A stretch of DNA of 64,000 nucleotides from Phyllobacterium endophyticum (GTDB lineage: Bacteria; Pseudomonadota; Alphaproteobacteria; Rhizobiales; Rhizobiaceae), in assembly GCF_003010935.1 (NCBI RefSeq), contig NZ_PGGN01000003.1, forward strand, positions 682,001-746,000. Reading direction: 5' to 3'. A program made the translations under genes and the position numbers. Numbering within the stretch: position 1 is the first letter of the stretch; each line of letters begins with the position of its first letter. The notes beneath the pieces are model-generated. The model had not been told where the DNA came from, searched no databases, and worked only from the letters and a program-made list of their open reading frames with translations. Below, in pieces: positions 1 through 64,000 of the stretch.

Positions 1-1098
1 GAACCACAGCTTTCCGTCTATACCCTCAAATACATCACGAACCCGACCGTATTGGCCGACGTAGTGCGCCCTTGCTTGCGGATTGCCGGTGGCGTCCATT
101 GTCACCGACCACAGCCGCTCTCCAGTCAGACCGGCAATGAACAAGGTGCCCCTGACGTAAGCAAGCCCGCTGGGACCCATTTCCTGCGTATGCCATTGCA
201 TGACCGGGTCGATGTAAGCCGGGTTGCCGCCTCGGCCTTCAACAACCGGCCAGCCGTAGTTTCCGCCCGGCCTAATTCGATTGAGTTCATCCCATGTATC
301 GTCGCCAAAGTCGGTTGCCCACAGCTGCCCGTCTTCGTCCCACGCCAGCCCTTGGGGGTTGCGCAGTCCAAAGGCATAGACGAGGGAGCCTTTGATCGGG
401 TTGTCCGCCGGGATGCCGCCGTCCGGCGTCATGCGGAGGATCTTGCCCGCAAGTGAATTCTGGTCCTGGGAGAGATCTGGATTTCGCGTTTCGCCGACCG
501 TAGCATAAAGCATCCCATCGGGACCAAAGGCGATCCGTCCGCCGTTGTGACCACGACCGCCAGGCAAGCTGTCAAGTATGACCTGAACATTCCCAAGCAC
601 ACCGTCGCTGTACGCCATCCGAACAATGCGATTGCCCGAAGTCGTGCTGTGGTAGGCATAGACCCAGACCTCCGCGCCCTGTGCGAGCGCTGCCAGTCCA
701 AGCATACCGCCATCCCCGCGGGCAACGACGCCGGGCACAACCCCGACCGATCGCGACGTCGCGCCTGGCCGCAGAGCGACTATATCTCCTGTGCCACGCT
801 GGCTGACGAGCACCTCGCGGCCCACCGGCACCGCCGACCAGGGTAAATCGAGGCTTGCGACAATCTGGACGGGAGTGTCAACGGGCATTACGCCTGTATC
901 TGGGTATCCTGGCAAATTTGATGACTGAGCATTTGTGTCTGAGGACACCACAAGCGGCATGATCCCGAGCAGAACGGGTGCGAGGCTGATCACTGAGATT
1001 CGGACCAATGCAATCGCTGCGCCGTACGCGCCCCTTGCGAGCATACTGCGCCGCATATATCCAGCGCCGCCTCTATCTTCGAAATCCCGATACGGCAT
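1..1098 (-). CDS. PQQ-dependent sugar (sorbosone/glucose-type) dehydrogenase, 3' end outside window
   Basis: The reading frame stays open for 366 codons and leaves the window at position 1, so the C-terminus is missing. The start at 1098 has a GGGAGAG box six bases upstream. The N-terminus (residues about 15-50) is basic and then hydrophobic, which suggests export to the periplasm. The body carries the signature of the soluble PQQ glucose/sorbosone dehydrogenase family: GRGHNGGRIAFGPDG, whose His is the family's catalytic base, followed by NPQGLAWD and GGNYGWP. Family members oxidise aldose sugars with PQQ; the substrate here cannot be read from the sequence. It lies last in a minus-strand group behind an NTF2-like gene, DoxX and the PaoABC-type oxidoreductase, so a shared periplasmic oxidation role is possible but not shown. 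Confidence 0.88.
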   Translation of the reverse strand, partial: MPYRDFEDRGGAGYMRRSMLARGAYGAAIALVRISVISLAPVLLGIMPLVVSSDTNAQSSNLPGYPDTGVMPVDTPVQIVASLDLPWSAVPVGREVLVSQRGTGDIVALRPGATSRSVGVVPGVVARGDGGMLGLAALAQGAEVWVYAYHSTTSGNRIVRMAYSDGVLGNVQVILDSLPGGRGHNGGRIAFGPDGMLYATVGETRNPDLSQDQNSLAGKILRMTPDGGIPADNPIKGSLVYAFGLRNPQGLAWDEDGQLWATDFGDDTWDELNRIRPGGNYGWPVVEGRGGNPAYIDPVMQWHTQEMGPSGLAYVRGTLFIAGLTGERLWSVTMDATGNPQARAHYVGQYGRVRDVFEGIDGKLWF

Positions 1099-1194
1099 GG
1101 ACAGCTCTCCCTTGGATCGTGCTATTCTCACATCAACGACATGCTCTTCAGCTACGCCAACACCAAAGTCGCAGCCTGCTCGCTTGGCGCGTGA

Positions 1195-1671
1195 CTAGTC
1201 GGTTCTGCCAGTCTCCGTTGCCTGATGCGCGACGTTTTTCCATTGCCCGTCTTTATGGACGTAGACGCGGAGATGCCGGGCTCTTTTTTCCACGGACGCC
1301 CCGCCGCTGGTTTTATACGCATTGCGATAGGATCCAGCGACAACAGCAACGTTGCAGTAGATCGTCGCTTTGTTTTCTTCGATGACGAAGGTCGAGAACA
1401 ACGCGCGTTGACCACGACGACCTGCGATGAATTGGGCCTTGTCACGAACACCCCCAGAACTCTCGACATGCGTATAGTCGTCGTCTGTGATGGACTCCAG
1501 CAGGGCCACATCATTGTGGAGCAATGCGTCGATACGCCTTTCATCCAGGGCGAGAACTTCTTTTTCAGCCTCGGCTCGATCCCTGCATTGTCCACTCAAT
1601 TGGGCCATTGCCACCGGCGTCGAAACCAACAGCGAGGCGATTCCCGCGACGTAGAGAAAAATCTTGGTCAT
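1195..1671 (-). CDS. secreted NTF2-like (DUF4440/SnoaL-fold) protein
   Basis: 158 residues. A clear Sec signal peptide covers residues 1-23, ending near AMAQ. The mature part has the pattern of small NTF2-like proteins: a helical start with LDERRIDALLHNDVALLESI, then TDDDYTHVESSGG and a closing VYVHKDGQWKNVAHQAT strand. Proteins of this fold serve many roles, and no specific activity can be assigned. It lies between the DoxX gene and the sugar dehydrogenase on the same strand, with a gap of 234 bases from DoxX and about 96 from the dehydrogenase, so cotranscription is possible. The start is the first ATG of the frame; an AAGGAGGAT box lies just upstream. Confidence 0.8.
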   Translation of the reverse strand: MTKIFLYVAGIASLLVSTPVAMAQLSGQCRDRAEAEKEVLALDERRIDALLHNDVALLESITDDDYTHVESSGGVRDKAQFIAGRRGQRALFSTFVIEENKATIYCNVAVVAGSYRNAYKTSGGASVEKRARHLRVYVHKDGQWKNVAHQATETGRTD

Positions 1672-1905
1672 TTGGCATCCTCCTTGTTTGCGAGGTCAAG
1701 ATGACAGCCTGGCGTCGGCGTCCGGTTGCACACCAAAGTGACAAGTGGTCCATTGAGGCACGGCTTGGTTAGGATCTCATCGAACCCATCGGAAGTCGTC
1801 ATCAGGCAAGTTGCTTCCGGCCTCCTGCTCGCTCCTTAAGGGGCAGCCAAAACCGCATCATCGGTCGGTACAAGTGCACGCCTCGAACGGGCCGGCGTTC
1901 CAATA

Positions 1906-2340
1906 TCACGATGCTTCCGCTATATTGGTGACGCTCGCTTTGGCGTTGCTTTCCAGCAAGCCATCCAAGCTCCAGGCACCCGGACCGGCAGCAGAAAAGT
2001 AGAGAAAGGTGAAGCAGTAAAGCATGGCTGCTTCGCCGTGATTGAGCACGGGGAAGAAACCATCCGAACTGTGTGCGATGAAATAGGCAAAGGCCATCAA
2101 GCCAGAGACAACGAAGGCAGCCGGACGAGTGAAAAGTCCCAATATCAGCAGCAAACCGCCAAGGACTTCAAGAAGTCCGGCGGTGTATAGCAAGGGATTG
2201 AGAGGATACTCAAAAGGCGCGGGCCATCCGAACAGCTTCATCGTGCCATGGGTGAAAAACGATCCTGCGGCAAAGATGCGCAAGACACTCAAAAGGTGCG
2301 GAGCGAACTTGCTGGTGTAATTTGCTTTCCAAGTAGGCAT
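1906..2340 (-). CDS. DoxX family membrane protein
   Basis: 144 residues from the chosen ATG at 2340, which is preceded by GGAGAGAG. A longer open frame to 2388 exists but lacks a good ribosome site. Four hydrophobic segments are visible, beginning LLSVLRIFAAGSFFTHGTMKLFGWP, LLYTAGLLEVLGGLLLILGLF, AFVVSGLMAFAYFIAH and AAMLYCFTFLYFSAAGP. This is the DoxX/DoxD-like membrane family, often found beside oxidoreductases and redox-stress genes, whose biochemical role is poorly defined. It lies directly downstream of the molybdopterin oxidoreductase genes, 72 bases after the large subunit, and is probably in the same transcript. Confidence 0.88.
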   Translation of the reverse strand: MPTWKANYTSKFAPHLLSVLRIFAAGSFFTHGTMKLFGWPAPFEYPLNPLLYTAGLLEVLGGLLLILGLFTRPAAFVVSGLMAFAYFIAHSSDGFFPVLNHGEAAMLYCFTFLYFSAAGPGAWSLDGLLESNAKASVTNIAEAS

Positions 2341-2412
2341 ATCTCTCTCCAGGTTAACCGAAATGTCTATGAGCCCGGTATTTGACAATACCGTTCGATG
2401 GGTCTGTGTCCG

Positions 2413-4530
2413 TCAAAGGACATCTTCAATGCGAATGGGAAGTTTTCGTATGCGCTTACCCGTTGCGTGATAGATCGCGTTTGCTATCGCAGGAGCGGTT
2501 CCCAGCATCACAAGCTCACCCATCCCCTTCACTCCAACGGAGTTGATCCTGGGATCGGGTTGGTCGATCAGACCCACATCAATGTTTCCGATATCGGCGT
2601 TGACTGCTATTACGTAATCGGCCAAGTCGTCATTGAGATAACCGGCAAAGCGCGGGTCGACCTCCGTTTCTTCCCTGAGCGCTGTACTGAATCCCCAGAC
2701 AACTCCGCCGTACATCTGGCCTTTCGCGGTCCTGGGGCTTACGACCCGTCCAATATCGGCAATACTGACTGCGCGCGGCATGCGAATTCGGCGCGTCATC
2801 GGGTCGATATGGATTTCCACAAACTGCGCAATATAGCTCATGGACGTGAAGCCGGGGTAGTCTGGCCCTGCCCCTGCACGGCCCCCTGATCGGAACGCCT
2901 TGAGAGCGGAAGGGTCTTGCCCGGGCGCGAGCTCCGTGGCCGTAACTTCGATATATGGTCGTTTCAGTCGCGCCAATTGCTCATGCAAGTTACCGGCTGG
3001 AGGGTTGGATCCGGCAAGTTCCTCAAATTTGGCTCGCAGGGCGTGCACGGCCTTTAACGCCACCGGAATACAGCTTGCCGTACCGCGTTCTCCGACGGTG
3101 GCTATCTGCGGCCCCCGTGTCGTATCCCCAAGCTGGATTTCCAACCGATCGGGATTGATGTCGAGTCCTTGCGTGATGACATTGGCGATTGCAGTGAGCA
3201 TCCCCTGGCCCATCTCGTGACCGGAGCTGATCATGCGTGTGGTGCCATTTGCGCGGACCCTGAGCGTCGCCTCGCTGGCGGACATCGATGCCCCGAATAT
3301 TCCGCAGGCGACGCCGAAACCCACAAGTGTTCCATCGTCCAGCCGCATTGAGCCCGGTTCGGGCACGCGTTTGCTCCAGCCGAACCGCTTGGCACCCTCT
3401 GTCAGACAGTCATTGAGGAAATGTGGCGACAAGGGTTGGCCGGCAATGATGTCCTTTTTGGCCTGATGATCCAGGCGAAATTGTACAGGGTCCTTCCCAA
3501 GCTTGTGGGCCATCTCGTCGATGAGACTTTCTAAGGCAAATCCCGCGGGAAAGGGATGGGTGCCTCGCGTGTGGCGCGGCATCTGGCGGTCAATATGGAC
3601 ATCAGCTGCCGTTGCCCGGAAATTCTCGATGGCATACAGACGCGCAATATCTTCGTGATATCCGGTCGAACGAAATCCACCGTCCGGGATGTTTTCTTGG
3701 ACAACATCATATGAGATGGCGTCCAGGCGCCCTGCTGCGTTGGCGGCAAGGCGCATATTGTGGATACTGCGTGGCCGATAGTTTGCGATATGAAAAACCT
3801 GTCCACGCGGCGCAACCAGCTTGACCGGTCGCCGTGTCAGCCTGGCTGCCTGGGCCACCAATGCCGTCTGGATCTTGGGAGGAGACTTTTGCCCGAACCC
3901 ACCGCCGACATGTTCGGATTTGACCGCGACCGCGTCGGGAGAAAGATTCAAAGCCTTTGCCAGCGCGCCCTTGACCGCATCGACGTTCTGACAACCCTCA
4001 TAAACAGTCAGTCGTCCGCCCGACCATTCCGCGACAGTGCCGAACAGTTCCATGGGATTGTGATGCTGGGTTGGCGTTTCGAACGTGCCCTCTACTATCG
4101 TGGCGGCGTTCTGAAAAGCACTCTCGACGTCTCCTGTACTAAAGCCCTCGGCCGGGACGCGGTGCGCACCAGGGCTACTCATCAAGGCAACAAACGGCGA
4201 AGCCTCATAGACAGCGGTTACCGCTTCGGCACCCTCAATCGCGGCCTCGATCGTCTCGGCAACGACCAGCGCGATAGGTTGGCCGAGAAAGGATATTTCC
4301 GGGCGAAGTGTCGGGAAGTCTCCTATGGACAACACCTGCACAACGCCAGCGGTTTCAGTCGCACGCCTGACGTCGAGTTCGCCCACCCTGCCTTTTGCAA
4401 TCGTGGCAGGTACCAGCATCGCGTAGAGCATTCCCGGCAGATTAATATCAGCCCCGTATAGCGCCTGCCCGAGCACCTTATCCCTGGCGTCGACGCGTGC
4501 AATTTCCGGGAAGACTTGTGAAGGCATCAC
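2413..4530 (-). CDS. paoC: periplasmic aldehyde oxidoreductase, molybdopterin-binding large subunit (PaoC type)
   Basis: 705 residues, close to the length of E. coli PaoC and much shorter than classical xanthine dehydrogenase. It has the aldehyde oxidase/xanthine dehydrogenase hammerhead start (VDARDKVLGQALYGADI), molybdopterin-binding stretches such as GGGFGQK and GHEMGQG, and the C-terminal KGMGE whose Glu (about E672) is the family's catalytic base. It hydroxylates aldehydes using a molybdenum cytosine dinucleotide cofactor. No export signal is present, as expected if it is carried out with the Tat-signal 2Fe-2S subunit. Its start overlaps the stop of the FAD subunit by four bases (ATGA), indicating translational coupling. 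No cofactor-inserting chaperone gene (XdhC/PaoD) is in the window. The symbol is by family; substrate unknown. Confidence 0.88.
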   Translation of the reverse strand: MMPSQVFPEIARVDARDKVLGQALYGADINLPGMLYAMLVPATIAKGRVGELDVRRATETAGVVQVLSIGDFPTLRPEISFLGQPIALVVAETIEAAIEGAEAVTAVYEASPFVALMSSPGAHRVPAEGFSTGDVESAFQNAATIVEGTFETPTQHHNPMELFGTVAEWSGGRLTVYEGCQNVDAVKGALAKALNLSPDAVAVKSEHVGGGFGQKSPPKIQTALVAQAARLTRRPVKLVAPRGQVFHIANYRPRSIHNMRLAANAAGRLDAISYDVVQENIPDGGFRSTGYHEDIARLYAIENFRATAADVHIDRQMPRHTRGTHPFPAGFALESLIDEMAHKLGKDPVQFRLDHQAKKDIIAGQPLSPHFLNDCLTEGAKRFGWSKRVPEPGSMRLDDGTLVGFGVACGIFGASMSASEATLRVRANGTTRMISSGHEMGQGMLTAIANVITQGLDINPDRLEIQLGDTTRGPQIATVGERGTASCIPVALKAVHALRAKFEELAGSNPPAGNLHEQLARLKRPYIEVTATELAPGQDPSALKAFRSGGRAGAGPDYPGFTSMSYIAQFVEIHIDPMTRRIRMPRAVSIADIGRVVSPRTAKGQMYGGVVWGFSTALREETEVDPRFAGYLNDDLADYVIAVNADIGNIDVGLIDQPDPRINSVGVKGMGELVMLGTAPAIANAIYHATGKRIRKLPIRIEDVL

Positions 4531-5543
4531 GCTCTCCTCTCAGCGGCAATGATCAGGGCATCAGCGACGACCCGGGCGCCAAGCTCTATTTTGAATGCAT
4601 TTTGCTTGCCGCTTCGGGCGTCGGCGAATGCAGCCCGTCCGGCCTGGATGGCCAACTCGCGAGTCAGAGTTGACCCTGTGACGACTGCCTCGGCAGCGCT
4701 GGACCGCCATGGGGTGGTTGCTACCCCGCCGAGGGCGATACGGGCAGCTCGCACGGTGGCGCCTTCCATCTCGACTGCCACTGCAGCAGAAGCCAGTGCG
4801 AAGGCATAGCTTTCGCGGTCGCGGACTTTATGATAGGTCGATCTACGGCCCGCCGGCGTTTTCCGAACGGTAATCGCGGTCACCAGTTCACCCGGATTGA
4901 GGTTGAATTCGCTGTGAGGCGTATCACCAGGAAGGCGATAGAATTCGGCAATTGGAAGCGCGCGCGCCCCTTGCGGGCCTAGCGTCTCGATCGTCGCATC
5001 CATCGCCATCAGCGCCACCGGCCAGTCGCCCGGCGCTACCGCTGTGCATGCCTGGCTGGTGCCCAGAACCGCTTGGGTACGATCCACCCCGCCGATCGCC
5101 GAGCAGCCCGAGTGAGGCTCGCGCTTGTTACAAGGGTAAACACCAACCATTGAGGAGGACCCTGCTCCATTGCGGAAATACATGCAACGCGTGCGTTGTA
5201 GAAGGTTGCCACCGACCGTGGCCATGTTACGCAACTGCTGGGACGCAGCCTTGAGCAGGCTTTGCGAAAGAAGCGGATATTCGTCGCGAACAACCGGCGC
5301 GTAGGCAACATCGGCCATGAGCGCGCGCCCCCCGAACCGCAGAACCTCACCATCAGTTTCAATCGCGTCCATACCGTCGATACGGCTTACGTCGATCAGG
5401 TGAGCCGGGCGCTCGATCCCCAGCTTCATGAGGTCGTAAAGGTTGGTGCCCCCCGCGATATAGCGGGCGGATCCACCCGCCCCGGCGAATTGCGCGACGG
5501 CTTCCTCGGCAGACCGAGCAAAAGTATAGTTCAATCCCTGCAT
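4527..5543 (-). CDS. paoB: periplasmic aldehyde oxidoreductase, FAD-binding subunit (PaoB type)
   Basis: 338 residues. It shows the FAD domain of the xanthine dehydrogenase medium subunit: YIAGGTNLYDLMKLG near residue 33 and TVGGNLLQRTRC near residue 115. After that come CNKREPHSGC cysteines, which in PaoB-like proteins bind an extra iron-sulfur cluster. The stretch between RTRCMYFRN and PCNKR contains an extra run rich in Gly and Ser compared with the family pattern as remembered. The subunit passes electrons from the molybdenum/Fe-S subunits to an acceptor. It starts three bases after the 2Fe-2S subunit ends and overlaps the large subunit, so the three genes form one operon. Confidence 0.87.
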   Translation of the reverse strand: MQGLNYTFARSAEEAVAQFAGAGGSARYIAGGTNLYDLMKLGIERPAHLIDVSRIDGMDAIETDGEVLRFGGRALMADVAYAPVVRDEYPLLSQSLLKAASQQLRNMATVGGNLLQRTRCMYFRNGAGSSSMVGVYPCNKREPHSGCSAIGGVDRTQAVLGTSQACTAVAPGDWPVALMAMDATIETLGPQGARALPIAEFYRLPGDTPHSEFNLNPGELVTAITVRKTPAGRRSTYHKVRDRESYAFALASAAVAVEMEGATVRAARIALGGVATTPWRSSAAEAVVTGSTLTRELAIQAGRAAFADARSGKQNAFKIELGARVVADALIIAAERRA

Positions 5544-5546
5544 CTT

Positions 5547-6167
5547 TCAGCCCTCCATGACCTTCGCCGCTTGCTCGACGGCGGCCAGAATCCCGACATA
5601 GGCTCCGCATCTACAGATATTGCCGCTCATAAACTCACGGATAGCATCGGGATCTGTCGCGCGGCCTTGGGTCACGCAAGCAACCGCGGACATGATCTGT
5701 CCTGGCGTGCAGTAGCCACACTGAAGTGCATCATTGTCTATGAAGGCTTGCTGCATCGGGTGAAGGTCTTGACCCGTCGAGAGGCCCTCGATTGTGGTAA
5801 CCTGCCGCCCATCGATCTTGGCCGCCATGGTCAGACACGCCGAAACGGGCCGATCGTCCAAATGAACCGTACAAGCGCCGCACTGTCCGTGATCACAGCC
5901 TTTTTTCGTCCCGGTATATCCGAGCCGTTCACGCAGCAAGTCGAGGAGAGATGCGCGTGAGTCAAGTTCAAGGCTGACCCGCTGACCGTTTATCAGCGCC
6001 GAGAGGTGGACTTTTCTGCCGGTTTCGACATGAGCAGACGGCATTTGAGCCTGCGCTGACTCGTCGAGCGGCAATATGCTTGCAGCGGCTGCCCCGGCTC
6101 CGGTGGCAAGGACAACACGGCGCGTGACACCGGCGGTTTGTGTCTTTGTAGATCCTTCGTCTGCCAT
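5547..6167 (-). CDS. paoA: periplasmic aldehyde oxidoreductase, 2Fe-2S subunit with Tat signal (PaoA type)
   Basis: 206 residues from the ATG at 6167, chosen because GAGGG lies nine bases upstream; the ATG at 6176 would touch that box. The N-terminus carries a twin-arginine signal (TRRVVLATGAGAAAA followed by an AQA cleavage site), so the complex is exported folded. The plant-type 2Fe-2S motif GCDHGQCGACTVHL with its fourth Cys is followed by the second 2Fe-2S domain with CGYCTPGQ and CRCGAY. This is the electron-transfer subunit of the PaoABC-like enzyme. It is first in the operon and faces a divergent TetR gene across a 240-base control region with twin palindromes. Confidence 0.9.
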   Translation of the reverse strand: MADEGSTKTQTAGVTRRVVLATGAGAAAASILPLDESAQAQMPSAHVETGRKVHLSALINGQRVSLELDSRASLLDLLRERLGYTGTKKGCDHGQCGACTVHLDDRPVSACLTMAAKIDGRQVTTIEGLSTGQDLHPMQQAFIDNDALQCGYCTPGQIMSAVACVTQGRATDPDAIREFMSGNICRCGAYVGILAAVEQAAKVMEG

Positions 6168-6330
6168 ATTTGCCATCCCTCGTGCTTCAAAGTTGTATCG
6201 AGCAGCGGTTGTGCGACGGCGATTGGCTTAAGAACCATTCAGTAAGTCGCTAACGCGCTTTCTGTGGTGCCTGTTCTCCAACGCCTCGCCATGAAATATG
6301 CCTGCTCGTTCAACTTGGAAGCTGCATCCA

Positions 6331-6376
6331 TTGTCAGGTTCTGACAATGTTTAGCACTATTGTCAGAACCTGACAA
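6331..6376. promoter_or_regulatory. twin palindromic operator between paoA and the TetR gene
   Basis: TTGTCAGGTTCTGACAA at 6331-6347 and TTGTCAGAACCTGACAA at 6360-6376 are exact reverse complements of each other. Each is also a near-perfect palindrome (TTGTCAG arms, central mismatch). Their centres are 29 bp apart, almost three helical turns. A TTGACA hexamer (6377-6382) abuts the second site on the TetR side. The arrangement fits two TetR-family dimers binding cooperatively and controlling both divergent transcripts. Binding by the adjacent regulator is inferred. Confidence 0.75.
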
Positions 6377-6411
6377 TTGACATAAATTCACAAAATCGCG
6401 AGGGATATGAA

Positions 6412-6981
6412 ATGGTACAGAGAGCGGAAAATGCACGCGAACGCTTCGAGGCCGCCGCCTTCAAGCTTTTTGGCGAGCAGGGATATGCCGCCACCACCGT
6501 ACCCGATATTGCCGAGAATGCGGGGCTGACGGAACGAACCTTTTATCGCTACTTCCCCGATAAGCGAGAAGTCCTATTTTGGCGTGCCACTGACCATCAG
6601 ATCAGCATACGCAACGAAATTGCCAGCGCAACTTGCAGCAGGCACCCACTTGCGATGGTGGCTCACGCGTTCAAATCAGTCGCCCCCTTTATCGATGGGC
6701 ATCGGCCGATCGTAAAGCTGCGCCAGGCCCTGATATCGTCTCACAGCGACTTGCAGGAGCGGGAACTGATGAAGCTGCATGCGCTCGCGTCTGCTATTGA
6801 CCTAACGCTGCAACAGCGTGGCATCCGGCCCTCCCCTGCCCGTGTGATAGCGGAGGTGGGCTCAGCCATCTGGAAAGTCGCACTAGAGAACTGGCGCAGC
6901 GACGAAAATGAGGCAAGCTTTGCAAATCACCTCGATAGGGTGCTTGCCGAATTCCAGACGGAGTTTCATCTTCTGGTTTGA
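6412..6981 (+). CDS. TetR/AcrR family transcriptional regulator
   Basis: 189 residues. The N-terminal helix-turn-helix is typical: RERFEAAAFKLFGEQGYAATTVPDIAENAGLTERTFYRYFPDKREVLFW at residues about 9-56. The C-terminal ligand-binding half is all-helical and not assignable to a ligand class. The gene diverges from the paoABC-like operon, and the intergenic region holds two copies of a 17-bp palindrome, so autorepression and control of the oxidoreductase are likely. The inducer may be an aldehyde or a related compound, which is inference only. Confidence 0.88.
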   Translation: MVQRAENARERFEAAAFKLFGEQGYAATTVPDIAENAGLTERTFYRYFPDKREVLFWRATDHQISIRNEIASATCSRHPLAMVAHAFKSVAPFIDGHRPIVKLRQALISSHSDLQERELMKLHALASAIDLTLQQRGIRPSPARVIAEVGSAIWKVALENWRSDENEASFANHLDRVLAEFQTEFHLLV

Positions 6982-7220
6982 AAGATAGTCGCTCGACAAG
7001 CGACAAGTTCAACTCTGTGGAGCGTCTTCCAGAGGCGTACCGCGATTGGGCCGCCCACCTGATCTCACGCGGGATTTCGGCCCAATCCTTATTGCGGCAA
7101 CGATAGAATAGACGATCTGGCCCGGCACGAGATGCAACGAAGAAAGCAAGGCAGAACGCCACGACTTTCCTTGCGGTGTGGAGATGAGGACAACGCAGTT
7201 CAAACACGCCAAGCACGAAG

Positions 7221-8759
7221 TCAGTTGGATTGTTCAGGCAGTGGTATACTCGGTTCCGGCGCGCCAGTCGTGCGCGAGACGCTCACGACATTCTTAACGT
7301 TCCACAAGCGAGACTTCCGCGCCGGTACCTCGCTCAAAATGCCTTCTCTAGGAAGCGAGATGACAGCTTGCATACCGCTTTCACCGTTGGACAAAGATAT
7401 GTCGCCCCCATGTTGCCGGGCTACCGCGCGCGCTATGGAGAGACCGAGGCCGATGCCTCCTGTCTGTCTGTTACGCGAAGTTTCCAGCCGGACAAAAGGC
7501 GCGAAAACCTTCTCTATCATGTCATGGGGAATCCCTTTGCCCCGATCTTCCACCACGATATCAACAGTCGACCCGGCGTGCCGAAGAGATACTTTGGCCT
7601 CCCCACCATAACGGACCGCGTTCTCGACAAGATTTCTGATCGCACGGCGGAGGCTGTCCGGTCGACAGAAGTACTTCATCTTCACGCCCTCGATATGTAT
7701 GACGGGATGCCCCAAATCCGCTTGATCGTCACAAATGCTTCCAACCAGCGCCTCCAGATCTATGACACGGGTCTCCTCTCTCACCGATTCCCCTCGTGCG
7801 AAAGAAATCGCAGCTTCTGTCATCGACTGGAGCTCGTCGATGGTCGATAGCATCTTGCGTTTGATTTCTTCGTCGTTGACGAATTCTGCTCTTAGCCGAA
7901 GCGATGTCAGCGGCGTTCGCAAATCATGGCCGATCGCTGCCAACATTTCCGTCCTGTCTTCGACGAAACGATGCAGACGGCTTTGCATCGTATTGAACGA
8001 CTGAGCCGTCCGCTTGATCTCCTCCGGGCCGTTTTCCGACAGCGGCGGCAGGTTTTGTCCTCTGCCAAGGGCTTCAGCAGATGTTGCCAGGCTTTGTAGT
8101 GGTCGCGCGATGCGCCTTGCGATAAAAACGCCGATCGATGCAAGAATAAAAGCGGTGAGCCCAAGTGACATGAGTGACCTGGATGTCCACGAGCTTCTCT
8201 TGTCGTGCTGATAAAAGGCCGCGTTCAGCCAGCGTCCGTCATCGAGTTGCGTCATAAACCCATATCCCAAACTGCCCGAGAAACGGAGAACCTTCGCTGG
8301 CTGCGGCAGCATCCACAAATAAGGCGTCGGCGTCACCCACGGGTCATTTGCGTTTGCGGTGGCCACTTCGTCGGTGTCTGGCAATTGCGGATGCGACGCC
8401 CCAGCCCAGCCGAGCGTGCCGCTCGGGTCGACTGAACTGTCCAGAGGCCGGGAAAGGTGAGCAAGGGCCCTCAACCTCCAAGAATTGGCGTTCGCCGGCT
8501 CGCTTTCGCTCAACCAGAACCGCAGATAGCTTCCCTCACTTGCACGCAGCGCTTGCTCCCTCGTTTGAGGCGAGAGCGTTCCCATCAAGCGGGTTATCGC
8601 TGCCGCTCGGCTGATGAACTCACCTTTCACCGCGGCGTCGAATTTTTTGGTGTATTCATCCCAAGAAATGAGGACGGTGAGCGCCTGTGAGGCGAGCAAC
8701 GCCGCAAGGGTCAGACCTATAAATTGCGTCGCCAGGCTTTTTCGCCAAAAAGCAGTCAT
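7221..8759 (-). CDS. sensor histidine kinase
   Basis: 512 residues from the ATG at 8759, which overlaps the stop of the response regulator gene (ATGA). The order is: first membrane segment at residues 10-31, a periplasmic sensor region of about 160 residues without a recognised domain, second membrane segment at about 197-215, a HAMP linker (RRIARPLQSL), the phosphoacceptor box EMLAAIGHDLRTPLTSLR with His at 278, and the ATPase core (NLVENAVRYGG, VEDRGKGIP, GGIGLGLSIARAVARQHGG). It is an EnvZ/OmpR-class kinase that phosphorylates the upstream-encoded regulator. The signal is not evident. A longer in-frame start to 8801 exists but lies inside the regulator gene. Confidence 0.9.
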   Translation of the reverse strand: MTAFWRKSLATQFIGLTLAALLASQALTVLISWDEYTKKFDAAVKGEFISRAAAITRLMGTLSPQTREQALRASEGSYLRFWLSESEPANANSWRLRALAHLSRPLDSSVDPSGTLGWAGASHPQLPDTDEVATANANDPWVTPTPYLWMLPQPAKVLRFSGSLGYGFMTQLDDGRWLNAAFYQHDKRSSWTSRSLMSLGLTAFILASIGVFIARRIARPLQSLATSAEALGRGQNLPPLSENGPEEIKRTAQSFNTMQSRLHRFVEDRTEMLAAIGHDLRTPLTSLRLRAEFVNDEEIKRKMLSTIDELQSMTEAAISFARGESVREETRVIDLEALVGSICDDQADLGHPVIHIEGVKMKYFCRPDSLRRAIRNLVENAVRYGGEAKVSLRHAGSTVDIVVEDRGKGIPHDMIEKVFAPFVRLETSRNRQTGGIGLGLSIARAVARQHGGDISLSNGESGMQAVISLPREGILSEVPARKSRLWNVKNVVSVSRTTGAPEPSIPLPEQSN

Positions 8760-9475
8760 TCGAATGCAACCTCTGTACACAGGCTGTAGCCGCCACCCCA
8801 ATGAGTCCTGATGATCGAGGGACTTCTTGGGTTCTCCTCAAGTTTCTTTCGAAGACGACTGATCTGGTTATCAATGCTGCGGTCAAAGATATCGGCTGTC
8901 CTTCCGACCGTCATGTCAAGGAGCTGCTCCCGGCTGAGGATCAACCCGGGCCGCTCGATAAACACCTTCAGAAGGCGAAACTCTGCCGTGCTGAGCGGTA
9001 TCCCGGCGCCATCATCGCCGAAGATTTCCTGACGACCCAAATCGACCTTCCAGTGACCCATACGAACAATCCTGCGGTCAAGAATAGGACGTGCCGACGC
9101 AGCACTTGTAGCACGCCGGAGCACAGCTCTAATCCGAGCAAGAAGTTCACGTGGGTTGAATGGCTTCACCAGATAATCGTCGGCCCCGAGTTCGAGACCG
9201 ACTATCCGATCGGTATCTTCAGCCATCGCAGTCAGAAATATGATGGGAATGTCACCGGAAGCTCGAACCTGCCTGCACAGCGTAATGCCATCTTCGCCGG
9301 GCATCATGACGTCGAGGATGATCAAGTCGACAACCTGCCGTTCAAGGATTCGCCGCATGGCCGGCCCACCCTCCGCCACGCTGACCTTGTAGCCTTGTTG
9401 CTCGAGATATTGTCGAACCAGATCACGGATGTCGTTATGATCATCAACAACGACGACATGTATGGGGTCTTGCAT
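8756..9475 (-). CDS. OmpR-family response regulator
   Basis: 239 residues. The receiver domain has the acidic pair VVDDHND near residue 11, the phosphoacceptor Asp55 in LIILDVMMPGEDG, and the conserved Lys in DDYLVKPFNPREL. The C-terminal winged helix is of OmpR type (STAEFRLLKVFIERPGLILSREQLLDM, then IDNQISRLRKKLEENP). It is followed by and translationally coupled to the sensor kinase gene. Target genes are not visible in the sequence. The nearest neighbours are the SDR gene cluster on the left-reading strand and the TetR gene downstream. Confidence 0.92.
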   Translation of the reverse strand: MQDPIHVVVVDDHNDIRDLVRQYLEQQGYKVSVAEGGPAMRRILERQVVDLIILDVMMPGEDGITLCRQVRASGDIPIIFLTAMAEDTDRIVGLELGADDYLVKPFNPRELLARIRAVLRRATSAASARPILDRRIVRMGHWKVDLGRQEIFGDDGAGIPLSTAEFRLLKVFIERPGLILSREQLLDMTVGRTADIFDRSIDNQISRLRKKLEENPRSPSIIRTHWGGGYSLCTEVAFE

Positions 9476-9692
9476 TACCCTACCTTTTTCTTGGGCATTC
9501 TACACTGGAACACGATTGCCGCCATAGAACCAATGCTCTTGGGATCTAACCAATTTTTGCCCGCTTTATCCATCCCGAGCCGTCGACCTTGCATGCTGCG
9601 AATCCCCCGTCACAAACCGGACCCCGATACATCCTCGAACCGGCATAGCGGTGGCCGACGAGAGCACCCTTGCCAAGGATTTGAACCGCTCG

Positions 9693-10802
9693 TCAGAAGA
9701 AGCTTTGACCGGTCGTCTTGGCAAGCTCCTCGTGTAGTTGCGGAGCCAGTTTGGAGCTGATGGCAGCCGCGTGGTCTTCGCTGATCCCGACTTCGCCCTG
9801 ATCATTTACAGGACCGTAGTAGGCCCCTGCCTGCGCTGCCGGATCGGTGGCGGCAAAGAGTGTCGAAAGCGCCCCGAGCTCAGACGGTTTAAAGCGCTCC
9901 GGGTGAGATGTGAGACTGCGCCCGAAGTCGCTATCGGGGCCGGGGCCGCTCGGAATCAGGAAGGTTTTTGCGGTGCCCGGATGAGTTGCGGTGACGTGGA
10001 CGCCCCAACCTGCTTCGGTACTGCGCTGATTGAGGTCTCGCGCCAGAACGAGAATTGCTGCCTTAGAAAGAGCGTAGGCCTTTAACGGCGTGTAGTCTTT
10101 TTCGGTTTGCAGATCCTCGAAATCTTTGGCGCGTCTTGCCGCACCGCTACTCAGGAACACAACGCGGGGACTCTCGCCCTTTCGCAAGAGGGGTAATAGA
10201 TGAGCGGTGAGGCTGAAATGGCCTACCGTATTGATCGCCCAGCATAGTTCTTGTCCGGCGCCGTTTACCTTTCGCTCGGGCGTCCCGGCAGTTGCTGCAT
10301 TATTGATCAGCGTATCGACGCGATCGACTTGCGTCCGAAGTCGCTCACTGAACGCCGTCACCGATGCCAGATCGCTAAGGTCAAGCGGTTCAAATCGGAC
10401 ATTCGCGCCCGGATGCTGCGCCTTGATCAGAGAAATCGCCTCGCGCCCTTTGTCGGCATTCCTTGAGGCGATGATAACGTTTGCTCCCTTGCCGGCAAGC
10501 GCCAGCGCATCCTGATAGCCGAGGCCACTATAGATGCCGCTAGGTGGAAACGTTCCGGTCGGGATGGTCACTGGAACACCGTTTCCACCAGTGATAACGA
10601 TGGTGCGCCCGGCTTGAGATGGAATGTCTACAGCGCTCCAGCCGGGCGCCACTGACTTGTTGGCAGACACCTGTGCTTCGGCACCCGTTCCGATGGCGGC
10701 TGCAAACGAGGCCGTCGCAGATAGCGCCAGGAAACGCCGCCGATCAATCAACACAGATGCAGTGGCACGTGAGAAAGCAGAAAGTTTCTTATGATCGGTC
10801 AT
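9693..10802 (-). CDS. SDR-family oxidoreductase with Tat-type signal
   Basis: 369 residues from the ATG at 10802, which has AGGAG upstream. Residues about 22-45 (DRRRFLALSATASFAAAIG then GAEAQ) look like a twin-arginine signal, unusual for an NAD(P)-dependent SDR. The Rossmann fold follows with NNAATAG and the catalytic YALSK. The nucleotide loop is odd: TGGN and SGLGYQ are separated by about 17 residues (GVPVTIPTGTFPPSGIY). The sequence resembles protochlorophyllide-reductase/retinol-dehydrogenase-like SDRs; substrate unknown. The frame continues upstream without a stop through another 266 codons, described separately. An exported SDR would need its cofactor bound before transport. Confidence 0.82.
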   Translation of the reverse strand: MTDHKKLSAFSRATASVLIDRRRFLALSATASFAAAIGTGAEAQVSANKSVAPGWSAVDIPSQAGRTIVITGGNGVPVTIPTGTFPPSGIYSGLGYQDALALAGKGANVIIASRNADKGREAISLIKAQHPGANVRFEPLDLSDLASVTAFSERLRTQVDRVDTLINNAATAGTPERKVNGAGQELCWAINTVGHFSLTAHLLPLLRKGESPRVVFLSSGAARRAKDFEDLQTEKDYTPLKAYALSKAAILVLARDLNQRSTEAGWGVHVTATHPGTAKTFLIPSGPGPDSDFGRSLTSHPERFKPSELGALSTLFAATDPAAQAGAYYGPVNDQGEVGISEDHAAAISSKLAPQLHEELAKTTGQSFF

Positions 10803-11600
10803 GTCGTCATTCTCCTGGTTGAAAGGGTGGGCGATGGAATGGCAAAGCGGGCTCGCGTTGGCATGGAAAGGCTCGGCGCCGACGGCATCTTCCGCAAACG
10901 ATAGCCAATTACGTGCAAACTCGCTTGGCGGGAGCGCCGGCTGCTCCAACAAGGGTGCCTTGGCCGAGACCCTCGACACCAGCACGATGAAGGAGACGCC
11001 GAGCTTGCCCATGTCGGCGCTAACGGGGACGCGATACTCGCTGGTATCCGCATTCCGCCAGCCGAATCGCTGATCGGCTTCATGCGTTCCTGAGGCCCCC
11101 ACCACGCCGCCTTGCACCTGGCTTTGGGCATTGCGTGACCCGACGATCGGCCGGCTGTCTGCGGTCGTGCGTGGCACTCGGACCCGCCGGGTGCTGGCCC
11201 CGACATACACCTCGACAAAGTGAACGATGATGCCATCGACAGGCGTAGGGTCGAACAGAGGCAGGTGGGCGACTGCCACCTTCAGTCTGGAACCTTGGGT
11301 ACCTTCGTCGATCTTCAAGCAAACCACGGCCGTCGAGTGACGCTCTATCGGGTTGTGGTCGTTGGCCCTCGTCGTATAGACCGCCTCAATCATCGTTCCC
11401 GCGCGGGCCGGCAGTCCACTGGCATTCTCAAGGTGAGGTGCTTCGCTATTCTCTCGCGTCACCGTTGGAACCGTTGGGATTCTCTCCCCGGCGATGCAAA
11501 CGTCGCAGACCGTGAGGCGATCGGCTTCGACCCCCACGCCCACGGCGGTGAACGAAAAGACCTCCTGATCAAACGAATATTGTAATGGAACAGTTTCCAA
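10803..11600 (-). CDS. unassigned ORF in frame with and directly upstream of the SDR
   Basis: 266 codons run in the same frame as the SDR with no stop between them. The first codon is a TTG at 11600 with AGGAGA about 13 bases upstream. Codon choice is GC-rich at third positions like its neighbours, and the translation alternates beta-type hydrophobic runs (GVGVEADRLTVCDVC, VDGIIVHFVEVYVG, GKLGVSFIVLVSRV), so it looks like real protein rather than chance. It has no recognised family. The short VEVYVG...LGVSFIVLV pattern faintly recalls tyrosinase C-terminal domains, but this is weak. It may be a separate gene that lost its stop, or the N-terminal part of a 635-residue fusion. Confidence 0.4.
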
Positions 11601-12318
11601 GGTCGCGCCAATTCTCCTGTGCGCGCAACCAATATCTTGGAGACGCGCACCCAGCAGGTTAGCGAAGTGATTACTATCATTTTGTCGTGCAAATGTGCCG
11701 AACTGTCACCAAATTGTCTCAAAGTGTCTTCGATCAAACAAAGCCCCCGGCAAGAGGAGCACTCAGCAAACAATCGCAAGCGATGCTAAGGTGCTTGGGC
11801 ATCCAAGGAGGAAGTGACGAAGGTCTTTCGGAAGGGATCGACTGCGTACGCGAGTATCGTGAGCGGGAAAACTCTTCAACCAGCTACGCGGGACACCGAA
11901 AGTTGTCTGAAGCGCACGGGAGAAATCAAGGTGCCTTTGAAACGCCGTTCTGAAGTGATCCGTCATGTCGAGGTCGCTCGATTCGAAGATGGAATAGCGG
12001 ATCATTCATTCCTTGGCGTGGCCAGCCGTTGCGGCGCGGCGCTTATGGGTAAGGAGCACGAAGCGGCGCTCCCGGTTTGCCGACGCGACCTTGCGTCGAT
12101 TTAGCCGACCTTTGGAACGGCACCGTCCACAGCCGGCTTGACCGACGCGATCGGTTGGGGAGTTGGGTCATCGGGAGCGCAAGTTTGGATGTTTCTGAAC
12201 CTCCCGTATCTTCAGCGGATCTCGACACAGTACTGCGACCCGTGCACGGTTACGGCCGCCGCGCGGGCGTTTGTACTGTCGACGAAGCGGCAGCGCTGGG
12301 CTGCTTTCCATGATCACT
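11601..12318. other. 718-base region without a convincing gene
   Basis: Only short frames of 60-96 codons on either strand are present, none with a recognisable domain together with a good ribosome site. It separates the SDR unit from the monooxygenase/glyoxalase unit and may hold decayed sequence. No terminator, tRNA or repeat was seen. Confidence 0.5.
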
Positions 12319-12744
12319 TCAGCGGGCGCTCGCCGCGTTGTTGAGGATACTCATGCGGATCACGGTGACCCCGCCATTGGCCAGCTCGGGCAGGCGCGCG
12401 AACCAAGACTGCACATGCGGCGTCTGGTTATGCGCTTCGAAATCGGCTTGGCTGGCGAAGATCTCATAGAAAATGAAATGCCCGGGCGCCTCGCGGCTCT
12501 CCTGAAGGAAGTAGAGCAGGTTATTCGGTTCGGCGCGGACCTTCGGCACGAGCGATAATGTGATGGCGCGCAGCGCGTCCTCCTTGCCAGGCTTGGCGTG
12601 AACCTGCGCAACGACGGCATAGGCGTCGGCGGGCATATCGGCGTAGCGCAGGCCGCCGGCGTCGTGGGCAATCGCCGGGGGCGTTGCAAAAGCGGCCGCA
12701 ATCAGCGCTGCCGGCGCGATGTGAGACAGGACTCTCCGGGGCAT
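12319..12744 (-). CDS. exported antibiotic-biosynthesis-monooxygenase (ABM) fold protein
   Basis: 141 residues. The ATG at 12744 is preceded by AGGAGATTAGAA and starts a Sec signal peptide (residues 1-26, ending PPAIAH). The mature part is a single ABM domain of the YgiN/quinol-monooxygenase type: YAVVAQVHAKPGKEDALRAIT, then NNLLYFLQESREAPGHFIFYEIFASQADFEAHNQTPHVQSW. Such proteins oxidise quinol-like compounds or bind small aromatics without a cofactor. It lies downstream of the glyoxalase-fold gene on the same strand. The frame is open for another 97 codons upstream, so an in-frame leader such as MNDLAANLLRIGVY from about 12897 cannot be excluded. Confidence 0.82.
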   Translation of the reverse strand: MPRRVLSHIAPAALIAAAFATPPAIAHDAGGLRYADMPADAYAVVAQVHAKPGKEDALRAITLSLVPKVRAEPNNLLYFLQESREAPGHFIFYEIFASQADFEAHNQTPHVQSWFARLPELANGGVTVIRMSILNNAASAR

Positions 12745-12911
12745 TTCTAATCTCCTTCTTTCATGGGATTGGGACCGGGTCGCAGATAGCGGCCTCGAGG
12801 GCCGGACCGATCTCGCCGACATTTCCTCGGTCGTGTGTTCGCCCGTCATCGGTGTATAGACGCCTATGCGGAGGAGGTTGGCGGCAAGGTCGTTCATTGC
12901 CTGCACTCCGC

Positions 12912-13754
12912 TCAGCGCGCCACCATTTTGCGCCGCGCTTCCAGCGCACTGTCGAAGGTTTGTTTGACCGGACCCAGCGCCTGCACGAACTCGAGCTGCT
13001 CGCCTTCCGAGCCGGTGCAGTAGATCAGCCGCCACCCATCCGACTTGCCTTGCGTGATCGGATTGGAATTGGCGTCGAGCGGGGCTGCGCTCCGTTCCGA
13101 CTCGCTCGTTACGGTTACGACGCGGTTCGCGCGGACATGCGTCATGCCGCGCCGTGCCGCGTCCGCCTCAAGGTCGGCGATGAACTGGTTGAAGTCGACA
13201 TCGTCACGAATGTGAAAGCAGATATGCATCATCCGCGGAAAGGCGGGGCTCATATGATCGAGTGGCTCGGCGAACGCTCGCGGACCGCCCATTGGCTGGT
13301 CGGCGTCGCGATATTGCAGAAGCTCGATGACGACATTGTCGAACTGGATGAAGCGCACGTCCAGCCGCTGGGCACCGCCGCGAAGGTCGGGAATTCCCAT
13401 CGTGCGCGGATTGACACCGCGTGCGTGCGCTTCGATTTCCTGACCGGTCAACAGCGTATTGTGAATACGCTCACCTTGAAAATCACCGTCCCGCATTACC
13501 TCGGTGCCGCCGAGGACCTCGGTATAGAAGGTGAAGGCGCGTTCCATGTCCTGGACCGTCAGGCCGAAATGCTGGACGCCTTGCAATCGCCGGCCAATCG
13601 GTAGCTGGGGGTGGGCCGACGAAGCCGTCTGCCGCCCCTGCGCGGCGGCTGGCGTTGCCATCCCGGTCATCGATGCGGCCAGCACCGCGCCTGTGCTTTT
13701 CAACGCGTCCCGGCGATTGAGGCCGCCTGAAATCTGCCCATGATTTTTTACCAT
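12912..13754 (-). CDS. Tat-exported glyoxalase/VOC-fold protein
   Basis: 280 residues from the ATG at 13754 with GGGAGA upstream; the longer frame to 13880 lacks such a site. Residues about 13-38 form a twin-arginine signal (NRRDALKSTGAVLAASMTG, then AAAQ). The rest is a vicinal-oxygen-chelate fold: GVQHFGLTVQDMERAFTFYTEVLGGTEV opens the first module, and VIELLQYRDAD and MHICFHIRDDVDFNQFIADLEADAARRG belong to the second. The positions of His and Glu suggest a metal site, but the reaction cannot be told from sequence. It is probably cotranscribed with the ABM-fold gene 167 bases downstream and faces an AraC regulator. Confidence 0.82.
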   Translation of the reverse strand: MVKNHGQISGGLNRRDALKSTGAVLAASMTGMATPAAAQGRQTASSAHPQLPIGRRLQGVQHFGLTVQDMERAFTFYTEVLGGTEVMRDGDFQGERIHNTLLTGQEIEAHARGVNPRTMGIPDLRGGAQRLDVRFIQFDNVVIELLQYRDADQPMGGPRAFAEPLDHMSPAFPRMMHICFHIRDDVDFNQFIADLEADAARRGMTHVRANRVVTVTSESERSAAPLDANSNPITQGKSDGWRLIYCTGSEGEQLEFVQALGPVKQTFDSALEARRKMVAR

Positions 13755-13965
13755 CGTTGTCTCCCTGAACTTGCGCGCACGCGCGGCGACCCGACCTGCT
13801 GCTGCCTGACGCAGCAACCCTGTTGCGTCATTCACATGATTGCCGTGCACTCCCGCGGTTTCGTTATCCCCACGCGCCACACGAAGTGAACGCCGATGTC
13901 AGATAAGGGGCCCGCGGCTGGCGCGTATTTCAGAATCTTGCTATTTTGCAGCGACAGGCGCTTCG

Positions 13966-14949
13966 ATGCTTCGCATGAATTTGCGCCACCAAAAGCCTTT
14001 GGGCGGCCTGGAGGGCGGGCGGTTGAAATTCGACGAGGCCTGGCGGGAGTTCGGCCACAGTGAAGGCGACGGCGCCGGGCTTGCTTCCTGCAGGGCGATC
14101 AATACGTCTGCGGTGCCGCGATACTGGACGGATCATCTGATCGCACCGGTACGCATGATCGGCGCCGGAACGGCGTCGCTCAAATTGAGCTATTGGTTCT
14201 CGACGATCGAGGATTCCCCGCAAGAGGGTGATCCGAACTTCGTCAGTGCCTCGCTCCGAACGAGCGCAGCGACGGCCTGGCGCGATGCGGCTTCGTCGGG
14301 CCTAATATCCATGTTGCCGTTCGAGGGCGCACAATGGCGCTTTGAGCAGCCGGTGAGCTTCATGCAATTTCACATTCCATTCGAGCTGATGGGCATGGTT
14401 TGCCTTTCACTGTTTGGAAAAGACCTCACGCACGATCATATCCGGATGCCTGCCGATGTACTCGATGTCCAGCTACACCACTGCCTGGAGCGCATACGGC
14501 ATACGGCCTCAATGATCGAGCCTAGCAATCTTCTCCTCGACAGTTGGGCGATCCTCGCTGAAAAATTCCTTTTGCAATTATCGAGTCACGGCGAGCGAAA
14601 CGGGCACGGACCATTCGGCAAGCTTCCGGCCAGGGGTGTTGCACGTGTCGTCGATTATATCGAAGATGCGATCGACCACGATCTGCGACTGTCAACGCTC
14701 GCTGCGATCGCAGGGATGAGCACTCATCATTTTGCCCATAGTTTCCAACAGACAATTGGCATGTCGCCCCATTCTTATGTGCTGGTACGGCGGATCGAGC
14801 GGGCTCGAGCCTTGTTGCACCGGGGAGGCGCGCCGCTCGTCGATGTCGCCCTTGCTTGCGGTTTTTCCAGCCAGTCCCATTTGACGACCGTGTTCCGCCG
14901 TTGTCTCGGCCTCACCCCCGGCGAATATCGCCGGCGCGCAGTATTCTAG
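13966..14949 (+). CDS. AraC-family transcriptional regulator
   Basis: 327 residues from the ATG at 13966; the frame is open further upstream but translates into low-quality sequence. The N-terminal 215 residues are the sensing part, without a recognised domain. The C-terminal 100 residues contain the two helix-turn-helix units of AraC proteins: RLSTLAAIAGMSTHHFAHSFQQTIGMSPHSYVLVRRIERARALL and DVALACGFSSQSHLTTVFRRCLGLTPGEYRR. It diverges from the glyoxalase-fold/ABM-fold pair across 211 bases and most likely controls it. The ligand is unknown. Confidence 0.88.
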   Translation: MLRMNLRHQKPLGGLEGGRLKFDEAWREFGHSEGDGAGLASCRAINTSAVPRYWTDHLIAPVRMIGAGTASLKLSYWFSTIEDSPQEGDPNFVSASLRTSAATAWRDAASSGLISMLPFEGAQWRFEQPVSFMQFHIPFELMGMVCLSLFGKDLTHDHIRMPADVLDVQLHHCLERIRHTASMIEPSNLLLDSWAILAEKFLLQLSSHGERNGHGPFGKLPARGVARVVDYIEDAIDHDLRLSTLAAIAGMSTHHFAHSFQQTIGMSPHSYVLVRRIERARALLHRGGAPLVDVALACGFSSQSHLTTVFRRCLGLTPGEYRRRAVF

Positions 14950-15475
14950 GTCGACAATACGATAGGAACCGACGAAAAGGTATCACAGGTGCGATGGGTA
15001 TCCGCTCTCATAAGACAGCCAGTTGGAGAGTGTGTTCTCACCCGATCAAATATCCGCTACCATCTTGGATGCCCTGAAGCTGCCTGTCTGCAACCGGCGC
15101 CATCTCTATGGATAGCATCAGTTTAGTTGCCGCTATCCACGGCTTACTAAAAAACTCACTTAAATCCCCGCCTCAAGCGCCAACCCAATTCAGACCCGCC
15201 AATGCTGTTTTCTGAAGTGCTATTCCAGACGACCCATTGTCCGATCTTTGGAGAACCTGGCAAGAACCATTGCAACTCAGCGATGCGACCGGCGGGACGA
15301 CGGTTTCGAAGGTGCCGATAAGAGCGGGTGCATCGTGTCCGGTTCGACGCAGAATTCCGCGGCGGCAATCAGAAAGGAAAGATCCATTACTAACTTGATT
15401 TCGTTGAAGGAGGACGCCTGGCGCAAAATGATCGACCCATCGCATGAGATTTCGCCCATCAAATAGAACTCGGGC
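14950..15475. other. 526-base region with no confident gene
   Basis: The only protein-like frame is a 72-codon plus-strand stretch ending at 15466 whose tail (LKEDAWRKMIDPSHEISP) reads like the end of a real protein, but it has no matching start. It may be a remnant. The right border is the strong stem-loop beyond proX. Confidence 0.45.
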
Positions 15476-15510
15476 AACTCACCCAGCCCCGGATCAGGGC
15501 TGGGTGAGTT
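15476..15510 (-). terminator. 14-bp perfect stem-loop after proX
   Basis: AACTCACCCAGCCC (15476-15489) pairs exactly with GGGCTGGGTGAGTT (15497-15510) around a seven-base loop, seven bases after the proX stop. There is no U-tract on the minus-strand side, so it may act as a 3'-end stabiliser or a Rho-assisted terminator rather than a classical intrinsic terminator. Confidence 0.65.
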
Positions 15511-15517
15511 CTGATTG

Positions 15518-16561
15518 TCAGTTGGTTGCTTTGGAGGCAGCCGCCACCCACTGTTTAAACTGTTCTTTGTTGTCGGATATCCAGCTGTCGGCCAGCTTGT
15601 TGATCTGACTGGTGCTTCCACCCTTTTCATTAATCGTGTGTTCCCACTCCGACCACGTTGCAAGTGGAAACTTCATTTCTTCAAGGAGGATCTTAACCTG
15701 CGGGTTGGCCGCAATGAACTCGCGATTGGCTACGGAAATCCAGTTCCATGAGGCCATCGCCATCCGGCATGGATCTGCACCGCCTGCACATCCTGTAACA
15801 CCCTTGACCTCGGCAGATCCTTTATTCGGCACTGATGGAGGAAGCGCATCGAAGGGCGTTGGCAACCAAACAACATCTTTGCCCGGAACCAGTGCATTGT
15901 TCACCCATGACGGGCTCCACGCGTAGAAGAACGCTGGCTCCCCGCGTTTCACCCGGGCGACAGCTTCCACCATGAGCGCTTCATACTTGCCTCTGACGGA
16001 ATTGATCGTGTCCTTCAACTGGAACTTCTCCAGCTGAAAATCCACAACATCCCCGCAACTCCAGCCTGGATCGCAGTTGATGAGATCTGCTTTGCCCTTC
16101 TTGCCGAAAAGAGCCGCTATCTTCGGATCTTTCATCTGTTCCAGTGAGGTGATGTTGTTGGCATCAGCTGTCTTCTTGTCAATCAGATAGCCATTAATAC
16201 CGCCGCCGACGATCATACCGTCGCCGATGGCCATGGCCTGTTTTTCTACCTTGAGGTAGCCCGGTTCACGTTGGGGGAAATTGATGTCCGATGCGACATC
16301 AAGATCACCTTGTGCGGCGGCTTGAAAGAACAGAGTCGTATTGATGGTGCTGAGTTTTACGTCATAACCCATCTCCTTTAAGGCAGCCATGACAATCTGT
16401 GCCGTCACATAATTTGCCCCGAGACTATCGGATTGTGCAAAACGGATTGTCTTGCCGCTACCCGGTAGATTCTGGGCAATTGCGGCCTGCCCACAGGTCA
16501 TGACTCCTGCAATAGCCAATGCCGCCGTCGCTCGCATGATTGTTTTGATGATGAATTTCAT
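15518..16561 (-). CDS. proX: glycine betaine/quaternary amine ABC transporter, substrate-binding protein (ProX type)
   Basis: 347 residues. A Sec signal peptide covers residues 1-29 (ending AIAQ). The mature protein is an OpuAC/ProX-type binding protein: GKTIRFAQSDSLGANYVTAQ, GYDVKLSTINTTLFFQAAAQGDLDV and PAFFYAWSPSWVNN, the last carrying aromatic residues typical of betaine cages. Four cysteines (CDPGWSC and CAGGADPC) could form disulfides. It captures a quaternary ammonium compound in the periplasm. It is the last gene of the proV-proW-proX unit and lies downstream of the ring-cleavage operon, so its ligand may be that pathway's substrate rather than glycine betaine. Confidence 0.9.
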   Translation of the reverse strand: MKFIIKTIMRATAALAIAGVMTCGQAAIAQNLPGSGKTIRFAQSDSLGANYVTAQIVMAALKEMGYDVKLSTINTTLFFQAAAQGDLDVASDINFPQREPGYLKVEKQAMAIGDGMIVGGGINGYLIDKKTADANNITSLEQMKDPKIAALFGKKGKADLINCDPGWSCGDVVDFQLEKFQLKDTINSVRGKYEALMVEAVARVKRGEPAFFYAWSPSWVNNALVPGKDVVWLPTPFDALPPSVPNKGSAEVKGVTGCAGGADPCRMAMASWNWISVANREFIAANPQVKILLEEMKFPLATWSEWEHTINEKGGSTSQINKLADSWISDNKEQFKQWVAAASKATN

Positions 16562-16658
16562 ATGCGTTCTCCTTCTGGATCGTTTCTTTTTTCATTGTTG
16601 GTGCATCCCTTCGTGACGATTCAATCTCCTCTCTCCAAGATCCGCGTGGTAGCGTGTT

Positions 16659-17594
16659 TCAAACTGTGCGCCGCCCTGTGGGAAGCGGCAGCTGTTGCAC
16701 ACGACCGATCTGCAGCAGGGCAAGAAGGCTGCGGAACCAGGACTTTGCCTTCACGTCCTTGGGCTGCGCCATTTTCTGAGTGATCCGGTCCAGCATCATG
16801 GCCAGGAGAACAATGGCGATACCGCCAACAGCGGCACGCCCGACATCCAGTCGTCCAAGCCCCTGAAGAACGACAAGGCCAAGTCCTTCCGCTCCAATCA
16901 TTGCGACCACGACAGACATGACCATCGCTGTCAGAACCGTCTGATTGAGCCCCCCCAATATGGTGGGTATGGCAAGCGGCAACTGGATTTCCCAAAGTAA
17001 CTGACGATTATTGGCACCAAAGGCGAGCCCGGCCTCGACCATTTCCTTCTCGACCATGCGAATGCCTATGTTGGTAAAGCGGATGAGCGGTGGCGCAGCG
17101 GCAGTAACAACCGCAACTTCGCCCGGCACCGTTCCCACACCGAACAACATAACCACCGGGACCAGATAGACGAAGGTCGGCGTGGTCTGCATGACATCGA
17201 GCACCGGTCGGACAATGTTCCAGACAGAATCGCTGCGGGCGCATAGAATACCGATAGGCACCCCTATGATCGTGCAGATAAGAATTGCGGTTGTGATGAG
17301 CGACAGGGTGGTCATGGCTTCGGACCACACACCCATGAAGGCAATTGCAATCAGGGAGACAGCGCTGAAAAGGGCGATCCCCCGGCTTGCCAGCCTGTAA
17401 GCCAGCAAAGCAATGAGAAGGACGAAAACCGGGAACGGGATTTGGTGCAGCACATAGTCATTAAAAGAAAGCAGCGTTTCAACCGGCCATTTGATGGCAA
17501 GAAAGATCGGCCGGAGGTTGAGCGCAAGCCATTCGACTCCCTTTTGTATCCACACGTCTACGGGGAAGATGTAAAGGTCTTCAGCGTCAAACAT
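16659..17594 (-). CDS. proW: glycine betaine-type ABC transporter permease (ProW type)
   Basis: 311 residues from the ATG at 17594, which overlaps the proV stop by eight bases. Six or more hydrophobic segments are visible from residue about 45 (VFVLLIALLAYRLA, FSAVSLIAIAFMGVW) to the end. The binding-protein-dependent permease core has ARSDSVWNIVRPVLDVMQTTPTFVYLVPVVMLFG and the EAA-type loop VEAGLAFGANNRQLLWEIQLPLAIPTI, which contacts the ATPase. It forms the membrane channel of the importer with ProV and ProX. The longer frame to 17666 is not supported by a ribosome site. Confidence 0.92.
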   Translation of the reverse strand: MFDAEDLYIFPVDVWIQKGVEWLALNLRPIFLAIKWPVETLLSFNDYVLHQIPFPVFVLLIALLAYRLASRGIALFSAVSLIAIAFMGVWSEAMTTLSLITTAILICTIIGVPIGILCARSDSVWNIVRPVLDVMQTTPTFVYLVPVVMLFGVGTVPGEVAVVTAAAPPLIRFTNIGIRMVEKEMVEAGLAFGANNRQLLWEIQLPLAIPTILGGLNQTVLTAMVMSVVVAMIGAEGLGLVVLQGLGRLDVGRAAVGGIAIVLLAMMLDRITQKMAQPKDVKAKSWFRSLLALLQIGRVQQLPLPTGRRTV

Positions 17595-18789
17595 TTTGAT
17601 CACCAGGAGAGGATGGTTGCGGATGGGAAGTCGCGGCGATGCGCGACAATATCTGTTCTGCGGCAAGCGTGCCGATGAGCTTGCCGCTCTCGTCTATGAC
17701 TGCCATTGGCTGGCCGGACCTGTAGACCCGCGCCACGTCGACGAGTTTGGCATTGGCAGGAACGGTGACATATTCGCCTGAGAGCAGCGGCCCGGGGGAT
17801 GTTCCGCCATTGACTCGCCGCTGGTCTGTGGCACTGAGAGCGCCAAGAATACGATTGTCTGCATCGACGATAAAGACTGGTTCGCCCGTAGCAGCAAATT
17901 TGGTCGTGACACTGCCCGTTGCTGTCTGCGATATGCCCTGAGCTGCTGTCATGATCGAGCGTGCATCGAAGAGTCTGGATCGGTCTATTTCCCGGGTGAA
18001 AGCGGCAACGTAGTCGCTGCCGGGTTCAAGCACGATCTGCTGAGGCGTCCCCTCGCGCACAAGTTCGCCTTCGGACATGATCGCGATACGCGTACCGAGC
18101 TTTAGCGCTTCCTGAAAATCATGTGTGATGAACAGGATGGTTTTCTTGAAGGTTCGCTGCAAGCGCAGGAGTTCGTCCTGCATCTCCGTCCGGATCAGCG
18201 GATCGAGCGCACTGAATGCCTCATCCATGATCAGCACATCGGCATCAGTCGCCAGCGCACGGGCGAGCCCGACCCGCTGCCGCATCCCGCCGCTAAGTTC
18301 ATGGGGGAAGTGATAGGCCCAACGCGCAAGACCAACAACGGATAGAACTTCCTCAGCCCGCCTACGCCGCTCCTGCAGGGGAACGCCGCGCAGCTTTAAT
18401 CCAAATTCCGTGTTCTCGATTACACGCTTGTTAGGCAGCAGAGCGAAATGCTGGAAAACCATAGAAATGCGGGTCCGGCGAATTTCACGCAACCGCTCTT
18501 CATCGAGGGGGACTAGATCCTCGCCGTCAAGAAGAATTTTTCCCGAACTGGGTTCATTCAACCGGTTGATACAGCGGGCCAGCGTCGACTTGCCGGAACC
18601 CGATAGGCCCATGATCATGTAGATGGCCCCCGCCGGGACCGACAAGGTCACGTTGTTCAGGCCGACCACCGCGCCAGTCTTGGCAAGGACATCATCCTTG
18701 TTGCTGCCAGCCGCAAGCATCTGCATTGCCCGATCCGGCGATCGAGCGAAAATCTTGTAGAGATTCTCAATCTTTAGACACTCTGTCAC
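17587..18789 (-). CDS. proV: glycine betaine-type ABC transporter ATPase with CBS region (ProV type)
   Basis: 400 residues from a GTG at 18789. Walker A is at residues 61-69 (GLSGSGKST), followed by the Q-loop (SMVFQHFALLPNKRV), the signature LSGGMRQRVGLARAL and Walker B (DVLIMDEAFSALDP). The C-terminal third (about residues 280-390) contains two CBS-like repeats (GEPVFIVDADNRILGAL, GQPMAVIDESGKLIGTL), as in ProV/OpuAA, where they sense ionic strength. It energises uptake through ProW. It starts 171 bases after the NIPSNAP gene on the same strand, so cotranscription with the upstream catabolic genes is plausible. Confidence 0.93.
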   Translation of the reverse strand: MTECLKIENLYKIFARSPDRAMQMLAAGSNKDDVLAKTGAVVGLNNVTLSVPAGAIYMIMGLSGSGKSTLARCINRLNEPSSGKILLDGEDLVPLDEERLREIRRTRISMVFQHFALLPNKRVIENTEFGLKLRGVPLQERRRRAEEVLSVVGLARWAYHFPHELSGGMRQRVGLARALATDADVLIMDEAFSALDPLIRTEMQDELLRLQRTFKKTILFITHDFQEALKLGTRIAIMSEGELVREGTPQQIVLEPGSDYVAAFTREIDRSRLFDARSIMTAAQGISQTATGSVTTKFAATGEPVFIVDADNRILGALSATDQRRVNGGTSPGPLLSGEYVTVPANAKLVDVARVYRSGQPMAVIDESGKLIGTLAAEQILSRIAATSHPQPSSPGDQNV

Positions 18790-18960
18790 GATCGGTTCCC
18801 ATCTTGTTGGCGCTTGCTCTCTTTGCGGACGCTCCGGCGCTGATTGTTAATGAAAAAGCTAACTGCATGATCCGTCTTCCAGCGATGCGTAGGAGAATTG
18901 CGACGGTCGTTCCTTACAAGAACCGGAACGGTCCCTGGCCAGAACAACGCGTTTATTTGG

Positions 18961-19302
18961 TTACACGCGCAATTTCGTTACGGCATCGTTCATTCTGAAC
19001 TCTTCCCTTTCATTGGCGAAGAAGCCTGTTGCGAGGCCTGCGATATTCTGCGTCAAACGCGGGAAAAATGCCGGCCAACGCGTATCTTCAGCCAGGATTT
19101 TACGCCGACGCATCCGGTGCTCGAAATCGCTATAACCCCACAGATGGTTGCCTTGATTGAGTGTTCCGGTCTCTGTCGTAAAGCAGCCGATCGGGTTTGC
19201 GAGAATGGGCTGCTGGATAGCCAGCCCCTCTTGTCTGACAAGCTTCAAACAGCACGCGAGCCTGCCAGACTTGATCCGGTTCATGCGTTGCTCGCCTATC
19301 AC
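18961..19302 (-). CDS. NIPSNAP family protein
   Basis: 113 residues from a GTG at 19302 that overlaps the stop of the upstream gene (GTGA), showing translational coupling. The sequence follows the bacterial NIPSNAP pattern over most of its length: a short first strand, GRLACCLKLVRQEGLAIQQPIL, GCFTTETGTLNQGNHLWGYSDFEHRMRRRKILAEDTRWPAFFP. The fold is a dimeric ferredoxin-like barrel related to ABM proteins. The family's biochemical role is unclear, but members often sit in aromatic or heterocycle catabolic operons. It is the last gene before proV. Confidence 0.78.
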   Translation of the reverse strand: MIGEQRMNRIKSGRLACCLKLVRQEGLAIQQPILANPIGCFTTETGTLNQGNHLWGYSDFEHRMRRRKILAEDTRWPAFFPRLTQNIAGLATGFFANEREEFRMNDAVTKLRV

Positions 19303-19688
19303 GGCCGCTGCTCCGCTTTCATTTCGTTACGGATGGCCTGAGCCACGCGGAAACATTCGACTCCGGCCGGTATCCCGCAATAGACCGCGATCTGGATCAG
19401 GGCGGCACGAAGTTCTGCCTCCGTCAGCCCGTTGCGAACAGCCCCGCGAAAATGGACGCCGAATTCGTGCATGCGTCCTGTCGCTGCCAACATACCAAGA
19501 TTGAGCAGACTACGCTGCTTAAGATCGAGCGCTTCATCCGTCCAGGCGGCACCCCAGCAATATTCGTTCAGCACATCCTGAAACGGCCGCGAAAATTCAT
19601 CCGCATTGTTCAGCGCCCGGTCCACATAATCATCGCCCAGGACCTTGCGCCTGACCGCCTCGCCTTCCTGTTGCAAATGCTTATCCAT
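19299..19688 (-). CDS. carboxymuconolactone decarboxylase family protein
   Basis: 129 residues. It matches PcaC/AhpD-like proteins: FSRPFQDVLNEYCWGAAWTDEALDLKQRSLLNLGMLAATGRMHEFGVHFRGAVRNGLTEAELRAALIQIAVYCGIPAGVECF, with the conserved EF.VH and GIPA motifs. The classical reaction is decarboxylation of gamma-carboxymuconolactone, but protocatechuate genes are absent here. A role on a lactone or dicarboxylate intermediate of the neighbouring pathway is more likely (inference). It overlaps the hydrolase gene by eight bases upstream and the NIPSNAP gene by four bases downstream, so the three are co-translated. The AhpD CxxC peroxidase motif is not present. Confidence 0.87.
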   Translation of the reverse strand: MDKHLQQEGEAVRRKVLGDDYVDRALNNADEFSRPFQDVLNEYCWGAAWTDEALDLKQRSLLNLGMLAATGRMHEFGVHFRGAVRNGLTEAELRAALIQIAVYCGIPAGVECFRVAQAIRNEMKAEQRP

Positions 19689-20496
19689 GGCCTACCAAAT
19701 CCTCCTCCATGAGAAAACCCTTCATCATGCCAGCAACAAGCTCCGGCGCCTCGATGAGGATCGAATGGCGTAAGCCCGGCAAGATCTGAAGCCGTGATCC
19801 GACGATGCGTTCATGCATATAGCGTGCCATGCGCGGATTTGAACCGGCGTCTTCCTCGCCGGTGGCAATCAATGTGGGACAACGAATCTGATCAAGAAGG
19901 CCACCAAAATCCGTCTCCGCCAGCACGCGGTACGCAGAGGCGTAACATTCAGGAACGTTCAATGCATTGCGCGCACGCAGGGCATCAATCTTTTCTGGAT
20001 TTTGCGCCTGGAAATTCTCGGTAAGCCAGCGCGATAGCGAAGCGTTATAATGGGAGCCCGGTTCACCTGCCTGCAGTGCGGCAAGCCTTGACAGCACACG
20101 CTCTCGCTCGTCCGGCGTGCGTCCGGCCACAGTGGAAAGCAGAACGAGGCGGCGGATGCGATCGAGATGCGTCAGGGCAAGCCGCTGCGCGATCAGACCG
20201 CCAAGCGAAAAGCCGGCGAGATGAAAGCTTTGAAAATCCATATGATCCGCGAGTGACAATGTCTCGGCAACAAAATCATCTATATCGTAACGGCCCTTGA
20301 TCTTGGTGGAATCGCCGTGCCCGCGAAGATCGAAGGTCAGTATCGTGAAGTCGCCCGCCAACCGTTCAACGACTCCGCTCCACGCTTCGAGGGAGGAACC
20401 AACGCCGTGAATGCAGACCAAAGGATCCGGCCCGTTTCCATCGACACGGTAGTTCAAATTGACGCTTCCTACGCGGTGGTGGAGCGGGCCGACCAT
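19681..20496 (-). CDS. alpha/beta-fold hydrolase (candidate amide/enamide ring-fragment hydrolase, TgnD-like)
   Basis: 271 residues from the ATG at 20496, one base beyond the stop of the monooxygenase gene. The catalytic set is visible: oxyanion HGVGSS near residue 30, nucleophile Ser in GFSLGG, acid Asp in GEEDAGSN and His in GLRHSILIE. It belongs with PcaD-like and E-2-(acetamidomethylene)succinate-hydrolase-like proteins. In trigonelline degradation a hydrolase of this fold splits (N-methylformamido)methylene-succinate into succinic semialdehyde, CO2, formate and methylamine; that role is proposed here from context. It overlaps the decarboxylase-like gene downstream. The longer frame to 20547 would overlap the monooxygenase gene. 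Confidence 0.85.
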   Translation of the reverse strand: MVGPLHHRVGSVNLNYRVDGNGPDPLVCIHGVGSSLEAWSGVVERLAGDFTILTFDLRGHGDSTKIKGRYDIDDFVAETLSLADHMDFQSFHLAGFSLGGLIAQRLALTHLDRIRRLVLLSTVAGRTPDERERVLSRLAALQAGEPGSHYNASLSRWLTENFQAQNPEKIDALRARNALNVPECYASAYRVLAETDFGGLLDQIRCPTLIATGEEDAGSNPRMARYMHERIVGSRLQILPGLRHSILIEAPELVAGMMKGFLMEEDLVGHG

Positions 20497-20497
20497 C

Positions 20498-21577
20498 TTA
20501 CTCACCTGCAACGGCAAGGCGGGTACTTTCACGCTCGCGCCGGGCAAAGAAGGGCATCACCTCTTCAGCAAACAATCGCAATGTATTCTTCTGCAATTCA
20601 AATGGCAGGTTGAATGACAGACCAAGACAATATTGATCGACGCCGGCTGCCTCGTAGTCCAGCAGCTTTTCGATCACCTCATCGGGCGTCCCGAACATAA
20701 GATTCTTGCGAATACTCTCCGGATTATAATTGTCGCGGCCTTTGACGGTGTCGAAAGGCACGGCTTCCGGGAACCCGTTGGTCACAGTACCGATATTCTG
20801 GAACAAGTTCTCGAAAGTCCTGCCATAATCCATGCTGTGCTGGACTGCCACCTGCCAGTCGTCAGGCTTGGCATAGACGCAGGTGCGACGTTGCATCATA
20901 AATTTCGGCCGAGGAACATGGGGATGATCCGCAACAGCCTTGCGGAACTTTTCACCAAGCACGGCAATTTCCGCGGCTGGTGCGGAGAGCGGCGTTGACA
21001 ATATGTTCGCACCATTGGCCACGGCCCAGTCGAATGTGCCGGGGTCTCTTGCAGCGACCCAGATGCGCGGATGCGGCTTCTGCAACGGCTTTGGGACGGA
21101 TGTAGCCAAAGGGAATTTCCAGTAGTGACCATCATGGGCATAGTCGCCGGCCCAAAGCTTCTGCACGGCTGGCACCAGTTCCTTCATATAGGCGACACCC
21201 TCCTGCTGGGGGATACCGCCGGCCATGCGATCGAACTCGTATTGATAAGCGCCGCGGGCGATGCCGAATTCGAGCCGCCCGCCGGTCAGGTGATCACAAA
21301 GCGCGGCCTCTCCTGCCAGCCGGATTGGCGTCCAGTAAGGCGCAACCAGCGTCGCCGTGCCAAGCCTTATCCGATCGGTGTGCTGCGCCAGCCAGGTAAG
21401 CACTGTAAAGGGATTGGGCGAGATCGTGCATTCGATCGTGTGATGCTCCGCTGTCCACAATGTTTCAAAGCCACCTGTATCTGCCAGTTTTACGAGCTCG
21501 AGCATATTGCCCAGCACGCTCTTCATTGGTGTTTCGGGTGAAAACCGCTCCATGCTGAGTGAGACTGCAAATTTCAT
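20498..21577 (-). CDS. LLM-class flavin-dependent monooxygenase (candidate ring-cleaving oxygenase, TgnB-like)
   Basis: 359 residues, full length for the bacterial-luciferase-like family. Typical stretches are LVKLADTGGFETLWTAEHHTI, NPFTVLTWLAQHTDRIRLGTATLVAPYWTPIRLAGEAALCDHLTGGRLEFGIARG, and PHPRIWVAARDPGTFDWAVANGANIL. It needs reduced flavin, supplied by the flavin reductase two genes upstream. In the trigonelline pathway such an oxygenase opens the pyridinium ring directly between C5 and C6. The neighbourhood (reductase, aldehyde dehydrogenase, alpha/beta hydrolase, betaine importer) supports that type of reaction, but the actual substrate is inferred. A GGGA box precedes the ATG. Confidence 0.86.
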   Translation of the reverse strand: MKFAVSLSMERFSPETPMKSVLGNMLELVKLADTGGFETLWTAEHHTIECTISPNPFTVLTWLAQHTDRIRLGTATLVAPYWTPIRLAGEAALCDHLTGGRLEFGIARGAYQYEFDRMAGGIPQQEGVAYMKELVPAVQKLWAGDYAHDGHYWKFPLATSVPKPLQKPHPRIWVAARDPGTFDWAVANGANILSTPLSAPAAEIAVLGEKFRKAVADHPHVPRPKFMMQRRTCVYAKPDDWQVAVQHSMDYGRTFENLFQNIGTVTNGFPEAVPFDTVKGRDNYNPESIRKNLMFGTPDEVIEKLLDYEAAGVDQYCLGLSFNLPFELQKNTLRLFAEEVMPFFARRERESTRLAVAGE

Positions 21578-21611
21578 GTTTGTCCCTTCCCGGGCTTTTT
21601 CGATGTGATTG

Positions 21612-23123
21612 CTATTTGAGCCGGATTACGAACGGGTCCTGCATGGCGCCCGAATAATCGATCACCACGTTCTTTGATCGCGAGAATTCCCGCATGACGT
21701 CGAAACCGCCGCGTCTTCCGTATCCACTTTCCTTGAAGCCGCCATTCGACGACATGTAAGCAGCTGACCGGTACGTATTGACCCACACCGTCCCCGCATC
21801 GATATTGCGGGCAAAGCGCATCGCCCGGTCGATGTCCTGGGTCCAGATTCCGGAAGCCAGCCCGTAGTTCGTGTCATTGGCAAGGGTGATCATCTCTTCC
21901 TCGCTCGAAAAAGGCATGACGCCGACCACGGGGCCGAATATTTCGTCGCGCATGAACCCCATGTCGTTGTGCGCATCGCTCAGTATGGTCGGTTCGTAAT
22001 ACCAGCCACGCGCCAGGTCTTCCGATTGCGGCCTGCCTCCGCCAAAAGCAACCTTTGCACCATCACGCACACCAGAGGCGACATAGGCCTCGACTTTCTC
22101 CAGCTGCGCCGACAGCGCCAGCGGTCCGACATCCGTATCCTCATCAAGGGGATGACCCACCTTTATACGGCGCGTGCGTTCAACAAGCGCGTCCATGAAC
22201 TCGTCGTAAATACTGGCTTCGACAAAACATCTCGATCCGGCGACGCAGGTCTGTCCGGCTGCCGCGAACACCCCTGCCACAACGCCATTGACCGCACGTT
22301 CGATATTCACGTCGCCAAAAACGACATGCGGTGATTTTCCGCCCAGCTCCATCTGGCAAGGCACGAGATTGGCGGCAGCGTTTGCGGCGATCCGGCGACC
22401 TGTCTGGGTGCTTCCGGTAAATACAACCTTCGTGATGCCCCTGTGGCGGGTAAGGGCTTCGCCAGCCGTCGCGCCATTGCCGGTTACGACATTGACCACG
22501 CCCGCCGGAAAGCCCGCCTTTGCAATCAGTTCGGCGAACGCCAATGTCGAGGCGGAGGCGTGTTCGGAAGGCTTGATGACAACCGTATTGCCAATGGCAA
22601 GACAGGGAGCCAGCGTCCCCGTGAGCAGCATGAGCGGCGAGTTCCACGGTGTTATCATGGCGATGACCCCGAGGGGTTCGCGCATATTGAAGTTGATCAT
22701 GTCAAGCTTGTTGACGGGTATGGTATCACCCTGCAGCTTGTCGGCCATGCCTGCAAAATATGTATAGGCATCGGGCATGGCGCGCATCTGCGCCAGCATT
22801 TCCTTGAGCAGCTTGCCATTGTCCCGCGTTTCGATCATTGCCAATTCATCGGCATGCTCGGTTACGAGTTCTGCAAGACGGCGTACCAGCTTGCCGCGAT
22901 CCGTCTGCGTCATCCGTCGCCATGCCGGGTTTACCAGCGCAGCGCGCGCAGCTTTCACCGCCTTGTCAACATCAGCTTCATTCGCGTCCGCCAGCTGATA
23001 CCAGGCTTCACCATTGGTCGGATCATAACTGGGAATATAGACGCCGCTTGCCGGTTGTACAAAAGCACCGCCAATGAACAGGTTCTGGCGTGAGCCCTCT
23101 AGTGTCTTTACCGTCGTTTGCAT
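21612..23123 (-). CDS. NAD(P)-dependent aldehyde dehydrogenase (candidate TgnC-like)
   Basis: 503 residues, full length. The ALDH hallmarks are MITPWNSPLM, FTGSTQTGRRIAANAAANLVPCQMELGGKSP with the general-base Glu, and the catalytic Cys in GQTCVAGSR. The C-terminus has WVNTYRSAAYMSSNGGFKESGYGRRGGFDVMREFSRSKNVVID, as in betaine-aldehyde- and hydroxymuconic-semialdehyde-type enzymes. Between the flavin reductase (18 bases upstream) and the monooxygenase (34 bases downstream), it most likely oxidises the ring-opened aldehyde or hydroxylactone to a dicarboxylate, as TgnC does in the trigonelline route. The substrate assignment is inference. Confidence 0.87.
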   Translation of the reverse strand: MQTTVKTLEGSRQNLFIGGAFVQPASGVYIPSYDPTNGEAWYQLADANEADVDKAVKAARAALVNPAWRRMTQTDRGKLVRRLAELVTEHADELAMIETRDNGKLLKEMLAQMRAMPDAYTYFAGMADKLQGDTIPVNKLDMINFNMREPLGVIAMITPWNSPLMLLTGTLAPCLAIGNTVVIKPSEHASASTLAFAELIAKAGFPAGVVNVVTGNGATAGEALTRHRGITKVVFTGSTQTGRRIAANAAANLVPCQMELGGKSPHVVFGDVNIERAVNGVVAGVFAAAGQTCVAGSRCFVEASIYDEFMDALVERTRRIKVGHPLDEDTDVGPLALSAQLEKVEAYVASGVRDGAKVAFGGGRPQSEDLARGWYYEPTILSDAHNDMGFMRDEIFGPVVGVMPFSSEEEMITLANDTNYGLASGIWTQDIDRAMRFARNIDAGTVWVNTYRSAAYMSSNGGFKESGYGRRGGFDVMREFSRSKNVVIDYSGAMQDPFVIRLK

Positions 23124-23141
23124 AGGCTGGGTCCTGCATTG

Positions 23142-24164
23142 CTAAGATTGTTCGCGCATAGTTTTCTGCCAGGGCTGGGCATCACCCTCGATCATTGCGA
23201 GGCGTCCACCGTCCCTTGAATCCATGTAGATGCCGAAGCGTGCATCGAGCCTCTCGCGCACGTAACGGCGCAGCATTGCGCGCAGCTCGCGTGTTGGAAT
23301 GGCATCATAGGGAAGCGCCTGGATGGGGAAGAATTTGAGGTCGGCTGGCAATGCGACGCCCATTGAATCCTGAGAAAGCCGGGCACGATAGATCAGGTAA
23401 CCTGGATCGCTGTCGGCAACGTCGAAAACCGAATAGAGAAAGGTGTTATCTGGAAGCAGAGTAAGAGCTCCACCATCGTCGAGCTTCAGTTCATTGTCGG
23501 CGATACGGCGTTTTGCGCTGGGCAGCACCCATCCACCCCTAGCGTCCGAGCGCAGCAGGATATTGCCCTCCGCCTCGATGAGGTAGCCAACAACCATGCC
23601 GTGAGAAGCGAGCCACCCCGCAGGCAATGGATCTTTGACATTGGCATAACGCCCGCGACAGAAGCCAAGCGGCGCCGAAGGGCTGGTGCCGAACGCGCGC
23701 ACCTGGCCGATGAGAATGATATGATCACCGGCATCAATACTGTTGTGCGTGGTGCAGTCGAACCAGGTCAGGCAATCGGTCAGGACCGGCGCACCGGTAT
23801 GGACCCGGTCATGGCTGACCGATTGAAACTTGTCCGGCGATTTCGATGCGAAGACGCCTGATATTTCCGCTTGCCCCTCATGCAGGAAGTTGACCGCAAA
23901 AAACTGAGCTTGATTGAACACCGGGAAACTCGTGGCGCCCTTGCCAACGCAAACCAGCAGCAATGGCGGATCGAGGGATACCGAGGTGAAGGAATTGGCA
24001 GTCATCCCTCGTGGATTGCCTTCGCAGTCGATGGTGGTGATGATCGTCACCCCGGTCACAAAAGTCCCGAAGGCCCTGCGCAAGGCGATGGGATCAATGG
24101 CTGTTTCGGTTTGCGGGGCTGGTGCCAACATGCACACGTTACCTTGCTGCTCTCTGCTCGTCAT
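23142..24164 (-). CDS. flavin reductase with C-terminal Nudix-like extension (candidate TgnA-like)
   Basis: 340 residues. Residues about 25-185 form a flavin reductase domain of the DIM6/NTAB family (ALRRAFGTFVTGVTIITT, GMTANSFTSVSLDPPLLLVCVG, FDCTTHNSIDAGDHIILIGQV). The last 150 residues (GNILLRSDARGGWVLPSAKRR onward) look like a Nudix-type or related alpha/beta module, seen in some two-component monooxygenase reductases. It supplies reduced FMN to the LLM monooxygenase in the same operon. The start is uncertain: the ATG at 24164 lacks a good ribosome site, while the ATG at 24131 has AAGG upstream. It is the first structural gene after the PucR-like regulator (107-base gap). Confidence 0.86.
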   Translation of the reverse strand: MTSREQQGNVCMLAPAPQTETAIDPIALRRAFGTFVTGVTIITTIDCEGNPRGMTANSFTSVSLDPPLLLVCVGKGATSFPVFNQAQFFAVNFLHEGQAEISGVFASKSPDKFQSVSHDRVHTGAPVLTDCLTWFDCTTHNSIDAGDHIILIGQVRAFGTSPSAPLGFCRGRYANVKDPLPAGWLASHGMVVGYLIEAEGNILLRSDARGGWVLPSAKRRIADNELKLDDGGALTLLPDNTFLYSVFDVADSDPGYLIYRARLSQDSMGVALPADLKFFPIQALPYDAIPTRELRAMLRRYVRERLDARFGIYMDSRDGGRLAMIEGDAQPWQKTMREQS

Positions 24165-24271
24165 GGAAGCAGGCTAGGCGCTATTCTTTTTCCGTTCTTC
24201 CTCCCATAAGACGGAAAGCTTCGTCGCAATGTTCCTCCGGTACAGAGGACGAGACATCGAGCAGGCCGATC

Positions 24272-26077
24272 TCAGTTTTGACGCGGGGAATGGCTGTCGA
24301 TGACACTGTGCAGGCGGATCGCGAGTTCCACTGCGAACCGCCGGTCGGGCGTGTCGACCTCGACGCCGAACAGGTCGTGTATCCGCGACAGGCGATAGCG
24401 CAGGGTCGTGACATGCAGACCCATCGCATCGGCGCAGGCCTGGCTACGGCAACCCTCCTTGAGAAAAGCTGAAAGCGTTTCGAGGTAAGGAGTCTCGTGA
24501 GTGCGGTCATGCGCAACGATGGCGCCAATCGACTCCTCGACGAACCCCTTCACCTCTCCAACATCGGCTGCAGCGACGAACATGGGAAGGGGCCCGAAAT
24601 CCTGCCCAGACAGAACGCCGCGTCGCCCGAAGGCCCGTGCGATATTTATCGTTCGCCAGCACCTGTCCCAGTTTTCAGGATAATCGGTCAAGGTCACGCA
24701 CCGGTTGCCGACAACGACGATTGGTTCCTCCTCCAGATGCCGTTTCAGTTCCTCGGCGATGCGGCGCATCAGCTTCGCTGTTCGCTCCTGGCCCTTGCCG
24801 GCTTCGAATGGCACAAGACAGACAAGCCCGTCCGCTATTGAGACGACACTCGCGTGAGCCGTATTTTGCTGGACAAGGCGCAGGACCGTGTGATGCAGGT
24901 CAGCCGACTTGCCTGCAAGTGTGCGTGTCTGTTCCGGAAAGTCCACTACGATCATCTGTGAGGGGGAAGTGAGGTTCAAGCCGAGCCTTTGACTTCGCTG
25001 CAATAGATCGCTGGCATCGCGCCAGCGATGCTCGACCAGTTCCATGAACAGTTCTGTCAGGGTCCGCGTTTCAAAACGAAAACGGATGAAACTGCGCATC
25101 ATCTGCACACTCAGTGCAAATTTGGCGCTGTCAAGCAGCAGAAGATCGAGATCGCTGAACGCCTGTGCCGTCGGAAAGATGAAGAGGGCGCCGACTGCCT
25201 CGCCATCGACGCTCAGCGGTTCGATTCGAACCGATAGATGAAACCGTCTCGTCCCATCGTCGAGGAACAGTGTTTGCGGCTCGGCGCGGGGATTGTCGAC
25301 CGCTTCGCGCGCGGATTTCATCAGCTGCCGGTTGAGAGAAGTTGCAGTGGCATTGTGCCATGTATCATCGGTGAAATGCGCGGGATCGGGGGATTTTCCC
25401 CCGATCAACAAATTGGCGTTGAAGTCCACCACGATCACCGGATTGGCAAGAAGATCGCCAATCGTTGTGGCCAGCGTGGGAATGGAACCCCCTGCCAGCA
25501 CATCCTGAAGCAGTGACGTGTGCGCGTGCAAAACAGTTTGCAAACGCTCGCCGGCCAAACGCTCGGCCCGAAGCCGGTGCTGCTTTTCGATTGCTATGGC
25601 GCCCAGGTGTACGATCATGCCGAGAAAGGCGAGGTCATCATCGGATACGTCCACGATTTCGCGGGAAACTACATTGAGTACCATGGGCCGGCCATCCGCA
25701 TCGGCGCATTGCATCGGCATAACCAGCACGGTGCGGTAGTCACGCTCAAAGGCTTCCTTGCGATAGCCGGGAAACTCTTCCGAAACGCGGGCGTCGCGTA
25801 TGTAAACAGGCTCGTTGCGCTTCAGCGCGATCAGTGAGGGGCTGGTTGCCAGCTCCCAGCGGTCTTTCAGCACCCGTTGCAGCAATGTCGGATCGTGGCG
25901 CAGCATGACGTGGGCATAACCATGCGCTGCATCGATGCTCATGATCGAGCCCATCGTCCAGCCTGCCTGGCGGCAGGCGACCTGCAACAGATGGCGCAGC
26001 ACAGTCGTCAGATCACCTCCCGAATTGATCAGGCTGGCGGCTTCGCGAAGCGATATTATCTGATCCTTGTAGTTCAC
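24272..26077 (-). CDS. PucR/CdaR-like transcriptional regulator with N-terminal GAF-type sensor
   Basis: 601 residues. Residues about 25-180 form a GAF-like ligand domain (LRHLLQVACRQAGWTMGSIMSIDAAHGYAHV, GMIVHLGAIAIEKQHRLRAERL). A middle region follows, and the C-terminal PucR helix-turn-helix domain ends the protein: ETLSAFLKEGCRSQACADAMGLHVTTLRYRLSRIHDLFGVEVDTPDRRFAVELAIRLH. It is encoded at the head of the minus-strand catabolic operon and faces the divergent DUF1185-GabT operon, so it is the obvious candidate to activate both in response to the substrate or a breakdown product. Regulators of this class commonly control catabolism of purines, amino acids and N-heterocycles. Confidence 0.87.
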   Translation of the reverse strand: MNYKDQIISLREAASLINSGGDLTTVLRHLLQVACRQAGWTMGSIMSIDAAHGYAHVMLRHDPTLLQRVLKDRWELATSPSLIALKRNEPVYIRDARVSEEFPGYRKEAFERDYRTVLVMPMQCADADGRPMVLNVVSREIVDVSDDDLAFLGMIVHLGAIAIEKQHRLRAERLAGERLQTVLHAHTSLLQDVLAGGSIPTLATTIGDLLANPVIVVDFNANLLIGGKSPDPAHFTDDTWHNATATSLNRQLMKSAREAVDNPRAEPQTLFLDDGTRRFHLSVRIEPLSVDGEAVGALFIFPTAQAFSDLDLLLLDSAKFALSVQMMRSFIRFRFETRTLTELFMELVEHRWRDASDLLQRSQRLGLNLTSPSQMIVVDFPEQTRTLAGKSADLHHTVLRLVQQNTAHASVVSIADGLVCLVPFEAGKGQERTAKLMRRIAEELKRHLEEEPIVVVGNRCVTLTDYPENWDRCWRTINIARAFGRRGVLSGQDFGPLPMFVAAADVGEVKGFVEESIGAIVAHDRTHETPYLETLSAFLKEGCRSQACADAMGLHVTTLRYRLSRIHDLFGVEVDTPDRRFAVELAIRLHSVIDSHSPRQN

Positions 26078-26249
26078 CTTGTTCCAAGCTCCCGCGTCGC
26101 GCGGTGCAACTTAATTCATTTGCTGGCAGTGAATGCTACACCGCTTCTGAGGGGAAGCCAGCAGCTTTTTGCTCGCAACCATAGGAAGACATCCCGTCTG
26201 CCGCACCGTTAGCTTCATGCATCACCGACCGGATCGAAAGCACTGCAAG

Positions 26250-26840
26250 ATGACACTTGAAATCAGAAAGATCGCCACCTTTGTGGAAGAAACCATGATC
26301 GAGGGTGGCCGCAAGGCCGAGCGCCCCGTTACCATGGTCGTTGTGGCAGCAGTTTTGAAGAACCCCTGGGCAGGCAAAGGTTTCGTCGAGAACCTGCGCC
26401 CGGAAATCCTGCGTCTGGCACCACCGCTCGGGGCTGAAATGACCCGCCGTCTGGTGGCGTTGATGCCCGCTGACAAGGTCGAGGCCTACGGGAAAGCTGC
26501 GGCTGTTGGCGTCAACGGAGAGATCGAGCATGCTTCCGCGCTGATCCATACACTGCGCTTCGGCAACATGTTGCGGGAAGCCGTGAATGGTACGACATAT
26601 CTCAGCTTCACCAACACCCGCAACGCTCCGGGCTCGCTCTTGTCTCTGCCGATGACTCACAAAAGCGAAACCGGCAAACGCTCGCACTTCCTGACTGCAA
26701 CATTCCAGATAAACGATGCGCCCGCACCCGACGAGGTGCTGATCGCTATAGGCGCTTGCGACAATGGCCGCGCGCACCCGCGCATTGCTGACCGGTTTCA
26801 GGACATGGCGGAAATGGAACAGGAAAAGGCCTTGGTCTGA
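26250..26840 (+). CDS. amino acid synthesis (DUF1185) family protein
   Basis: 196 residues from the ATG at 26250; the longer frame to 26169 lacks similarity to the family start. The sequence matches the DUF1185 'amino acid synthesis' pattern: LEIRKIATFVEETMIEGGRKAERPVTMVVVAAVLKNPWAGKGFVENL, KVEAYGKAAAVGVNGEIEHASALIHTLRFGNMLREAV and a closing ADRFQDMAEM. No reaction is established for the family. It is the first gene of the plus-strand operon divergent from the ring-cleavage genes. Its association with LLM oxygenase/flavin reductase loci suggests a catabolic step, despite the family name. Confidence 0.82.
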   Translation: MTLEIRKIATFVEETMIEGGRKAERPVTMVVVAAVLKNPWAGKGFVENLRPEILRLAPPLGAEMTRRLVALMPADKVEAYGKAAAVGVNGEIEHASALIHTLRFGNMLREAVNGTTYLSFTNTRNAPGSLLSLPMTHKSETGKRSHFLTATFQINDAPAPDEVLIAIGACDNGRAHPRIADRFQDMAEMEQEKALV

Positions 26841-26873
26841 TACTGCGATTCGTCGGCGGGAGCATTGCAGAAA

Positions 26874-27800
26874 ATGACGTTTCTCTACCACGCGGACGCC
26901 GAGCGGGGCATGGAATGGGCTGCCCTTTTTGCGCAAAGGGCACCGGATATTGCCTTTTCTTTTCGGCCGCATGAGACCCATCCTGCTGATGTGCGCTATC
27001 TCGGCGTATGGCATCCTCCGGCTGATATCGTCACAACCTATCCCAACCTGCAGGTTCTGTTTTCACTGGGTGCTGGTGTGGACCAGATTGACTTGGCCGC
27101 CTTGCCATCGGATCTGCCTGTCGTGCGCATGATCGAACCCGGAATTTGCGACGGCATGGCAGAATATGCCACCCTTGGAGTTCTCGCGCTGCACCGGCAT
27201 CTCCTTTCCTATGTTTCGCAGCAAAGGCATGGCGACTGGCGCGGCATCCGGTTCGGTCCTGCTGCGGAGCTGCGCGTCGGCATAATGGGCCTCGGCGTCC
27301 TTGCGCGGGCCGTCATCAACAGGCTGCGTCCCTTTGGCTATGTTTTGTCTGGCTGGAGCCGTTCGGCCCATCAGATCGAGGGCGTGCACTGCCATTCAGG
27401 CGAGTCTGGACTTCCTGCATTCCTTGCGCACTGCAATATCGTGATCTGTCTCTTGCCGCTGACCGGTGAGACCGCCGGCATCCTCAATTCGACCCTGTTC
27501 AATATGCTTCCAAAGGGCAGCGCATTGATCAATTGCGGGCGGGGTGAACATCTGGTTCAGGCCGATCTATTGGTGGCTCTCGAGACGGGCCAGTTATCGG
27601 GTGCCGTTCTCGACGTGACCGACCCCGAGCCCCTTGCCGCGAACCATCCTTTCTGGTCGCACGAGAAAATATTGCTCACGCCGCACATAGCCAGCATGAC
27701 CCAGCCCGACACGGCGGTTGACGCGGTGATCGCCAACATTCGCCGCCATCGCAGTGGAACTGCAATGGTCGGTCTCGTCGACCGGACTCGTTCTTATTGA
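26874..27800 (+). CDS. D-2-hydroxyacid dehydrogenase, glyoxylate/hydroxypyruvate reductase A type
   Basis: 308 residues from the ATG at 26874 (GGGAG 11 bases upstream); a TTG nine bases earlier is possible. The GhrA-type subgroup is recognised by the nucleotide motif VGIMGLGVLARAVINRLRPFGYVLSGWSRS, the catalytic Arg in INCGRGEHLVQADLLVALE, the Glu region AVLDVTDPEPLAANHPFWSHEKILLTPHIASMT and its His. It reduces 2-oxoacids such as glyoxylate or hydroxypyruvate with NAD(P)H. Its stop overlaps the region just before the next gene by a few bases. A role in recycling an oxoacid by-product of the pathway is inference. Confidence 0.86.
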   Translation: MTFLYHADAERGMEWAALFAQRAPDIAFSFRPHETHPADVRYLGVWHPPADIVTTYPNLQVLFSLGAGVDQIDLAALPSDLPVVRMIEPGICDGMAEYATLGVLALHRHLLSYVSQQRHGDWRGIRFGPAAELRVGIMGLGVLARAVINRLRPFGYVLSGWSRSAHQIEGVHCHSGESGLPAFLAHCNIVICLLPLTGETAGILNSTLFNMLPKGSALINCGRGEHLVQADLLVALETGQLSGAVLDVTDPEPLAANHPFWSHEKILLTPHIASMTQPDTAVDAVIANIRRHRSGTAMVGLVDRTRSY

Positions 27801-27805
27801 GGAAT

Positions 27806-29281
27806 ATGATGAACCCGCTTGGACTAAACGACCCGACCCTGTTCGTACAGCAAGCCTATATCGGCGGTAGATGGACAGACGCATCCGGCTGCCAAACGCT
27901 TAACGTAGACAATCCATATTCTGGCGCCATCATAGGCAGCGTGCCTGACTGCGGTCGCGATGATACCTCTGAAGCCATTGCCGCCGCGGATCTTGCCTTG
28001 CGCAACTGGCGTGCCAGACCGGCAGCAGAAAGAGCAGCGCTCCTGGAGCGCTGGCACGCGCTCATCATTGACAATGCTCCTGATCTGGCACGGATCATGA
28101 CTGCGGAACAGGGAAAGCCACTGGCGGAAGCGGAAGGCGAAGTGCGTTATGGCGCAAGCTTCGTGAAATGGTTTGCCGAAGAGGCCCGTCGCATCTGCGG
28201 GTTTACCGTTCCCGCTCCGACGGCTGACCGGCGAATCATGATGATGAAGGAAGCTGTCGGCGTTACCGCTGCCATTACCCCCTGGAATTTTCCAAATGCC
28301 ATGATCACCCGCAAAGCCGCCCCGGCGCTGGCCGCCGGATGCACTATCGTCGTCAAACCCTCGGAACTCACACCATTTTCCGCGCTGGCGTTGGCGGTGC
28401 TGGCCGAACGTGCCGGTTTGCCGGAAGGGGTAATCAGCGTCGTCACTGGCCGTCCGGAAGCCATTGGAGCAATGCTGACAGAAAGCGCCACCGTGCGAAA
28501 AATTTCTTTTACCGGATCAACTCGCGTCGGTGCCATGCTGATGCAGCAAAGTTCGGCGACTCTGAAACGCCTCAGTCTTGAGCTGGGTGGCAATGCTCCA
28601 TTTATCGTGTTTGACGATGCGGATATCGAGCTTGCGGTTAGCGGCGTTATCGCCAGCAAATTCCGCAATGCCGGTCAAACCTGCATATGCGCAAATCGTA
28701 TCCTGGTGCAGGACGAGATCTACGATCGTTTTGCTACAAGACTGGTGGAAGCAGTCGGCAAGTTGCGCACTGGTGACGGGCTTGTCGCCGGCAGCACCAT
28801 TGGACCGCTGATAAACGCGGCTGCGGTCGCGAAGGTACGCGTGCATGTAAGCGACGCGCTTGGAAAAGGCGGGACACTCCTCACGCCCGCAGACGCGGAC
28901 AAAGGTGGCGGCCGCATCGTATCGCCAGTCATCGTCGGCAATGCCACGACCGCCATGCTTCTTGCCAATGAGGAAACGTTCGGCCCGGTTGCTCCGCTCT
29001 TTCGCTTCCAAGCAGAAAGCGAGGCTATTCATATAGCCAATGCAACCCCTTACGGACTCGCCGCCTATTTCTATACGCGCGATCTCAACCGGTCCTGGCG
29101 TGTCGCCGAACAATTAGAATTCGGCATGGTTGGCCTCAACACAGGCAGCATTTCCATGGAAGTTGCACCTTTCGGCGGGGTCAAGCAATCCGGCATAGGC
29201 CGTGAGGGCGGCGCACTGGGGATCGAGGAATATCTCGAAGTCAAAAGCTTTCACATCGCCGGCCTCGACGCCGTCTACTAG
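27806..29281 (+). CDS. succinate-semialdehyde-type dehydrogenase (GabD/TgnE-like)
   Basis: 491 residues. The ATG at 27806 follows GAGG and lies six bases after the reductase stop. The ALDH core has AAITPWNFPNAMITRKAAPALAAGCTIVVKP, FTGSTRVGAMLMQQ, SLELGGNAPFIVFDDADIELAV and the catalytic Cys in GQTCICANR. The ELGGNAPFIVFDDAD and EVAPFGGVKQSGIGREGG stretches are typical of NADP-dependent succinic semialdehyde dehydrogenases. The proposed role is oxidation of succinic semialdehyde to succinate, the last step of both the trigonelline-type route and GABA degradation. The following aminotransferase fits the same product. Confidence 0.88.
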   Translation: MMNPLGLNDPTLFVQQAYIGGRWTDASGCQTLNVDNPYSGAIIGSVPDCGRDDTSEAIAAADLALRNWRARPAAERAALLERWHALIIDNAPDLARIMTAEQGKPLAEAEGEVRYGASFVKWFAEEARRICGFTVPAPTADRRIMMMKEAVGVTAAITPWNFPNAMITRKAAPALAAGCTIVVKPSELTPFSALALAVLAERAGLPEGVISVVTGRPEAIGAMLTESATVRKISFTGSTRVGAMLMQQSSATLKRLSLELGGNAPFIVFDDADIELAVSGVIASKFRNAGQTCICANRILVQDEIYDRFATRLVEAVGKLRTGDGLVAGSTIGPLINAAAVAKVRVHVSDALGKGGTLLTPADADKGGGRIVSPVIVGNATTAMLLANEETFGPVAPLFRFQAESEAIHIANATPYGLAAYFYTRDLNRSWRVAEQLEFGMVGLNTGSISMEVAPFGGVKQSGIGREGGALGIEEYLEVKSFHIAGLDAVY

Positions 29282-29306
29282 CTGCACAAATACCGGAGAC
29301 CACCTG

Positions 29307-30590
29307 ATGACCAGTACCGCCCCAAAGACGCAGGATTTGCTTGAGCGGCGTGACCGCAATATCGCGCGCGGCATTGCTACCGCTCACCCCATTCTTGCCA
29401 GCAAGGCGAAAGGGACCGAACTTTGGGATGTGGAGGGCAGACGCTATCTGGATTTCGTTGGTGGAATCGGAGTCCTCAATGTCGGGCATAACCATCCGCG
29501 GGTCGTCGACGCCGTGAAGAGACAGATCGAGACCTTGTCCCATGCCTGTTTCCAGGTTCTCGGCTATGAGCCCTATGTCGCGCTGGCGGAAAAACTGAAT
29601 ACCTTGATTGGAAAGGACTACAAAAGCGCCTTTTTCACCTCTGGCGCGGAGGCTGTCGAAAATTCGGTGAAGATTGCTCGCGGTTACACCAATCGCCCGG
29701 CCGTCATTGCATTTCGTGGCGGCTTTCATGGCCGCACATTGCTAGGTGTTTCGCTGACGGGAATGAGCCAGCCCTACAAGCAGAATTTCGGTCCGTTCGC
29801 ACCAGAGATTTTCCATATTCCGTACCCCAATGCCTATCGGGGTGTAACCACTGCCGATGCGCTCGCGGCCCTTGCAGAGGTCTTCGCAACAGACGTCGCC
29901 CCGGAGCGCGTAGCCGCCATCATTATCGAGCCTGTGCAGGGCGACGGGGGTTTCCATCCTGCCCCGGTGAATTTCGTCGCGGCGCTCCGTGAGATAACAA
30001 ACAAGCACGGCATTGTCCTTATTCTGGACGAGATACAGACAGGATTTGGACGGACAGGCGAGATGTTCGGTTTTCAGCACTCGGGCATCGAGCCCGATCT
30101 CGTAACCATTGCTAAGAGCTTGGCCGGAGGCCTCCCTCTGTCAGCCGTCGTTGGGAAAGCAGAGATCATGGATGCGCCAACACCGGGCGGTCTTGGCGGA
30201 ACCTATGGTGGCAACGCCCTCGCCTGTGCTGCCGCATTGGCCGTCATCGAGACATTCGAACGGGATGATATACTTAGGAACGGAAGACAACGCGCAGCGC
30301 AATTACGAAAAGGGTTGATAGCCCTCCAGCAAAGACATGCCTTCATCGGCGATGTCAGAGGATTAGGCTTTATGCTGGCTATCGAGATCGTCAGCGATCG
30401 CGCAACGAAGGCACCGGATGCCGATCGGACACAACATGTGCTCGATGAAGCCCGCAAAGGCGGACTGCTTCTCATTAAGTGCGGCATTCATCGCAACACG
30501 GTTCGCTTTCTCGCACCGCTTGTCGCTACTGAAGCTGAAATCGATGAAGCGCTGGCCGCCCTTGGCGAAGCATTGGAGCGCGTTGATTAA
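29307..30590 (+). CDS. 4-aminobutyrate-type aminotransferase (GabT-like, class III PLP)
   Basis: 427 residues from the ATG at 29307 with GGAG upstream; the longer frame to 29202 lies inside the preceding gene. Class III aminotransferase features are FFTSGAEAVENSVKIARGYTNRPAVIAFRGGFHGRT, the LILDEIQTGFGRTGEMFGF segment, and the PLP Lys in TIAKSLAGGLPLSAVVG. The N-terminus (RRDRNIARGIATAHPILASKAKGTELWDVEGRRYLDFVGGIGVLNVGHNHP) is characteristic of GABA transaminases. It converts GABA or a similar omega-amino acid with 2-oxoglutarate to the semialdehyde, feeding the preceding dehydrogenase. It is the last gene of the operon. Confidence 0.87.
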   Translation: MTSTAPKTQDLLERRDRNIARGIATAHPILASKAKGTELWDVEGRRYLDFVGGIGVLNVGHNHPRVVDAVKRQIETLSHACFQVLGYEPYVALAEKLNTLIGKDYKSAFFTSGAEAVENSVKIARGYTNRPAVIAFRGGFHGRTLLGVSLTGMSQPYKQNFGPFAPEIFHIPYPNAYRGVTTADALAALAEVFATDVAPERVAAIIIEPVQGDGGFHPAPVNFVAALREITNKHGIVLILDEIQTGFGRTGEMFGFQHSGIEPDLVTIAKSLAGGLPLSAVVGKAEIMDAPTPGGLGGTYGGNALACAAALAVIETFERDDILRNGRQRAAQLRKGLIALQQRHAFIGDVRGLGFMLAIEIVSDRATKAPDADRTQHVLDEARKGGLLLIKCGIHRNTVRFLAPLVATEAEIDEALAALGEALERVD

Positions 30591-30775
30591 CGACCGATCC
30601 AGGAAGAGACTATCGGGAAGGATTATTTTCACTGGGCGCCTTGAAAGAATACGAACCGTGGCCACCATTGAGGATGGTAAATCGGCCAGCATGTAAAACC
30701 CACCGCCTCAAAATGCTGCAACCGGATAGTTTTTATCACCAAATGGTGCTATTTCCCGCGCTTCAATCAGGGAGC

Positions 30776-30904
30776 TACAGCATTGCCCATCCAGCACGGC
30801 TGAATTTTGGCCATGGCTTTTCCTATGCCTGTGCGAAGGATCATCGGTTATCCTTGCTTTTCAGGGGCAATGACTTTTCACAAACCGACATCGAGGCGGC
30901 ATAA
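30776..30904 (+). pseudogene. VapC (PIN-domain toxin) C-terminal relic
   Basis: The frame ending at 30904 translates as HPARLNFGHGFSYACAKDHRLSLLFRGNDFSQTDIEAA, which matches the last 40 residues of VapC toxins (family pattern HPARLNFGDC..YACAK...LLFKGDDFS.TDI). The acidic residue of NFGD, part of the PIN-domain active site, is His here. Everything upstream is missing, and no antitoxin gene precedes it. It is a dead remnant of a toxin-antitoxin pair. The rest of 30591-31403 shows no gene. Confidence 0.75.
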
Positions 30905-31403
30905 CGCAGTTTGGAAAGGGAGCGATGTTCCCTCGCCCCCTTCGCAAAGGCTTCCCCCCTCTCCCGTCCTTGCTCCTGTGTTGGTGCGCCCATCGGACGG
31001 GCGGTATCACCATATGGCCATTAGCCCGGTAGCAACGTGAAGATGATCAGAAACTACCGACAAGAAAATATCGCTGATATTTCAGTAGCATCGCGTCGAG
31101 AACTCACGAAGAAACCGGACTATTCGATTTTGAGATTTGTAGGTTTTTGCAACCTATGACACGCGGCCTTCCGGGAAAAAACCAACAACATCACTGCTTC
31201 TTCTTCCACGCCAATATTACAGGAACGGCTTGGCAACATGCCGAACATCACGGGAGGAGGTGTGCCTATACCTTTAGAACTGTTCTGGTGGAATTTGACC
31301 AACGGAGCGCCAAACCTGAGTACCGGGCATGGCGATCTGCTTCATGTTTTGTCATCAATGTCCTGGACCCGTTGCATCGCAGGTATTGTGAGAAACGATA
31401 AAT
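30905..31403. other. 499-base region without a gene
   Basis: Only short unassignable frames are present. The stretch lies between two decayed genes and is AT-richer than its surroundings in places. No repeat ends or terminal inverted repeats of an insertion sequence were recognised. Confidence 0.5.
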
Positions 31404-31932
31404 ATGGTGAAACCCGCCATCTATATAACTGGCGCATCGTGTTCGGGCGTAACGACGCTCGGTCGCGCTGTCGCTGCATCATCGGAGGTGGCCCATGTGG
31501 ACTGCGATGATTTCGATGGCTTTCGACAAGTCCTCCGTTCACGACCAAGCGTCCACCTGCGGATCGCGTGGGCTTGATAGAAGAAGCATTGGAAGAGAAG
31601 GGCTGGGTATTATCCGGCTCATTCGATGGTTGGGAGACACTCTTATCGAGGAGGTTGATATGATCGTGTTTGTCTACGCTCCTACGCCCATACGGATGGA
31701 ACGCCTTATTTCCCGGGAATGGCATGGGGACTAGGTATTGGCTTCGGGCGATATGTACGAAATCCATACCGCTTTTGCCGCTTGGGCCGCCCAGTACGAC
31801 AAACCGGACTTCCCGGAACGAAATATCGCTCGGCACAACGCTTGGTTAGAGCGGCAAACTGCCCCCGTGCTGTGCCTTGATGGAACCCAAGAGCCGCAGG
31901 CTCTTGTATCCAGCGTGCTGTCCAGTCAATAA
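31404..31932 (+). pseudogene. adenylate-kinase-like P-loop ATPase, broken by two frameshifts and a stop
   Basis: The gene starts at 31404 (VKPAIYITGASCSGVTTLGRAVAASSEVAHVDCDDF) with a P-loop-like GASCSGVTT. A one-base loss near 31513 shifts to KRPPADRVGLIEEALEEKGWVLSGSFDGW. A second loss near 31630 shifts to TLIEEVDMIVFVYAPTPIRMERLISREWH. An in-frame TAG near 31732 precedes SGDMYEIHTAFAAWAAQYDKPDFPERNIARHNAWLERQTAPVLCLDGTQ, ending at 31932. Joined across these lesions, the pieces give one continuous small AAA-type kinase fold. The reading is a recent pseudogene, unless the assembly is faulty here. Confidence 0.8.
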
Positions 31933-32011
31933 TGCCACGCTAGATCGGGCTTTTTTGGACCACCGGCGTGTGCCGAGTTTTAATTCGCGCTTTGGGTGGC
32001 TTCCATTGCAA

Positions 32012-32884
32012 TCACGACCGCCCTGCGCTGATCGGCCGAAACGCCTCCCTGATCATCGTGGCCATACCATCGATAGCGGCGCTTTTCATGCGAGGATTGC
32101 GTCTGAGAACCACGTTCGAGGAATCAATCGGACGGTAGCCATCTGCTTCCGTAAGGGCGCGGCAACCGGCCGGGATATTGCTGCTGGCAAGGGGCGCGAT
32201 CGCCAGACCCGATACGGCTGCGATCTTGAGGCCGCCACTCGTGTCGCAACTATAGGCAACGCGATAGTTAATCTTGGCTTTGTCCAAGGATCCGATAGCG
32301 AATTTCTTACACCAGTTGGAGCGCTCATAGATCGCAACCGGGACGATGTCATTCTCATGAACGCAGTGCACTTCCGAAGTCACCCAAACCGTCGGATCAA
32401 CAAAAAGCACCTCCCCGCTCGTCGGCTGTTCCTGGTCGAAAATTACCGCGAGGTCGAGTTCGTCTGCGTCGATGGCCGCTAGCTGTGCGGCCGAATAGCC
32501 ACATTTCACAGTCACTTCGACATGCGGATGCTGGTTGGCAAAGGCTGCCAACGCCCGCGGCAGTATAGTGTAGCCATACTCTTCCGGAATACCGATCCGG
32601 ACAGGACCCCCGAGCGGCTTTGCCCGGATCGCGGCGGCCGCCTCGTCCAGCAATCCAATAATCCGGTTGGCGCTGGTGAGCAGGCGCTTTCCTTGCGGAG
32701 TCAACGTCACGCCGCGTGAACCCCGCTCAAAAAGAATTTCACCCAAGGTTTCTTCCAGCTTCCTGATCTGAATGCTGACAGCCGATTGGGTTCTGCCGAC
32801 TTGTTCTGCGGCGCGGGTGACATTCCCGGCAGCAGCCACGGCCACAAACGTACGCAGCAGTTCACTGTCTAATGGCAGATTCAC
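32012..32884 (-). CDS. LysR-family transcriptional regulator
   Basis: 290 residues. The N-terminal winged helix is SELLRTFVAVAAAGNVTRAAEQVGRTQSAVSIQIRKLEETLGEILFERGSRGVTLTPQGKRLL (residues about 7-70), followed by the two-lobed substrate-binding domain with PVRIGIPEEYGYTILPRALAAFANQHPHVEVTVKCG. The effector is unknown. It diverges from the small DUF1127 gene, a pairing often seen in alphaproteobacteria. It lies inside a stretch of decayed genes and appears intact itself. Confidence 0.9.
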   Translation of the reverse strand: MNLPLDSELLRTFVAVAAAGNVTRAAEQVGRTQSAVSIQIRKLEETLGEILFERGSRGVTLTPQGKRLLTSANRIIGLLDEAAAAIRAKPLGGPVRIGIPEEYGYTILPRALAAFANQHPHVEVTVKCGYSAAQLAAIDADELDLAVIFDQEQPTSGEVLFVDPTVWVTSEVHCVHENDIVPVAIYERSNWCKKFAIGSLDKAKINYRVAYSCDTSGGLKIAAVSGLAIAPLASSNIPAGCRALTEADGYRPIDSSNVVLRRNPRMKSAAIDGMATMIREAFRPISAGRS

Positions 32885-32986
32885 AAAGATGCTCGCGATA
32901 AAAATTTCAGATGACAGCCATGAATTCTATTTGTTTGTTAAATGTCAAGCCGCGGCCGATCCTCTATCGGTCCCGGGAGCGCCAGA

Positions 32987-33166
32987 ATGCATAACGTCCG
33001 ACATCGTGTGATAAGATTCTTCAAAACCTGGAGGGCCGCCAGACGTGAGCGGCGGTTATTAATGGACATCCTGTGCAAGCCAGGTGATCGATTGCTCGTC
33101 GACGCCGGCATCACCAGGGAGGAGGCACTTCGGGTCGTTCGCGGCAATTTGAAGACGTCGCTCTAG
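32987..33166 (+). CDS. DUF1127 domain small basic protein
   Basis: 59 residues from the ATG at 32987 (GGGAG seven bases upstream); a longer frame to 32942 exists. It is very basic in the middle (FFKTWRAARRERRLL) and ends with the DUF1127 core GDRLLVDAGITREEALRVV, a variant of the usual LLRDIGLTREE. Short DUF1127 proteins in alphaproteobacteria act in RNA turnover and in nutrient responses such as phosphate and carbon. It is divergently arranged with the LysR gene. Confidence 0.8.
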   Translation: MHNVRHRVIRFFKTWRAARRERRLLMDILCKPGDRLLVDAGITREEALRVVRGNLKTSL

Positions 33167-33643
33167 TGGCATTCGTCTGTCCCGCAATGTATCTCCAAAA
33201 TGCGTGCACCACCGATGGTTTGATTTTCGATACCATCGAGGGGCGGGATACCACACTGAAACTGTTCCGGAGGCAGGCCGATTACGTCAGCCCAACACAC
33301 GAAATCGCTGGCGATAAGGAAGGGAACTCATTTCGTCTGGCCGGCAGCATTCAGCAGCATGGCAAACGCCTGCCCTTCCATTGACGAGCCAGCTGGCGCT
33401 GTATAAGCGTGGTGCCGATGTCGCGTCCGTTACTGAAATCAAAGCAAGGGTTCTTCCGTGTTTGTCAGTCATCCTGCCTGTTTTTAGGATCACCCCGGAC
33501 GATATGGAATTCTTTGCCTTCGAGGAGTCCGAGCTGACCCAAGGGAAATAGACAGGGATCAGCCAAAGACGATCCACGCTGGCCCATGGCTATCGCATGG
33601 GACAGGTGCTGTTGCCCGCAGGATTTCTTGCTGAGTCCTTGCT
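33167..33643. other. 477-base region without a confident gene
   Basis: A plus-strand frame from about 33383 to 33551 (ending ITPDDMEFFAFEESELTQGK) reads like the tail of a protein but has no matching start, so it may be a relic. Nothing else was recognised. Confidence 0.4.
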
Positions 33644-33853
33644 TCAAAGCACGCTCAACTGATCAGCTGATGTTTTGCCTGCTCTCTTGTCCTGCACAAG
33701 CTCGTAACTAATCTTCTGACCATCATTGAGGCTGCGCAATCCCGCGCGCTCAACCGCAGAGATATGGACAAACACATCTGTGCCGCCGTCGTCGGGCTGG
33801 ATAAAGCCAAAGCCTTTTGTCGAATTGAACCACTTAACGGTGCCTTTGGCCAT
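33644..33853 (-). CDS. cold shock protein (CspA family)
   Basis: 69 residues from the ATG at 33853 with GGGAGAG upstream. It is a single cold-shock domain: [39 protein letters not shown] with RNP1 (KGFGFI) and RNP2 (VFVHI). It binds single-stranded RNA or DNA and acts as an RNA chaperone. The frame is open for 11 more codons upstream, but this start matches the family exactly. It stands alone between decayed genes. Confidence 0.95.
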
Positions 33854-34046
33854 GTGAACTCTCCCTGTCGCAATACGGAGCAACACATCGATAGCGCGAT
33901 ATACCCATCGTCACAAGGACGTCGCTCGATATGGTCGTGATACTCGGCATCGAACGTTTTGTTCAAATTCGCCTGCCATTGATAAAATCTGGAGGCCGCA
34001 TGGATTAACCGCGATCTGGGTCGACAGCTATTCAACTCGTTCATCA

Positions 34047-34303
34047 TGGCGGCTGGACACTCTCGGTTTTGCCAAAGAAGTTGCGCGGGAAGGCATACCC
34101 GTCAACTGCATTCGCCCTGGGCACATCTACACGGACATGCATGCCAGCGGCGGAGAGCCGGCACGGGTGGATCGCGTCAAGGACTCGATACCCATGGGAC
34201 GAGGCGGCCAACCTGAAGAGGTGCCCGGGCGATCCTATGGCTGGCAGGCGACGAAGCCTCCTTCATCACAGGCACGTTCCTCGATGTCACCGGCGGTAAA
34301 TAA
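34047..34303 (+). pseudogene. C-terminal fragment of an SDR oxidoreductase
   Basis: The frame around 34059-34216 gives TLGFAKEVAREGIPVNCIRPGHIYTDMHASGGEPARVDRVKDSIPMGRGGQPEEV. After a one-base loss near 34218 it continues ARAILWLAGDEASFITGTFLDVTGGK and stops at 34303. This is the last third of a classical SDR (after the YxxxK). The N-terminal two thirds are absent. It is a truncated and frameshifted remnant, unrelated in position to the intact phn genes downstream. Confidence 0.8.
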
Positions 34304-34433
34304 GCAACGGAGTGCGGCGCCCGGCTCTGGCAATGATTGCGTACGGCTGATGAATGGCCCCAGCACCTGAACTGTTGGCCTCTTTGCCGCTACGGCGAGC
34401 GCGCGATGCACCGGTGCGGGCAGTAGAACTTAC

Positions 34434-35228
34434 CTATTGAACTTTCGAGCGCAAGCGATCCGTAGCCAACTCCATAACTACGACGATGGCGAAGATGACG
34501 AGAATAATGGTCGAGGCGTTCCTATACTGGAACAGGTCGAAGGCGACCTTGAGTTCCTGGCCAATGCCGCCCGCTCCAACAAGGCCAAGGACCACGGAGG
34601 AACGCACGGCCTTTTCAAGTGCAAAGAGCGTGGTATTGATCAAGGATGGCATGGCGTCCGGAAGGACTGCCCCGCAAAGCACCGAGAACCGTTTGGCGCC
34701 AATGGCAAACAGCGCCTCTTGAGGCTTTTTGTCGGCGTCCTCCATCGCCTCGGCGAAGAACCGTCCGCAGAATCCAATCGTATCAATGACGATGGTCATG
34801 GTTCCAGCTACTGCACCGAGACCAACGGCGGACACGAACAGCAGCGCCCACACGAGGTCCGGAACGGTTCGGAACAGAGAGACCAGCATCCTGGAAATAT
34901 GCCGAAAAGGGCCTATCGGCGTTATGTCTCTTGCCGAGAGCCAGGCAAACGGCAAGCTTAGCACCACACCGACCACTGTTCCCACAAGTGCTATCTGGAA
35001 GGTTTCGACCATCCGCCAAAACACCCGTAACAGGAAATCCGGTTCGAGATTGGGTGGCATCATGCGGTCGACGAGATTGGCCATGCGGGGTATCCCGCCA
35101 GCCAATTGTCCAGGCGAAGGGGCAACCTGCCCGGCGGAGACAATCACAAGAGCGGCAAGAGCGACAGCAAGGCTGAAGGTGATCGGCGAGATCGGCGGCA
35201 GCCGCCGCAGCATCAGGCGATCATGCAT
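34434..35228 (-). CDS. phnE: phosphonate-type ABC transporter permease
   Basis: 264 residues. Membrane segments are visible at about 16-34, 78-100, 125-150 and 236-255. The PhnE-type motifs are FGRMVETFQIALVGTVVGVVLSLPFAWLSARDITP (family-like), LVGAGGIGQELKVAFDLFQYRNASTIILVIFAIVVVMELATDRLRS and the EAA loop EALFAIGAKRFSVLCGAVLPDAMPSL. It forms the membrane channel for phosphonate or phosphite-like anions. Its start lies only a few bases from the phnC stop, overlapping it by eight bases. Confidence 0.9.
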   Translation of the reverse strand: MHDRLMLRRLPPISPITFSLAVALAALVIVSAGQVAPSPGQLAGGIPRMANLVDRMMPPNLEPDFLLRVFWRMVETFQIALVGTVVGVVLSLPFAWLSARDITPIGPFRHISRMLVSLFRTVPDLVWALLFVSAVGLGAVAGTMTIVIDTIGFCGRFFAEAMEDADKKPQEALFAIGAKRFSVLCGAVLPDAMPSLINTTLFALEKAVRSSVVLGLVGAGGIGQELKVAFDLFQYRNASTIILVIFAIVVVMELATDRLRSKVQ

Positions 35229-35970
35229 CGAAGACGTCTCGAAGGTCAGCGCGTGTCACGTCGGCGGTCGACCGGTCGAAAAAGACCTTGCCGGCTTTAA
35301 GCGCAATGATGCGATCGGAATATTCGAGCGCATGCTGCATATCATGGGTGGTGTAGATGAAAGTGATACCGTGTTCCAGGGCGAGATCGGAAAAGATGCT
35401 CATCACGTCGCGTCCTGCCGTCGGATCAAGACTTGCCGCAGGCTCGTCTGCTATCAGGAGCTTCGGACGCCGAACCAGCGCCCTGGCAATCGCCACCCGC
35501 TGCGCCTGCCCGCCGGAAAGCGCATCGGCACGGGCTCCGGCCTTGTCGAGAAGCCGCACATCGGCGAGTGACTGCATTGCCTCCTCGCGCCAATGCTGTT
35601 TTGCAATGGAATGGTGCCAGGCGCGCCAGCCACCGGGAAGGCCAAGCTTGCCCTGCAAAACATTGGTAAGAACGGATTGGCGATTCACCAGTCCGTGATG
35701 CTGGAAGACAAATCCGATCTGCCTGCGTATGCGCTGCAACTGAGCCAGGGATGGCGTCGAGCGGAAACGTTCGCCCAGGGTGACGATCTCGCCATCACTG
35801 GACGGCAAAAGGCCGATGAGGCACTTGAGCAGTGTGGATTTTCCAGCGCCGTTTGAACCGATCAAGGCAACGCGTTCGCGTGCTACTATATTCAGGCCGA
35901 TATTGGAGAACACGGCCTTTCCGTTCGGATAGTTTTTTGCAAGATCACGTGCAAGAATGATTGCTGTCAT
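35221..35970 (-). CDS. phnC: phosphonate-type ABC transporter ATPase
   Basis: 249 residues. Walker A GSNGAGKSTLL is near residue 39; the Q-loop is RRQIGFVFQHHGLVNRQSVLTNVLQGKLG, the signature ALSGGQAQRVAIARALVRRP and Walker B KLLIADEPAASLDP. The 'QHHGLV...VLTNVLQG' stretch is typical of PhnC. It energises uptake through PhnE with the PhnD binding protein. Gene order here is phnD-phnC-phnE instead of the common phnC-phnD-phnE. Confidence 0.92.
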   Translation of the reverse strand: MTAIILARDLAKNYPNGKAVFSNIGLNIVARERVALIGSNGAGKSTLLKCLIGLLPSSDGEIVTLGERFRSTPSLAQLQRIRRQIGFVFQHHGLVNRQSVLTNVLQGKLGLPGGWRAWHHSIAKQHWREEAMQSLADVRLLDKAGARADALSGGQAQRVAIARALVRRPKLLIADEPAASLDPTAGRDVMSIFSDLALEHGITFIYTTHDMQHALEYSDRIIALKAGKVFFDRSTADVTRADLRDVFDA

Positions 35971-36043
35971 GGTGCCCCGTAGCCTTTCGGCCCTCGACCG
36001 GTCGCCGAAGACCAGACTTTTAAGCTGAAGGAAAGGACAAGCT

Positions 36044-36901
36044 TCAGTTTACGAAGTCCGTAAAGCTCTCGATCCCGATTGTCCGATACATCGAGCGGAC
36101 ATAGTCATAGTCCGAATCCTTGACCTCGGTCAGGAAGAAGCCACCTTTGAATTTCTGGTTGTCCTTGCCGTTCAAAACTGCATTCATCAGTTCGGTGCCT
36201 TTTTCCGCAAACGCCTTACGGACCTTGATGAGCACATCATCTGCGATGTCCTTACGCGCCACGAGTATATCATTCGGCAGGTCGCGGCCCCGGGCTACAA
36301 CCGAAAAAGCAATATCGGGAAATGCTTCGCGCACCGAGTTAAGGTGACCGAAGTTCAGGCCGATAGCAGCGATATCGCCACGAATAAGGGCCTCGGCAGC
36401 AATATTGCGCGATATGATCACCGGCTCGTAATCGGCGGTATATTTCAGATTGAAATCAGCCAGTGCTTGTGCGGGGCCGAGATGCTGTGAGGTGGAGCCG
36501 ACCGAACCGAATGCAACTTTCTTGCCCTTCAGGTCTTCAATGGAACGAATTGGTCCGTTTGCCAGTACGGCGATCTGGGCGAAGTAGTCGGGACGCTGCC
36601 AGGCAACAACGATTCTCGGCTGGCTCAATTCCTTCATGACCACATACTCAGCTGGCCCTGTCAGGACAAGATCAACCTGCCCGGAGTTCATGGCTTCAAC
36701 GGCTGTGGTTCGCGAGCTGACCGGATAGAGCTCGATATCAAGGCCGGTGGCTTCTTCGAGAGCGGTCTGAAAGGCACCGAATTCCTGCTGCAGGGCTTCC
36801 AGTCCCTCCATATCGGTAACCGCGAATTTGACGGGTGCAGCCAGAACCGGAGCTATAGAGGCAAACGTGATGGCCAGTGCGGTGGCGAGAGTGCGGATCA
36901 T
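36044..36901 (-). CDS. phnD: phosphonate-type ABC transporter substrate-binding protein
   Basis: 285 residues. A signal peptide covers residues 1-21 (ending VLAA). The mature protein follows the PhnD/PtxB pattern: EEATGLDIELYPVSSRTTAVEAMNSGQVDLVLTGPAEYVVMKE, IRSIEDLKGKKVAFGSVGSTSQHLGPAQALADF and AAIGLNFGHLNSVREAFPDI. The GSTS run is where related proteins bind the phosphonate oxygens. The exact ligand is unknown. It is the first gene of the unit and is divergent from the PhnM/PhnF genes across a region with GTATAGAC-type half-sites. Confidence 0.9.
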   Translation of the reverse strand: MIRTLATALAITFASIAPVLAAPVKFAVTDMEGLEALQQEFGAFQTALEEATGLDIELYPVSSRTTAVEAMNSGQVDLVLTGPAEYVVMKELSQPRIVVAWQRPDYFAQIAVLANGPIRSIEDLKGKKVAFGSVGSTSQHLGPAQALADFNLKYTADYEPVIISRNIAAEALIRGDIAAIGLNFGHLNSVREAFPDIAFSVVARGRDLPNDILVARKDIADDVLIKVRKAFAEKGTELMNAVLNGKDNQKFKGGFFLTEVKDSDYDYVRSMYRTIGIESFTDFVN

Positions 36902-36914
36902 CTTTTTCCTTTGC

Positions 36915-36952
36915 TGTATAGACAGGAGGCGGCTGTCCGCTTATCTCTATAC
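36915..36952. promoter_or_regulatory. candidate PhnF-type operator pair between phnD and phnM
   Basis: TGTATAGACA at 36915-36924 and, inverted, CTCTATAC at 36945-36952 (GTATAGAG on the other strand) lie between the divergent phnD and phnM genes. The GTATAGAC core resembles the operator reported for mycobacterial PhnF (TGGTATAGACCA). Binding by the neighbouring GntR/UTRA regulator is inferred. Confidence 0.5.
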
Positions 36953-36999
36953 GCATCACATGACGTGTTCGTGACGGCTGCCCCTGTTTGGAGAATTTA

Positions 37000-38172
37000 A
37001 TGGATTGGCACATTCAGGCAGGGCGCATTCTTGCCGACCAGAAGCTTGCGACACGGGATTTGAGTGTCACCAACGGTCTACTGACAGAGGCTCCTGCACG
37101 CAATGTGTCCGTGATCGATGCCTCTGGTCTGCTTGTGCTTCCGGGAATAGTCGATATCCATGGCGATAGTTTCGAGCGACAAATCATGCCTCGTCCCGGT
37201 GTTCACTTTGACATCGCTTTGGCGCTAAGGGACACCGACCGTCAGCTTGTCGCCAATGGTATAACTACAGCCTTTCACGGGATCACGGTGTCGTGGGAAC
37301 CCGGACTGCGTTCGGTCCAAGCAGCCGAAGAGCTGATCAGCGTGCTGGTCGGTATCCGCGATAATCTTGCATGCGACACGCGTGTGCATCTGCGCTGGGA
37401 AACTTTTGCACTTGATCAAATGGCGACAGTCATGAAGTGGCTGGCGCTCACCCCGCGACCGATCCTCGCCTTCAACGATCATACCACCGGTTCGGTGCTG
37501 AAGGGCACGATTGCCCGCAAGATCGGACAGATGGCCGAACGGTCCGGCCTGAACCGGACCGACTATATGTCATTGCTCGACCAGGTCTGGTCACGCCGGG
37601 ACGAAGTGCCGATGGCAATCGAGGCACTGGCTTCGGCCGCGCGGGCAAACGGAAATGTTCTGCTTGCCCATGACGAGGCGTCGCCAGAAGATCGGGTGTA
37701 TTTTCGTGCGCTGGGTGCAAGGGCCTCGGAATTCCCACTGACTGTCGAAACAGCGAAAGTTGCCCGGCAAAAGAGCGAGGACGTGATCCTTGGCGCACCC
37801 AATGTGGTGCGCGGCGGCAGCCATAATGGTGCGCTCAATGCCGCCGAAGCTATCAAGGCTGGGCTCTGCACGGTGCTGACCAGCGATTACCACTATCCCT
37901 CGCCATTGCATGCAGCTTTCAAACTGTCTTCCCCGGGTGGAAGCGATTTGCCTTTGATCTGGGATCTTGTCTCGGCAAACCCAGCGCGCGCGGCAGGGCT
38001 CAATGATCGTGGATCGCTCAAAGCTGGGCGCCGGGCTGATCTGATTCTCGTCAACGCAGAAGATCCGGCCCACCCGCATGTGGTTGCAACAATGGTCAAG
38101 GGAGAGATTGTCTATTCCTCCCGGCTTCTCCGGGTTAGATCGGCCATCGGTGTATCGATTGCCGCGGAATAA
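37000..38172 (+). CDS. phnM: PhnM-like amidohydrolase (ribose 1-methylphosphonate 5-triphosphate diphosphatase family)
   Basis: 390 residues from the ATG at 37000 with GGAG upstream. It is an amidohydrolase-superfamily protein of the PhnM branch: LPGIVDIHGDSFERQIMPRPGVHFD near residue 45, FHGITVSWEPGLR, ILAFNDHT, NVLLAHDEASPED, GGSHNGALNA and TSDYHYPSPLHAAF. The metal site is HGDSFERQ rather than the HTDNLEKH of classical PhnM as remembered, so it may be a divergent subgroup. PhnM removes pyrophosphate from the triphosphorylated phosphonate intermediate before C-P lyase acts. No C-P lyase core genes are in this window. It is followed six bases later by phnF. Confidence 0.82.
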   Translation: MDWHIQAGRILADQKLATRDLSVTNGLLTEAPARNVSVIDASGLLVLPGIVDIHGDSFERQIMPRPGVHFDIALALRDTDRQLVANGITTAFHGITVSWEPGLRSVQAAEELISVLVGIRDNLACDTRVHLRWETFALDQMATVMKWLALTPRPILAFNDHTTGSVLKGTIARKIGQMAERSGLNRTDYMSLLDQVWSRRDEVPMAIEALASAARANGNVLLAHDEASPEDRVYFRALGARASEFPLTVETAKVARQKSEDVILGAPNVVRGGSHNGALNAAEAIKAGLCTVLTSDYHYPSPLHAAFKLSSPGGSDLPLIWDLVSANPARAAGLNDRGSLKAGRRADLILVNAEDPAHPHVVATMVKGEIVYSSRLLRVRSAIGVSIAAE

Positions 38173-38178
38173 GACGTC

Positions 38179-38964
38179 GTGACCCAGAAAATCATAAATC
38201 CGGCACAGCTTGAGGGCAGGGAGAATAATCTTTCAGCCTTTGACGGGCTGACCTTCCGCCCGCGCAGCGACACTGCAATCTGGCAACAAATATACAACCA
38301 CATCCTTGGACTGATCGAGGATGGCTTTCTTCAACCGGGTAGCCAGCTTCCAGGTGAGACGCATTTGGCGGAAAAACTCAAAGTCACACGCATTACGCTT
38401 CGTCGGGCGCTGCAACAATTGCAACAGGAAAGTCAACTCACTGCTCGTAAGGGCGTGGGGATCTTCGTGCGCAACTTGCCCTCCACGTTCACGGTTCGCG
38501 ACGGGCGGCGCTTTCTCGATAGTTTCGAAACCCACGGCGAGGTGGTCGATACAAAGACACTGCTGATTATCCGCGAGCCGGCCGGACCGGCCGTGGCCGC
38601 GCGGCTCCGTGTCGCAGCGGAGGCCACCATTATCCGGCTTTGCCGAATACGAACTTCCGGCAAGCAGCCGGTTTACGTTAATACCAAAGTCTTTCCGGCG
38701 CAGCTCTTTCCCGATTTCGAACAGGTATATGGCGTGAGTCAGTCGGTTACCGATGTTTTCCGCACTCACGGGATCGAAAACTATCGGAGGATTGAGACGC
38801 GGATCAGCGGCGGCTTTGCCGCCTCCGATGAAGCGCAAATCCTGCAGCTGACACCCGGAACGCCGGTGTTCCACGTCAATGCTATCAATGAGGACGGCAA
38901 TGGCGTACCCATCGAATGGACGCGCGGCAGCTGGCCGCTGACCTCCGTCGAATTCGTATTCTAA
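38179..38964 (+). CDS. phnF: GntR/UTRA regulator, PhnF type
   Basis: 261 residues from a GTG at 38179. The N-terminal GntR winged helix is IWQQIYNHILGLIEDGFLQPGSQLPGETHLAEKLKVTRITLRRALQQLQQESQLTARKGVGIFV (residues about 34-98). The C-terminal UTRA domain runs to the end (ATIIRLCRIRTSGKQPVYVNTKVFPAQLFPDF, VFHVNAINEDGNGVPIEWTRGSWP). It is encoded directly after phnM and likely represses both the phnMF and phnDCE units through the GTATAGAC-like sites between them. The 38965-39134 stretch downstream holds no gene. Confidence 0.87.
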   Translation: MTQKIINPAQLEGRENNLSAFDGLTFRPRSDTAIWQQIYNHILGLIEDGFLQPGSQLPGETHLAEKLKVTRITLRRALQQLQQESQLTARKGVGIFVRNLPSTFTVRDGRRFLDSFETHGEVVDTKTLLIIREPAGPAVAARLRVAAEATIIRLCRIRTSGKQPVYVNTKVFPAQLFPDFEQVYGVSQSVTDVFRTHGIENYRRIETRISGGFAASDEAQILQLTPGTPVFHVNAINEDGNGVPIEWTRGSWPLTSVEFVF

Positions 38965-39134
38965 TTGTTTTTCATCTGAGCCGCTTGGCCAAACTTACCC
39001 TGAGCTCTGGCGAGGTTGGCCAATATTCAGCAGTTGGTCGGGAAAGCCATTTCTGATGGTGAGCCATTTATCCTAGATGAGGCACAGAACGCGCCGCAAC
39101 TCCTAAGGGAGACGTGCCAGAACCCCGTTTGCCC

Positions 39135-39193
39135 GATTTGTTCAATCTCAAAACTGCCAGCAACCCTTCGTTTGAAAATGCTGATAATAGCAG
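39135..39193 (+). repeat. diverged 59-bp repeat, copy 1 (NPSFENAD-coding)
   Basis: This stretch aligns without gaps to 48390-48448 on the same strand; the last 32 bases match at 26 positions. Both copies can be read as LF-x(8)-NPSFENAD in one frame. Here the frame is a remnant that ends in TFIDA and a stop shortly after (39224). The origin is unknown. The whole 38965-39342 gap contains no other recognisable feature. Confidence 0.55.
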
Positions 39194-39342
39194 TATTAGG
39201 CCGACTTTTATTGATGCTTGAAAGGCTACAATTGCCGCATCTCAAAACCTTTGATCCTGTTTTCTGCGAGAGCAGCTCAGCCAGCCAGATGATCACTTAA
39301 CAGCCCCCTCAAGGGGATCCAACCGTAGCCCCGCAAATCTCC

Positions 39343-40524
39343 TCACGTGGTTGCGGGCAGCGGATCGGTGCCTTCGCTAAGGATTGTGAGGTATCGTCTA
39401 TACCGGAAGACACGACCTCGCTTCCGGCCCGTCACCTCCTCGACTATGCCGAGACGCTCCAGGTCGGCGAGTGCCGCATTGACGGTAGGCGCTGATAGCC
39501 CTGTCTTCTGAACAAGTTGATTGGCTGTCAGAAAAGGATTTTGCTGAAAGAGATCATGAATGCGCAGCGCCGAGCCGGCTCGGTCGCTTTGGGCTGTGAT
39601 GCTCTCCCGGTCTTCTTTGAACAAATCGACAATGCGGGTGGCGGCGTCGAATGCCTGGTTAGCTGTGTCGGCGACGCCGGCAAGGAAGAAGTCGAGCCAA
39701 GCTTCCCAATTGCCCTGCTCACGGACCTGTTGAAGCAGTCGATAATATTCCGTTCGATGAGTCTTCAGGTAAAGGCTGAGATAGAGCAGGGGCTTACGCA
39801 ACACACCATTTACACAAAGATATAGCGTGACTAGCAAGCGACCGATGCGGCCGTTGCCATCCAGGAAGGGATGAATAGTTTCGAACTGGACGTGCAGAAG
39901 GCCGGCTTTTATGAGTGCTGGCAGTCGCGATTGATCTTCATGCATGAAACGTTCGAGCGTATCCAGGCAGACGTCCATCTCGGTGACTGGCGGCGGCACG
40001 AAGAGTGCGTTGCCAGGTCGCGAGCCGCCAATCCAGTTCTGCGAACGACGGAACTCGCCAGGGCTCTTGGTCCCTCCTCGCCCGCTTTGCAGCAACCGCG
40101 CGTGCATTTCACGAATCAGACGCAGTGACATCGGTAGGGCTTCCAGCCGCTCCAGACCGAACATCATGGCATCAACGTAGTTCGAGACTTCGCGGATGTC
40201 GTCTATAGGCTTGCCCGCCTGCGCTTCCATCTCAAAACGAAGAAGATCTGACAGCGTCGATTGTGTTCCTTCGATCTGTGACGATAAAACAGCCTCCTTC
40301 CTCACGTACATGTAAAGAAACAGCTCCTGGCGAGGGAGCAGCATCGTGATACCGTCCAGCCGTCCCAGGGCTCGTTCCGCTAAACTAAGCCGTTCCAAAA
40401 GTGAAAGGACGTCAATCGACGGTGTGGGCGGTAAAGGCGGAGGTACGAATGCCCGCACCATCTCGCCTGCAACGGGTGTTTCGACAAAGCGGCCGAGCCG
40501 CTTATTTGGTTCAGAATCAGACAT
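39343..40524 (-). CDS. Fic family protein with C-terminal winged helix
   Basis: 393 residues from the ATG at 40524; an upstream in-frame GTG at 40548 lies inside the palindrome and is less likely. The Fic active site HPFLDGNGRIGRLL is near residue 209. An N-terminal SSQIEGTQ at residues 81-88 is the autoinhibitory helix motif of class II Fic proteins, so toxicity is self-restrained and no separate antitoxin is needed. The last 90 residues carry a winged helix (NPFLTANQLVQKTGLSAPTVNAALADLERLGIVEEVTGRKRGRVFRY), suggesting DNA binding. The activity is expected to be AMPylation of a protein target; the target is unknown. Confidence 0.9.
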   Translation of the reverse strand: MSDSEPNKRLGRFVETPVAGEMVRAFVPPPLPPTPSIDVLSLLERLSLAERALGRLDGITMLLPRQELFLYMYVRKEAVLSSQIEGTQSTLSDLLRFEMEAQAGKPIDDIREVSNYVDAMMFGLERLEALPMSLRLIREMHARLLQSGRGGTKSPGEFRRSQNWIGGSRPGNALFVPPPVTEMDVCLDTLERFMHEDQSRLPALIKAGLLHVQFETIHPFLDGNGRIGRLLVTLYLCVNGVLRKPLLYLSLYLKTHRTEYYRLLQQVREQGNWEAWLDFFLAGVADTANQAFDAATRIVDLFKEDRESITAQSDRAGSALRIHDLFQQNPFLTANQLVQKTGLSAPTVNAALADLERLGIVEEVTGRKRGRVFRYRRYLTILSEGTDPLPATT

Positions 40525-40544
40525 GTACCAAGTATGGTTTCTCG

Positions 40545-40582
40545 CCACTATTTAAGCAAGACGGCCTTCGCTTAAATAGTGG
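40545..40582. promoter_or_regulatory. perfect palindrome upstream of the Fic gene
   Basis: CCACTATTTAAGC (40545-40557) and GCTTAAATAGTGG (40570-40582) are exact inverted repeats with a 12-base spacer, just upstream of the Fic start. A related sequence, CCTTTAAATAAGC, follows at about 40600. The site is a candidate operator for the winged-helix domain of the Fic protein itself (autoregulation, inferred). The remainder of 40525-40840 holds no gene. Confidence 0.65.
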
Positions 40583-40840
40583 GGAACCTAAGGTAAGCGC
40601 CTTTAAATAAGCCCGAGCACTTACCGAAGTCTGTTCCACTTGAGCCCTTATGCGTTTTCGACGCACAGATCGAGAACATTTGCAAAATAAGCCTATAGAG
40701 ACGCGGCGCGATGGGGCTCCGTGGTCACAGGTTGAACGGGTTCGTTGAAATAGCGACTGAAAACAACCGTGGGCCCTTGCAGTTATTGCGCTTCATATCA
40801 TTGTCAGACCCGTGCTAGTTCGCACCAGGGGACAATAGAA

Positions 40841-41963
40841 ATGAAGCCAACACTTTTTGCCGGCGTTGCCCTTTCGGCGATGCTTACGTTCTGCAGTCTT
40901 GCCTATGGCGATATTCTTATCGGTATCGGTGCGCCGTTCAGTGGGGATTACAGCGCGTTTGGAACCCAGATTCTGAAGGGCGCTGAAGCGGCTGCCGCTA
41001 AAATCAATGCCGCCGGCGGCATCAATGGCGAGAAGGATTCTGTTCACAGTGGGTGACGACGGCTTTGACCCCGCGCAAGGCATGGCCGTGGCTAATAAGT
41101 TTGTTGCCGATGGCGTGAAGTTCGTCATCGGCCACTACAATTCCGGCGTGTCGATTCCTACATCCGACATCTATGCCAAAAATGGAATTCTCATGGTGTC
41201 GCCCGCTTCGACCAATCCGTATTTTACCGATAGACCCAAACCGCTCTGGAACACATTCCGCACCTGCGGTCGGGACGATCGGCAGGGGGATGTCGCAGGT
41301 GCATACATTGCCGATAACTTTAAAGATGCAAAGATCGCAATCGTCGACGACAAAACGCGCTATGGGAAGGGACTGGCCAACGCAACAAGAAAGGCTCTGA
41401 ATGCCAGAGGCGTTAAGGAAGCATTCCGCCAAAGCCTGGATTACCGGCGGGAGGATTTTTCGGCATTGGTTGCGAGGGTGAGAAACGCCGGGGTCACCGT
41501 GTTGTACTGGGGCGGCCTCGACAAGCAGGCTGGGCAGATAATGCGCCAGCTCGCTGATGACGGCCTTAAGGTCCAGTTCGTCTCCGGTGATGGTATCATT
41601 ACAAACAAACTCGCCTCGATTGCCGGCGAGGCCGTTGCAGGGACCTTAAACACCTTTGCGCCTCAACCCGCCAACAATCCAGCGAACAAAATTCTCGTCG
41701 AGAAGTTTCGTGCCGCGGGGATCGAGCCAATCGATTACACCTTCAACGCTTATGCTGCCGTCCAAAGTATTGCCGCAGCGGCCACTGCTGCAAAATCAAA
41801 CCACCCCAAAACGGTGGCCAAAGCCATGAGGGAGAAAGGGCCGTTCAAGACTGTTCTTGGTGAGATCTCGTACGACAAAACAGGCGACTCAACTCTCCCG
41901 GGTTATGTGATGTACAAATGGCAGAAGGCAGCGGATGGATCATACAGCTACTACCAGCAATGA
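40841..41963 (+). pseudogene. branched-chain amino acid-type substrate-binding protein with one-base frameshift
   Basis: The ATG at 40841 (AGGGG upstream) starts a signal peptide (MKPTLFAGVALSAMLTFCSLAYG) and the LivJ-type opening [42 protein letters not shown]. An extra base near 41035 then breaks the frame. The second frame continues [43 protein letters not shown] and runs intact to [20 protein letters not shown] at 41963. Apart from this lesion the protein (about 373 residues) is complete, so it is either a fresh pseudogene or a sequencing error. No permease or ATPase genes of a Liv system are next to it. Confidence 0.85.
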
Positions 41964-41975
41964 ATGGATCTCCGA

Positions 41976-42563
41976 CTATTTCGCTTTCCCCAAATCCGGC
42001 TGAGCGGTCGGTGGCACATATGCGTTGTATGCTTCTAGAGGTGGGGGCGGCCCGCGGTCATAGGTGTATCTGTCAACTAAAGATCGACCGAGAAAACCAA
42101 AATAGTCACTGGACTCGCCGACCGCCGTAAAGAACCGTTCAGTTTGAACTAATTTTCCTGTCCCTTTCGAAAACCATAGTTTTCCCTTGGCTCTGGCGCC
42201 ATTGCGCTGCCAATCGGCTTGGAAAACCATCGTAATAGTTCCATTGATGGTTTCAGTGCCAAGCCTAGAGCAACCTTGAAAGACCGGCCGCCCAGACTCG
42301 GAAATACGATCGAGCGTTCCACGCCTATATGAGAGCCAAAGAGAATCTGGTTCGCGGATATAGATGATCCGGTCATAAAAATAGACCCAGCTCCGAAGCT
42401 TTCCGCTATCCTGCCCCGGCCCTGTAACCGTCGAGACGATTTGGTATCGCCCCGTGTTAACTGTGTGTTCGTACGCCCCGTTGAGGTCAGCACATGCATT
42501 ATCGTCTGCCTGTGCGCTTGCAACTCCAGCAAAAATGCAAACCCCTACCCAAAACAATTTCAT
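41976..42563 (-). CDS. secreted protein of unknown function
   Basis: 195 residues from the ATG at 42563 with GGAGC upstream; the frame extends to 42917, but the added part reads as non-coding. A signal peptide covers residues 1-19 (MKLFWVGVCIFAGVASAQA). The mature part contains NGAYEHTVNTGRYQIVSTVTGPGQDSGKLRSWVYFYDRIIYIREPD and GTETINGTITMVFQADWQRNGARAKGKLWFSKGTGKLVQTERF, suggesting a small beta-rich lipocalin-like or periplasmic protein. No family was recognised. It converges with the frameshifted binding-protein gene. Confidence 0.65.
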   Translation of the reverse strand: MKLFWVGVCIFAGVASAQADDNACADLNGAYEHTVNTGRYQIVSTVTGPGQDSGKLRSWVYFYDRIIYIREPDSLWLSYRRGTLDRISESGRPVFQGCSRLGTETINGTITMVFQADWQRNGARAKGKLWFSKGTGKLVQTERFFTAVGESSDYFGFLGRSLVDRYTYDRGPPPPLEAYNAYVPPTAQPDLGKAK

Positions 42564-43501
42564 GAGCTGCTCCAGGCGGAAGGTGCGATTACGAAACACA
42601 TCAACAATAGCAACATTGGCCGATGTCGGGAACTTCGACCATAGAAATAAGGCTTCGTGAGATTGGCAAGCACTATGGGAAAAGCCGACTGCAGCGGTCT
42701 GCTTGCCGCGTGGTGTCATCAGCCGCCTGCTCACAGCTCTAGACGGCGCCAATATTCTCTCGCGCGTCACAAACCGCGCCAAGCACGGGTTGGAATCTGG
42801 CAAGGTCTCTCCACGTCTAGAACGCGCGCCCTGCAAGTAGGTCGCCATCGTAAAGCCGAGACAGCATTTCACTCCTTGTTGCGCAGGCCGAACCGAAATC
42901 AAACAAAGCTGTCCCATGGCTGTGAGTCTCTCCTGCTACCGCTCCTGCATGGCCTGCGATGAAATCTCCTCGAGCGGCGAAAAGAGATATTCCAGGATCC
43001 GCCGCTTGCCCGGTCTTGGCTTCGCCCGCTTGCATTTCAATCGGTCAGTGAAATATGTGGGTTTGTTCGATGGGGACGTCGAAGATCGAGTTATCATCAA
43101 TACACTTGACGATATTTACGATCACACAGATCGGCTGAAAGCCACAGCATCAAGGTTTGTCTAGCGGATCGTCATGCCCAGATCAGCGTCCACCCCAGTA
43201 GACGCGTCCCCGACCCGAAAAGCCTGCAGGCACTTTTATTCTTCGCTTTCCCCGCAGCCCTGGCGCCGCGCCCAGCGATACAATCCCTGTAGGGGAGATT
43301 ATTTCGCCGCGTCTGATATACGCCGGTCGGTCATGTCCCCCGAACAAGTGTCACGTCTGAGCTTACCCACTCTTGGAGTCGCTCAGGGAGGACAATTTGT
43401 TGACATCATCCACTGGAAATTCCTCCATATTGTCCCCGGGCGAGTGACGCGATGTTTGGAACGTGCGATGCTCAAACTGCTAGAACTTGCCCGAAGGATG
43501 C
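42564..43501. other. 938-base region without a confident gene
   Basis: A plus-strand frame at 42916-43164 (82 codons, containing LFDGDVEDRVIINTLDDIYDHTDRL) could be a small protein but has no recognised family and no clear ribosome site. The remaining frames overlap each other and read poorly. Promoters for the YhaO/YhaN pair are expected near the right end but were not pinpointed. Confidence 0.4.
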
Positions 43502-44770
43502 ATGCCTTTTCGTTTCATTCATACTGCCGACATTCACTTGGACTCGCCGTTGCGTTCATTGTCGCTTCGCGATCCTGATCTGGCTGGCTTGATCGGGGAC
43601 GCGACGCGTCAGGCACTTATCGCGATCGTTGATCTTTGCCTAGAGGAACAGGTCCACGCTTTGATCATCGCTGGCGATCTTTACGACGGCGATCAGACTT
43701 CCATGAAAACCGCCCGGTTTCTGGCAACGCAGATGGAGCGGCTGCATGCGGCCGGTATAAGCGTTTATAAGATTCGGGGCAATCACGATGCGTTGTCGAA
43801 AATAACGCAAGAACTGGTCTTGCCACCCTCGGTGAAAATCTTTGGATCTCGGGCCGAGGCCATGGAGCTGCGACACGATGGTATGAACATTGTCATCCAC
43901 GGATTGAGCTTTGCCAAACCGCATGCCCCGGATAGCCTGTTGCCGAAATACAGACCGCCTGTGGCAGATGGCATAAATATCGGAATCATGCATACGAGTC
44001 TCGCTGGTGCTTCCGGCCATGATCCTTATGGACCGTGCAACGTCGCCGATCTCCATGCCTCGGATTTCGACTACTGGGCACTCGGTCATATTCATCAGCG
44101 GTCGCATCACCTCGGGCAGCGAACGGTAATCATGCCGGGAATGCCGCAGGGTCGCGACATCAACGAGGCGGGCGAGAAAACCGTTTCCCTGGTGACCATA
44201 GGCGATGATCGTTCCATTGTCATTGAAGAGCGCTTGACCAGCATTGCCCAATTCGAACGCCTAGTCGTTGATGTGACGGACATTCAGGAGTGGCGGGACG
44301 TTATCAGCAGTATTGAAAATGCCCTTGTTAAGCAGCGCGATCGGACACGGTCGGAACATCTCGTCGGTCGCCTGAAACTTATCGGCAACACGCGACTGGC
44401 CTGGCGTCTTCGTCGTGACCTGGATTTGCTGCAGGCGGAGGCCGACCAGCGTGCACAAGGCATTGGCAGAACCTGGGTGGAAAAAATCGACCTTAGTGTC
44501 CGACCAGCCGACCTGCTCCAAACCTTCGCCGTCGCCGATCCTTTGATTGAACTTGGCGAGTTGATGCAAACGGAGGTCATGACCTCCCACGGCTTTCGCG
44601 AGGACATCCGGCAGATGGTCCAGGAACTCCTCGACGATTTGCCGGCCGAAAGCCGCAAGTTTGCGGGAAATAACGAACTTGAATTCGACGTCTTCATCGA
44701 TGACTTGATGGTGCAAAGTGGTGACGACATCATCGCCCGCCTCCAGGCTCCCGCAAGGGAGCCTAAGTGA
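43502..44770 (+). CDS. DNA repair exonuclease, SbcD/Mre11-like (YhaO type)
   Basis: 422 residues from the ATG at 43502 (AAGGA upstream). The metallophosphoesterase motifs are in order: FIHTADIHLDSPL (residues 4-16), IAGDLYDGDQ, KIRGNHDAL, MHTS and LGHIHQR. After the nuclease core comes a C-terminal capping region with FDVFIDDL near the end. With the large ATPase encoded next, it forms an Mre11-Rad50/SbcCD-like nuclease complex acting on DNA ends or structured DNA. Its stop overlaps the next start (TGATG). The YhaO/YhaN family is widespread in this class of bacteria and less studied than SbcCD. Confidence 0.87.
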   Translation: MPFRFIHTADIHLDSPLRSLSLRDPDLAGLIGDATRQALIAIVDLCLEEQVHALIIAGDLYDGDQTSMKTARFLATQMERLHAAGISVYKIRGNHDALSKITQELVLPPSVKIFGSRAEAMELRHDGMNIVIHGLSFAKPHAPDSLLPKYRPPVADGINIGIMHTSLAGASGHDPYGPCNVADLHASDFDYWALGHIHQRSHHLGQRTVIMPGMPQGRDINEAGEKTVSLVTIGDDRSIVIEERLTSIAQFERLVVDVTDIQEWRDVISSIENALVKQRDRTRSEHLVGRLKLIGNTRLAWRLRRDLDLLQAEADQRAQGIGRTWVEKIDLSVRPADLLQTFAVADPLIELGELMQTEVMTSHGFREDIRQMVQELLDDLPAESRKFAGNNELEFDVFIDDLMVQSGDDIIARLQAPAREPK

Positions 44771-47700
44771 TGCGGCTGCGCAAACTCGATTTAACGCGTT
44801 ACGGCAAGTTCACGGATTACTCACTGGATTTTGGCGAGGCAGTCGCTGGAACACCGGACCTGCATATCGTCTATGGCCTGAACGAGGCCGGCAAATCGAC
44901 GGCCTTTGCAGCTTATCTCGATTTCCTCTTTGGCATCGAGGAACGCAGCCGCTTTAATTTTCTGCACCCATACAGCGCCATGCAGATTGGTGCATGCTTG
45001 GACTTTAACGGTACCGAGCGCAAACTTGTCCGGACAAAGCAGCGGACGAATTCGCTGCTCGACGAGCATGGGCAGCCGGTTAATGAGACCTTGCTCGGCA
45101 TGCCACTTGCGGGTCTCGGCCGCGACGCATACCGCACGATGTTTTCGCTTGACGAGCGCTCCCTGGAGGACGGCGGAAACGCCATCATCCAGAGCAAGGG
45201 TGATCTCGGCGAATTGCTGTTTTCCGCAAGCGCAGGTCTTGCCGGCCTCAGTCAAACACTGGACGCAACAGCGGGGGAAGCGAACCTCATTCACAAGAAG
45301 CGGGGACGCAACACGCATCTGGCAGAATTGAAACAAACGCTTGTCAATCTGAAGGCACAGCGCGATGAGATCGATACCTTCGCCTCTATCCATTCGCACC
45401 TGATTGCAACGTACAAGCAGGCTCAATCATCCTATGGCGAAGCCATGGGCGACCTTGGTAACAGCAGGACAAAACATAGTGAACTTGCGCGGATTATGCG
45501 CGCCCTCCCGCTTGCCGCTGAGCATGCCCGTCTGACGAGTCAGTTTGCTGTCTTTGCCGACTTGCCACGACCGCCCACAGACTGGGCCTCTGAACTTCCA
45601 CAGCTGACGAAAGACCAGACCAGGATCCAGACGCAGATCGACGGCGTCGAAAAGGAACTCGCCCGCTTGCAAGCGGAGATCGATCTCATTGACGTTGACG
45701 AACAGCTGGAGCCGGTGGCCGACCGCATACTTGGATTGGAGGATGGACGGGCGCGGTTCCGAACTGCTGAAAACGACCTGCCTCGTCGTCGCGTGGCGCT
45801 GGCCGAACACGAAGCTGCCCTTTCAATCATCCTTGCTTCACTTGAACAGACTGACAACAAGACCCCAGAAGCGCTGCTGTTGCCTGCCTCTCTCATTGGT
45901 GCTTTGCGCGATTTGATCGAAACGCGTTCAGGACTTGATGCCACGCTTCAGACAGCAACGCGCGAATTAACGAGAGCGAAGCAGCTTGTTGATCGAGCCG
46001 CCGAAGAAAACGCCAAATTTGCAACGACTGGCGGAGTGTTAGACCAAGCAGCAACGGCGCCGATTGAAACAGCGCTCACCAAACTGCAAAGCACCGACCA
46101 TCAGGCAAGGTTGCGGGTGTCGGAACGCGATCGCGGACAGCTGGCGCGAAACTACGAAAATCTGTTGAGCAACTTGCGCCCGTGGACTGGAGATGGAACA
46201 GCTCTCCACGCTATTGCCCCGCCTGAGGCACGGCAGATCGAATCGTGGAGAAGCGAAGCGCTGTTGGTCGAAAAACGCCTCAGAGGTCACAAGGAACGGC
46301 TGCGCGATCTGATTACGCAGCAACGCGATGCTCAAGCGCGCATTGAGGCGATACAGGCAGCAGCTGGATTGATCGATGATGCCAAGGCTCAGCAATCACG
46401 CGAGGCTCGGACCAAGGCCTGGGATGAGCATCTCGCACATCTCGACATAACAACGGCCCAAGTGTTCGAGCAGAAAATGCGAACGGACGACGACCTCAAC
46501 GACGCCCGTCTGGCGCGATCACGAGACTTGGCAGAGCTGCGGCAGTTGACGCAAACACTGGCGGTGCACGCGTCAGCCATAGTACGCGAAGAAGAACTGT
46601 TAGTGGAGGCGGACGCTGAGCGCTTGCAACTCTCCACCCGAATTCGCAAAGCCACTCCGCTTGCCATCGAATGGCCGGAGGATCGGTCAGCGGAGGATTG
46701 GCTCTCATATCTTGAACGCTGGAGCAGTGGTAGGAAGGCAACGCTTGTCGCGTGGAACGCTCTGCAACAAGTGGACGAGGACATCGCGCAGGCAAGGGCC
46801 GAATTTGGCAATGAAGTCGCCGCACTTGTCGACGCAATGCGTGTTGCCGGCGTCGAAGGAGTTGAAACGTTATCAGCGGCAGGTTTGATGCAAGCGGCCG
46901 GCGCACTCTTGTCTCAAGCCGTCAGCCTGCGGGCCGAAAGAGCGACTGCAGCGACAAATCTTCTCGAGCGCCAACGAGAACTGGCCGAGCGGCAGCAAGA
47001 TTTCACGGACGCTGATAAGGCAGCAAAACTCTGGGATGGCAATTGGAGAGATGCACTTGCAAAAACATGGTTCGAAACAAATGCACCGACCGTCGCCGAA
47101 GTGCGCGAAATCCTCAAGGCGCTTGCCGACCTGCCTGCAACTTTGCGTGAGCGCGATCAGATGGCACAGCGCATCGCGACTATGGAGAATGATCGGAATG
47201 CTTTTCAGGCTGAAGTCGGCCACATTCTGAAAAAGCTTGGCGAAATCTTCGATCCTGCACAATGCGTCGCTGAGGCAGAAGCCCTTACAATAAGATATGA
47301 CGCCAGCCAGAGGGCGCATCAATTCCATTCCATCAAAATGGATGAATATGCGCGCCTGTTGGAGACCCGACGTGGGCTCGAGCAGGAGCTTGCCGTGCAT
47401 GAAGCTCGCAAGACGGCGCTCACAACCTTCTTTGGCGTCGAGACATTATCCGATGTCAGCAACAAGCTGGAACAGGTCGCTGAAAAACAGAGGTTTGAGC
47501 GCCGTATTGTCGAGTTGAGTGATCAGATCGTGGGAGAGTTACGTTCCACAACATTCGGCGCAGCAGAAGAGCTACTTGCCCAGGTCAACGTTTCTCAAAT
47601 CGAAACGGAGGCCGCTGAACTATCGGCCAGGGTCGACAACCTCGAGGAGCGAACAAAACTGCTCTTTGCCGATCTGACACGTGCCAAGGATAAGGTCGAG

Positions 47701-48318
47701 CAAGTAGGCGGCGACGGTGCTGTAGCCAGGATAGAGCTACAGCGCCGAACAGTCCTCCTTGAAATCGAGGATCTGGCACAAAAGTACCTGCGCCTGAGAA
47801 CCGGTGCCATGGCCGCCGAGAACGCATTGCATCTCTATCGTGATAGGCATCGAAGCTCGATGATGAAAAGAGCATCGGAAGCGTTCCGCCGGATCACGCG
47901 TGGCGAATATTCCGGTCTCGCTGCAAAGCCCGAGAAGGATAAAGAAATTCTCATCGGCGTTCCACGGCAGGGTGGCTCGAAAATGTCAGATGCCATGTCC
48001 ACGGGCACGCAGTTCCAACTTTATCTGGCGCTGCGTCTTGCCGGATATCAGGAATTTGCACAGGTTCGCCCCTCGGTTCCGTTCATCGCCGACGACATCA
48101 TGGAGACCTTTGATGAACCGCGATCGGAGGAAGTTTTCCGGTTGTTAGCGGAGATGGCGAAGATCGGTCAGGTTATCTATCTCACCCATCATAGGCACCT
48201 TTGCGAGATCGCTCAGAAGGTTGTGCCAACGGTACGTATTCACGAACTGGGCGTGGACACGTCACATTCCCCACGAAACGCCCCTGAACGCATGAAACCG
48301 TCTCTGGTGCTGGGATGA
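44770..48318 (+). CDS. SMC/Rad50-like ATPase (YhaN type)
   Basis: 1182 residues. The ATG at 44770 overlaps the YhaO stop. Walker A is GLNEAGKST at residues 36-44. Long heptad-rich stretches between about residues 170 and 1000 predict coiled-coil arms (for example EKELARLQAEIDLIDVDEQLEPVADRILGLED). The C-terminal lobe has the ABC signature region (MSDAMSTGTQFQLYLALRLAGYQEF) and Walker B VPFIADDIMETFDEPRSEEVFRLL, with the H-loop LTHHRHL. It provides the ATP-driven clamp for the YhaO nuclease. No zinc-hook CxxC was found in the arm region. Confidence 0.87.
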   Translation: MRLRKLDLTRYGKFTDYSLDFGEAVAGTPDLHIVYGLNEAGKSTAFAAYLDFLFGIEERSRFNFLHPYSAMQIGACLDFNGTERKLVRTKQRTNSLLDEHGQPVNETLLGMPLAGLGRDAYRTMFSLDERSLEDGGNAIIQSKGDLGELLFSASAGLAGLSQTLDATAGEANLIHKKRGRNTHLAELKQTLVNLKAQRDEIDTFASIHSHLIATYKQAQSSYGEAMGDLGNSRTKHSELARIMRALPLAAEHARLTSQFAVFADLPRPPTDWASELPQLTKDQTRIQTQIDGVEKELARLQAEIDLIDVDEQLEPVADRILGLEDGRARFRTAENDLPRRRVALAEHEAALSIILASLEQTDNKTPEALLLPASLIGALRDLIETRSGLDATLQTATRELTRAKQLVDRAAEENAKFATTGGVLDQAATAPIETALTKLQSTDHQARLRVSERDRGQLARNYENLLSNLRPWTGDGTALHAIAPPEARQIESWRSEALLVEKRLRGHKERLRDLITQQRDAQARIEAIQAAAGLIDDAKAQQSREARTKAWDEHLAHLDITTAQVFEQKMRTDDDLNDARLARSRDLAELRQLTQTLAVHASAIVREEELLVEADAERLQLSTRIRKATPLAIEWPEDRSAEDWLSYLERWSSGRKATLVAWNALQQVDEDIAQARAEFGNEVAALVDAMRVAGVEGVETLSAAGLMQAAGALLSQAVSLRAERATAATNLLERQRELAERQQDFTDADKAAKLWDGNWRDALAKTWFETNAPTVAEVREILKALADLPATLRERDQMAQRIATMENDRNAFQAEVGHILKKLGEIFDPAQCVAEAEALTIRYDASQRAHQFHSIKMDEYARLLETRRGLEQELAVHEARKTALTTFFGVETLSDVSNKLEQVAEKQRFERRIVELSDQIVGELRSTTFGAAEELLAQVNVSQIETEAAELSARVDNLEERTKLLFADLTRAKDKVEQVGGDGAVARIELQRRTVLLEIEDLAQKYLRLRTGAMAAENALHLYRDRHRSSMMKRASEAFRRITRGEYSGLAAKPEKDKEILIGVPRQGGSKMSDAMSTGTQFQLYLALRLAGYQEFAQVRPSVPFIADDIMETFDEPRSEEVFRLLAEMAKIGQVIYLTHHRHLCEIAQKVVPTVRIHELGVDTSHSPRNAPERMKPSLVLG

Positions 48319-48356
48319 AGTGCGTATGAAGCTGTGGCCCGTAGTGGAGGCGCGTC

Positions 48357-48629
48357 ATGCGGAAATTTCTAGGACTCTTGAAATTGGCGCATCTGTTCAA
48401 GTCGATAAGCACTGATAACCCTTCCTTTGAAAACGCCGATAGTAACGGATTTTCCGCCGAATCCGATTGGTTCCTAGAATTCTACAATCACGCTTCAGAG
48501 CATTGTCCGGGTGTGCGATTTCCAATGAGCGCCTTGAATGGGAACGAACCGAATCCTCACCTGTTCAGATGTTCCCCGGTGACCACCAAGCGTCCGATCA
48601 GGCGCACCTTTTTGCATAATCAACTATAG
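48357..48629 (+). CDS. small ORF containing repeat copy 2
   Basis: 90 codons with no recognised family. Its start region (MRKFLGLLKLAHLFKS) is followed by NPSFENADSNGFSAESDWFLEFYNHASEH. Bases 48390-48448 match the repeat at 39135-39193. The last 40 codons overlap the 3' end of the LysR gene on the other strand, so only the first half is likely meaningful. It could be a decayed or very short gene. Confidence 0.35.
   Translation: MRKFLGLLKLAHLFKSISTDNPSFENADSNGFSAESDWFLEFYNHASEHCPGVRFPMSALNGNEPNPHLFRCSPVTTKRPIRRTFLHNQL
48390..48448 (+). repeat. diverged 59-bp repeat, copy 2
   Basis: This is the partner of 39135-39193. The two copies are in direct orientation about 9.2 kb apart and bracket the Fic, binding-protein and YhaO/YhaN genes. 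Similarity is highest in the 32 bases encoding NPSFENAD. Confidence 0.55.
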
Positions 48630-49512
48630 CACCTATAAGCGCGGCCTGCCTTGAGACTTTATCGCTGCCCCGACGCCAAAAGACTACGTACTCATGAACA
48701 ACACCGGGACGGAATGGGATAGTCTTCAGGTTAAATACCTCACATTGACGAGCGATGAAGTCGTTTACAACCGTGATGCCGGAACCATAGGCGGCAAATG
48801 CTGCGCTGAAGCCCACTGCATCTGTCCGGACGTTGACGAATGGGGTATGCCCTTTGTGAGCAAATGAGTTCATCACCATAAGATTGGACGAAAACTCGCG
48901 ATCGAGCGTAATCATGCGCTCGGAGGCTACATCCTCGGCAGTGAGAAATTTCTTACCGGCCAGAGCATGGTCCGGCCGCAGGAGGCAGACGCTTCGGCTC
49001 GCCATAATCGACTGCCATTCAAAAAACCGCTCGTCGAGCGGCAGTCTGGACAAACCGACATCCGCCTCTCCGGTCAGCACGAGTTGGGCAATCTGGTCAT
49101 AGCTTTGCGCCCTGACGTAGAACTCCAGCGAAGGGTCAGTTCTCTCCAGCTCGGCGACAAGCTTCGGCAACAGCGAGAGACATACGATATGTGGAGCGGC
49201 TATTGTCAGGCTGTTCCGTGCCACAGCAAATGACCCGAATATTTCGCGCTCGATATGGCCAAGCGTGTCAAAATACCGGTCGATCCTGTTATAGATTTCG
49301 ACAGCGCGCGTCGTGGGGATCAGACCACGGCGATCCCGTATGAACAGTTTTTCGCCGACGTGTTCTTCGAAAAGCTTGAGCTGCTGGCTGACGGCCGACT
49401 GGGTTATGCGCAAGACTTTCGAGGCGCGCCGGGTCGATCCCGATCGAATGATCTCCCTGAAAATCTGCGCTCGCCTCAAACCTATGCCCGCCTCTTCCGG
49501 CATATCAGTCAT
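48598..49512 (-). CDS. LysR-family transcriptional regulator
   Basis: 304 residues. The winged helix is RAQIFREIIRSGSTRRASKVLRITQSAVSQQLKLFEEHVGEKLFIRDRRGLIPTTRAVEIYN (residues about 14-75), then a substrate-binding domain with LTIAAPHIVCLSLLPKLVAELERTDPSLEFYVRAQSYDQIAQLVLTGEADVGLSRLP. It diverges from the peptide transporter operon and has a perfect 9-bp palindrome 36 bases upstream of its start, so it probably autoregulates and controls uptake. The effector may be an imported peptide or amino acid (inference). Confidence 0.9.
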   Translation of the reverse strand: MTDMPEEAGIGLRRAQIFREIIRSGSTRRASKVLRITQSAVSQQLKLFEEHVGEKLFIRDRRGLIPTTRAVEIYNRIDRYFDTLGHIEREIFGSFAVARNSLTIAAPHIVCLSLLPKLVAELERTDPSLEFYVRAQSYDQIAQLVLTGEADVGLSRLPLDERFFEWQSIMASRSVCLLRPDHALAGKKFLTAEDVASERMITLDREFSSNLMVMNSFAHKGHTPFVNVRTDAVGFSAAFAAYGSGITVVNDFIARQCEVFNLKTIPFRPGVVHEYVVFWRRGSDKVSRQAALIGAIVDYAKRCA

Positions 49513-49547
49513 CTCACTTCAATCTCCCTTCTCAAACACGGCACGGT

Positions 49548-49570
49548 CTATATTAGCCAATCTAATATAG
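49548..49570. promoter_or_regulatory. perfect palindrome in the LysR/transporter intergenic region
   Basis: CTATATTAG (49548-49556), a five-base spacer, and CTAATATAG (49562-49570) form an exact inverted repeat of the T-N11-A kind bound by LysR proteins. It is 36 bases from the LysR start and 132 from the transporter start. A LysR recognition site is inferred. Confidence 0.65.
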
Positions 49571-49701
49571 GGGCGTAAAATCTTAATAAATTGACGACTC
49601 TCGCTGTTTTCTCAATGTTAGCGCTCAGGCTTTTCGGCAGCGCTTCGCGTTGGTTCAGCGCGGCCCTCTCAAGGCTTCACACAATAATAAGGGGATCCTA
49701 A

Positions 49702-51303
49702 ATGAAAATCGGAAAACATGTGCGTCCAATCGCTTTCGGCGCCGGTGCGATATTAATGGGGCTTTTCAGTGTGGCACCGGCTGATGTTGTTGCGCAGGAG
49801 CTGCGCATCGCCACGTCCTACAAGCTGATGACGCTCGACCCTCATTTCGCCAACCTCAACGAAACCAATTCGCTCCTGTCGCAGATCTACGAGCGGCTCG
49901 TCTACCAGGACGAGAAGCTCGAGATGAAGCCAAGCCTTGCGACATCATGGCGACGTTTATCGGAGACACGGTGGGAGTTTAAGCTCCGTGAGAACGTCAA
50001 GTTTCACAATGGCGCGGCGTTTACATCTGCAGACGTTGTCCATTCCATCGACCGGATTCAGAACCTCCTGAAGCCTCCTAGCGGCGGTTACCAATCCTAT
50101 GTGAAAGGCATCAAGAGTGTTTCTGCGCCGGACGCGCTTACCGTTACCTTCGAGACCAACGGCAGCCTTCCGTCTCTGCCTCTCTTTCTGTCATCGATTT
50201 TCATCGTCTCGAAGCAAGCTTCCGGTTTTCTGACAACGGAACAATTGAACGGCGGCACTCCTCCCCCCAATGGCACCGGACCTTACACATTCAAGAACTG
50301 GCGATCTGGCGAAAGCTTCGAAGTCGTCAGAAACGACGACTATTGGGGTGGACGCCCATCTTGGTCGGACGTGACGTTTCGCATCATCGAAAATCCGGCG
50401 GCGCGTGTGGCAGCACTTTCGACCGGCGACGTTGACATTGCCGACTTCATACCTGCACGAGATGTCCCGTCGCTGAAGCAGCGTGGGGCCACAGTTGCCA
50501 ATATTAGTGCGGCCCGTTTGAACTTCGTGCAGTTCGATGTCGCGAACGACCAAGCACCCGGTGTCACCGATAAGGCTGGCAAGTCCATTCCCAACCCGTT
50601 TCGCGATGTCAAGGTAAGACGCGCGCTTGCCATGGCTGTTGACCGCAACGTGATCGTCGACAAGATCCTGTCCGGGTTCGGAACTGCGGCGGCACAGGTC
50701 TTTCCAAACGGCCTGCCTGGGACATCTGCAAACCTTGTAACCGAGCCCCCTCGCTATCCGGAGGCTAAGGCACTCCTTGCCGAAGCAGGTTATCCAAACG
50801 GCTTCAATGTCGTTCTTGCCGGGCCGGCTGGACGTTATCCGGGCGACTTGGAGTCGCTGCAAGCGATCGCACAGAGCTGGGCGCGCATAGGCGTCGGCGT
50901 ACAGCCGCTTGCGGTTCCGTTCTCCGTCTTCAATACCAAGCGGGCAGCGGGTGAATACGGCATCTGGTACGGTGGAGGGTCCGGAGAATCGGCTGATATC
51001 CTGGTCAGCGCGTTACTTGGCACGGCAAATTCCCAGGGCGACAGGGGCTCACTGAATTACGGCAAATACTCCAACCCGGCCTTCGACGAGATGCTTGGCA
51101 AGGCACAAGGCATTGAGGTTGGTCCCGAACGATACGGGGCAATCGCGACTGCAACGGAATTCGTTTTGCGTGACCAGCCAATCATTCCGCTTTATCATTT
51201 CGACCATGTCTTTGGTTATGGCAAGAAGGTGGCTACCTATACCATGCATCCGCGGGGCTGGACCACTGCCATGCAGGCTGCCCCCTCAACAGAAGCCAAG
51301 TGA
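49702..51303 (+). CDS. peptide/nickel-type ABC transporter substrate-binding protein
   Basis: 533 residues. A signal peptide covers residues 1-33 (ending VVAQE). The mature part is a family-5 solute-binding protein: RIATSYKLMTLDPHFANLNETNSLLSQIYERLVYQDEKLEMKPSLATSW, WEFKLRENVKFHNGAAFTSADVVHSIDRI and RRALAMAVDRNVIVDKIL. Family members bind di-/oligopeptides, nickel or opines. It opens a six-gene operon ending with a peptidase, which favours a peptide-like substrate. Confidence 0.92.
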   Translation: MKIGKHVRPIAFGAGAILMGLFSVAPADVVAQELRIATSYKLMTLDPHFANLNETNSLLSQIYERLVYQDEKLEMKPSLATSWRRLSETRWEFKLRENVKFHNGAAFTSADVVHSIDRIQNLLKPPSGGYQSYVKGIKSVSAPDALTVTFETNGSLPSLPLFLSSIFIVSKQASGFLTTEQLNGGTPPPNGTGPYTFKNWRSGESFEVVRNDDYWGGRPSWSDVTFRIIENPAARVAALSTGDVDIADFIPARDVPSLKQRGATVANISAARLNFVQFDVANDQAPGVTDKAGKSIPNPFRDVKVRRALAMAVDRNVIVDKILSGFGTAAAQVFPNGLPGTSANLVTEPPRYPEAKALLAEAGYPNGFNVVLAGPAGRYPGDLESLQAIAQSWARIGVGVQPLAVPFSVFNTKRAAGEYGIWYGGGSGESADILVSALLGTANSQGDRGSLNYGKYSNPAFDEMLGKAQGIEVGPERYGAIATATEFVLRDQPIIPLYHFDHVFGYGKKVATYTMHPRGWTTAMQAAPSTEAK

Positions 51304-51309
51304 TCGCCG

Positions 51310-52287
51310 ATGGCTCTCCTTTCCGTCATTACAGGGAGGCTTTCACAAGCTTTCCTTCTCATCTTCGTCATGTCGCTGGTCGGGTTCATCGGCATCCACA
51401 GCGTCGGCAATCCGGTCTACAATGTGGTCAACATAGAGACAGCAACGCCAGAGGAAATCCGGCGGGCAACTATCCTGCTCGGTCTCGACCAGCCGGTATG
51501 GCGTCAATATTTGGTCTTTGTCCAAAACGTTGCGACCGGCACGTTCGGCACGTCCTATATCTACCATCAGCCGGCCTTCGGACTGGTTCTCGACAAGCTG
51601 TCGGCGACCTTCGAGCTGGCGCTTTTTGCGATGCTCGTCGCGACGGTCCTCGGCCTAGGGCTCGGGGTGCTGGCAGGTACCCGCCCCGGAAGCCCCCTCG
51701 ATCGTGTGATTGTCACGTCGAGCGTCTATGCGCTGAGTGTGCCCTCGTTCTGGCTGAGTATGATGCTCATTCTTGTTGGCGCCGTCATGACCGGCTGGTT
51801 CCCTCCGGGAGGTCGCGGTCTAACTGCGAACCTGCTCGGCTTCGACTGGAGTTTCCTGACGAGCGATGGACTGAGGCATCTCGTTCTGCCAGTCCTGGCG
51901 CTCGCCATTCCCAACATCGCCTTGATTGCCCGCCTTGCACGCGCCGGCACGGTCGAAGTCGAACGAATGGAGTTCACCCGCTTCTGCGTCGCCAAGGGGC
52001 TGTCAAGGCGAAGGATACTGTTCCATCATACATTGCCGAACATTAGCCTGCCGATCGTCACCATTGTCGGGCTCCAGTTTGGCGGCATGCTGGCGTTTGC
52101 GGTCGTTGTCGAATCGATCTTCGCCTGGCCCGGCGTCGGCAAGCTGCTGATCGATTCCATTCAGCTCTTGGATCGCCCGGTCGTGATGGCGACGCTTACC
52201 TTCACGGCCATCGCCTTCGTGGCGCTGAACACGCTGGTAGATCTTGTCTATGTCGTGCTCGACCCGCGCGTGCGGATTTCCACTTGA
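51310..52287 (+). CDS. peptide-type ABC transporter permease (DppB type)
   Basis: 325 residues, starting seven bases after the binding-protein stop. Six hydrophobic segments are visible. The N-terminal TM1 (FLLIFVMSLVGFIGIHSVGNP) and the VFVQNVATGTFGTSY motif are typical of DppB/OppB. The EAA loop is RFCVAKGLSRRRILFHHTLPNISLPIV. It pairs with the following permease as the membrane channel. Confidence 0.92.
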   Translation: MALLSVITGRLSQAFLLIFVMSLVGFIGIHSVGNPVYNVVNIETATPEEIRRATILLGLDQPVWRQYLVFVQNVATGTFGTSYIYHQPAFGLVLDKLSATFELALFAMLVATVLGLGLGVLAGTRPGSPLDRVIVTSSVYALSVPSFWLSMMLILVGAVMTGWFPPGGRGLTANLLGFDWSFLTSDGLRHLVLPVLALAIPNIALIARLARAGTVEVERMEFTRFCVAKGLSRRRILFHHTLPNISLPIVTIVGLQFGGMLAFAVVVESIFAWPGVGKLLIDSIQLLDRPVVMATLTFTAIAFVALNTLVDLVYVVLDPRVRIST

Positions 52288-52300
52288 GCGAGGTAGCACG

Positions 52301-53191
52301 GTGAAGATTTCGACTTTCAAACCGACAGGTTTCAAGATGCCGGATCGCGCGTCCTATCGGCAATTCCTCACGATGCCCAACATCGTGCTGGCGTGCTATG
52401 TGGCAGTCGCACTTGCCGCTCCGCTGATCGCCCACCAGAACCCTTACGATCCACTGCAGGTCTACGGCTGGGAAGCTTCCTTGCCTCCCGGCACCGAGGG
52501 CTCGGGCGGCTTCAACTATCTTCTTGGCACCGATGGTCTTGGCCGGGATATCGCCAGTTCCATCATGTACGGGCTCAGGATCAGCCTGCTGGTCTCGATC
52601 GTCAGCGCGCTTGCCGCCGCCGTCATCGGCCTGACCGCCGGCGTGAGCGCCGCCTATTTTGGCAGATGGGTCGACGCCCTGATCATGCGGGTGGTCGATC
52701 TGCAGCTCAGTTTGCCAACAATGCTTGTGGCGCTGATCGCAATCGTCACGCTCGGACCGGGCATCGATCGGATCATCCTCGCACTCATCATCGTTCAGTG
52801 GGCGACTTATGCCCGCGTGGCGCGCAGCGTCGCCCTCAGCGAAGCGGGCAAATCCTATATCGACGCTGTCCGGACCATGCCGTTGCCCAGGATCAGGATC
52901 ATCTTCCGGCATCTGCTGCCGAACAGCATCGCGCCCGCGATGACGCTTTTGCCCATCGAGATCGGGCATGCGGTGGCGCTGGAGGCGACGCTCTCCTTTT
53001 TGGGACTTGGCGTCCCGCTCGACCAGCCGTCGCTTGGCTCCACCGTCGCCAACGGCTTCCAATACCTCATGACCGGACAGTACTGGATCAGCCTTTTTCC
53101 CGGCTTCGCGCTGTTCGGGCTCATAGCAACAATCAATTTCGTTGGCGAGGATATGCGCCGTATATGGGACCCGAGGAGCAGATCGATATGA
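52301..53191 (+). CDS. peptide-type ABC transporter permease (DppC type)
   Basis: 296 residues from a GTG at 52301 with AGGTAG upstream; the longer frame to 52244 lies in the preceding gene. DppC-type features are PYDPLQ, YLLGTDGLGRDIASSIMYGLRISLLVSIVSALAAAVIGLTAG, the EAA loop YIDAVRTMPLPRIRIIFRHLLPNSIAPAMTLLPIEIG and a closing DMRRIWDPRSRS. The stop overlaps the ATPase start (ATGA). Confidence 0.92.
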   Translation: MKISTFKPTGFKMPDRASYRQFLTMPNIVLACYVAVALAAPLIAHQNPYDPLQVYGWEASLPPGTEGSGGFNYLLGTDGLGRDIASSIMYGLRISLLVSIVSALAAAVIGLTAGVSAAYFGRWVDALIMRVVDLQLSLPTMLVALIAIVTLGPGIDRIILALIIVQWATYARVARSVALSEAGKSYIDAVRTMPLPRIRIIFRHLLPNSIAPAMTLLPIEIGHAVALEATLSFLGLGVPLDQPSLGSTVANGFQYLMTGQYWISLFPGFALFGLIATINFVGEDMRRIWDPRSRSI

Positions 53192-54825
53192 GCGCTTCGA
53201 CCACCACAACTCCGCTTCTCGAAGTGCGCGACCTTACTCTCCGGCACAACGGCAGGGGCGGCCAGACGACAATCGTGCAAAATGTAAGCTTCACCCTCGG
53301 CCGCGGCGAAGTGCTCGGCATCATCGGCGAATCCGGTGCGGGCAAGTCGACCATCGGCAATGCCGTCATCGGCCTCGTCGGAAAATCCTTCGAACAATCC
53401 TTCGGCACGATCCGGCTAGACGGTGTCGCGCTCGAAACCCTTAGCGACAGGGAGCGCCGGAAATTGAGGGGAAAGACGATCGCAAGCATCTTCCAGGATC
53501 ATACTTCTTCGCTCGATCCATTGATGACAGTCGGAAACCAGCTCGGAGAAACGATATCGGCAATCCATCCCGGCCTGCCGCGATCCGAGATCCGTCGCCG
53601 CACCATCGAACTGCTTGGATGGGTCGGCATCGCGGATCCCGCCGGGCGCCACGACAGCTACCCTCATCAATTGTCGGGCGGGCAGCGGCAGCGTGTCGTC
53701 ATTGCCATAGCGCTTGCGGGTTCGCCGTCGATCATCGTCGCTGACGAGCCGACCTCGGCGCTCGACGCAACGGTGCAGAAACAGATCCTCGACATATTGC
53801 GGAACCTGGTCGATACCATCGGTCTTTCGCTTATTCTCATCACCCATGACATGGGCGTTGTCGCCGCGATCGCGGACAAAGTTGTGGTGATGAAGGACGG
53901 CGAAATCGTGGAGCAGGATGCCACATCGACCGTTCTGGAAAACCCGAAGGAGCTCTATACGCAGCAGCTGCTTTCCGCAGTGCCCCGCCTGCATTTGTCG
54001 CCATCGGCGGCTCACAGCCAGCCCGAGGAACCTGCGCCAATCCTCGTCGTAGAAAACCTGTCTCGCAGCTTCGGCGGCGGCAACATTCGCGGCCTTCTCG
54101 GCAAGCCCTCAGCCAAGTTCGCGCTGAAGAATGTAAGCCTGCGTGTCCCGCGCGGGAGCGTGCTCGGTATCGTGGGCGAGAGCGGCAGCGGCAAGACGAC
54201 GATCGGCAGGATACTGGCCGGGCTCGAAAAAGGCGACTCCGGCAAGGTCACACTCGATGGCAGGGCGCGCGACATCTCCCGAAGCGGAGACGAAGGATTG
54301 CTTGGCCATGTCCAGATGATCTTCCAGGACCCTGCCCTCTCGCTCAATCCGCGGATGACGGTCGCAGAGACACTTCGCGAATGCCTGCGATTTACTGCAA
54401 GGAAGGAAGGTCCCCGCAACCCCGACGAGATCACCAGGATGACCGACAGGATGGGGCTTGCGCGTACACTGCTGTCGCGTTACCCGCACCAGCTTTCCGG
54501 TGGCCAGAAGCAACGGGTGTGCATCGCCCGGGCGCTCCTGGCTCGACCCGCACTAATCGTCGCGGACGAGCCGACATCGGCCCTGGATGTCTCCGTCCAG
54601 GCAGAGATCGTTTCGCTTCTCAAGCAAACGGTTACGGAAAGCGGTCTTTCGATGGTCTTCATCTCGCACGACCTGGCGATCGTCCAGGGCATCTGCGACG
54701 CAGTCGGCATCATGAAGGACGGCCGGATGGAGGATTTCGGGCCGTCAGACTTTATCTTCGGGCGGTCTGAGAACGCCTATACGCGGCGCCTGATCGACGC
54801 CCGGCCGAAGATTTTTACGCATTGA
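53188..54825 (+). CDS. fused two-domain peptide ABC transporter ATPase (DppD-DppF type)
   Basis: 545 residues from the ATG at 53188 with GAGGAG upstream; a much longer upstream frame is spurious. The first ATPase has Walker A GESGAGKSTIG, signature LSGGQRQRVVIAIALAG and Walker B IIVADEPTSALDAT. The second, from about residue 290, has GESGSGKTTIG, LSGGQKQRVCIARALLA and LIVADEPTSALDVS. Both nucleotide-binding domains, separate proteins in many peptide importers, are joined here. The second signature's Cys is unremarkable. Confidence 0.92.
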   Translation: MSASTTTTPLLEVRDLTLRHNGRGGQTTIVQNVSFTLGRGEVLGIIGESGAGKSTIGNAVIGLVGKSFEQSFGTIRLDGVALETLSDRERRKLRGKTIASIFQDHTSSLDPLMTVGNQLGETISAIHPGLPRSEIRRRTIELLGWVGIADPAGRHDSYPHQLSGGQRQRVVIAIALAGSPSIIVADEPTSALDATVQKQILDILRNLVDTIGLSLILITHDMGVVAAIADKVVVMKDGEIVEQDATSTVLENPKELYTQQLLSAVPRLHLSPSAAHSQPEEPAPILVVENLSRSFGGGNIRGLLGKPSAKFALKNVSLRVPRGSVLGIVGESGSGKTTIGRILAGLEKGDSGKVTLDGRARDISRSGDEGLLGHVQMIFQDPALSLNPRMTVAETLRECLRFTARKEGPRNPDEITRMTDRMGLARTLLSRYPHQLSGGQKQRVCIARALLARPALIVADEPTSALDVSVQAEIVSLLKQTVTESGLSMVFISHDLAIVQGICDAVGIMKDGRMEDFGPSDFIFGRSENAYTRRLIDARPKIFTH

Positions 54826-54941
54826 AAGCCTGATCAGAGAGAGCAGAAGTGCCGGCGGCATGTCGCCGGCTCAGTGGAGACCCGCGCCCTCAAGACAGGT
54901 TTGCCAAACCGCATACATGCCAAGCGAAACGAGGATTTACG

Positions 54942-56180
54942 ATGAAAAATGACTTTGTACTGGCCGTCGCTGGCCAATCGCTCATCAAGCGCGATACCAG
55001 ACAGGCAAGCGCGCCGGCCTTCGAGGAGGTGAAGCGTCTGATTAAGACTGCCGATCTGGCTTTCACCAACTTTGAAAGCACCGTTATCGGAAGCCATGGC
55101 GGCTGGCCCCTCAAGGGATCCTTTTTTGGAAGCAGCAAGCCGGAAATGCTTGATGCACTGACCGACATCGGGTTCCGGGCACTGTCTCTTTCGAATAATC
55201 ATGCTTTCGATCTTGGACCCTCCGGCGTGCTTTCGACTCTTGACGAAGCTACGCGGCGCGGCTTCCTGCATGCCGGTATCGGCAGGAATGTCACCGATGC
55301 GGCAAAACCCGGCATAGGTGAGATTGACGGTCGCAGCGTCGCTTTTGTTGCCATGGACGGCGGACCTGGGCCAGATTTCATGTACGCCGCTGACGCGGGA
55401 GATAGCCGGCCAGAGCGTCCCGGTGTCAACCGCATCAAAATATCCCAGATCCTCGATGTCGACACCGAGGCCTTTCAGCAACTGAGCATAATCAGGGACA
55501 GGATCGGATACACCGCTGTGGACCTTGCCAACGACACCCAGCCGAACGACACACCCACCGTCGATCCCCAAACCGAGATCGGTATCGCAGGCGCTATATT
55601 TCGTCGATCCGATCGCTTTGGAAAAACGGTCAGGATCGACGAAAGGGACTTCGCCCGAAATCTCGAAGCAATTTCCGCTGCGGCAAATGCCGGACGTCTG
55701 GTAGTCGCCTATCTCCACCACCACCACTGGGCATCGGACTGGCTGCAGGTTCCTGATTGGGTCGGAGCTTTCGCGCGGAAGTGCATCGACGCCGGCGCCT
55801 CGATGTTTGTTAGCCATGGTGCACCGGTGCTGCAGCCGATCGAGATCTATAGCGAGCGGCCAATCTTTTACAGCTTGGGTAATTTCATCTTCCATACGCG
55901 GTCGGAAGTCGCGACCTGGAGACGCAGGGAAGTCTGGGAGAGCGTTGTCGGCCTCTGCGCCTTCAGTTCCGACAATCGCCTGACCGGCATGAAGCTCTAT
56001 CCCGTCCTGATCGGCGGCGAGGAAGCCCTGGAGGATCCGGTCGTGGAACGGCGCCTTGTGCCGCACCTTGCAGTCGGCGCCAGCGCCGATCGTATATTGC
56101 AAAGACTTGCAGCCCAATCGGAAAAACTTGGATCGAGAATAGAGATTACCGATGGCGTCGGCATCCTGAGAACAAGCTAG
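54942..56180 (+). CDS. CapA-family (poly-gamma-glutamate-synthesis-type metallophosphoesterase) protein
   Basis: 412 residues from the ATG at 54942 with GAGG upstream. No signal peptide is present, unlike many secreted CapA proteins. Metal-site motifs typical of the family are TNFESTVIG, ALSLSNNHAFDLG, YLHHHHWASDW and SHGAPVLQPIEIYSERPIFYSLGNFIFH. CapA proteins are tied to poly-gamma-glutamate capsules; the exact reaction is unclear. Its position between a peptide importer and peptidase T suggests work on an imported gamma-linked or modified peptide (inference). 116 bases separate it from the ATPase gene. Confidence 0.85.
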   Translation: MKNDFVLAVAGQSLIKRDTRQASAPAFEEVKRLIKTADLAFTNFESTVIGSHGGWPLKGSFFGSSKPEMLDALTDIGFRALSLSNNHAFDLGPSGVLSTLDEATRRGFLHAGIGRNVTDAAKPGIGEIDGRSVAFVAMDGGPGPDFMYAADAGDSRPERPGVNRIKISQILDVDTEAFQQLSIIRDRIGYTAVDLANDTQPNDTPTVDPQTEIGIAGAIFRRSDRFGKTVRIDERDFARNLEAISAAANAGRLVVAYLHHHHWASDWLQVPDWVGAFARKCIDAGASMFVSHGAPVLQPIEIYSERPIFYSLGNFIFHTRSEVATWRRREVWESVVGLCAFSSDNRLTGMKLYPVLIGGEEALEDPVVERRLVPHLAVGASADRILQRLAAQSEKLGSRIEITDGVGILRTS

Positions 56181-56230
56181 TTTATCCTCTCGGATATTTC
56201 GTTCGGACAACTGCCAGGGACGGGTTAATC

Positions 56231-57469
56231 ATGGATCTTCGCGACGAACTGATTGAGCGGTTCTTCCGCTATCTCGCCATCGAAAGCCAAAGCGACGCGA
56301 AGTCCTCCACCCTGCCCTCGACGCCGGGGCAGGCCCGTCTCGCAGCGCTTCTGCACGATGAGTTGAAGGCTCTCGGCCTTGCGGACGTCACGATCGACGA
56401 TCATGCCACCGTGGTGGCGGTGAAGCATGGCTCGGTTCCGGACGCGCCGCGCATCGGTTTCATCGCGCATCTTGATACCGTCGATGTCGGCCTGTCGCCA
56501 GTCATCCGGCCACAGATCCTTCGTTTCGAGGGAGCAGACCTCTGTCTCAACAGGGACAGGGATATCTGGCTTCGGGTAGACGAGCATGCGGAGATTCGCG
56601 GCTGGGAAGGTGAGGACATCATCTTCGGCGACGGAACAAGCGTGCTCGGAGCCGACAACAAGGCGGCGATCGCCGTCATCATGACCTTGCTCAACAGGCT
56701 TGAGGCGGCAGGTCCACACGGCGACATCTACATCGCCTTCGTTCCTGACGAGGAGATCGGGCTGCGTGGCGCAAAGGCGCTCGATCTTGCCCGTTTTCCC
56801 TGCGACTTCGCCTATACGATCGATTGTTGTGAACAAGGCGAAGTCGTGTTCGAAACCTTCAACGCAGCGCGGGGAGAGATCGTGTTCACCGGCGTCAGCG
56901 CCCATCCGATGTCGGCCAAGGGCTTCATGGTCAACCCGCTTTTGATGGCAATGGATTTCATCGCCCGTTTTGACCGCTCCGAAACACCCGAGCGAACGGC
57001 CGGGCGGGAAGGTTATATCTGGTTCAAAGACCTAATCGCCAATGATACGGAGGCGCGCCTCACAGCGATGATCCGCGATTTCGACAAAGCCGCCTTCGAG
57101 GGTCGAAAGCGGAAGATCGCGGAGTCCGTCCGAGCCATCGGAGCCCTTTATCCGGCAGGAAAGGTAACTTGTGCGGTCAAAGATCAATATCACAACATCA
57201 ATGATTACCTTGGCGGCAACAGTCGCCCGGCAAACTTGCTTGTTTCGGCGCTGGAAAGTTTGAAAATCCAGCCGAAGCTGATTGCCATGCGCGGTGGAAC
57301 CGACGGATCGGCGCTGTCAGGCCGAGGCCTGCCCACACCGAACTTCTTCACCGGCGCCTATAATTTCCATTCGCGTTTCGAATTCCTTCCGGTTCGGGCT
57401 TTCGAGGCATCGTTCAACGTCGCTTTGACTATCTGCCGGCTGGCCGCGAATGAACCTATTCCTCGATGA
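56231..57469 (+). CDS. pepT: peptidase T-like M20 tripeptidase
   Basis: 412 residues, like PepT. M20 metal-site motifs are GFIAHLDTVDVG (His80, Asp82), LGADNKAAIAV (Asp142), FVPDEEIGLRG (Glu174-Glu175) and a C-terminal TGAYNFHSRFEF with the last metal-binding His. The dimerisation domain lies between. It removes the N-terminal residue from tripeptides in the cytoplasm, fitting the peptide importer of the same operon. It is the last gene of the unit; 57470-57629 contains nothing recognisable. Confidence 0.92.
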   Translation: MDLRDELIERFFRYLAIESQSDAKSSTLPSTPGQARLAALLHDELKALGLADVTIDDHATVVAVKHGSVPDAPRIGFIAHLDTVDVGLSPVIRPQILRFEGADLCLNRDRDIWLRVDEHAEIRGWEGEDIIFGDGTSVLGADNKAAIAVIMTLLNRLEAAGPHGDIYIAFVPDEEIGLRGAKALDLARFPCDFAYTIDCCEQGEVVFETFNAARGEIVFTGVSAHPMSAKGFMVNPLLMAMDFIARFDRSETPERTAGREGYIWFKDLIANDTEARLTAMIRDFDKAAFEGRKRKIAESVRAIGALYPAGKVTCAVKDQYHNINDYLGGNSRPANLLVSALESLKIQPKLIAMRGGTDGSALSGRGLPTPNFFTGAYNFHSRFEFLPVRAFEASFNVALTICRLAANEPIPR

Positions 57470-57629
57470 TCAAGGACGGGAAAATGAGATAAGCTTGAAT
57501 GGAGCCGATCCGCAGACCCACACAATGCGGTTTTCTTGGGTGGGTTCCAGTGGAGGCGTTATGCGATTTTCGAAGCACCGAGCGAGAACACCTGCAGGAA
57601 GTGACCACACGCAGCCGCTCATGGCCTCG

Positions 57630-59420
57630 CTATTTCATGGGCAATCCCGCCACCGTGAGATCAGCTAAGTATGTCTTGAGGAATGGTTCCGCGTACTGGG
57701 GTTTCTTGGTTGTCGGCCACAGTGCTTCCTTTTCGATGGTCCAGTTCGGGTTGTCTTTGCGAAAGGTCGCCATTATGGCACGTGCCTCCTCCAGCATTCC
57801 AAGGCGAACGTAGGCTACAGCCAAACTCGTTTTCCAAGGTTCTTTCATTTTCTTCAAAGCAGTCAGTGAATCCGATGGACGATCGGCGAAATAATAGGCA
57901 ATTCCCAAGGCTCCGTAAGCAAAGTCCTGAGGAGTTGGGTCGCGTCGAATGGAGTCCTCCAGCCATTGTAGGGCCAGGTCGTATTTCCCAGCGTTGACCA
58001 AATATGATCCCAGGTCAGTGCGGGCGAAGGCATCATACGGAACGAGATCGCCAGCAGTCATAGCCTCTACAACGGAGCGTTCGAAATCACCTTCATGCAA
58101 CTGATACAAAGGCACCATTACCCAGTGTGACAACAAAGTTTCTAGGCGAGATTTGTGTTCAGTGGCCTGAGCCTCCGTGCCAAGCTTCCATGCCTTTTCA
58201 GTCACGCCCCATGGATCGTCCGTACTCTCCCAATAAACGTCGCGAATGTAAGTGAATGCTATCTTGGTTCGTAACAGTGTCGAGTCCGGAAATTTGTTTA
58301 GTCCCTCCTGCCAGACTGCACGCGCCTTTTCGTTGCCTTCCTTAGTGATCTGAAAGAACAATTGATGGCCGCGAAGATAGTAGTCGTATTCTTCCAGACT
58401 TGGAGCGGACTTGGTCCACGCATCCGCCTCTTCCTGCTTACGGATTTTGCCACTCAACCCCGCCAACGTGTCGTATATCTTGTTGGCAACGTTGTTCTGC
58501 AACGCCGCAACGTCACCGCTTTCTTCGTCGTAACGGTTCGCCCAAACATGCTCGCCTGTGGATGCATTGATCAATTGAGCGGTGACCCGCACCTTGTCTC
58601 CCGCTCTTCTGACGCTTCCTTCAATCACGTAGTTGACTTTCAGGTCATCCCCGACCTGTTGCACTTTCACAGGCTTATCGTAAACGAAACTCGAGGTGCG
58701 CGAGACGACGCGCAAGCTTGGAAATGACGAAAGCATCGTGATGATGTCTTCTGCGATGCCAGCGCCGAAATAGTTCTGGGCCGGATCACCGCTCATATTG
58801 GCAAACGGCAAGACCGCGATGGACGGTTCGCTTGCGTGGGCTTTTGGAGGCTGCAGAGCGTACCACGCACCGCCTCCCGCAATCATCAGGGCAAAGAGAC
58901 TGCCCATCGCGGCCGGCCAAAATTTTATCTTTTTGCCACTGCGTCTGAGCGGTAGAGGAATTCCATCGAACTTGACCCTGAAGGTTTGTATCGGCTCAGT
59001 AATGTTCTTGACCTTCTGCTCCCCCATTTCCTCGAAGCCGAAGGAAAGTGTCTTTTCGACCTCACGCGCCACCTTGGCCGACACGCAGATGCCGCCGGGA
59101 TCGGCCAGCTGTTCGAGCCGCGCGGCTATGTTGACGCCGTCGCCGTAACAGTCATCTCCCTCAACAATCACTTCGCCGAGATTGATGCCGATGCGTACCT
59201 TAATGCGTCGATCTTCGGAAATGTTAACGTTGCGTTCCGCCAGGCCTCGCTGCAGGCTCACCGCGCATTCGACGGCATCAACGACGCTGCCGAACTCAGC
59301 CAGGAGACCATCTCCCATCAGCTTGAAGATGCGGCCATGATGGCGGGCGATTTCGGGCTCGAAAAGTTCCTTGCGTCCCGAGCGCAAACGCTCAAAGGTC
59401 CCCTGTTCGTCCTTCTCCAT
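57630..59420 (-). pseudogene. class III adenylate/guanylate cyclase-TolB-TPR protein, N-terminally truncated
   Basis: 596 residues from an ATG at 59420. Present are the cyclase domain after its first strand (EIARHHGRIFKLMGDGLLAEFGSVVDAVECAVSLQRGL, with the second metal Asp in GDG), a membrane segment (AAMGSLFALMIAGGGAWYAL), a TolB-like domain (PSIAVLPFANMSGDPAQNYFGAGIAEDIITML) and TPR-like repeats to the end. Intact family members begin about 25 residues earlier with LAAILAADVVGYSRL; that part, holding the first metal-binding Asp, is missing. The reading frame upstream belongs to the epoxide hydrolase gene, so a deletion has joined the two. It is probably catalytically dead. Confidence 0.75.
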
Positions 59421-60744
59421 TCGTTGGCTGGCGCACTTGTGAAAACGCTGCCCTTAGTTCTCTGGTAAAAATCATCGGCTGTTCCCATGCAGCAAAGTGA
59501 CCGCCCTTCTCCGCACGGTTATAATAGATGAGCTTGGGATATGCCTGCTCGGTCCAGCTACGCGGGGCTTCATACTGTTCGCCCGGAAATACTGTAACTG
59601 CTACCGGGATGGTAACGCCCTTCGCGTTGAAAAAACCGCCTTTGTATTCCCAGTAAAGGCGAGATGCCGAAACCCCGGTATTTGTCAGCCAATAAAGCGT
59701 GATGTTATCGAGAATCTCGTCGCGAGTGAGTTCGCCTGTGCTGCTCGTGATCCTGTTCAGCGCCGAGGCGACCGCAGCCGCCGGTTGACCGTCAGCGTCA
59801 TTGTGATCGAGAAGCCAGGCCGCAAGGCCCACCGGCGAGTCCGCGATACCATATAAGGTTTGCGGTCGTGAGCCCATCAACCGCGCGTAATCAACCTGCT
59901 TGAAAGTTCTCACCAATTGCTCATATGCGCGCCGCTCGTCAGTTGTGAGACCCGATGGAGCAGGACCGCCGGCCAGCAGGGCCTTGTCGACATCTTTTGG
60001 AACGGTGGCGGGCATGTTTGTGTGAATTGCCAGTAGTCCCGCAGGTGCTTGCAAGCCCATTTGATCAACGACGAATGCACCCCAGTCCCCTCCTTGGGCA
60101 ACGTAACGCGTGTAACCGAGGCGTTTCATCAATTCTGCCCAGGCACGGGCCATGCGCTCCGGCCCCCAGCCGGTGCTCGTAGGCTTTCCGGAGAAACCGT
60201 AACCGGGCATTGAAGGAATGACGACGTCAAAAGAGTCTTCTACCCCGCCGCCGTGTTGAGTGGGATCGGTCAGCGGTCCAATGAGCTTGATCTGCTCAAG
60301 CACCGAGCCTGGCCACCCGTGCGAGATGACCATCGGTAGGGCATTGGGGTTCTTCGAGCGCACGTGGATGAAATGAATGTCTAGCCCATCGATCTCTGTT
60401 ATGAACTGTGGCAGTGCGTTCAATTTTGTTTCGCAATTGCGCCAATCGTAATCCGTAGCCCAGTATTGCGCGAGCTCCCGCATCGTCCCCAGTTGGACGC
60501 CCTGCGACTGATCTGCGACTGTCTCCTTGTCAGGCCACTGTGTCGTGGCAACGCGCCGGCGAAGTTCGCGGAGCTTCTCTTCCGGAACATTGACGCGGAA
60601 CGGGCGGATTTTGTCTGTCGTGGCTGCATGGGTGGAATACGGGACGAAGCTAACAGCACCCGCAATTGCCATGCCAATCGCACCTGCTCCCAGGAGCCAA
60701 CGGCGGTTCGGATCGATATTGTCGTCATCAAGTCGCGTACGCAT
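59392..60744 (-). CDS. Tat-exported epoxide-hydrolase-like alpha/beta hydrolase with altered C-terminus
   Basis: 450 residues from the ATG at 60744 with GGGAG upstream; an earlier TTG at 60774 is less likely. A twin-arginine signal is at about residues 14-41 (NRRWLLGAGAIGMAIAGAVSF, then HAATT). The EHN domain (IRPFRVNVPEEKLRELRRRVATTQWPD) is followed by the alpha/beta core: oxyanion HGWPGS, nucleophile Asp in GGDWGAFV, and His in KGGHFAAWEQP. The protein ends RAAFSQVRQ plus an extra PTNGEGRTGDL tail that overlaps the cyclase gene in another frame; the normal end is near AAFSQVRQ. It hydrolyses epoxides or esters in the periplasm; substrate unknown. Confidence 0.85.
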   Translation of the reverse strand: MRTRLDDDNIDPNRRWLLGAGAIGMAIAGAVSFVPYSTHAATTDKIRPFRVNVPEEKLRELRRRVATTQWPDKETVADQSQGVQLGTMRELAQYWATDYDWRNCETKLNALPQFITEIDGLDIHFIHVRSKNPNALPMVISHGWPGSVLEQIKLIGPLTDPTQHGGGVEDSFDVVIPSMPGYGFSGKPTSTGWGPERMARAWAELMKRLGYTRYVAQGGDWGAFVVDQMGLQAPAGLLAIHTNMPATVPKDVDKALLAGGPAPSGLTTDERRAYEQLVRTFKQVDYARLMGSRPQTLYGIADSPVGLAAWLLDHNDADGQPAAAVASALNRITSSTGELTRDEILDNITLYWLTNTGVSASRLYWEYKGGFFNAKGVTIPVAVTVFPGEQYEAPRSWTEQAYPKLIYYNRAEKGGHFAAWEQPMIFTRELRAAFSQVRQPTNGEGRTGDL

Positions 60745-61061
60745 TTTTTGCTCCCTGTTCGGTTGCGTCGACAACGACTGTCAACGGCTTGGCCATTTTG
60801 ACCAATGTTTTGTAAAGGCTCGTGGAGTTGGGGCACTAGGATCGGCCTTTACACTGTACTGCGACCGTAGGCTGCGGTGCTTCTTCAGTCGACTTAAGCA
60901 ATGTTAGCGAACCTGAAAAATGCTGAAATTCAGATGGTTGATCATGGATTTATGTAGAGCGCGGCTATCATTCAGCCCGGCCTGAGCGGATAGCGTTTCC
61001 GCTTGCCAACTTGGTCCCGGCGGGGCCGAGAGCAGCCGTGTTTGTCTAAAGACCTGTCGAA
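60745..61061. other. 317-base intergenic region
   Basis: It lies between the amine oxidase stop and the hydrolase start, both on the minus strand. No gene was recognised. It should contain the hydrolase promoter, but no clear hexamers were pinned down. Confidence 0.5.
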
Positions 61062-62468
61062 CTATTTTTGCGCGCCCGTGTACGGGAGGTGATCGGCTGC
61101 ATCGTTGACTTCGCTCGCCGCCCGATGGCCCGACCGCACAGCGCCTTCGATCCACGCGGCATACTCCGACGTGTGCTCGCCTGCGAAATGCACACGGCCT
61201 TCCGGCACAGCAATCCTGCCTTTCCATCTGGTCAGATCACCGGCCCGCGCAATACCATAGGCGCCTTTCGCCCAGGGATCGAGCTGCCAAGAGTAACTGA
61301 CAGTTTCTTCGATATGCCGTTCAGCGCCGGGGAAGACCTCCTCGATGCGCTCTATCGCCCACCGCGTCTTTTCTGTCTCGCTCATGCTATCCATCTCCAG
61401 GGCACGGTCTCCCTGCTGATAGAACTGGAGCACGCCTTTCTCGCCGTTGCTCGGCCACTGCGGGCTCCAGACTTCGGCTCCGGTATCAAGTTGGGCAAAT
61501 CCGCTGAAGTGTTCAGCCTCCCAAAATCGAAAGCTTGTGCGAAAGGCGACTTTTGAGGCGTTGATATAGCGCATTTCGGCGACGATCTGTTGTTTCTCCG
61601 GGCTCAGTGGCGGATCGAACGTCACGTTCGTGAGAACAGAATATGGAATGGTACATATCAACGCATCGGCCACCAACATGACCGTTTTATCTTCACTGCT
61701 AAAGGTGACCTCTACCCGATCGGGATACTGCCTCACCGCCCTGATCGGAGCGTCCAGCACAATCGTTGAGCGGAGACGCGCCGCGACTGCCCTTGGGAGG
61801 CTATCATTGCCACCGTCTATGATCGACAGGCTGTTGCGGTCGTAGTGCGCCAAAACCCGGGACAGCATAAGGGGCGAAATCGCCGTCGGGAACGCTCCGA
61901 GCGTCAGAAGCTTGATGGCCTCGCGTGATACGCCGAGCTCGCGGAGATGGTCTATAATGTTGAAGCGATCCAGGTCCGCCATGTCATGAGGAGGCCATGA
62001 GGGCGTGTCGATCACTTTGGCGGCAAGCAGCCGCTCCACATTGTCGAGGAGGTATGTCTTGACGAGGCCTTCATACCCAAGTGCACGCTCGTTGTCCGGC
62101 AACGAGACCGTTGTTGCAAGGTCGAGGTCTGGATCGATGGGCCAACGCTTTCCATTTATTAGCGCCGCAGGTCGCAGGCCACTAGGATATAGTGGATGAA
62201 CGGTCAGGCCCATTTGCTCGATGTAGTTAAAGGCCCATCGGTGAGAACGGGGTATTCTACCTGCCCCCGCCTCGGCAATGGGCATGCCATCGCTTCCCCG
62301 CTGTGTATACACACGGCCGCCGACGCGATCGCGGGCTTCAATGATCGTGACGTCGTGGCCGGCGCGCTCGAGTTCAAGAGCAGCAATCAAACCACTCATG
62401 CCAGCGCCAGCAATGATGATCTTCTTAGGGTGATCGGTCCGAGGAAGCCTCGGCGGCAAAATAGACAT
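61062..62468 (-). CDS. flavin-containing amine oxidase
   Basis: 468 residues from the ATG at 62468 with GAGGAC upstream. The FAD-binding start is KKIIIAGAGMSGLIAALELERAGHDVTIIEARDRVGGRVYT (residues about 15-55), and the C-terminal FAD contact is GRVHFAGEHTSEYAAWIEGAVRSGHRAASEV. Overall it resembles monoamine oxidase/L-amino-acid oxidase/tryptophan monooxygenase-like enzymes, which oxidise an amine or amino acid with O2. No export signal is seen. It diverges from an Lrp/AsnC regulator gene, which suggests an amino acid substrate and control by it. Confidence 0.88.
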   Translation of the reverse strand: MSILPPRLPRTDHPKKIIIAGAGMSGLIAALELERAGHDVTIIEARDRVGGRVYTQRGSDGMPIAEAGAGRIPRSHRWAFNYIEQMGLTVHPLYPSGLRPAALINGKRWPIDPDLDLATTVSLPDNERALGYEGLVKTYLLDNVERLLAAKVIDTPSWPPHDMADLDRFNIIDHLRELGVSREAIKLLTLGAFPTAISPLMLSRVLAHYDRNSLSIIDGGNDSLPRAVAARLRSTIVLDAPIRAVRQYPDRVEVTFSSEDKTVMLVADALICTIPYSVLTNVTFDPPLSPEKQQIVAEMRYINASKVAFRTSFRFWEAEHFSGFAQLDTGAEVWSPQWPSNGEKGVLQFYQQGDRALEMDSMSETEKTRWAIERIEEVFPGAERHIEETVSYSWQLDPWAKGAYGIARAGDLTRWKGRIAVPEGRVHFAGEHTSEYAAWIEGAVRSGHRAASEVNDAADHLPYTGAQK

Positions 62469-62670
62469 GGGTCGTCCTCACTTACGATGGTTGAGCGCGC
62501 TTGGCTGGCTTGGAATCACTGCGGTGTCCTCGCCGATGTTGAGCCTATTGGCAGTCGCGGCCGCCGTGGGCCACGTTGATTTTTGTAGCGGATAGTTGCA
62601 TAACGATGGTGCTAAAGACGCGCGTAAGGATGGCCTAAATTGGCAGAAATACGAATTTATTGGATCGAAA

Positions 62671-63165
62671 ATGAGCAATAACACCAATTTTGCCTTGGAT
62701 GCGATTGACCTCAAGATTCTGCTCGAGCTCCAGACTGACGCGCGTCTACCCAACATCACCCTTGCCGATCGCGTCGGACTTTCGCCGTCGCCGTGCTCCC
62801 GGCGCGTAAAGTTGCTGGAGGACGCAGGTGTTATTGAAGGCTATCGTGCTGTCCTAAGCCGCCAGGCGGTGGGGCTTGGGCTTACGGTCTTCGCTGGTGT
62901 GCGCGTCGAGCGTCATGCACAAGACCAGGCTGACGCGTTTGTGGAGGCGGTCCTCGCCATGCCCGAGGTCATAGCGTGTCATCTTGTTTCAGGCGATGTC
63001 GATTTTCTGGTCGAGGTCGTCGTTCCCGACATGGCCACATACGAAGCAACCGTACTGCGGCAGCTGCTTTCTCTGGCGACCGTTCGGGATATTCGATCAG
63101 GTTTCGCCATGCGTAGTTACTCCGCTGGTCGAGCATTGCCCTTAGATAGGGTACGGAACAGATGA
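62671..63165 (+). CDS. Lrp/AsnC family transcriptional regulator
   Basis: 164 residues from the ATG at 62671; the frame is open upstream to 62596, but this start matches the family. The N-terminal helix-turn-helix is LDAIDLKILLELQTDARLPNITLADRVGLSPSPCSRRVKLLEDAGVIEGYRAVL, and the C-terminal RAM (amino-acid sensing) domain is GLTVFAGVRVERHAQDQADAFVEAVLAMPEVIACHLVSGDVDFLVEVVVPDM. It most likely controls the divergent amine oxidase in response to an amino acid. Confidence 0.92.
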   Translation: MSNNTNFALDAIDLKILLELQTDARLPNITLADRVGLSPSPCSRRVKLLEDAGVIEGYRAVLSRQAVGLGLTVFAGVRVERHAQDQADAFVEAVLAMPEVIACHLVSGDVDFLVEVVVPDMATYEATVLRQLLSLATVRDIRSGFAMRSYSAGRALPLDRVRNR

Positions 63166-63199
63166 TTTATCTCGATCAAAGCGGAAAAGACCTGCAGCC

Positions 63200-63601
63200 T
63201 TATTTTCGTTGTCCGACATAGTCTCGAAAGTCTGGGGGTTGCAGATTGACATCATTAAGAGATTCAATCTTGCTCTCGACATAGGCGATCATTCGATCCA
63301 GATGGTCACGTTTGTCGACAAGTTTGGCGAGTTGCTCTGCAAGCAACTCCTTCGACCGCTCTGGAGTCAGAATGCCGGCTGCATCTTGCTCAAGCAAGGG
63401 CGCAATTTCTCGCAACGCATAGCCAAGAGATTGCAGGATCGAGATTTTCATAGCTCGATCGAGGTCTTTCTCGGAAAAAATCATATAGGGATGTCTGCCG
63501 CCCTTGCTTGTCGTTTCGGGTTTCAAGAGACCAAGCCTGACGTAAAAGCGCACGGTATCAGTGGTCATTTCGGTCGCTTTCGCGAAACTTGAGATCAGCA
63601 T
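63200..63601 (-). CDS. MerR-family transcriptional regulator
   Basis: 133 residues. The N-terminal MerR winged helix is MLISSFAKATEMTTDTVRFYVRLGLLKPETTSKGGRHPYMIFSEKDLDRAMKISILQSLGYALREIAPLL, and the C-terminal dimerisation helix has LVDKRDHLDRMIAYVESKIESL. No metal-binding cysteine pattern is present, so it is not a heavy-metal sensor. It diverges from the aldo/keto reductase gene, whose promoter has the long spacer typical of MerR control. Confidence 0.9.
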   Translation of the reverse strand: MLISSFAKATEMTTDTVRFYVRLGLLKPETTSKGGRHPYMIFSEKDLDRAMKISILQSLGYALREIAPLLEQDAAGILTPERSKELLAEQLAKLVDKRDHLDRMIAYVESKIESLNDVNLQPPDFRDYVGQRK

Positions 63602-63612
63602 GAAAAACCCTC

Positions 63613-63643
63613 TTGACTATGGACTATACTCCATACTTATAAA
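63613..63643 (+). promoter_or_regulatory. MerR-type promoter of the aldo/keto reductase gene
   Basis: TTGACT (63613-63618) and TATAAA (63638-63643) are separated by 19 bases, the overlong spacer that MerR activators correct by twisting the DNA. Inside the spacer region lies the inverted repeat TATGGA/TCCATA (63618-63635) around CTATAC. The regulator gene starts 12 bases to the left. Confidence 0.75.
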
Positions 63644-63672
63644 CCCTGCTTGTCAACATCAGGAGGTCAGAG

Positions 63673-64000
63673 ATGACAAGCAAAACACAAATTCGAGCAG
63701 TTAAACTTGGGATGAACGGCCCCACCGTAGGGGCGCAGGGTCTCGGCGCCATGGCCATGGCCACCGATATTTACGGTGCAACAGATGAGTCCGAAAGCAT
63801 GGCCACTCTCAACCACGCTCTTGATCGTGGTGTAACCCTTATCGATACTGCCGACATGTACGGCAATGGTGCGAACGAAACGTTTCTCGGTCCGTTCGTT
63901 CGCGCCAATCGGGACAGGGTAGTCCTGGCGACGAAGTTCGGTTTTTTTCCCCATGATGATCCCGCGAAGGGCTACTTCATCGACAACCGGCCTGAGTATA
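63673..64000 (+). CDS. aldo/keto reductase, 3' end outside window
   Basis: 109 residues are visible from the ATG at 63673, which has AGGAGG upstream; the frame runs off the window. Features of the AKR family are KLGMNGPTVGAQGLGAMAMA, the catalytic Asp and Tyr in TLIDTADMYGNGANETFLG, and LATKFG. It is a YajO/AKR13-like reductase of aldehydes or quinones with NADPH. It is probably induced by the divergent MerR regulator in response to an electrophile or oxidant (inference). Confidence 0.9.
   Translation, partial: MTSKTQIRAVKLGMNGPTVGAQGLGAMAMATDIYGATDESESMATLNHALDRGVTLIDTADMYGNGANETFLGPFVRANRDRVVLATKFGFFPHDDPAKGYFIDNRPEY

Follow-up and report, generated by a model that had tools for sequence, protein, structure and literature searches.

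Which compound is broken down by the gene group at positions 15518 to 30590 of the window, as we call the whole stretch of 64,000 nucleotides that was analysed? The preliminary description had likened its enzymes to those of the trigonelline (Tgn) pathway and had proposed a ring-cleavage locus for pyridinium betaines with its own importer, so that the question is whether this is a trigonelline locus or a related machinery for another ring compound.

Gene content and conservation

The oxidative enzymes on which that description rested are all present as open frames on the minus strand and match the families given for them: an alpha/beta hydrolase resembling TgnD (19681..20547; PF00561), a luciferase-like flavin-dependent oxygenase resembling TgnB (20498..21577; PF00296, 2.5e-56), an aldehyde dehydrogenase resembling TgnC (21612..23123; PF00171, 6.3e-172) and a flavin reductase resembling TgnA (23142..24164; PF01613, 4.6e-39). 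The hydrolase, whose real start probably lies near 20490, reaches 160.8 bits with the PcaD model, under the cut-off of 255.85. The PucR-type regulator with an N-terminal GAF domain (24272..26077, minus strand) was borne out by matches to PF13556, PF17853 and PF13185, and the succinate-semialdehyde dehydrogenase (SSADH, gabD type) of the divergent operon (27797..29281, plus strand) by 655 bits with TIGR01780, against a cut-off of 646.35. Left unnamed in that description were a PcaC-like protein of the carboxymuconolactone decarboxylase (CMD) family (19299..19688, minus strand; PF02627, 8.6e-20; TIGR02425 at 128.4 bits, under the cut-off of 155.7), a NIPSNAP-type small protein (18961..19302, minus strand) and, on the plus strand, an AA_synth (DUF1185, TgnF-type) protein (26169..26840; PF06684, 2.5e-66; PDB 2qtp, 2.6e-36), a GhrA-like D-2-hydroxyacid dehydrogenase (26865..27800; PRK15469 at 218.5 bits, under the cut-off of 403) and a GABA transaminase of gabT type (29202..30590; TIGR00700 at 526.7 bits, cut-off 506.65). 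The real start of the AA_synth frame is probably internal and that of the transaminase probably near 29307. The NIPSNAP-type frame is possibly degenerate: it has no NCBIfam match at 1e-10, and its C-terminal part does not match the homologues. A search of positions 12000-34000 of the window against Rfam gave no match.

The genes at 15518 to 30590 form one conserved module, and their co-location goes beyond chance. As relatives we took the best 80 of 201 confirmed oxygenase-bearing stretches from one genome collection, with full flanks for 67 of the 80 and genes called by an ORF caller trained on codon use. The flavin reductase and the alpha/beta hydrolase each share the stretch with the oxygenase in 79 of these 80, the aldehyde dehydrogenase and the PucR regulator in 78 and the AA_synth protein in 77; GhrA-like relatives occur in 19 of the 80 loci, and the NIPSNAP family in 32 of the loci clustered. 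The 80 oxygenases are 79-85% identical to that of the window, and the core genes are kept across alpha-, beta- and gammaproteobacteria, among them rhizobia, Azospirillum, Bosea, Caballeronia, Pandoraea, Pseudomonas and others. Oxygenase copies of at least 60% identity are also found in 60 plasmid records. No paper on the group came up in a literature search, which matched words, not sequences. Ring cleavage by a module this conserved, with its own importer, would point to an overlooked compound usable by many soil bacteria.

Comparison with the trigonelline enzymes

Our Tgn reference was the automatically annotated plasmid of Acinetobacter sp. PK01, not the A. baylyi ADP1 proteins themselves, and a cluster on pSymA of S. 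meliloti, located between nod and nif genes, served as a second Tgn-type comparison; labels such as TgnB-type were assigned in this analysis by identity to PK01 TgnB. The claim that the locus holds the same enzyme set as the trigonelline pathway stood up part by part: a flavin reductase, luciferase-like oxygenase, aldehyde dehydrogenase, alpha/beta hydrolase, SSADH and AA_synth protein are common to both, and the S. meliloti copy has a NIPSNAP protein and the PK01 copy a CMD protein, as in the window. Core enzymes and their Tgn counterparts are about 30-55% identical (oxygenase 42%, aldehyde dehydrogenase 45%, SSADH 54.5%, AA_synth protein 51%), with 44% for the CMD-family protein against the PK01 gene and 37% over 83 aa for the NIPSNAP-type protein against that of S. 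meliloti. The identities of the hydrolase (30%) and the reductase (35%) to their PK01 counterparts are low. Kin of the window's AA_synth protein are linked to TgnF in a passage of PMC7913881.

Phylogeny, with PK01 as the reference, upheld this homology and set the window's group apart from the Tgn proteins. In the oxygenase tree (29 rows) the window's group lies on one side of a branch supported at 96/99, and the TgnB-type group, which takes in PK01 TgnB and the S. meliloti pSymA cluster, is supported at 100/100. The outgroup is weak: usable rows came from five of the seven other loci of the window's own genome, their branches are very long, and the root is supported at 68/46. The order of the groups hangs on this outgroup; the split between them does not. 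Quick trees, which contained no rows from the 49-52% oxygenase group, also placed the window's group apart for the reductase (SH-aLRT 100), aldehyde dehydrogenase (100), hydrolase (99) and AA_synth protein (100), so that the first three do not group with TgnA, TgnC and TgnD. The TgnB-type rows were a single group in the reductase tree only and not one group in the other three of these four trees. The reductase rows of the 60-63% clusters may be fusions, since in five of seven such clusters the reductase lies within a protein of 567-619 residues. The oxygenase groups are further separated by 41 positions at which at least 95% of 87 rows share one residue and at least 90% of 18 TgnB-type rows another.

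The two kinds of locus also differ in organisation. The window has PucR with GAF and the order reductase-dehydrogenase-oxygenase-hydrolase, whereas the Tgn-like copies have a GntR regulator and the order AA_synth-hydrolase-reductase-oxygenase-dehydrogenase (L024, L026, L028-L030, L131-L133 and L135; in the gene calls used, one gene of this order is missing from each of L134 and L136), and their importers are of cytosine-permease type or belong to another ABC set. In the window, SSADH is followed by a GABA transaminase, for which, to our knowledge, trigonelline chemistry has no call. Of 50 genomes holding the window's group, 17 have a further oxygenase from the wider family: six are TgnB-type (70-73%), seven are at 60-63% and four at 49-52%. 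Because the window's group stands apart in five trees and a TgnB-type oxygenase accompanies it in six of 50 genomes, we read the locus as working in a Tgn-like manner and probably not as a trigonelline pathway; it represents a separate, widespread family that resembles the Tgn machinery and probably attacks a different ring compound. Filing it under trigonelline degradation was rejected on the group tests and this co-occurrence, and giving such loci that name from enzyme kinds alone would probably be wrong.

Importer and neighbouring genes

The betaine-class ProVWX importer of the preliminary description was recovered on the minus strand as a ProX-type (OpuAC) substrate-binding protein (15518..16561; PF04069, 1e-42; NCBIfam ProX equivalog 382.7 bits, cut-off 215), a ProW-type permease whose real start is probably internal (16659..17666; PF00528; PRK10952 at 319.8 bits, below the equivalog cut-off of 439) and a ProV-type ATPase (17587..18789) that matches TIGR01186, a model of the betaine/proline/choline subfamily, at 356.9 bits (cut-off 326.6) and has a CBS domain scoring barely above its cut-off. 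The sole PDB match of ProX at 1e-10 is 1r9l (2.3e-53). In ProX a cage of three Trp holds the quaternary amine, and we take Trp65, His69, Trp140 and Trp188 of the E. coli protein to be its ligand-site residues. Like the glycine betaine importer ProU, the window's system has all three parts and keeps two cage positions, those of Trp140 and Trp188, which are Trp in 41 of 41 proteins; it differs from ProU at the position of Trp65, which is Phe, Leu or Met in all 41 and Phe in the window, and at that of His69, which is mostly Arg, as in the window. These replacements in the window's ProX suggest that its ligand is probably not glycine betaine. Among the best 80 of 201 relatives a ProVWX-type importer occurs in 40. 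The other importer is an ABC set of amino-acid type, its binding protein present in 38 and its permease in 37, and R. etli has a binding protein of this type; the amino-acid-type protein no longer has the Asp for the amino group. The importer type is no proof of the ligand.

A second clue comes from atf, the diaminobutyrate transaminase gene known from ectoine breakdown. Among the same 80 loci, atf lies within or adjoining 19 (17 inside, two at the locus edge), a Lrp/AsnC gene occurs in 33, ssd in 19 and doeB in seven, four of these with doeA; linked atf was found in none of 29 Tgn-like clusters, and neither atf nor doeB is linked at any of the 18 TgnB-type loci. Some relatives thus share Lrp/AsnC, ssd and atf with the ectoine cluster (eutABC-doeAB with asnC-ssd-atf), in which the ring is opened by the ectoine hydrolase DoeA and not, as would be the case in the window's module, by an oxygenase. 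As atf is linked at 19 of the 80 loci and 15 of these 19 lie in genomes without DoeA above the cut-off, the data suggest that the substrate is a betaine whose cleavage frees a diaminobutyrate-like amine, a concrete and testable prediction on the module's chemistry. Counting against such an amine, 61 of the 80 loci have no linked atf, and the window itself has no AsnC-ssd-atf set and carries the gabD and gabT types instead (47% to ssd, 29% to atf). No doe or eut gene was found at the limits used in positions 5001-45000 of the window; its genome has one DoeA/EutD gene, unlinked, on contig C5, where its atf (84%) also lies.

It is possible, though we rather doubt it, that this link is not metabolic and that the module and the ectoine genes merely occupy the same compatible-solute islands, recombining through the Lrp/AsnC gene common to both. 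In favour of shared islands, two Lrp gene copies (96.8% DNA identity) flank the module on p42f of R. etli, within an ectoine cluster whose counterpart in Rhizobium sp. NLR16a is uninterrupted, and seven of 28 DoeA-bearing relatives have DoeA no more than about 16 kb from the oxygenase. Shared islands would not account for the 15 atf-linked loci in genomes without DoeA above the cut-off, nor for doeB at two loci of Pandoraea and one of Paraburkholderia whose genomes also lack DoeA. DoeA above the cut-off is missing from 27 of the 80 genomes, Rhizobium sp. Leaf453 and Ensifer oleiphilus being examples of relatives that lack the hydrolase, and among genomes without it atf is present in 21 of 26 of the window's group against one of 27 controls, some of the control loci having shorter flanks (L141, L145 and L167, about 12 kb in all).

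A predicted pathway and its substrate

We think it fairly probable that the locus is a Tgn-type catabolic module acting on another zwitterionic N-heterocycle, a pyridinium carboxylate (betaine) being the likeliest, and we infer its substrate and reaction steps from the gene content, the homology to the Tgn set, the conserved module and the separate grouping. ProVWX would take up the compound, and PucR, through its GAF domain, would detect it or an intermediate. Ring opening by the flavin reductase and oxygenase would give an N-formyl enamide aldehyde, which the aldehyde dehydrogenase would convert to the acid; from this the hydrolase, possibly aided by the PcaC-like protein, would yield an amine, formate, CO2 and succinate semialdehyde, the last being converted to succinate by SSADH. 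Judging by the neighbourhoods, the released amine would probably be 2,4-diaminobutyrate-like (or GABA-like) and be handled by Atf and Ssd in some relatives, perhaps by GabT and GabD in the window.

A more specific proposal, tentative and on balance unlikely, is that the substrate is a pyridinium amino acid, i.e. a pyridine carboxylate with a diaminobutyrate skeleton on the ring nitrogen (nicotianine or its alpha-nitrogen-attached isomer). Where trigonelline yields methylamine, ring cleavage would here free N-formyl-diaminobutyrate, to be processed to aspartate by a DoeB-type deacylase, Atf and Ssd, the ring carbons going to succinate. If true, this would account for the separation from TgnB, for the linkage to atf, ssd and doeB where ectoine hydrolase is missing, and for the two importer types and the nicotinate-type (nic) genes that adjoin the module at two of 85 loci (L009 and L033).

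Homarine, N-methylisonicotinate or a similar N-methylated pyridine carboxylate, with release of methylamine, is an unlikely substrate: Tgn-type chemistry would serve any of these isomers and a betaine importer fits them, but methylamine leaves the atf/ssd/doeB link unexplained. Homarine catabolism is reported in a passage of PMC13390433 to involve Mgd, and a passage of PMC8269262 considers homarine, on steric grounds, an unlikely substrate of TgnAB. With at most 16 candidates scored per genome, five of 51 genomes hold MgdC-like genes (N-methylglutamate dehydrogenase, 45% identity or more to that of PK01), and none was found in the genome of the window; in 81 family genomes, with at most 10 candidates scored, none exceeded 38%. 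This absence is a weak argument, since none of the six genomes that also have TgnB-type oxygenases holds an MgdC-like gene either, and methylamine genes were dropped as a discriminator for that reason.

We regard as improbable an N-heterocycle unsubstituted at the nitrogen (pyridine, nicotinate or a related compound) that would yield GABA or succinate semialdehyde: gabD and gabT in the window and the nic genes beside two relatives would suit it, but a betaine-type or Asp-less amino-acid-type binding protein would be unexpected if the ring carried no charge, and GABA would need no ectoine-type transaminase. Just as improbable is a second trigonelline pathway, with divergent enzymes and regulator for the same substrate, to which the shared enzyme kinds and AA_synth partner, the betaine-type importer and the lack of another family oxygenase at E <= 1e-80 in the window's own genome would be congenial; against it stand the five gene trees, the 41 distinguishing positions, the confinement of the atf link to the window's group and the co-occurrence with TgnB-type oxygenases, which in Shinella yambaruensis places both oxygenases on the same contig at a distance of about 12 kb.

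A conserved catabolic module

The region at 15518-30590 comprises two divergent gene sets. By Pfam and NCBIfam, the PucR regulator gene (24272-26077, minus strand) is followed on its strand by genes for a flavin reductase, an aldehyde dehydrogenase, a luciferase-like oxygenase and an alpha/beta hydrolase and, beyond the hydrolase, by a PcaC-like (CMD) gene, a NIPSNAP-type ORF and ProV-ProW-ProX; the plus strand carries, in order, AA_synth (DUF1185), a GhrA-like dehydrogenase, a gabD-type succinate-semialdehyde dehydrogenase (SSADH) and a gabT-type transaminase. Five of the genes of the locus were absent from the list in the preliminary description. From the reductase to the NIPSNAP-type ORF the genes are spaced by gaps of 18 and 34 bases and then overlap. 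That ORF (18961-19302, minus strand) aligns to a Sinorhizobium meliloti homologue over 83 residues and may be degenerate in this genome, because its C-terminal part misfits the 104-residue homologues.

The catabolic module is real and conserved. An oxygenase scan of genome_contigs gave 206 pattern matches, 201 of them encoding a relative, and we kept the best 80 of the 201 (79-85% identical to the window oxygenase, with full flanks in 67). The reductase and the hydrolase were each present in 79/80 loci, the aldehyde dehydrogenase and PucR each in 78, and AA_synth in 77. ProV, ProW and ProX were each found in 40 loci, CMD in 38, and SSADH, transaminase and the GhrA-like gene in 19 each, while about half of the loci carried an amino-acid-type ABC set instead of ProVWX (binding protein in 38, permease in 37). 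By record title, the 80 loci come from Rhizobium, Mesorhizobium, Bosea, Azospirillum, Ensifer, Shinella, Pseudomonas, Caballeronia, Pandoraea, Methylobacterium and others, and the module also occurs on plasmids.

Relation to trigonelline degradation

The preliminary description had proposed a trigonelline-type locus, and the kinds of enzyme do match those of a cluster from the plasmid collection, in Acinetobacter sp. PK01, where annotated tgnA, tgnB and tgnC neighbour an AA_synth gene, a hydrolase, an SSADH, a CMD gene and a GntR regulator. Identities to PK01 are 35% for the reductase, 42% for the oxygenase, 45% for the aldehyde dehydrogenase, 30% for the hydrolase, 51% for AA_synth, 54.5% for SSADH and 44% for CMD. 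However, the gene groups and the regulator (PucR, not GntR) differ, and on these two grounds membership of the trigonelline pathway was rejected; that pathway is the closest known system. In the excerpted part of one study, TgnF of A. baylyi is a homologue of a DUF1185-family protein and stimulates TgnE (PMC7913881), and an older study, judging by gene neighbourhood and protein fold, proposed that DUF1185 acts in amino-acid metabolism (PMC2954203). A Tgn-type cluster on S. meliloti pSymA sits between nodL/noeAB and nifT.

The phylogenetic comparison that had been suggested also set the module apart. In an oxygenase tree of 65 rows, which used 29 of the 87 copies of the window's group, this group fell on one side of a branch with support 96/99, and the 18 TgnB-type rows (so labelled by identity to PK01 TgnB) formed another group (100/100). 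Quick trees of the reductase, aldehyde dehydrogenase, hydrolase and AA_synth likewise split off the window's group (SH-aLRT 100, 100, 99 and 100), the TgnB-type rows not being one group in three of the four. Furthermore, the two oxygenase groups favour different residues at 41 positions. When annotated TgnB was searched against the genomes of 50 of the 80 relatives, a second oxygenase was found as a 70-73% copy in six, a 60-63% copy in seven and a 49-52% copy in four. Within the window's family, Rhizobiaceae, 9/81 genomes match the window oxygenase at 1e-80: its own genome, seven with a TgnB-type copy and one with another type. In Shinella yambaruensis a GntR-type cluster, in which no SSADH was seen, adjoins a window-type cluster, with the oxygenase genes about 12 kb apart, and the presence of two such neighbouring clusters speaks for separate substrates. 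In our judgement, the substrate of the module is probably not trigonelline.

Other lineages were also encountered. Five loci (L137, L138, L140, L142, L143) have oxygenases 60-63% identical to TgnB and a flavin reductase within a protein of 567-619 residues, apparently a fusion. Four Pseudomonas loci (L144-L147) combine oxygenases 49-52% identical to TgnB with a TgnA-like reductase. L145-L147 also carry a cytosine-permease-type transporter, and L146 has N-methylglutamate dehydrogenase genes as well; a candidate substrate here is a different N-methylpyridine carboxylate, for example homarine. On a Parasedimentitalea marina plasmid (L025, 4410-20083), an oxygenase of another lineage, 50% identical to that of the window, accompanies a fused CoA-transferase/flavin reductase, RidA, and enoyl-CoA-hydratase-type and acyl-CoA genes; the cluster may be a CoA-dependent variant that acts on a different compound.

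Association with ectoine and diaminobutyrate genes

On R. etli CFN 42 p42f (L151, 16439-28135) the module interrupts the ectoine/hydroxyectoine cluster, whose counterpart in Rhizobium sp. NLR16a is unbroken. It forms an insert of about 10.7 kb flanked by two direct copies of the ectoine Lrp/AsnC gene that are 96.8% identical. The Atf of R. etli shares 91% identity with the one encoded in the S. meliloti ectoine cluster. In the excerpted parts of two studies, Atf converts diaminobutyrate to aspartate semialdehyde, Ssd, an SSADH relative, oxidises this to aspartate, and DoeB deacetylates N-alpha-acetyl-diaminobutyrate (PMC5924519, PMC13188858).

Called at an identity of at least 50%, atf is present in 17/80 loci, usually adjoining ssd and Lrp, and lies immediately outside two others, L106 and L107 from Pandoraea, for which the agreement of contig numbers with record names was inferred. 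It is in none of 18 TgnB-type loci, 7 clusters at 60-63% or 4 at 49-52%. The p-values for linked atf (19/80 versus 0/29, Fisher p = 0.003) and for DoeA, the ectoine hydrolase, over the cut-off (missing from 15/19 atf-linked genomes versus 12/61 others, p = 5e-6) overstate the case, because the genomes are related to each other; one of those 15, G126, has a best DoeA score of 583 of 613 bits. The Pandoraea loci read AA_synth-GhrA-doeB-Lrp-ssd and then atf, and in Paraburkholderia (L093) doeB-Lrp stands behind two ProX genes; DoeA was not found in these three genomes. DoeB of L106 scores above the model cut-off (486.6 versus 402.7 bits), and those of L107 and L093 were called from their identity to R. 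etli DoeB (60 and 62%). Among genomes with no DoeA at 1e-150, atf occurs in 21/26 of the window's group versus 1/27 controls, which are genomes of the window's family, one family only, without the module. It occurs in 6/6 of the Rhizobium, Ensifer or Chelativorans genomes among the 26, and in none of three DoeA-less genomes with a TgnB-type copy (G003, G009, G057).

This distribution suggests that the module is linked to diaminobutyrate metabolism via atf. Several observations speak against such a reading: linked atf is missing from 61/80 loci, five of the 26 DoeA-less group genomes (G120, G122, G127, G128, G148) have no atf at 1e-135, and the window itself carries gabD and gabT, with the atf and DoeA of its genome together on another contig, C5. 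Moreover, the R. etli arrangement, itself a likely product of recombination through the ectoine Lrp gene, suggests that such events can join the module and ectoine genes.

Importer, ligand and proposed pathway

We compared 41 ProX proteins (the window and 40 relatives), with positions by E. coli ProX, whose Trp140, Trp188, Trp65 and His69 we take to bind the ligand through its quaternary amine and its carboxylate. Trp140 and Trp188 are kept in 41/41; the place of Trp65 holds Phe (29), Leu (8) or Met (4), and that of His69 Arg (32), Leu (7) or Ser (2). In the alternative, amino-acid-type binding protein, the Asp that presumably holds the alpha-amino group of amino acids is replaced by Ser in 38/39 copies and by Thr in one, and R. 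etli EhuB likewise lacks it. Both proteins would suit a ligand that resembles betaines but is not glycine betaine, and Ser in place of Asp argues against the ligand having a free alpha-amino group, which again counts against the diaminobutyrate reading.

By analogy with the trigonelline pathway, the steps being in part those of the preliminary description and the PK01 annotation, a zwitterionic N-heterocycle would be imported under PucR control and opened by two-component monooxygenation; the aldehyde would be oxidised, hydrolysis would follow with loss of formate and CO2, SSADH would convert succinate semialdehyde to succinate, and the released amine would be transaminated. Our boldest proposal has as its candidate substrate a pyridinium amino acid, for example nicotianine, which occurs naturally; this would fit the gene neighbourhoods.

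In Azospirillum oryzae (L009, 26-4940) and a Rhizobiales isolate (L033, 16213-20614), nicotinate lower-pathway-type genes adjoin the module (2,5-dihydroxypyridine dioxygenase, FAD monooxygenase, hydrolase, racemase-type and amidohydrolase), L033 also having eutB, eutC, doeA and doeB. In the window, phosphonate-type ABC transporter parts (PF00528, PF12974), an amidohydrolase-family protein and a GntR/UTRA regulator at 34434-38964 are likely a phosphonate locus adjoining the module, and a Fic-domain protein with a winged helix-turn-helix is encoded at 39343-40548. A molybdopterin hydroxylase-type large subunit and an FAD subunit at 2413-5543 are a possible N-heterocycle or aldehyde hydroxylase.
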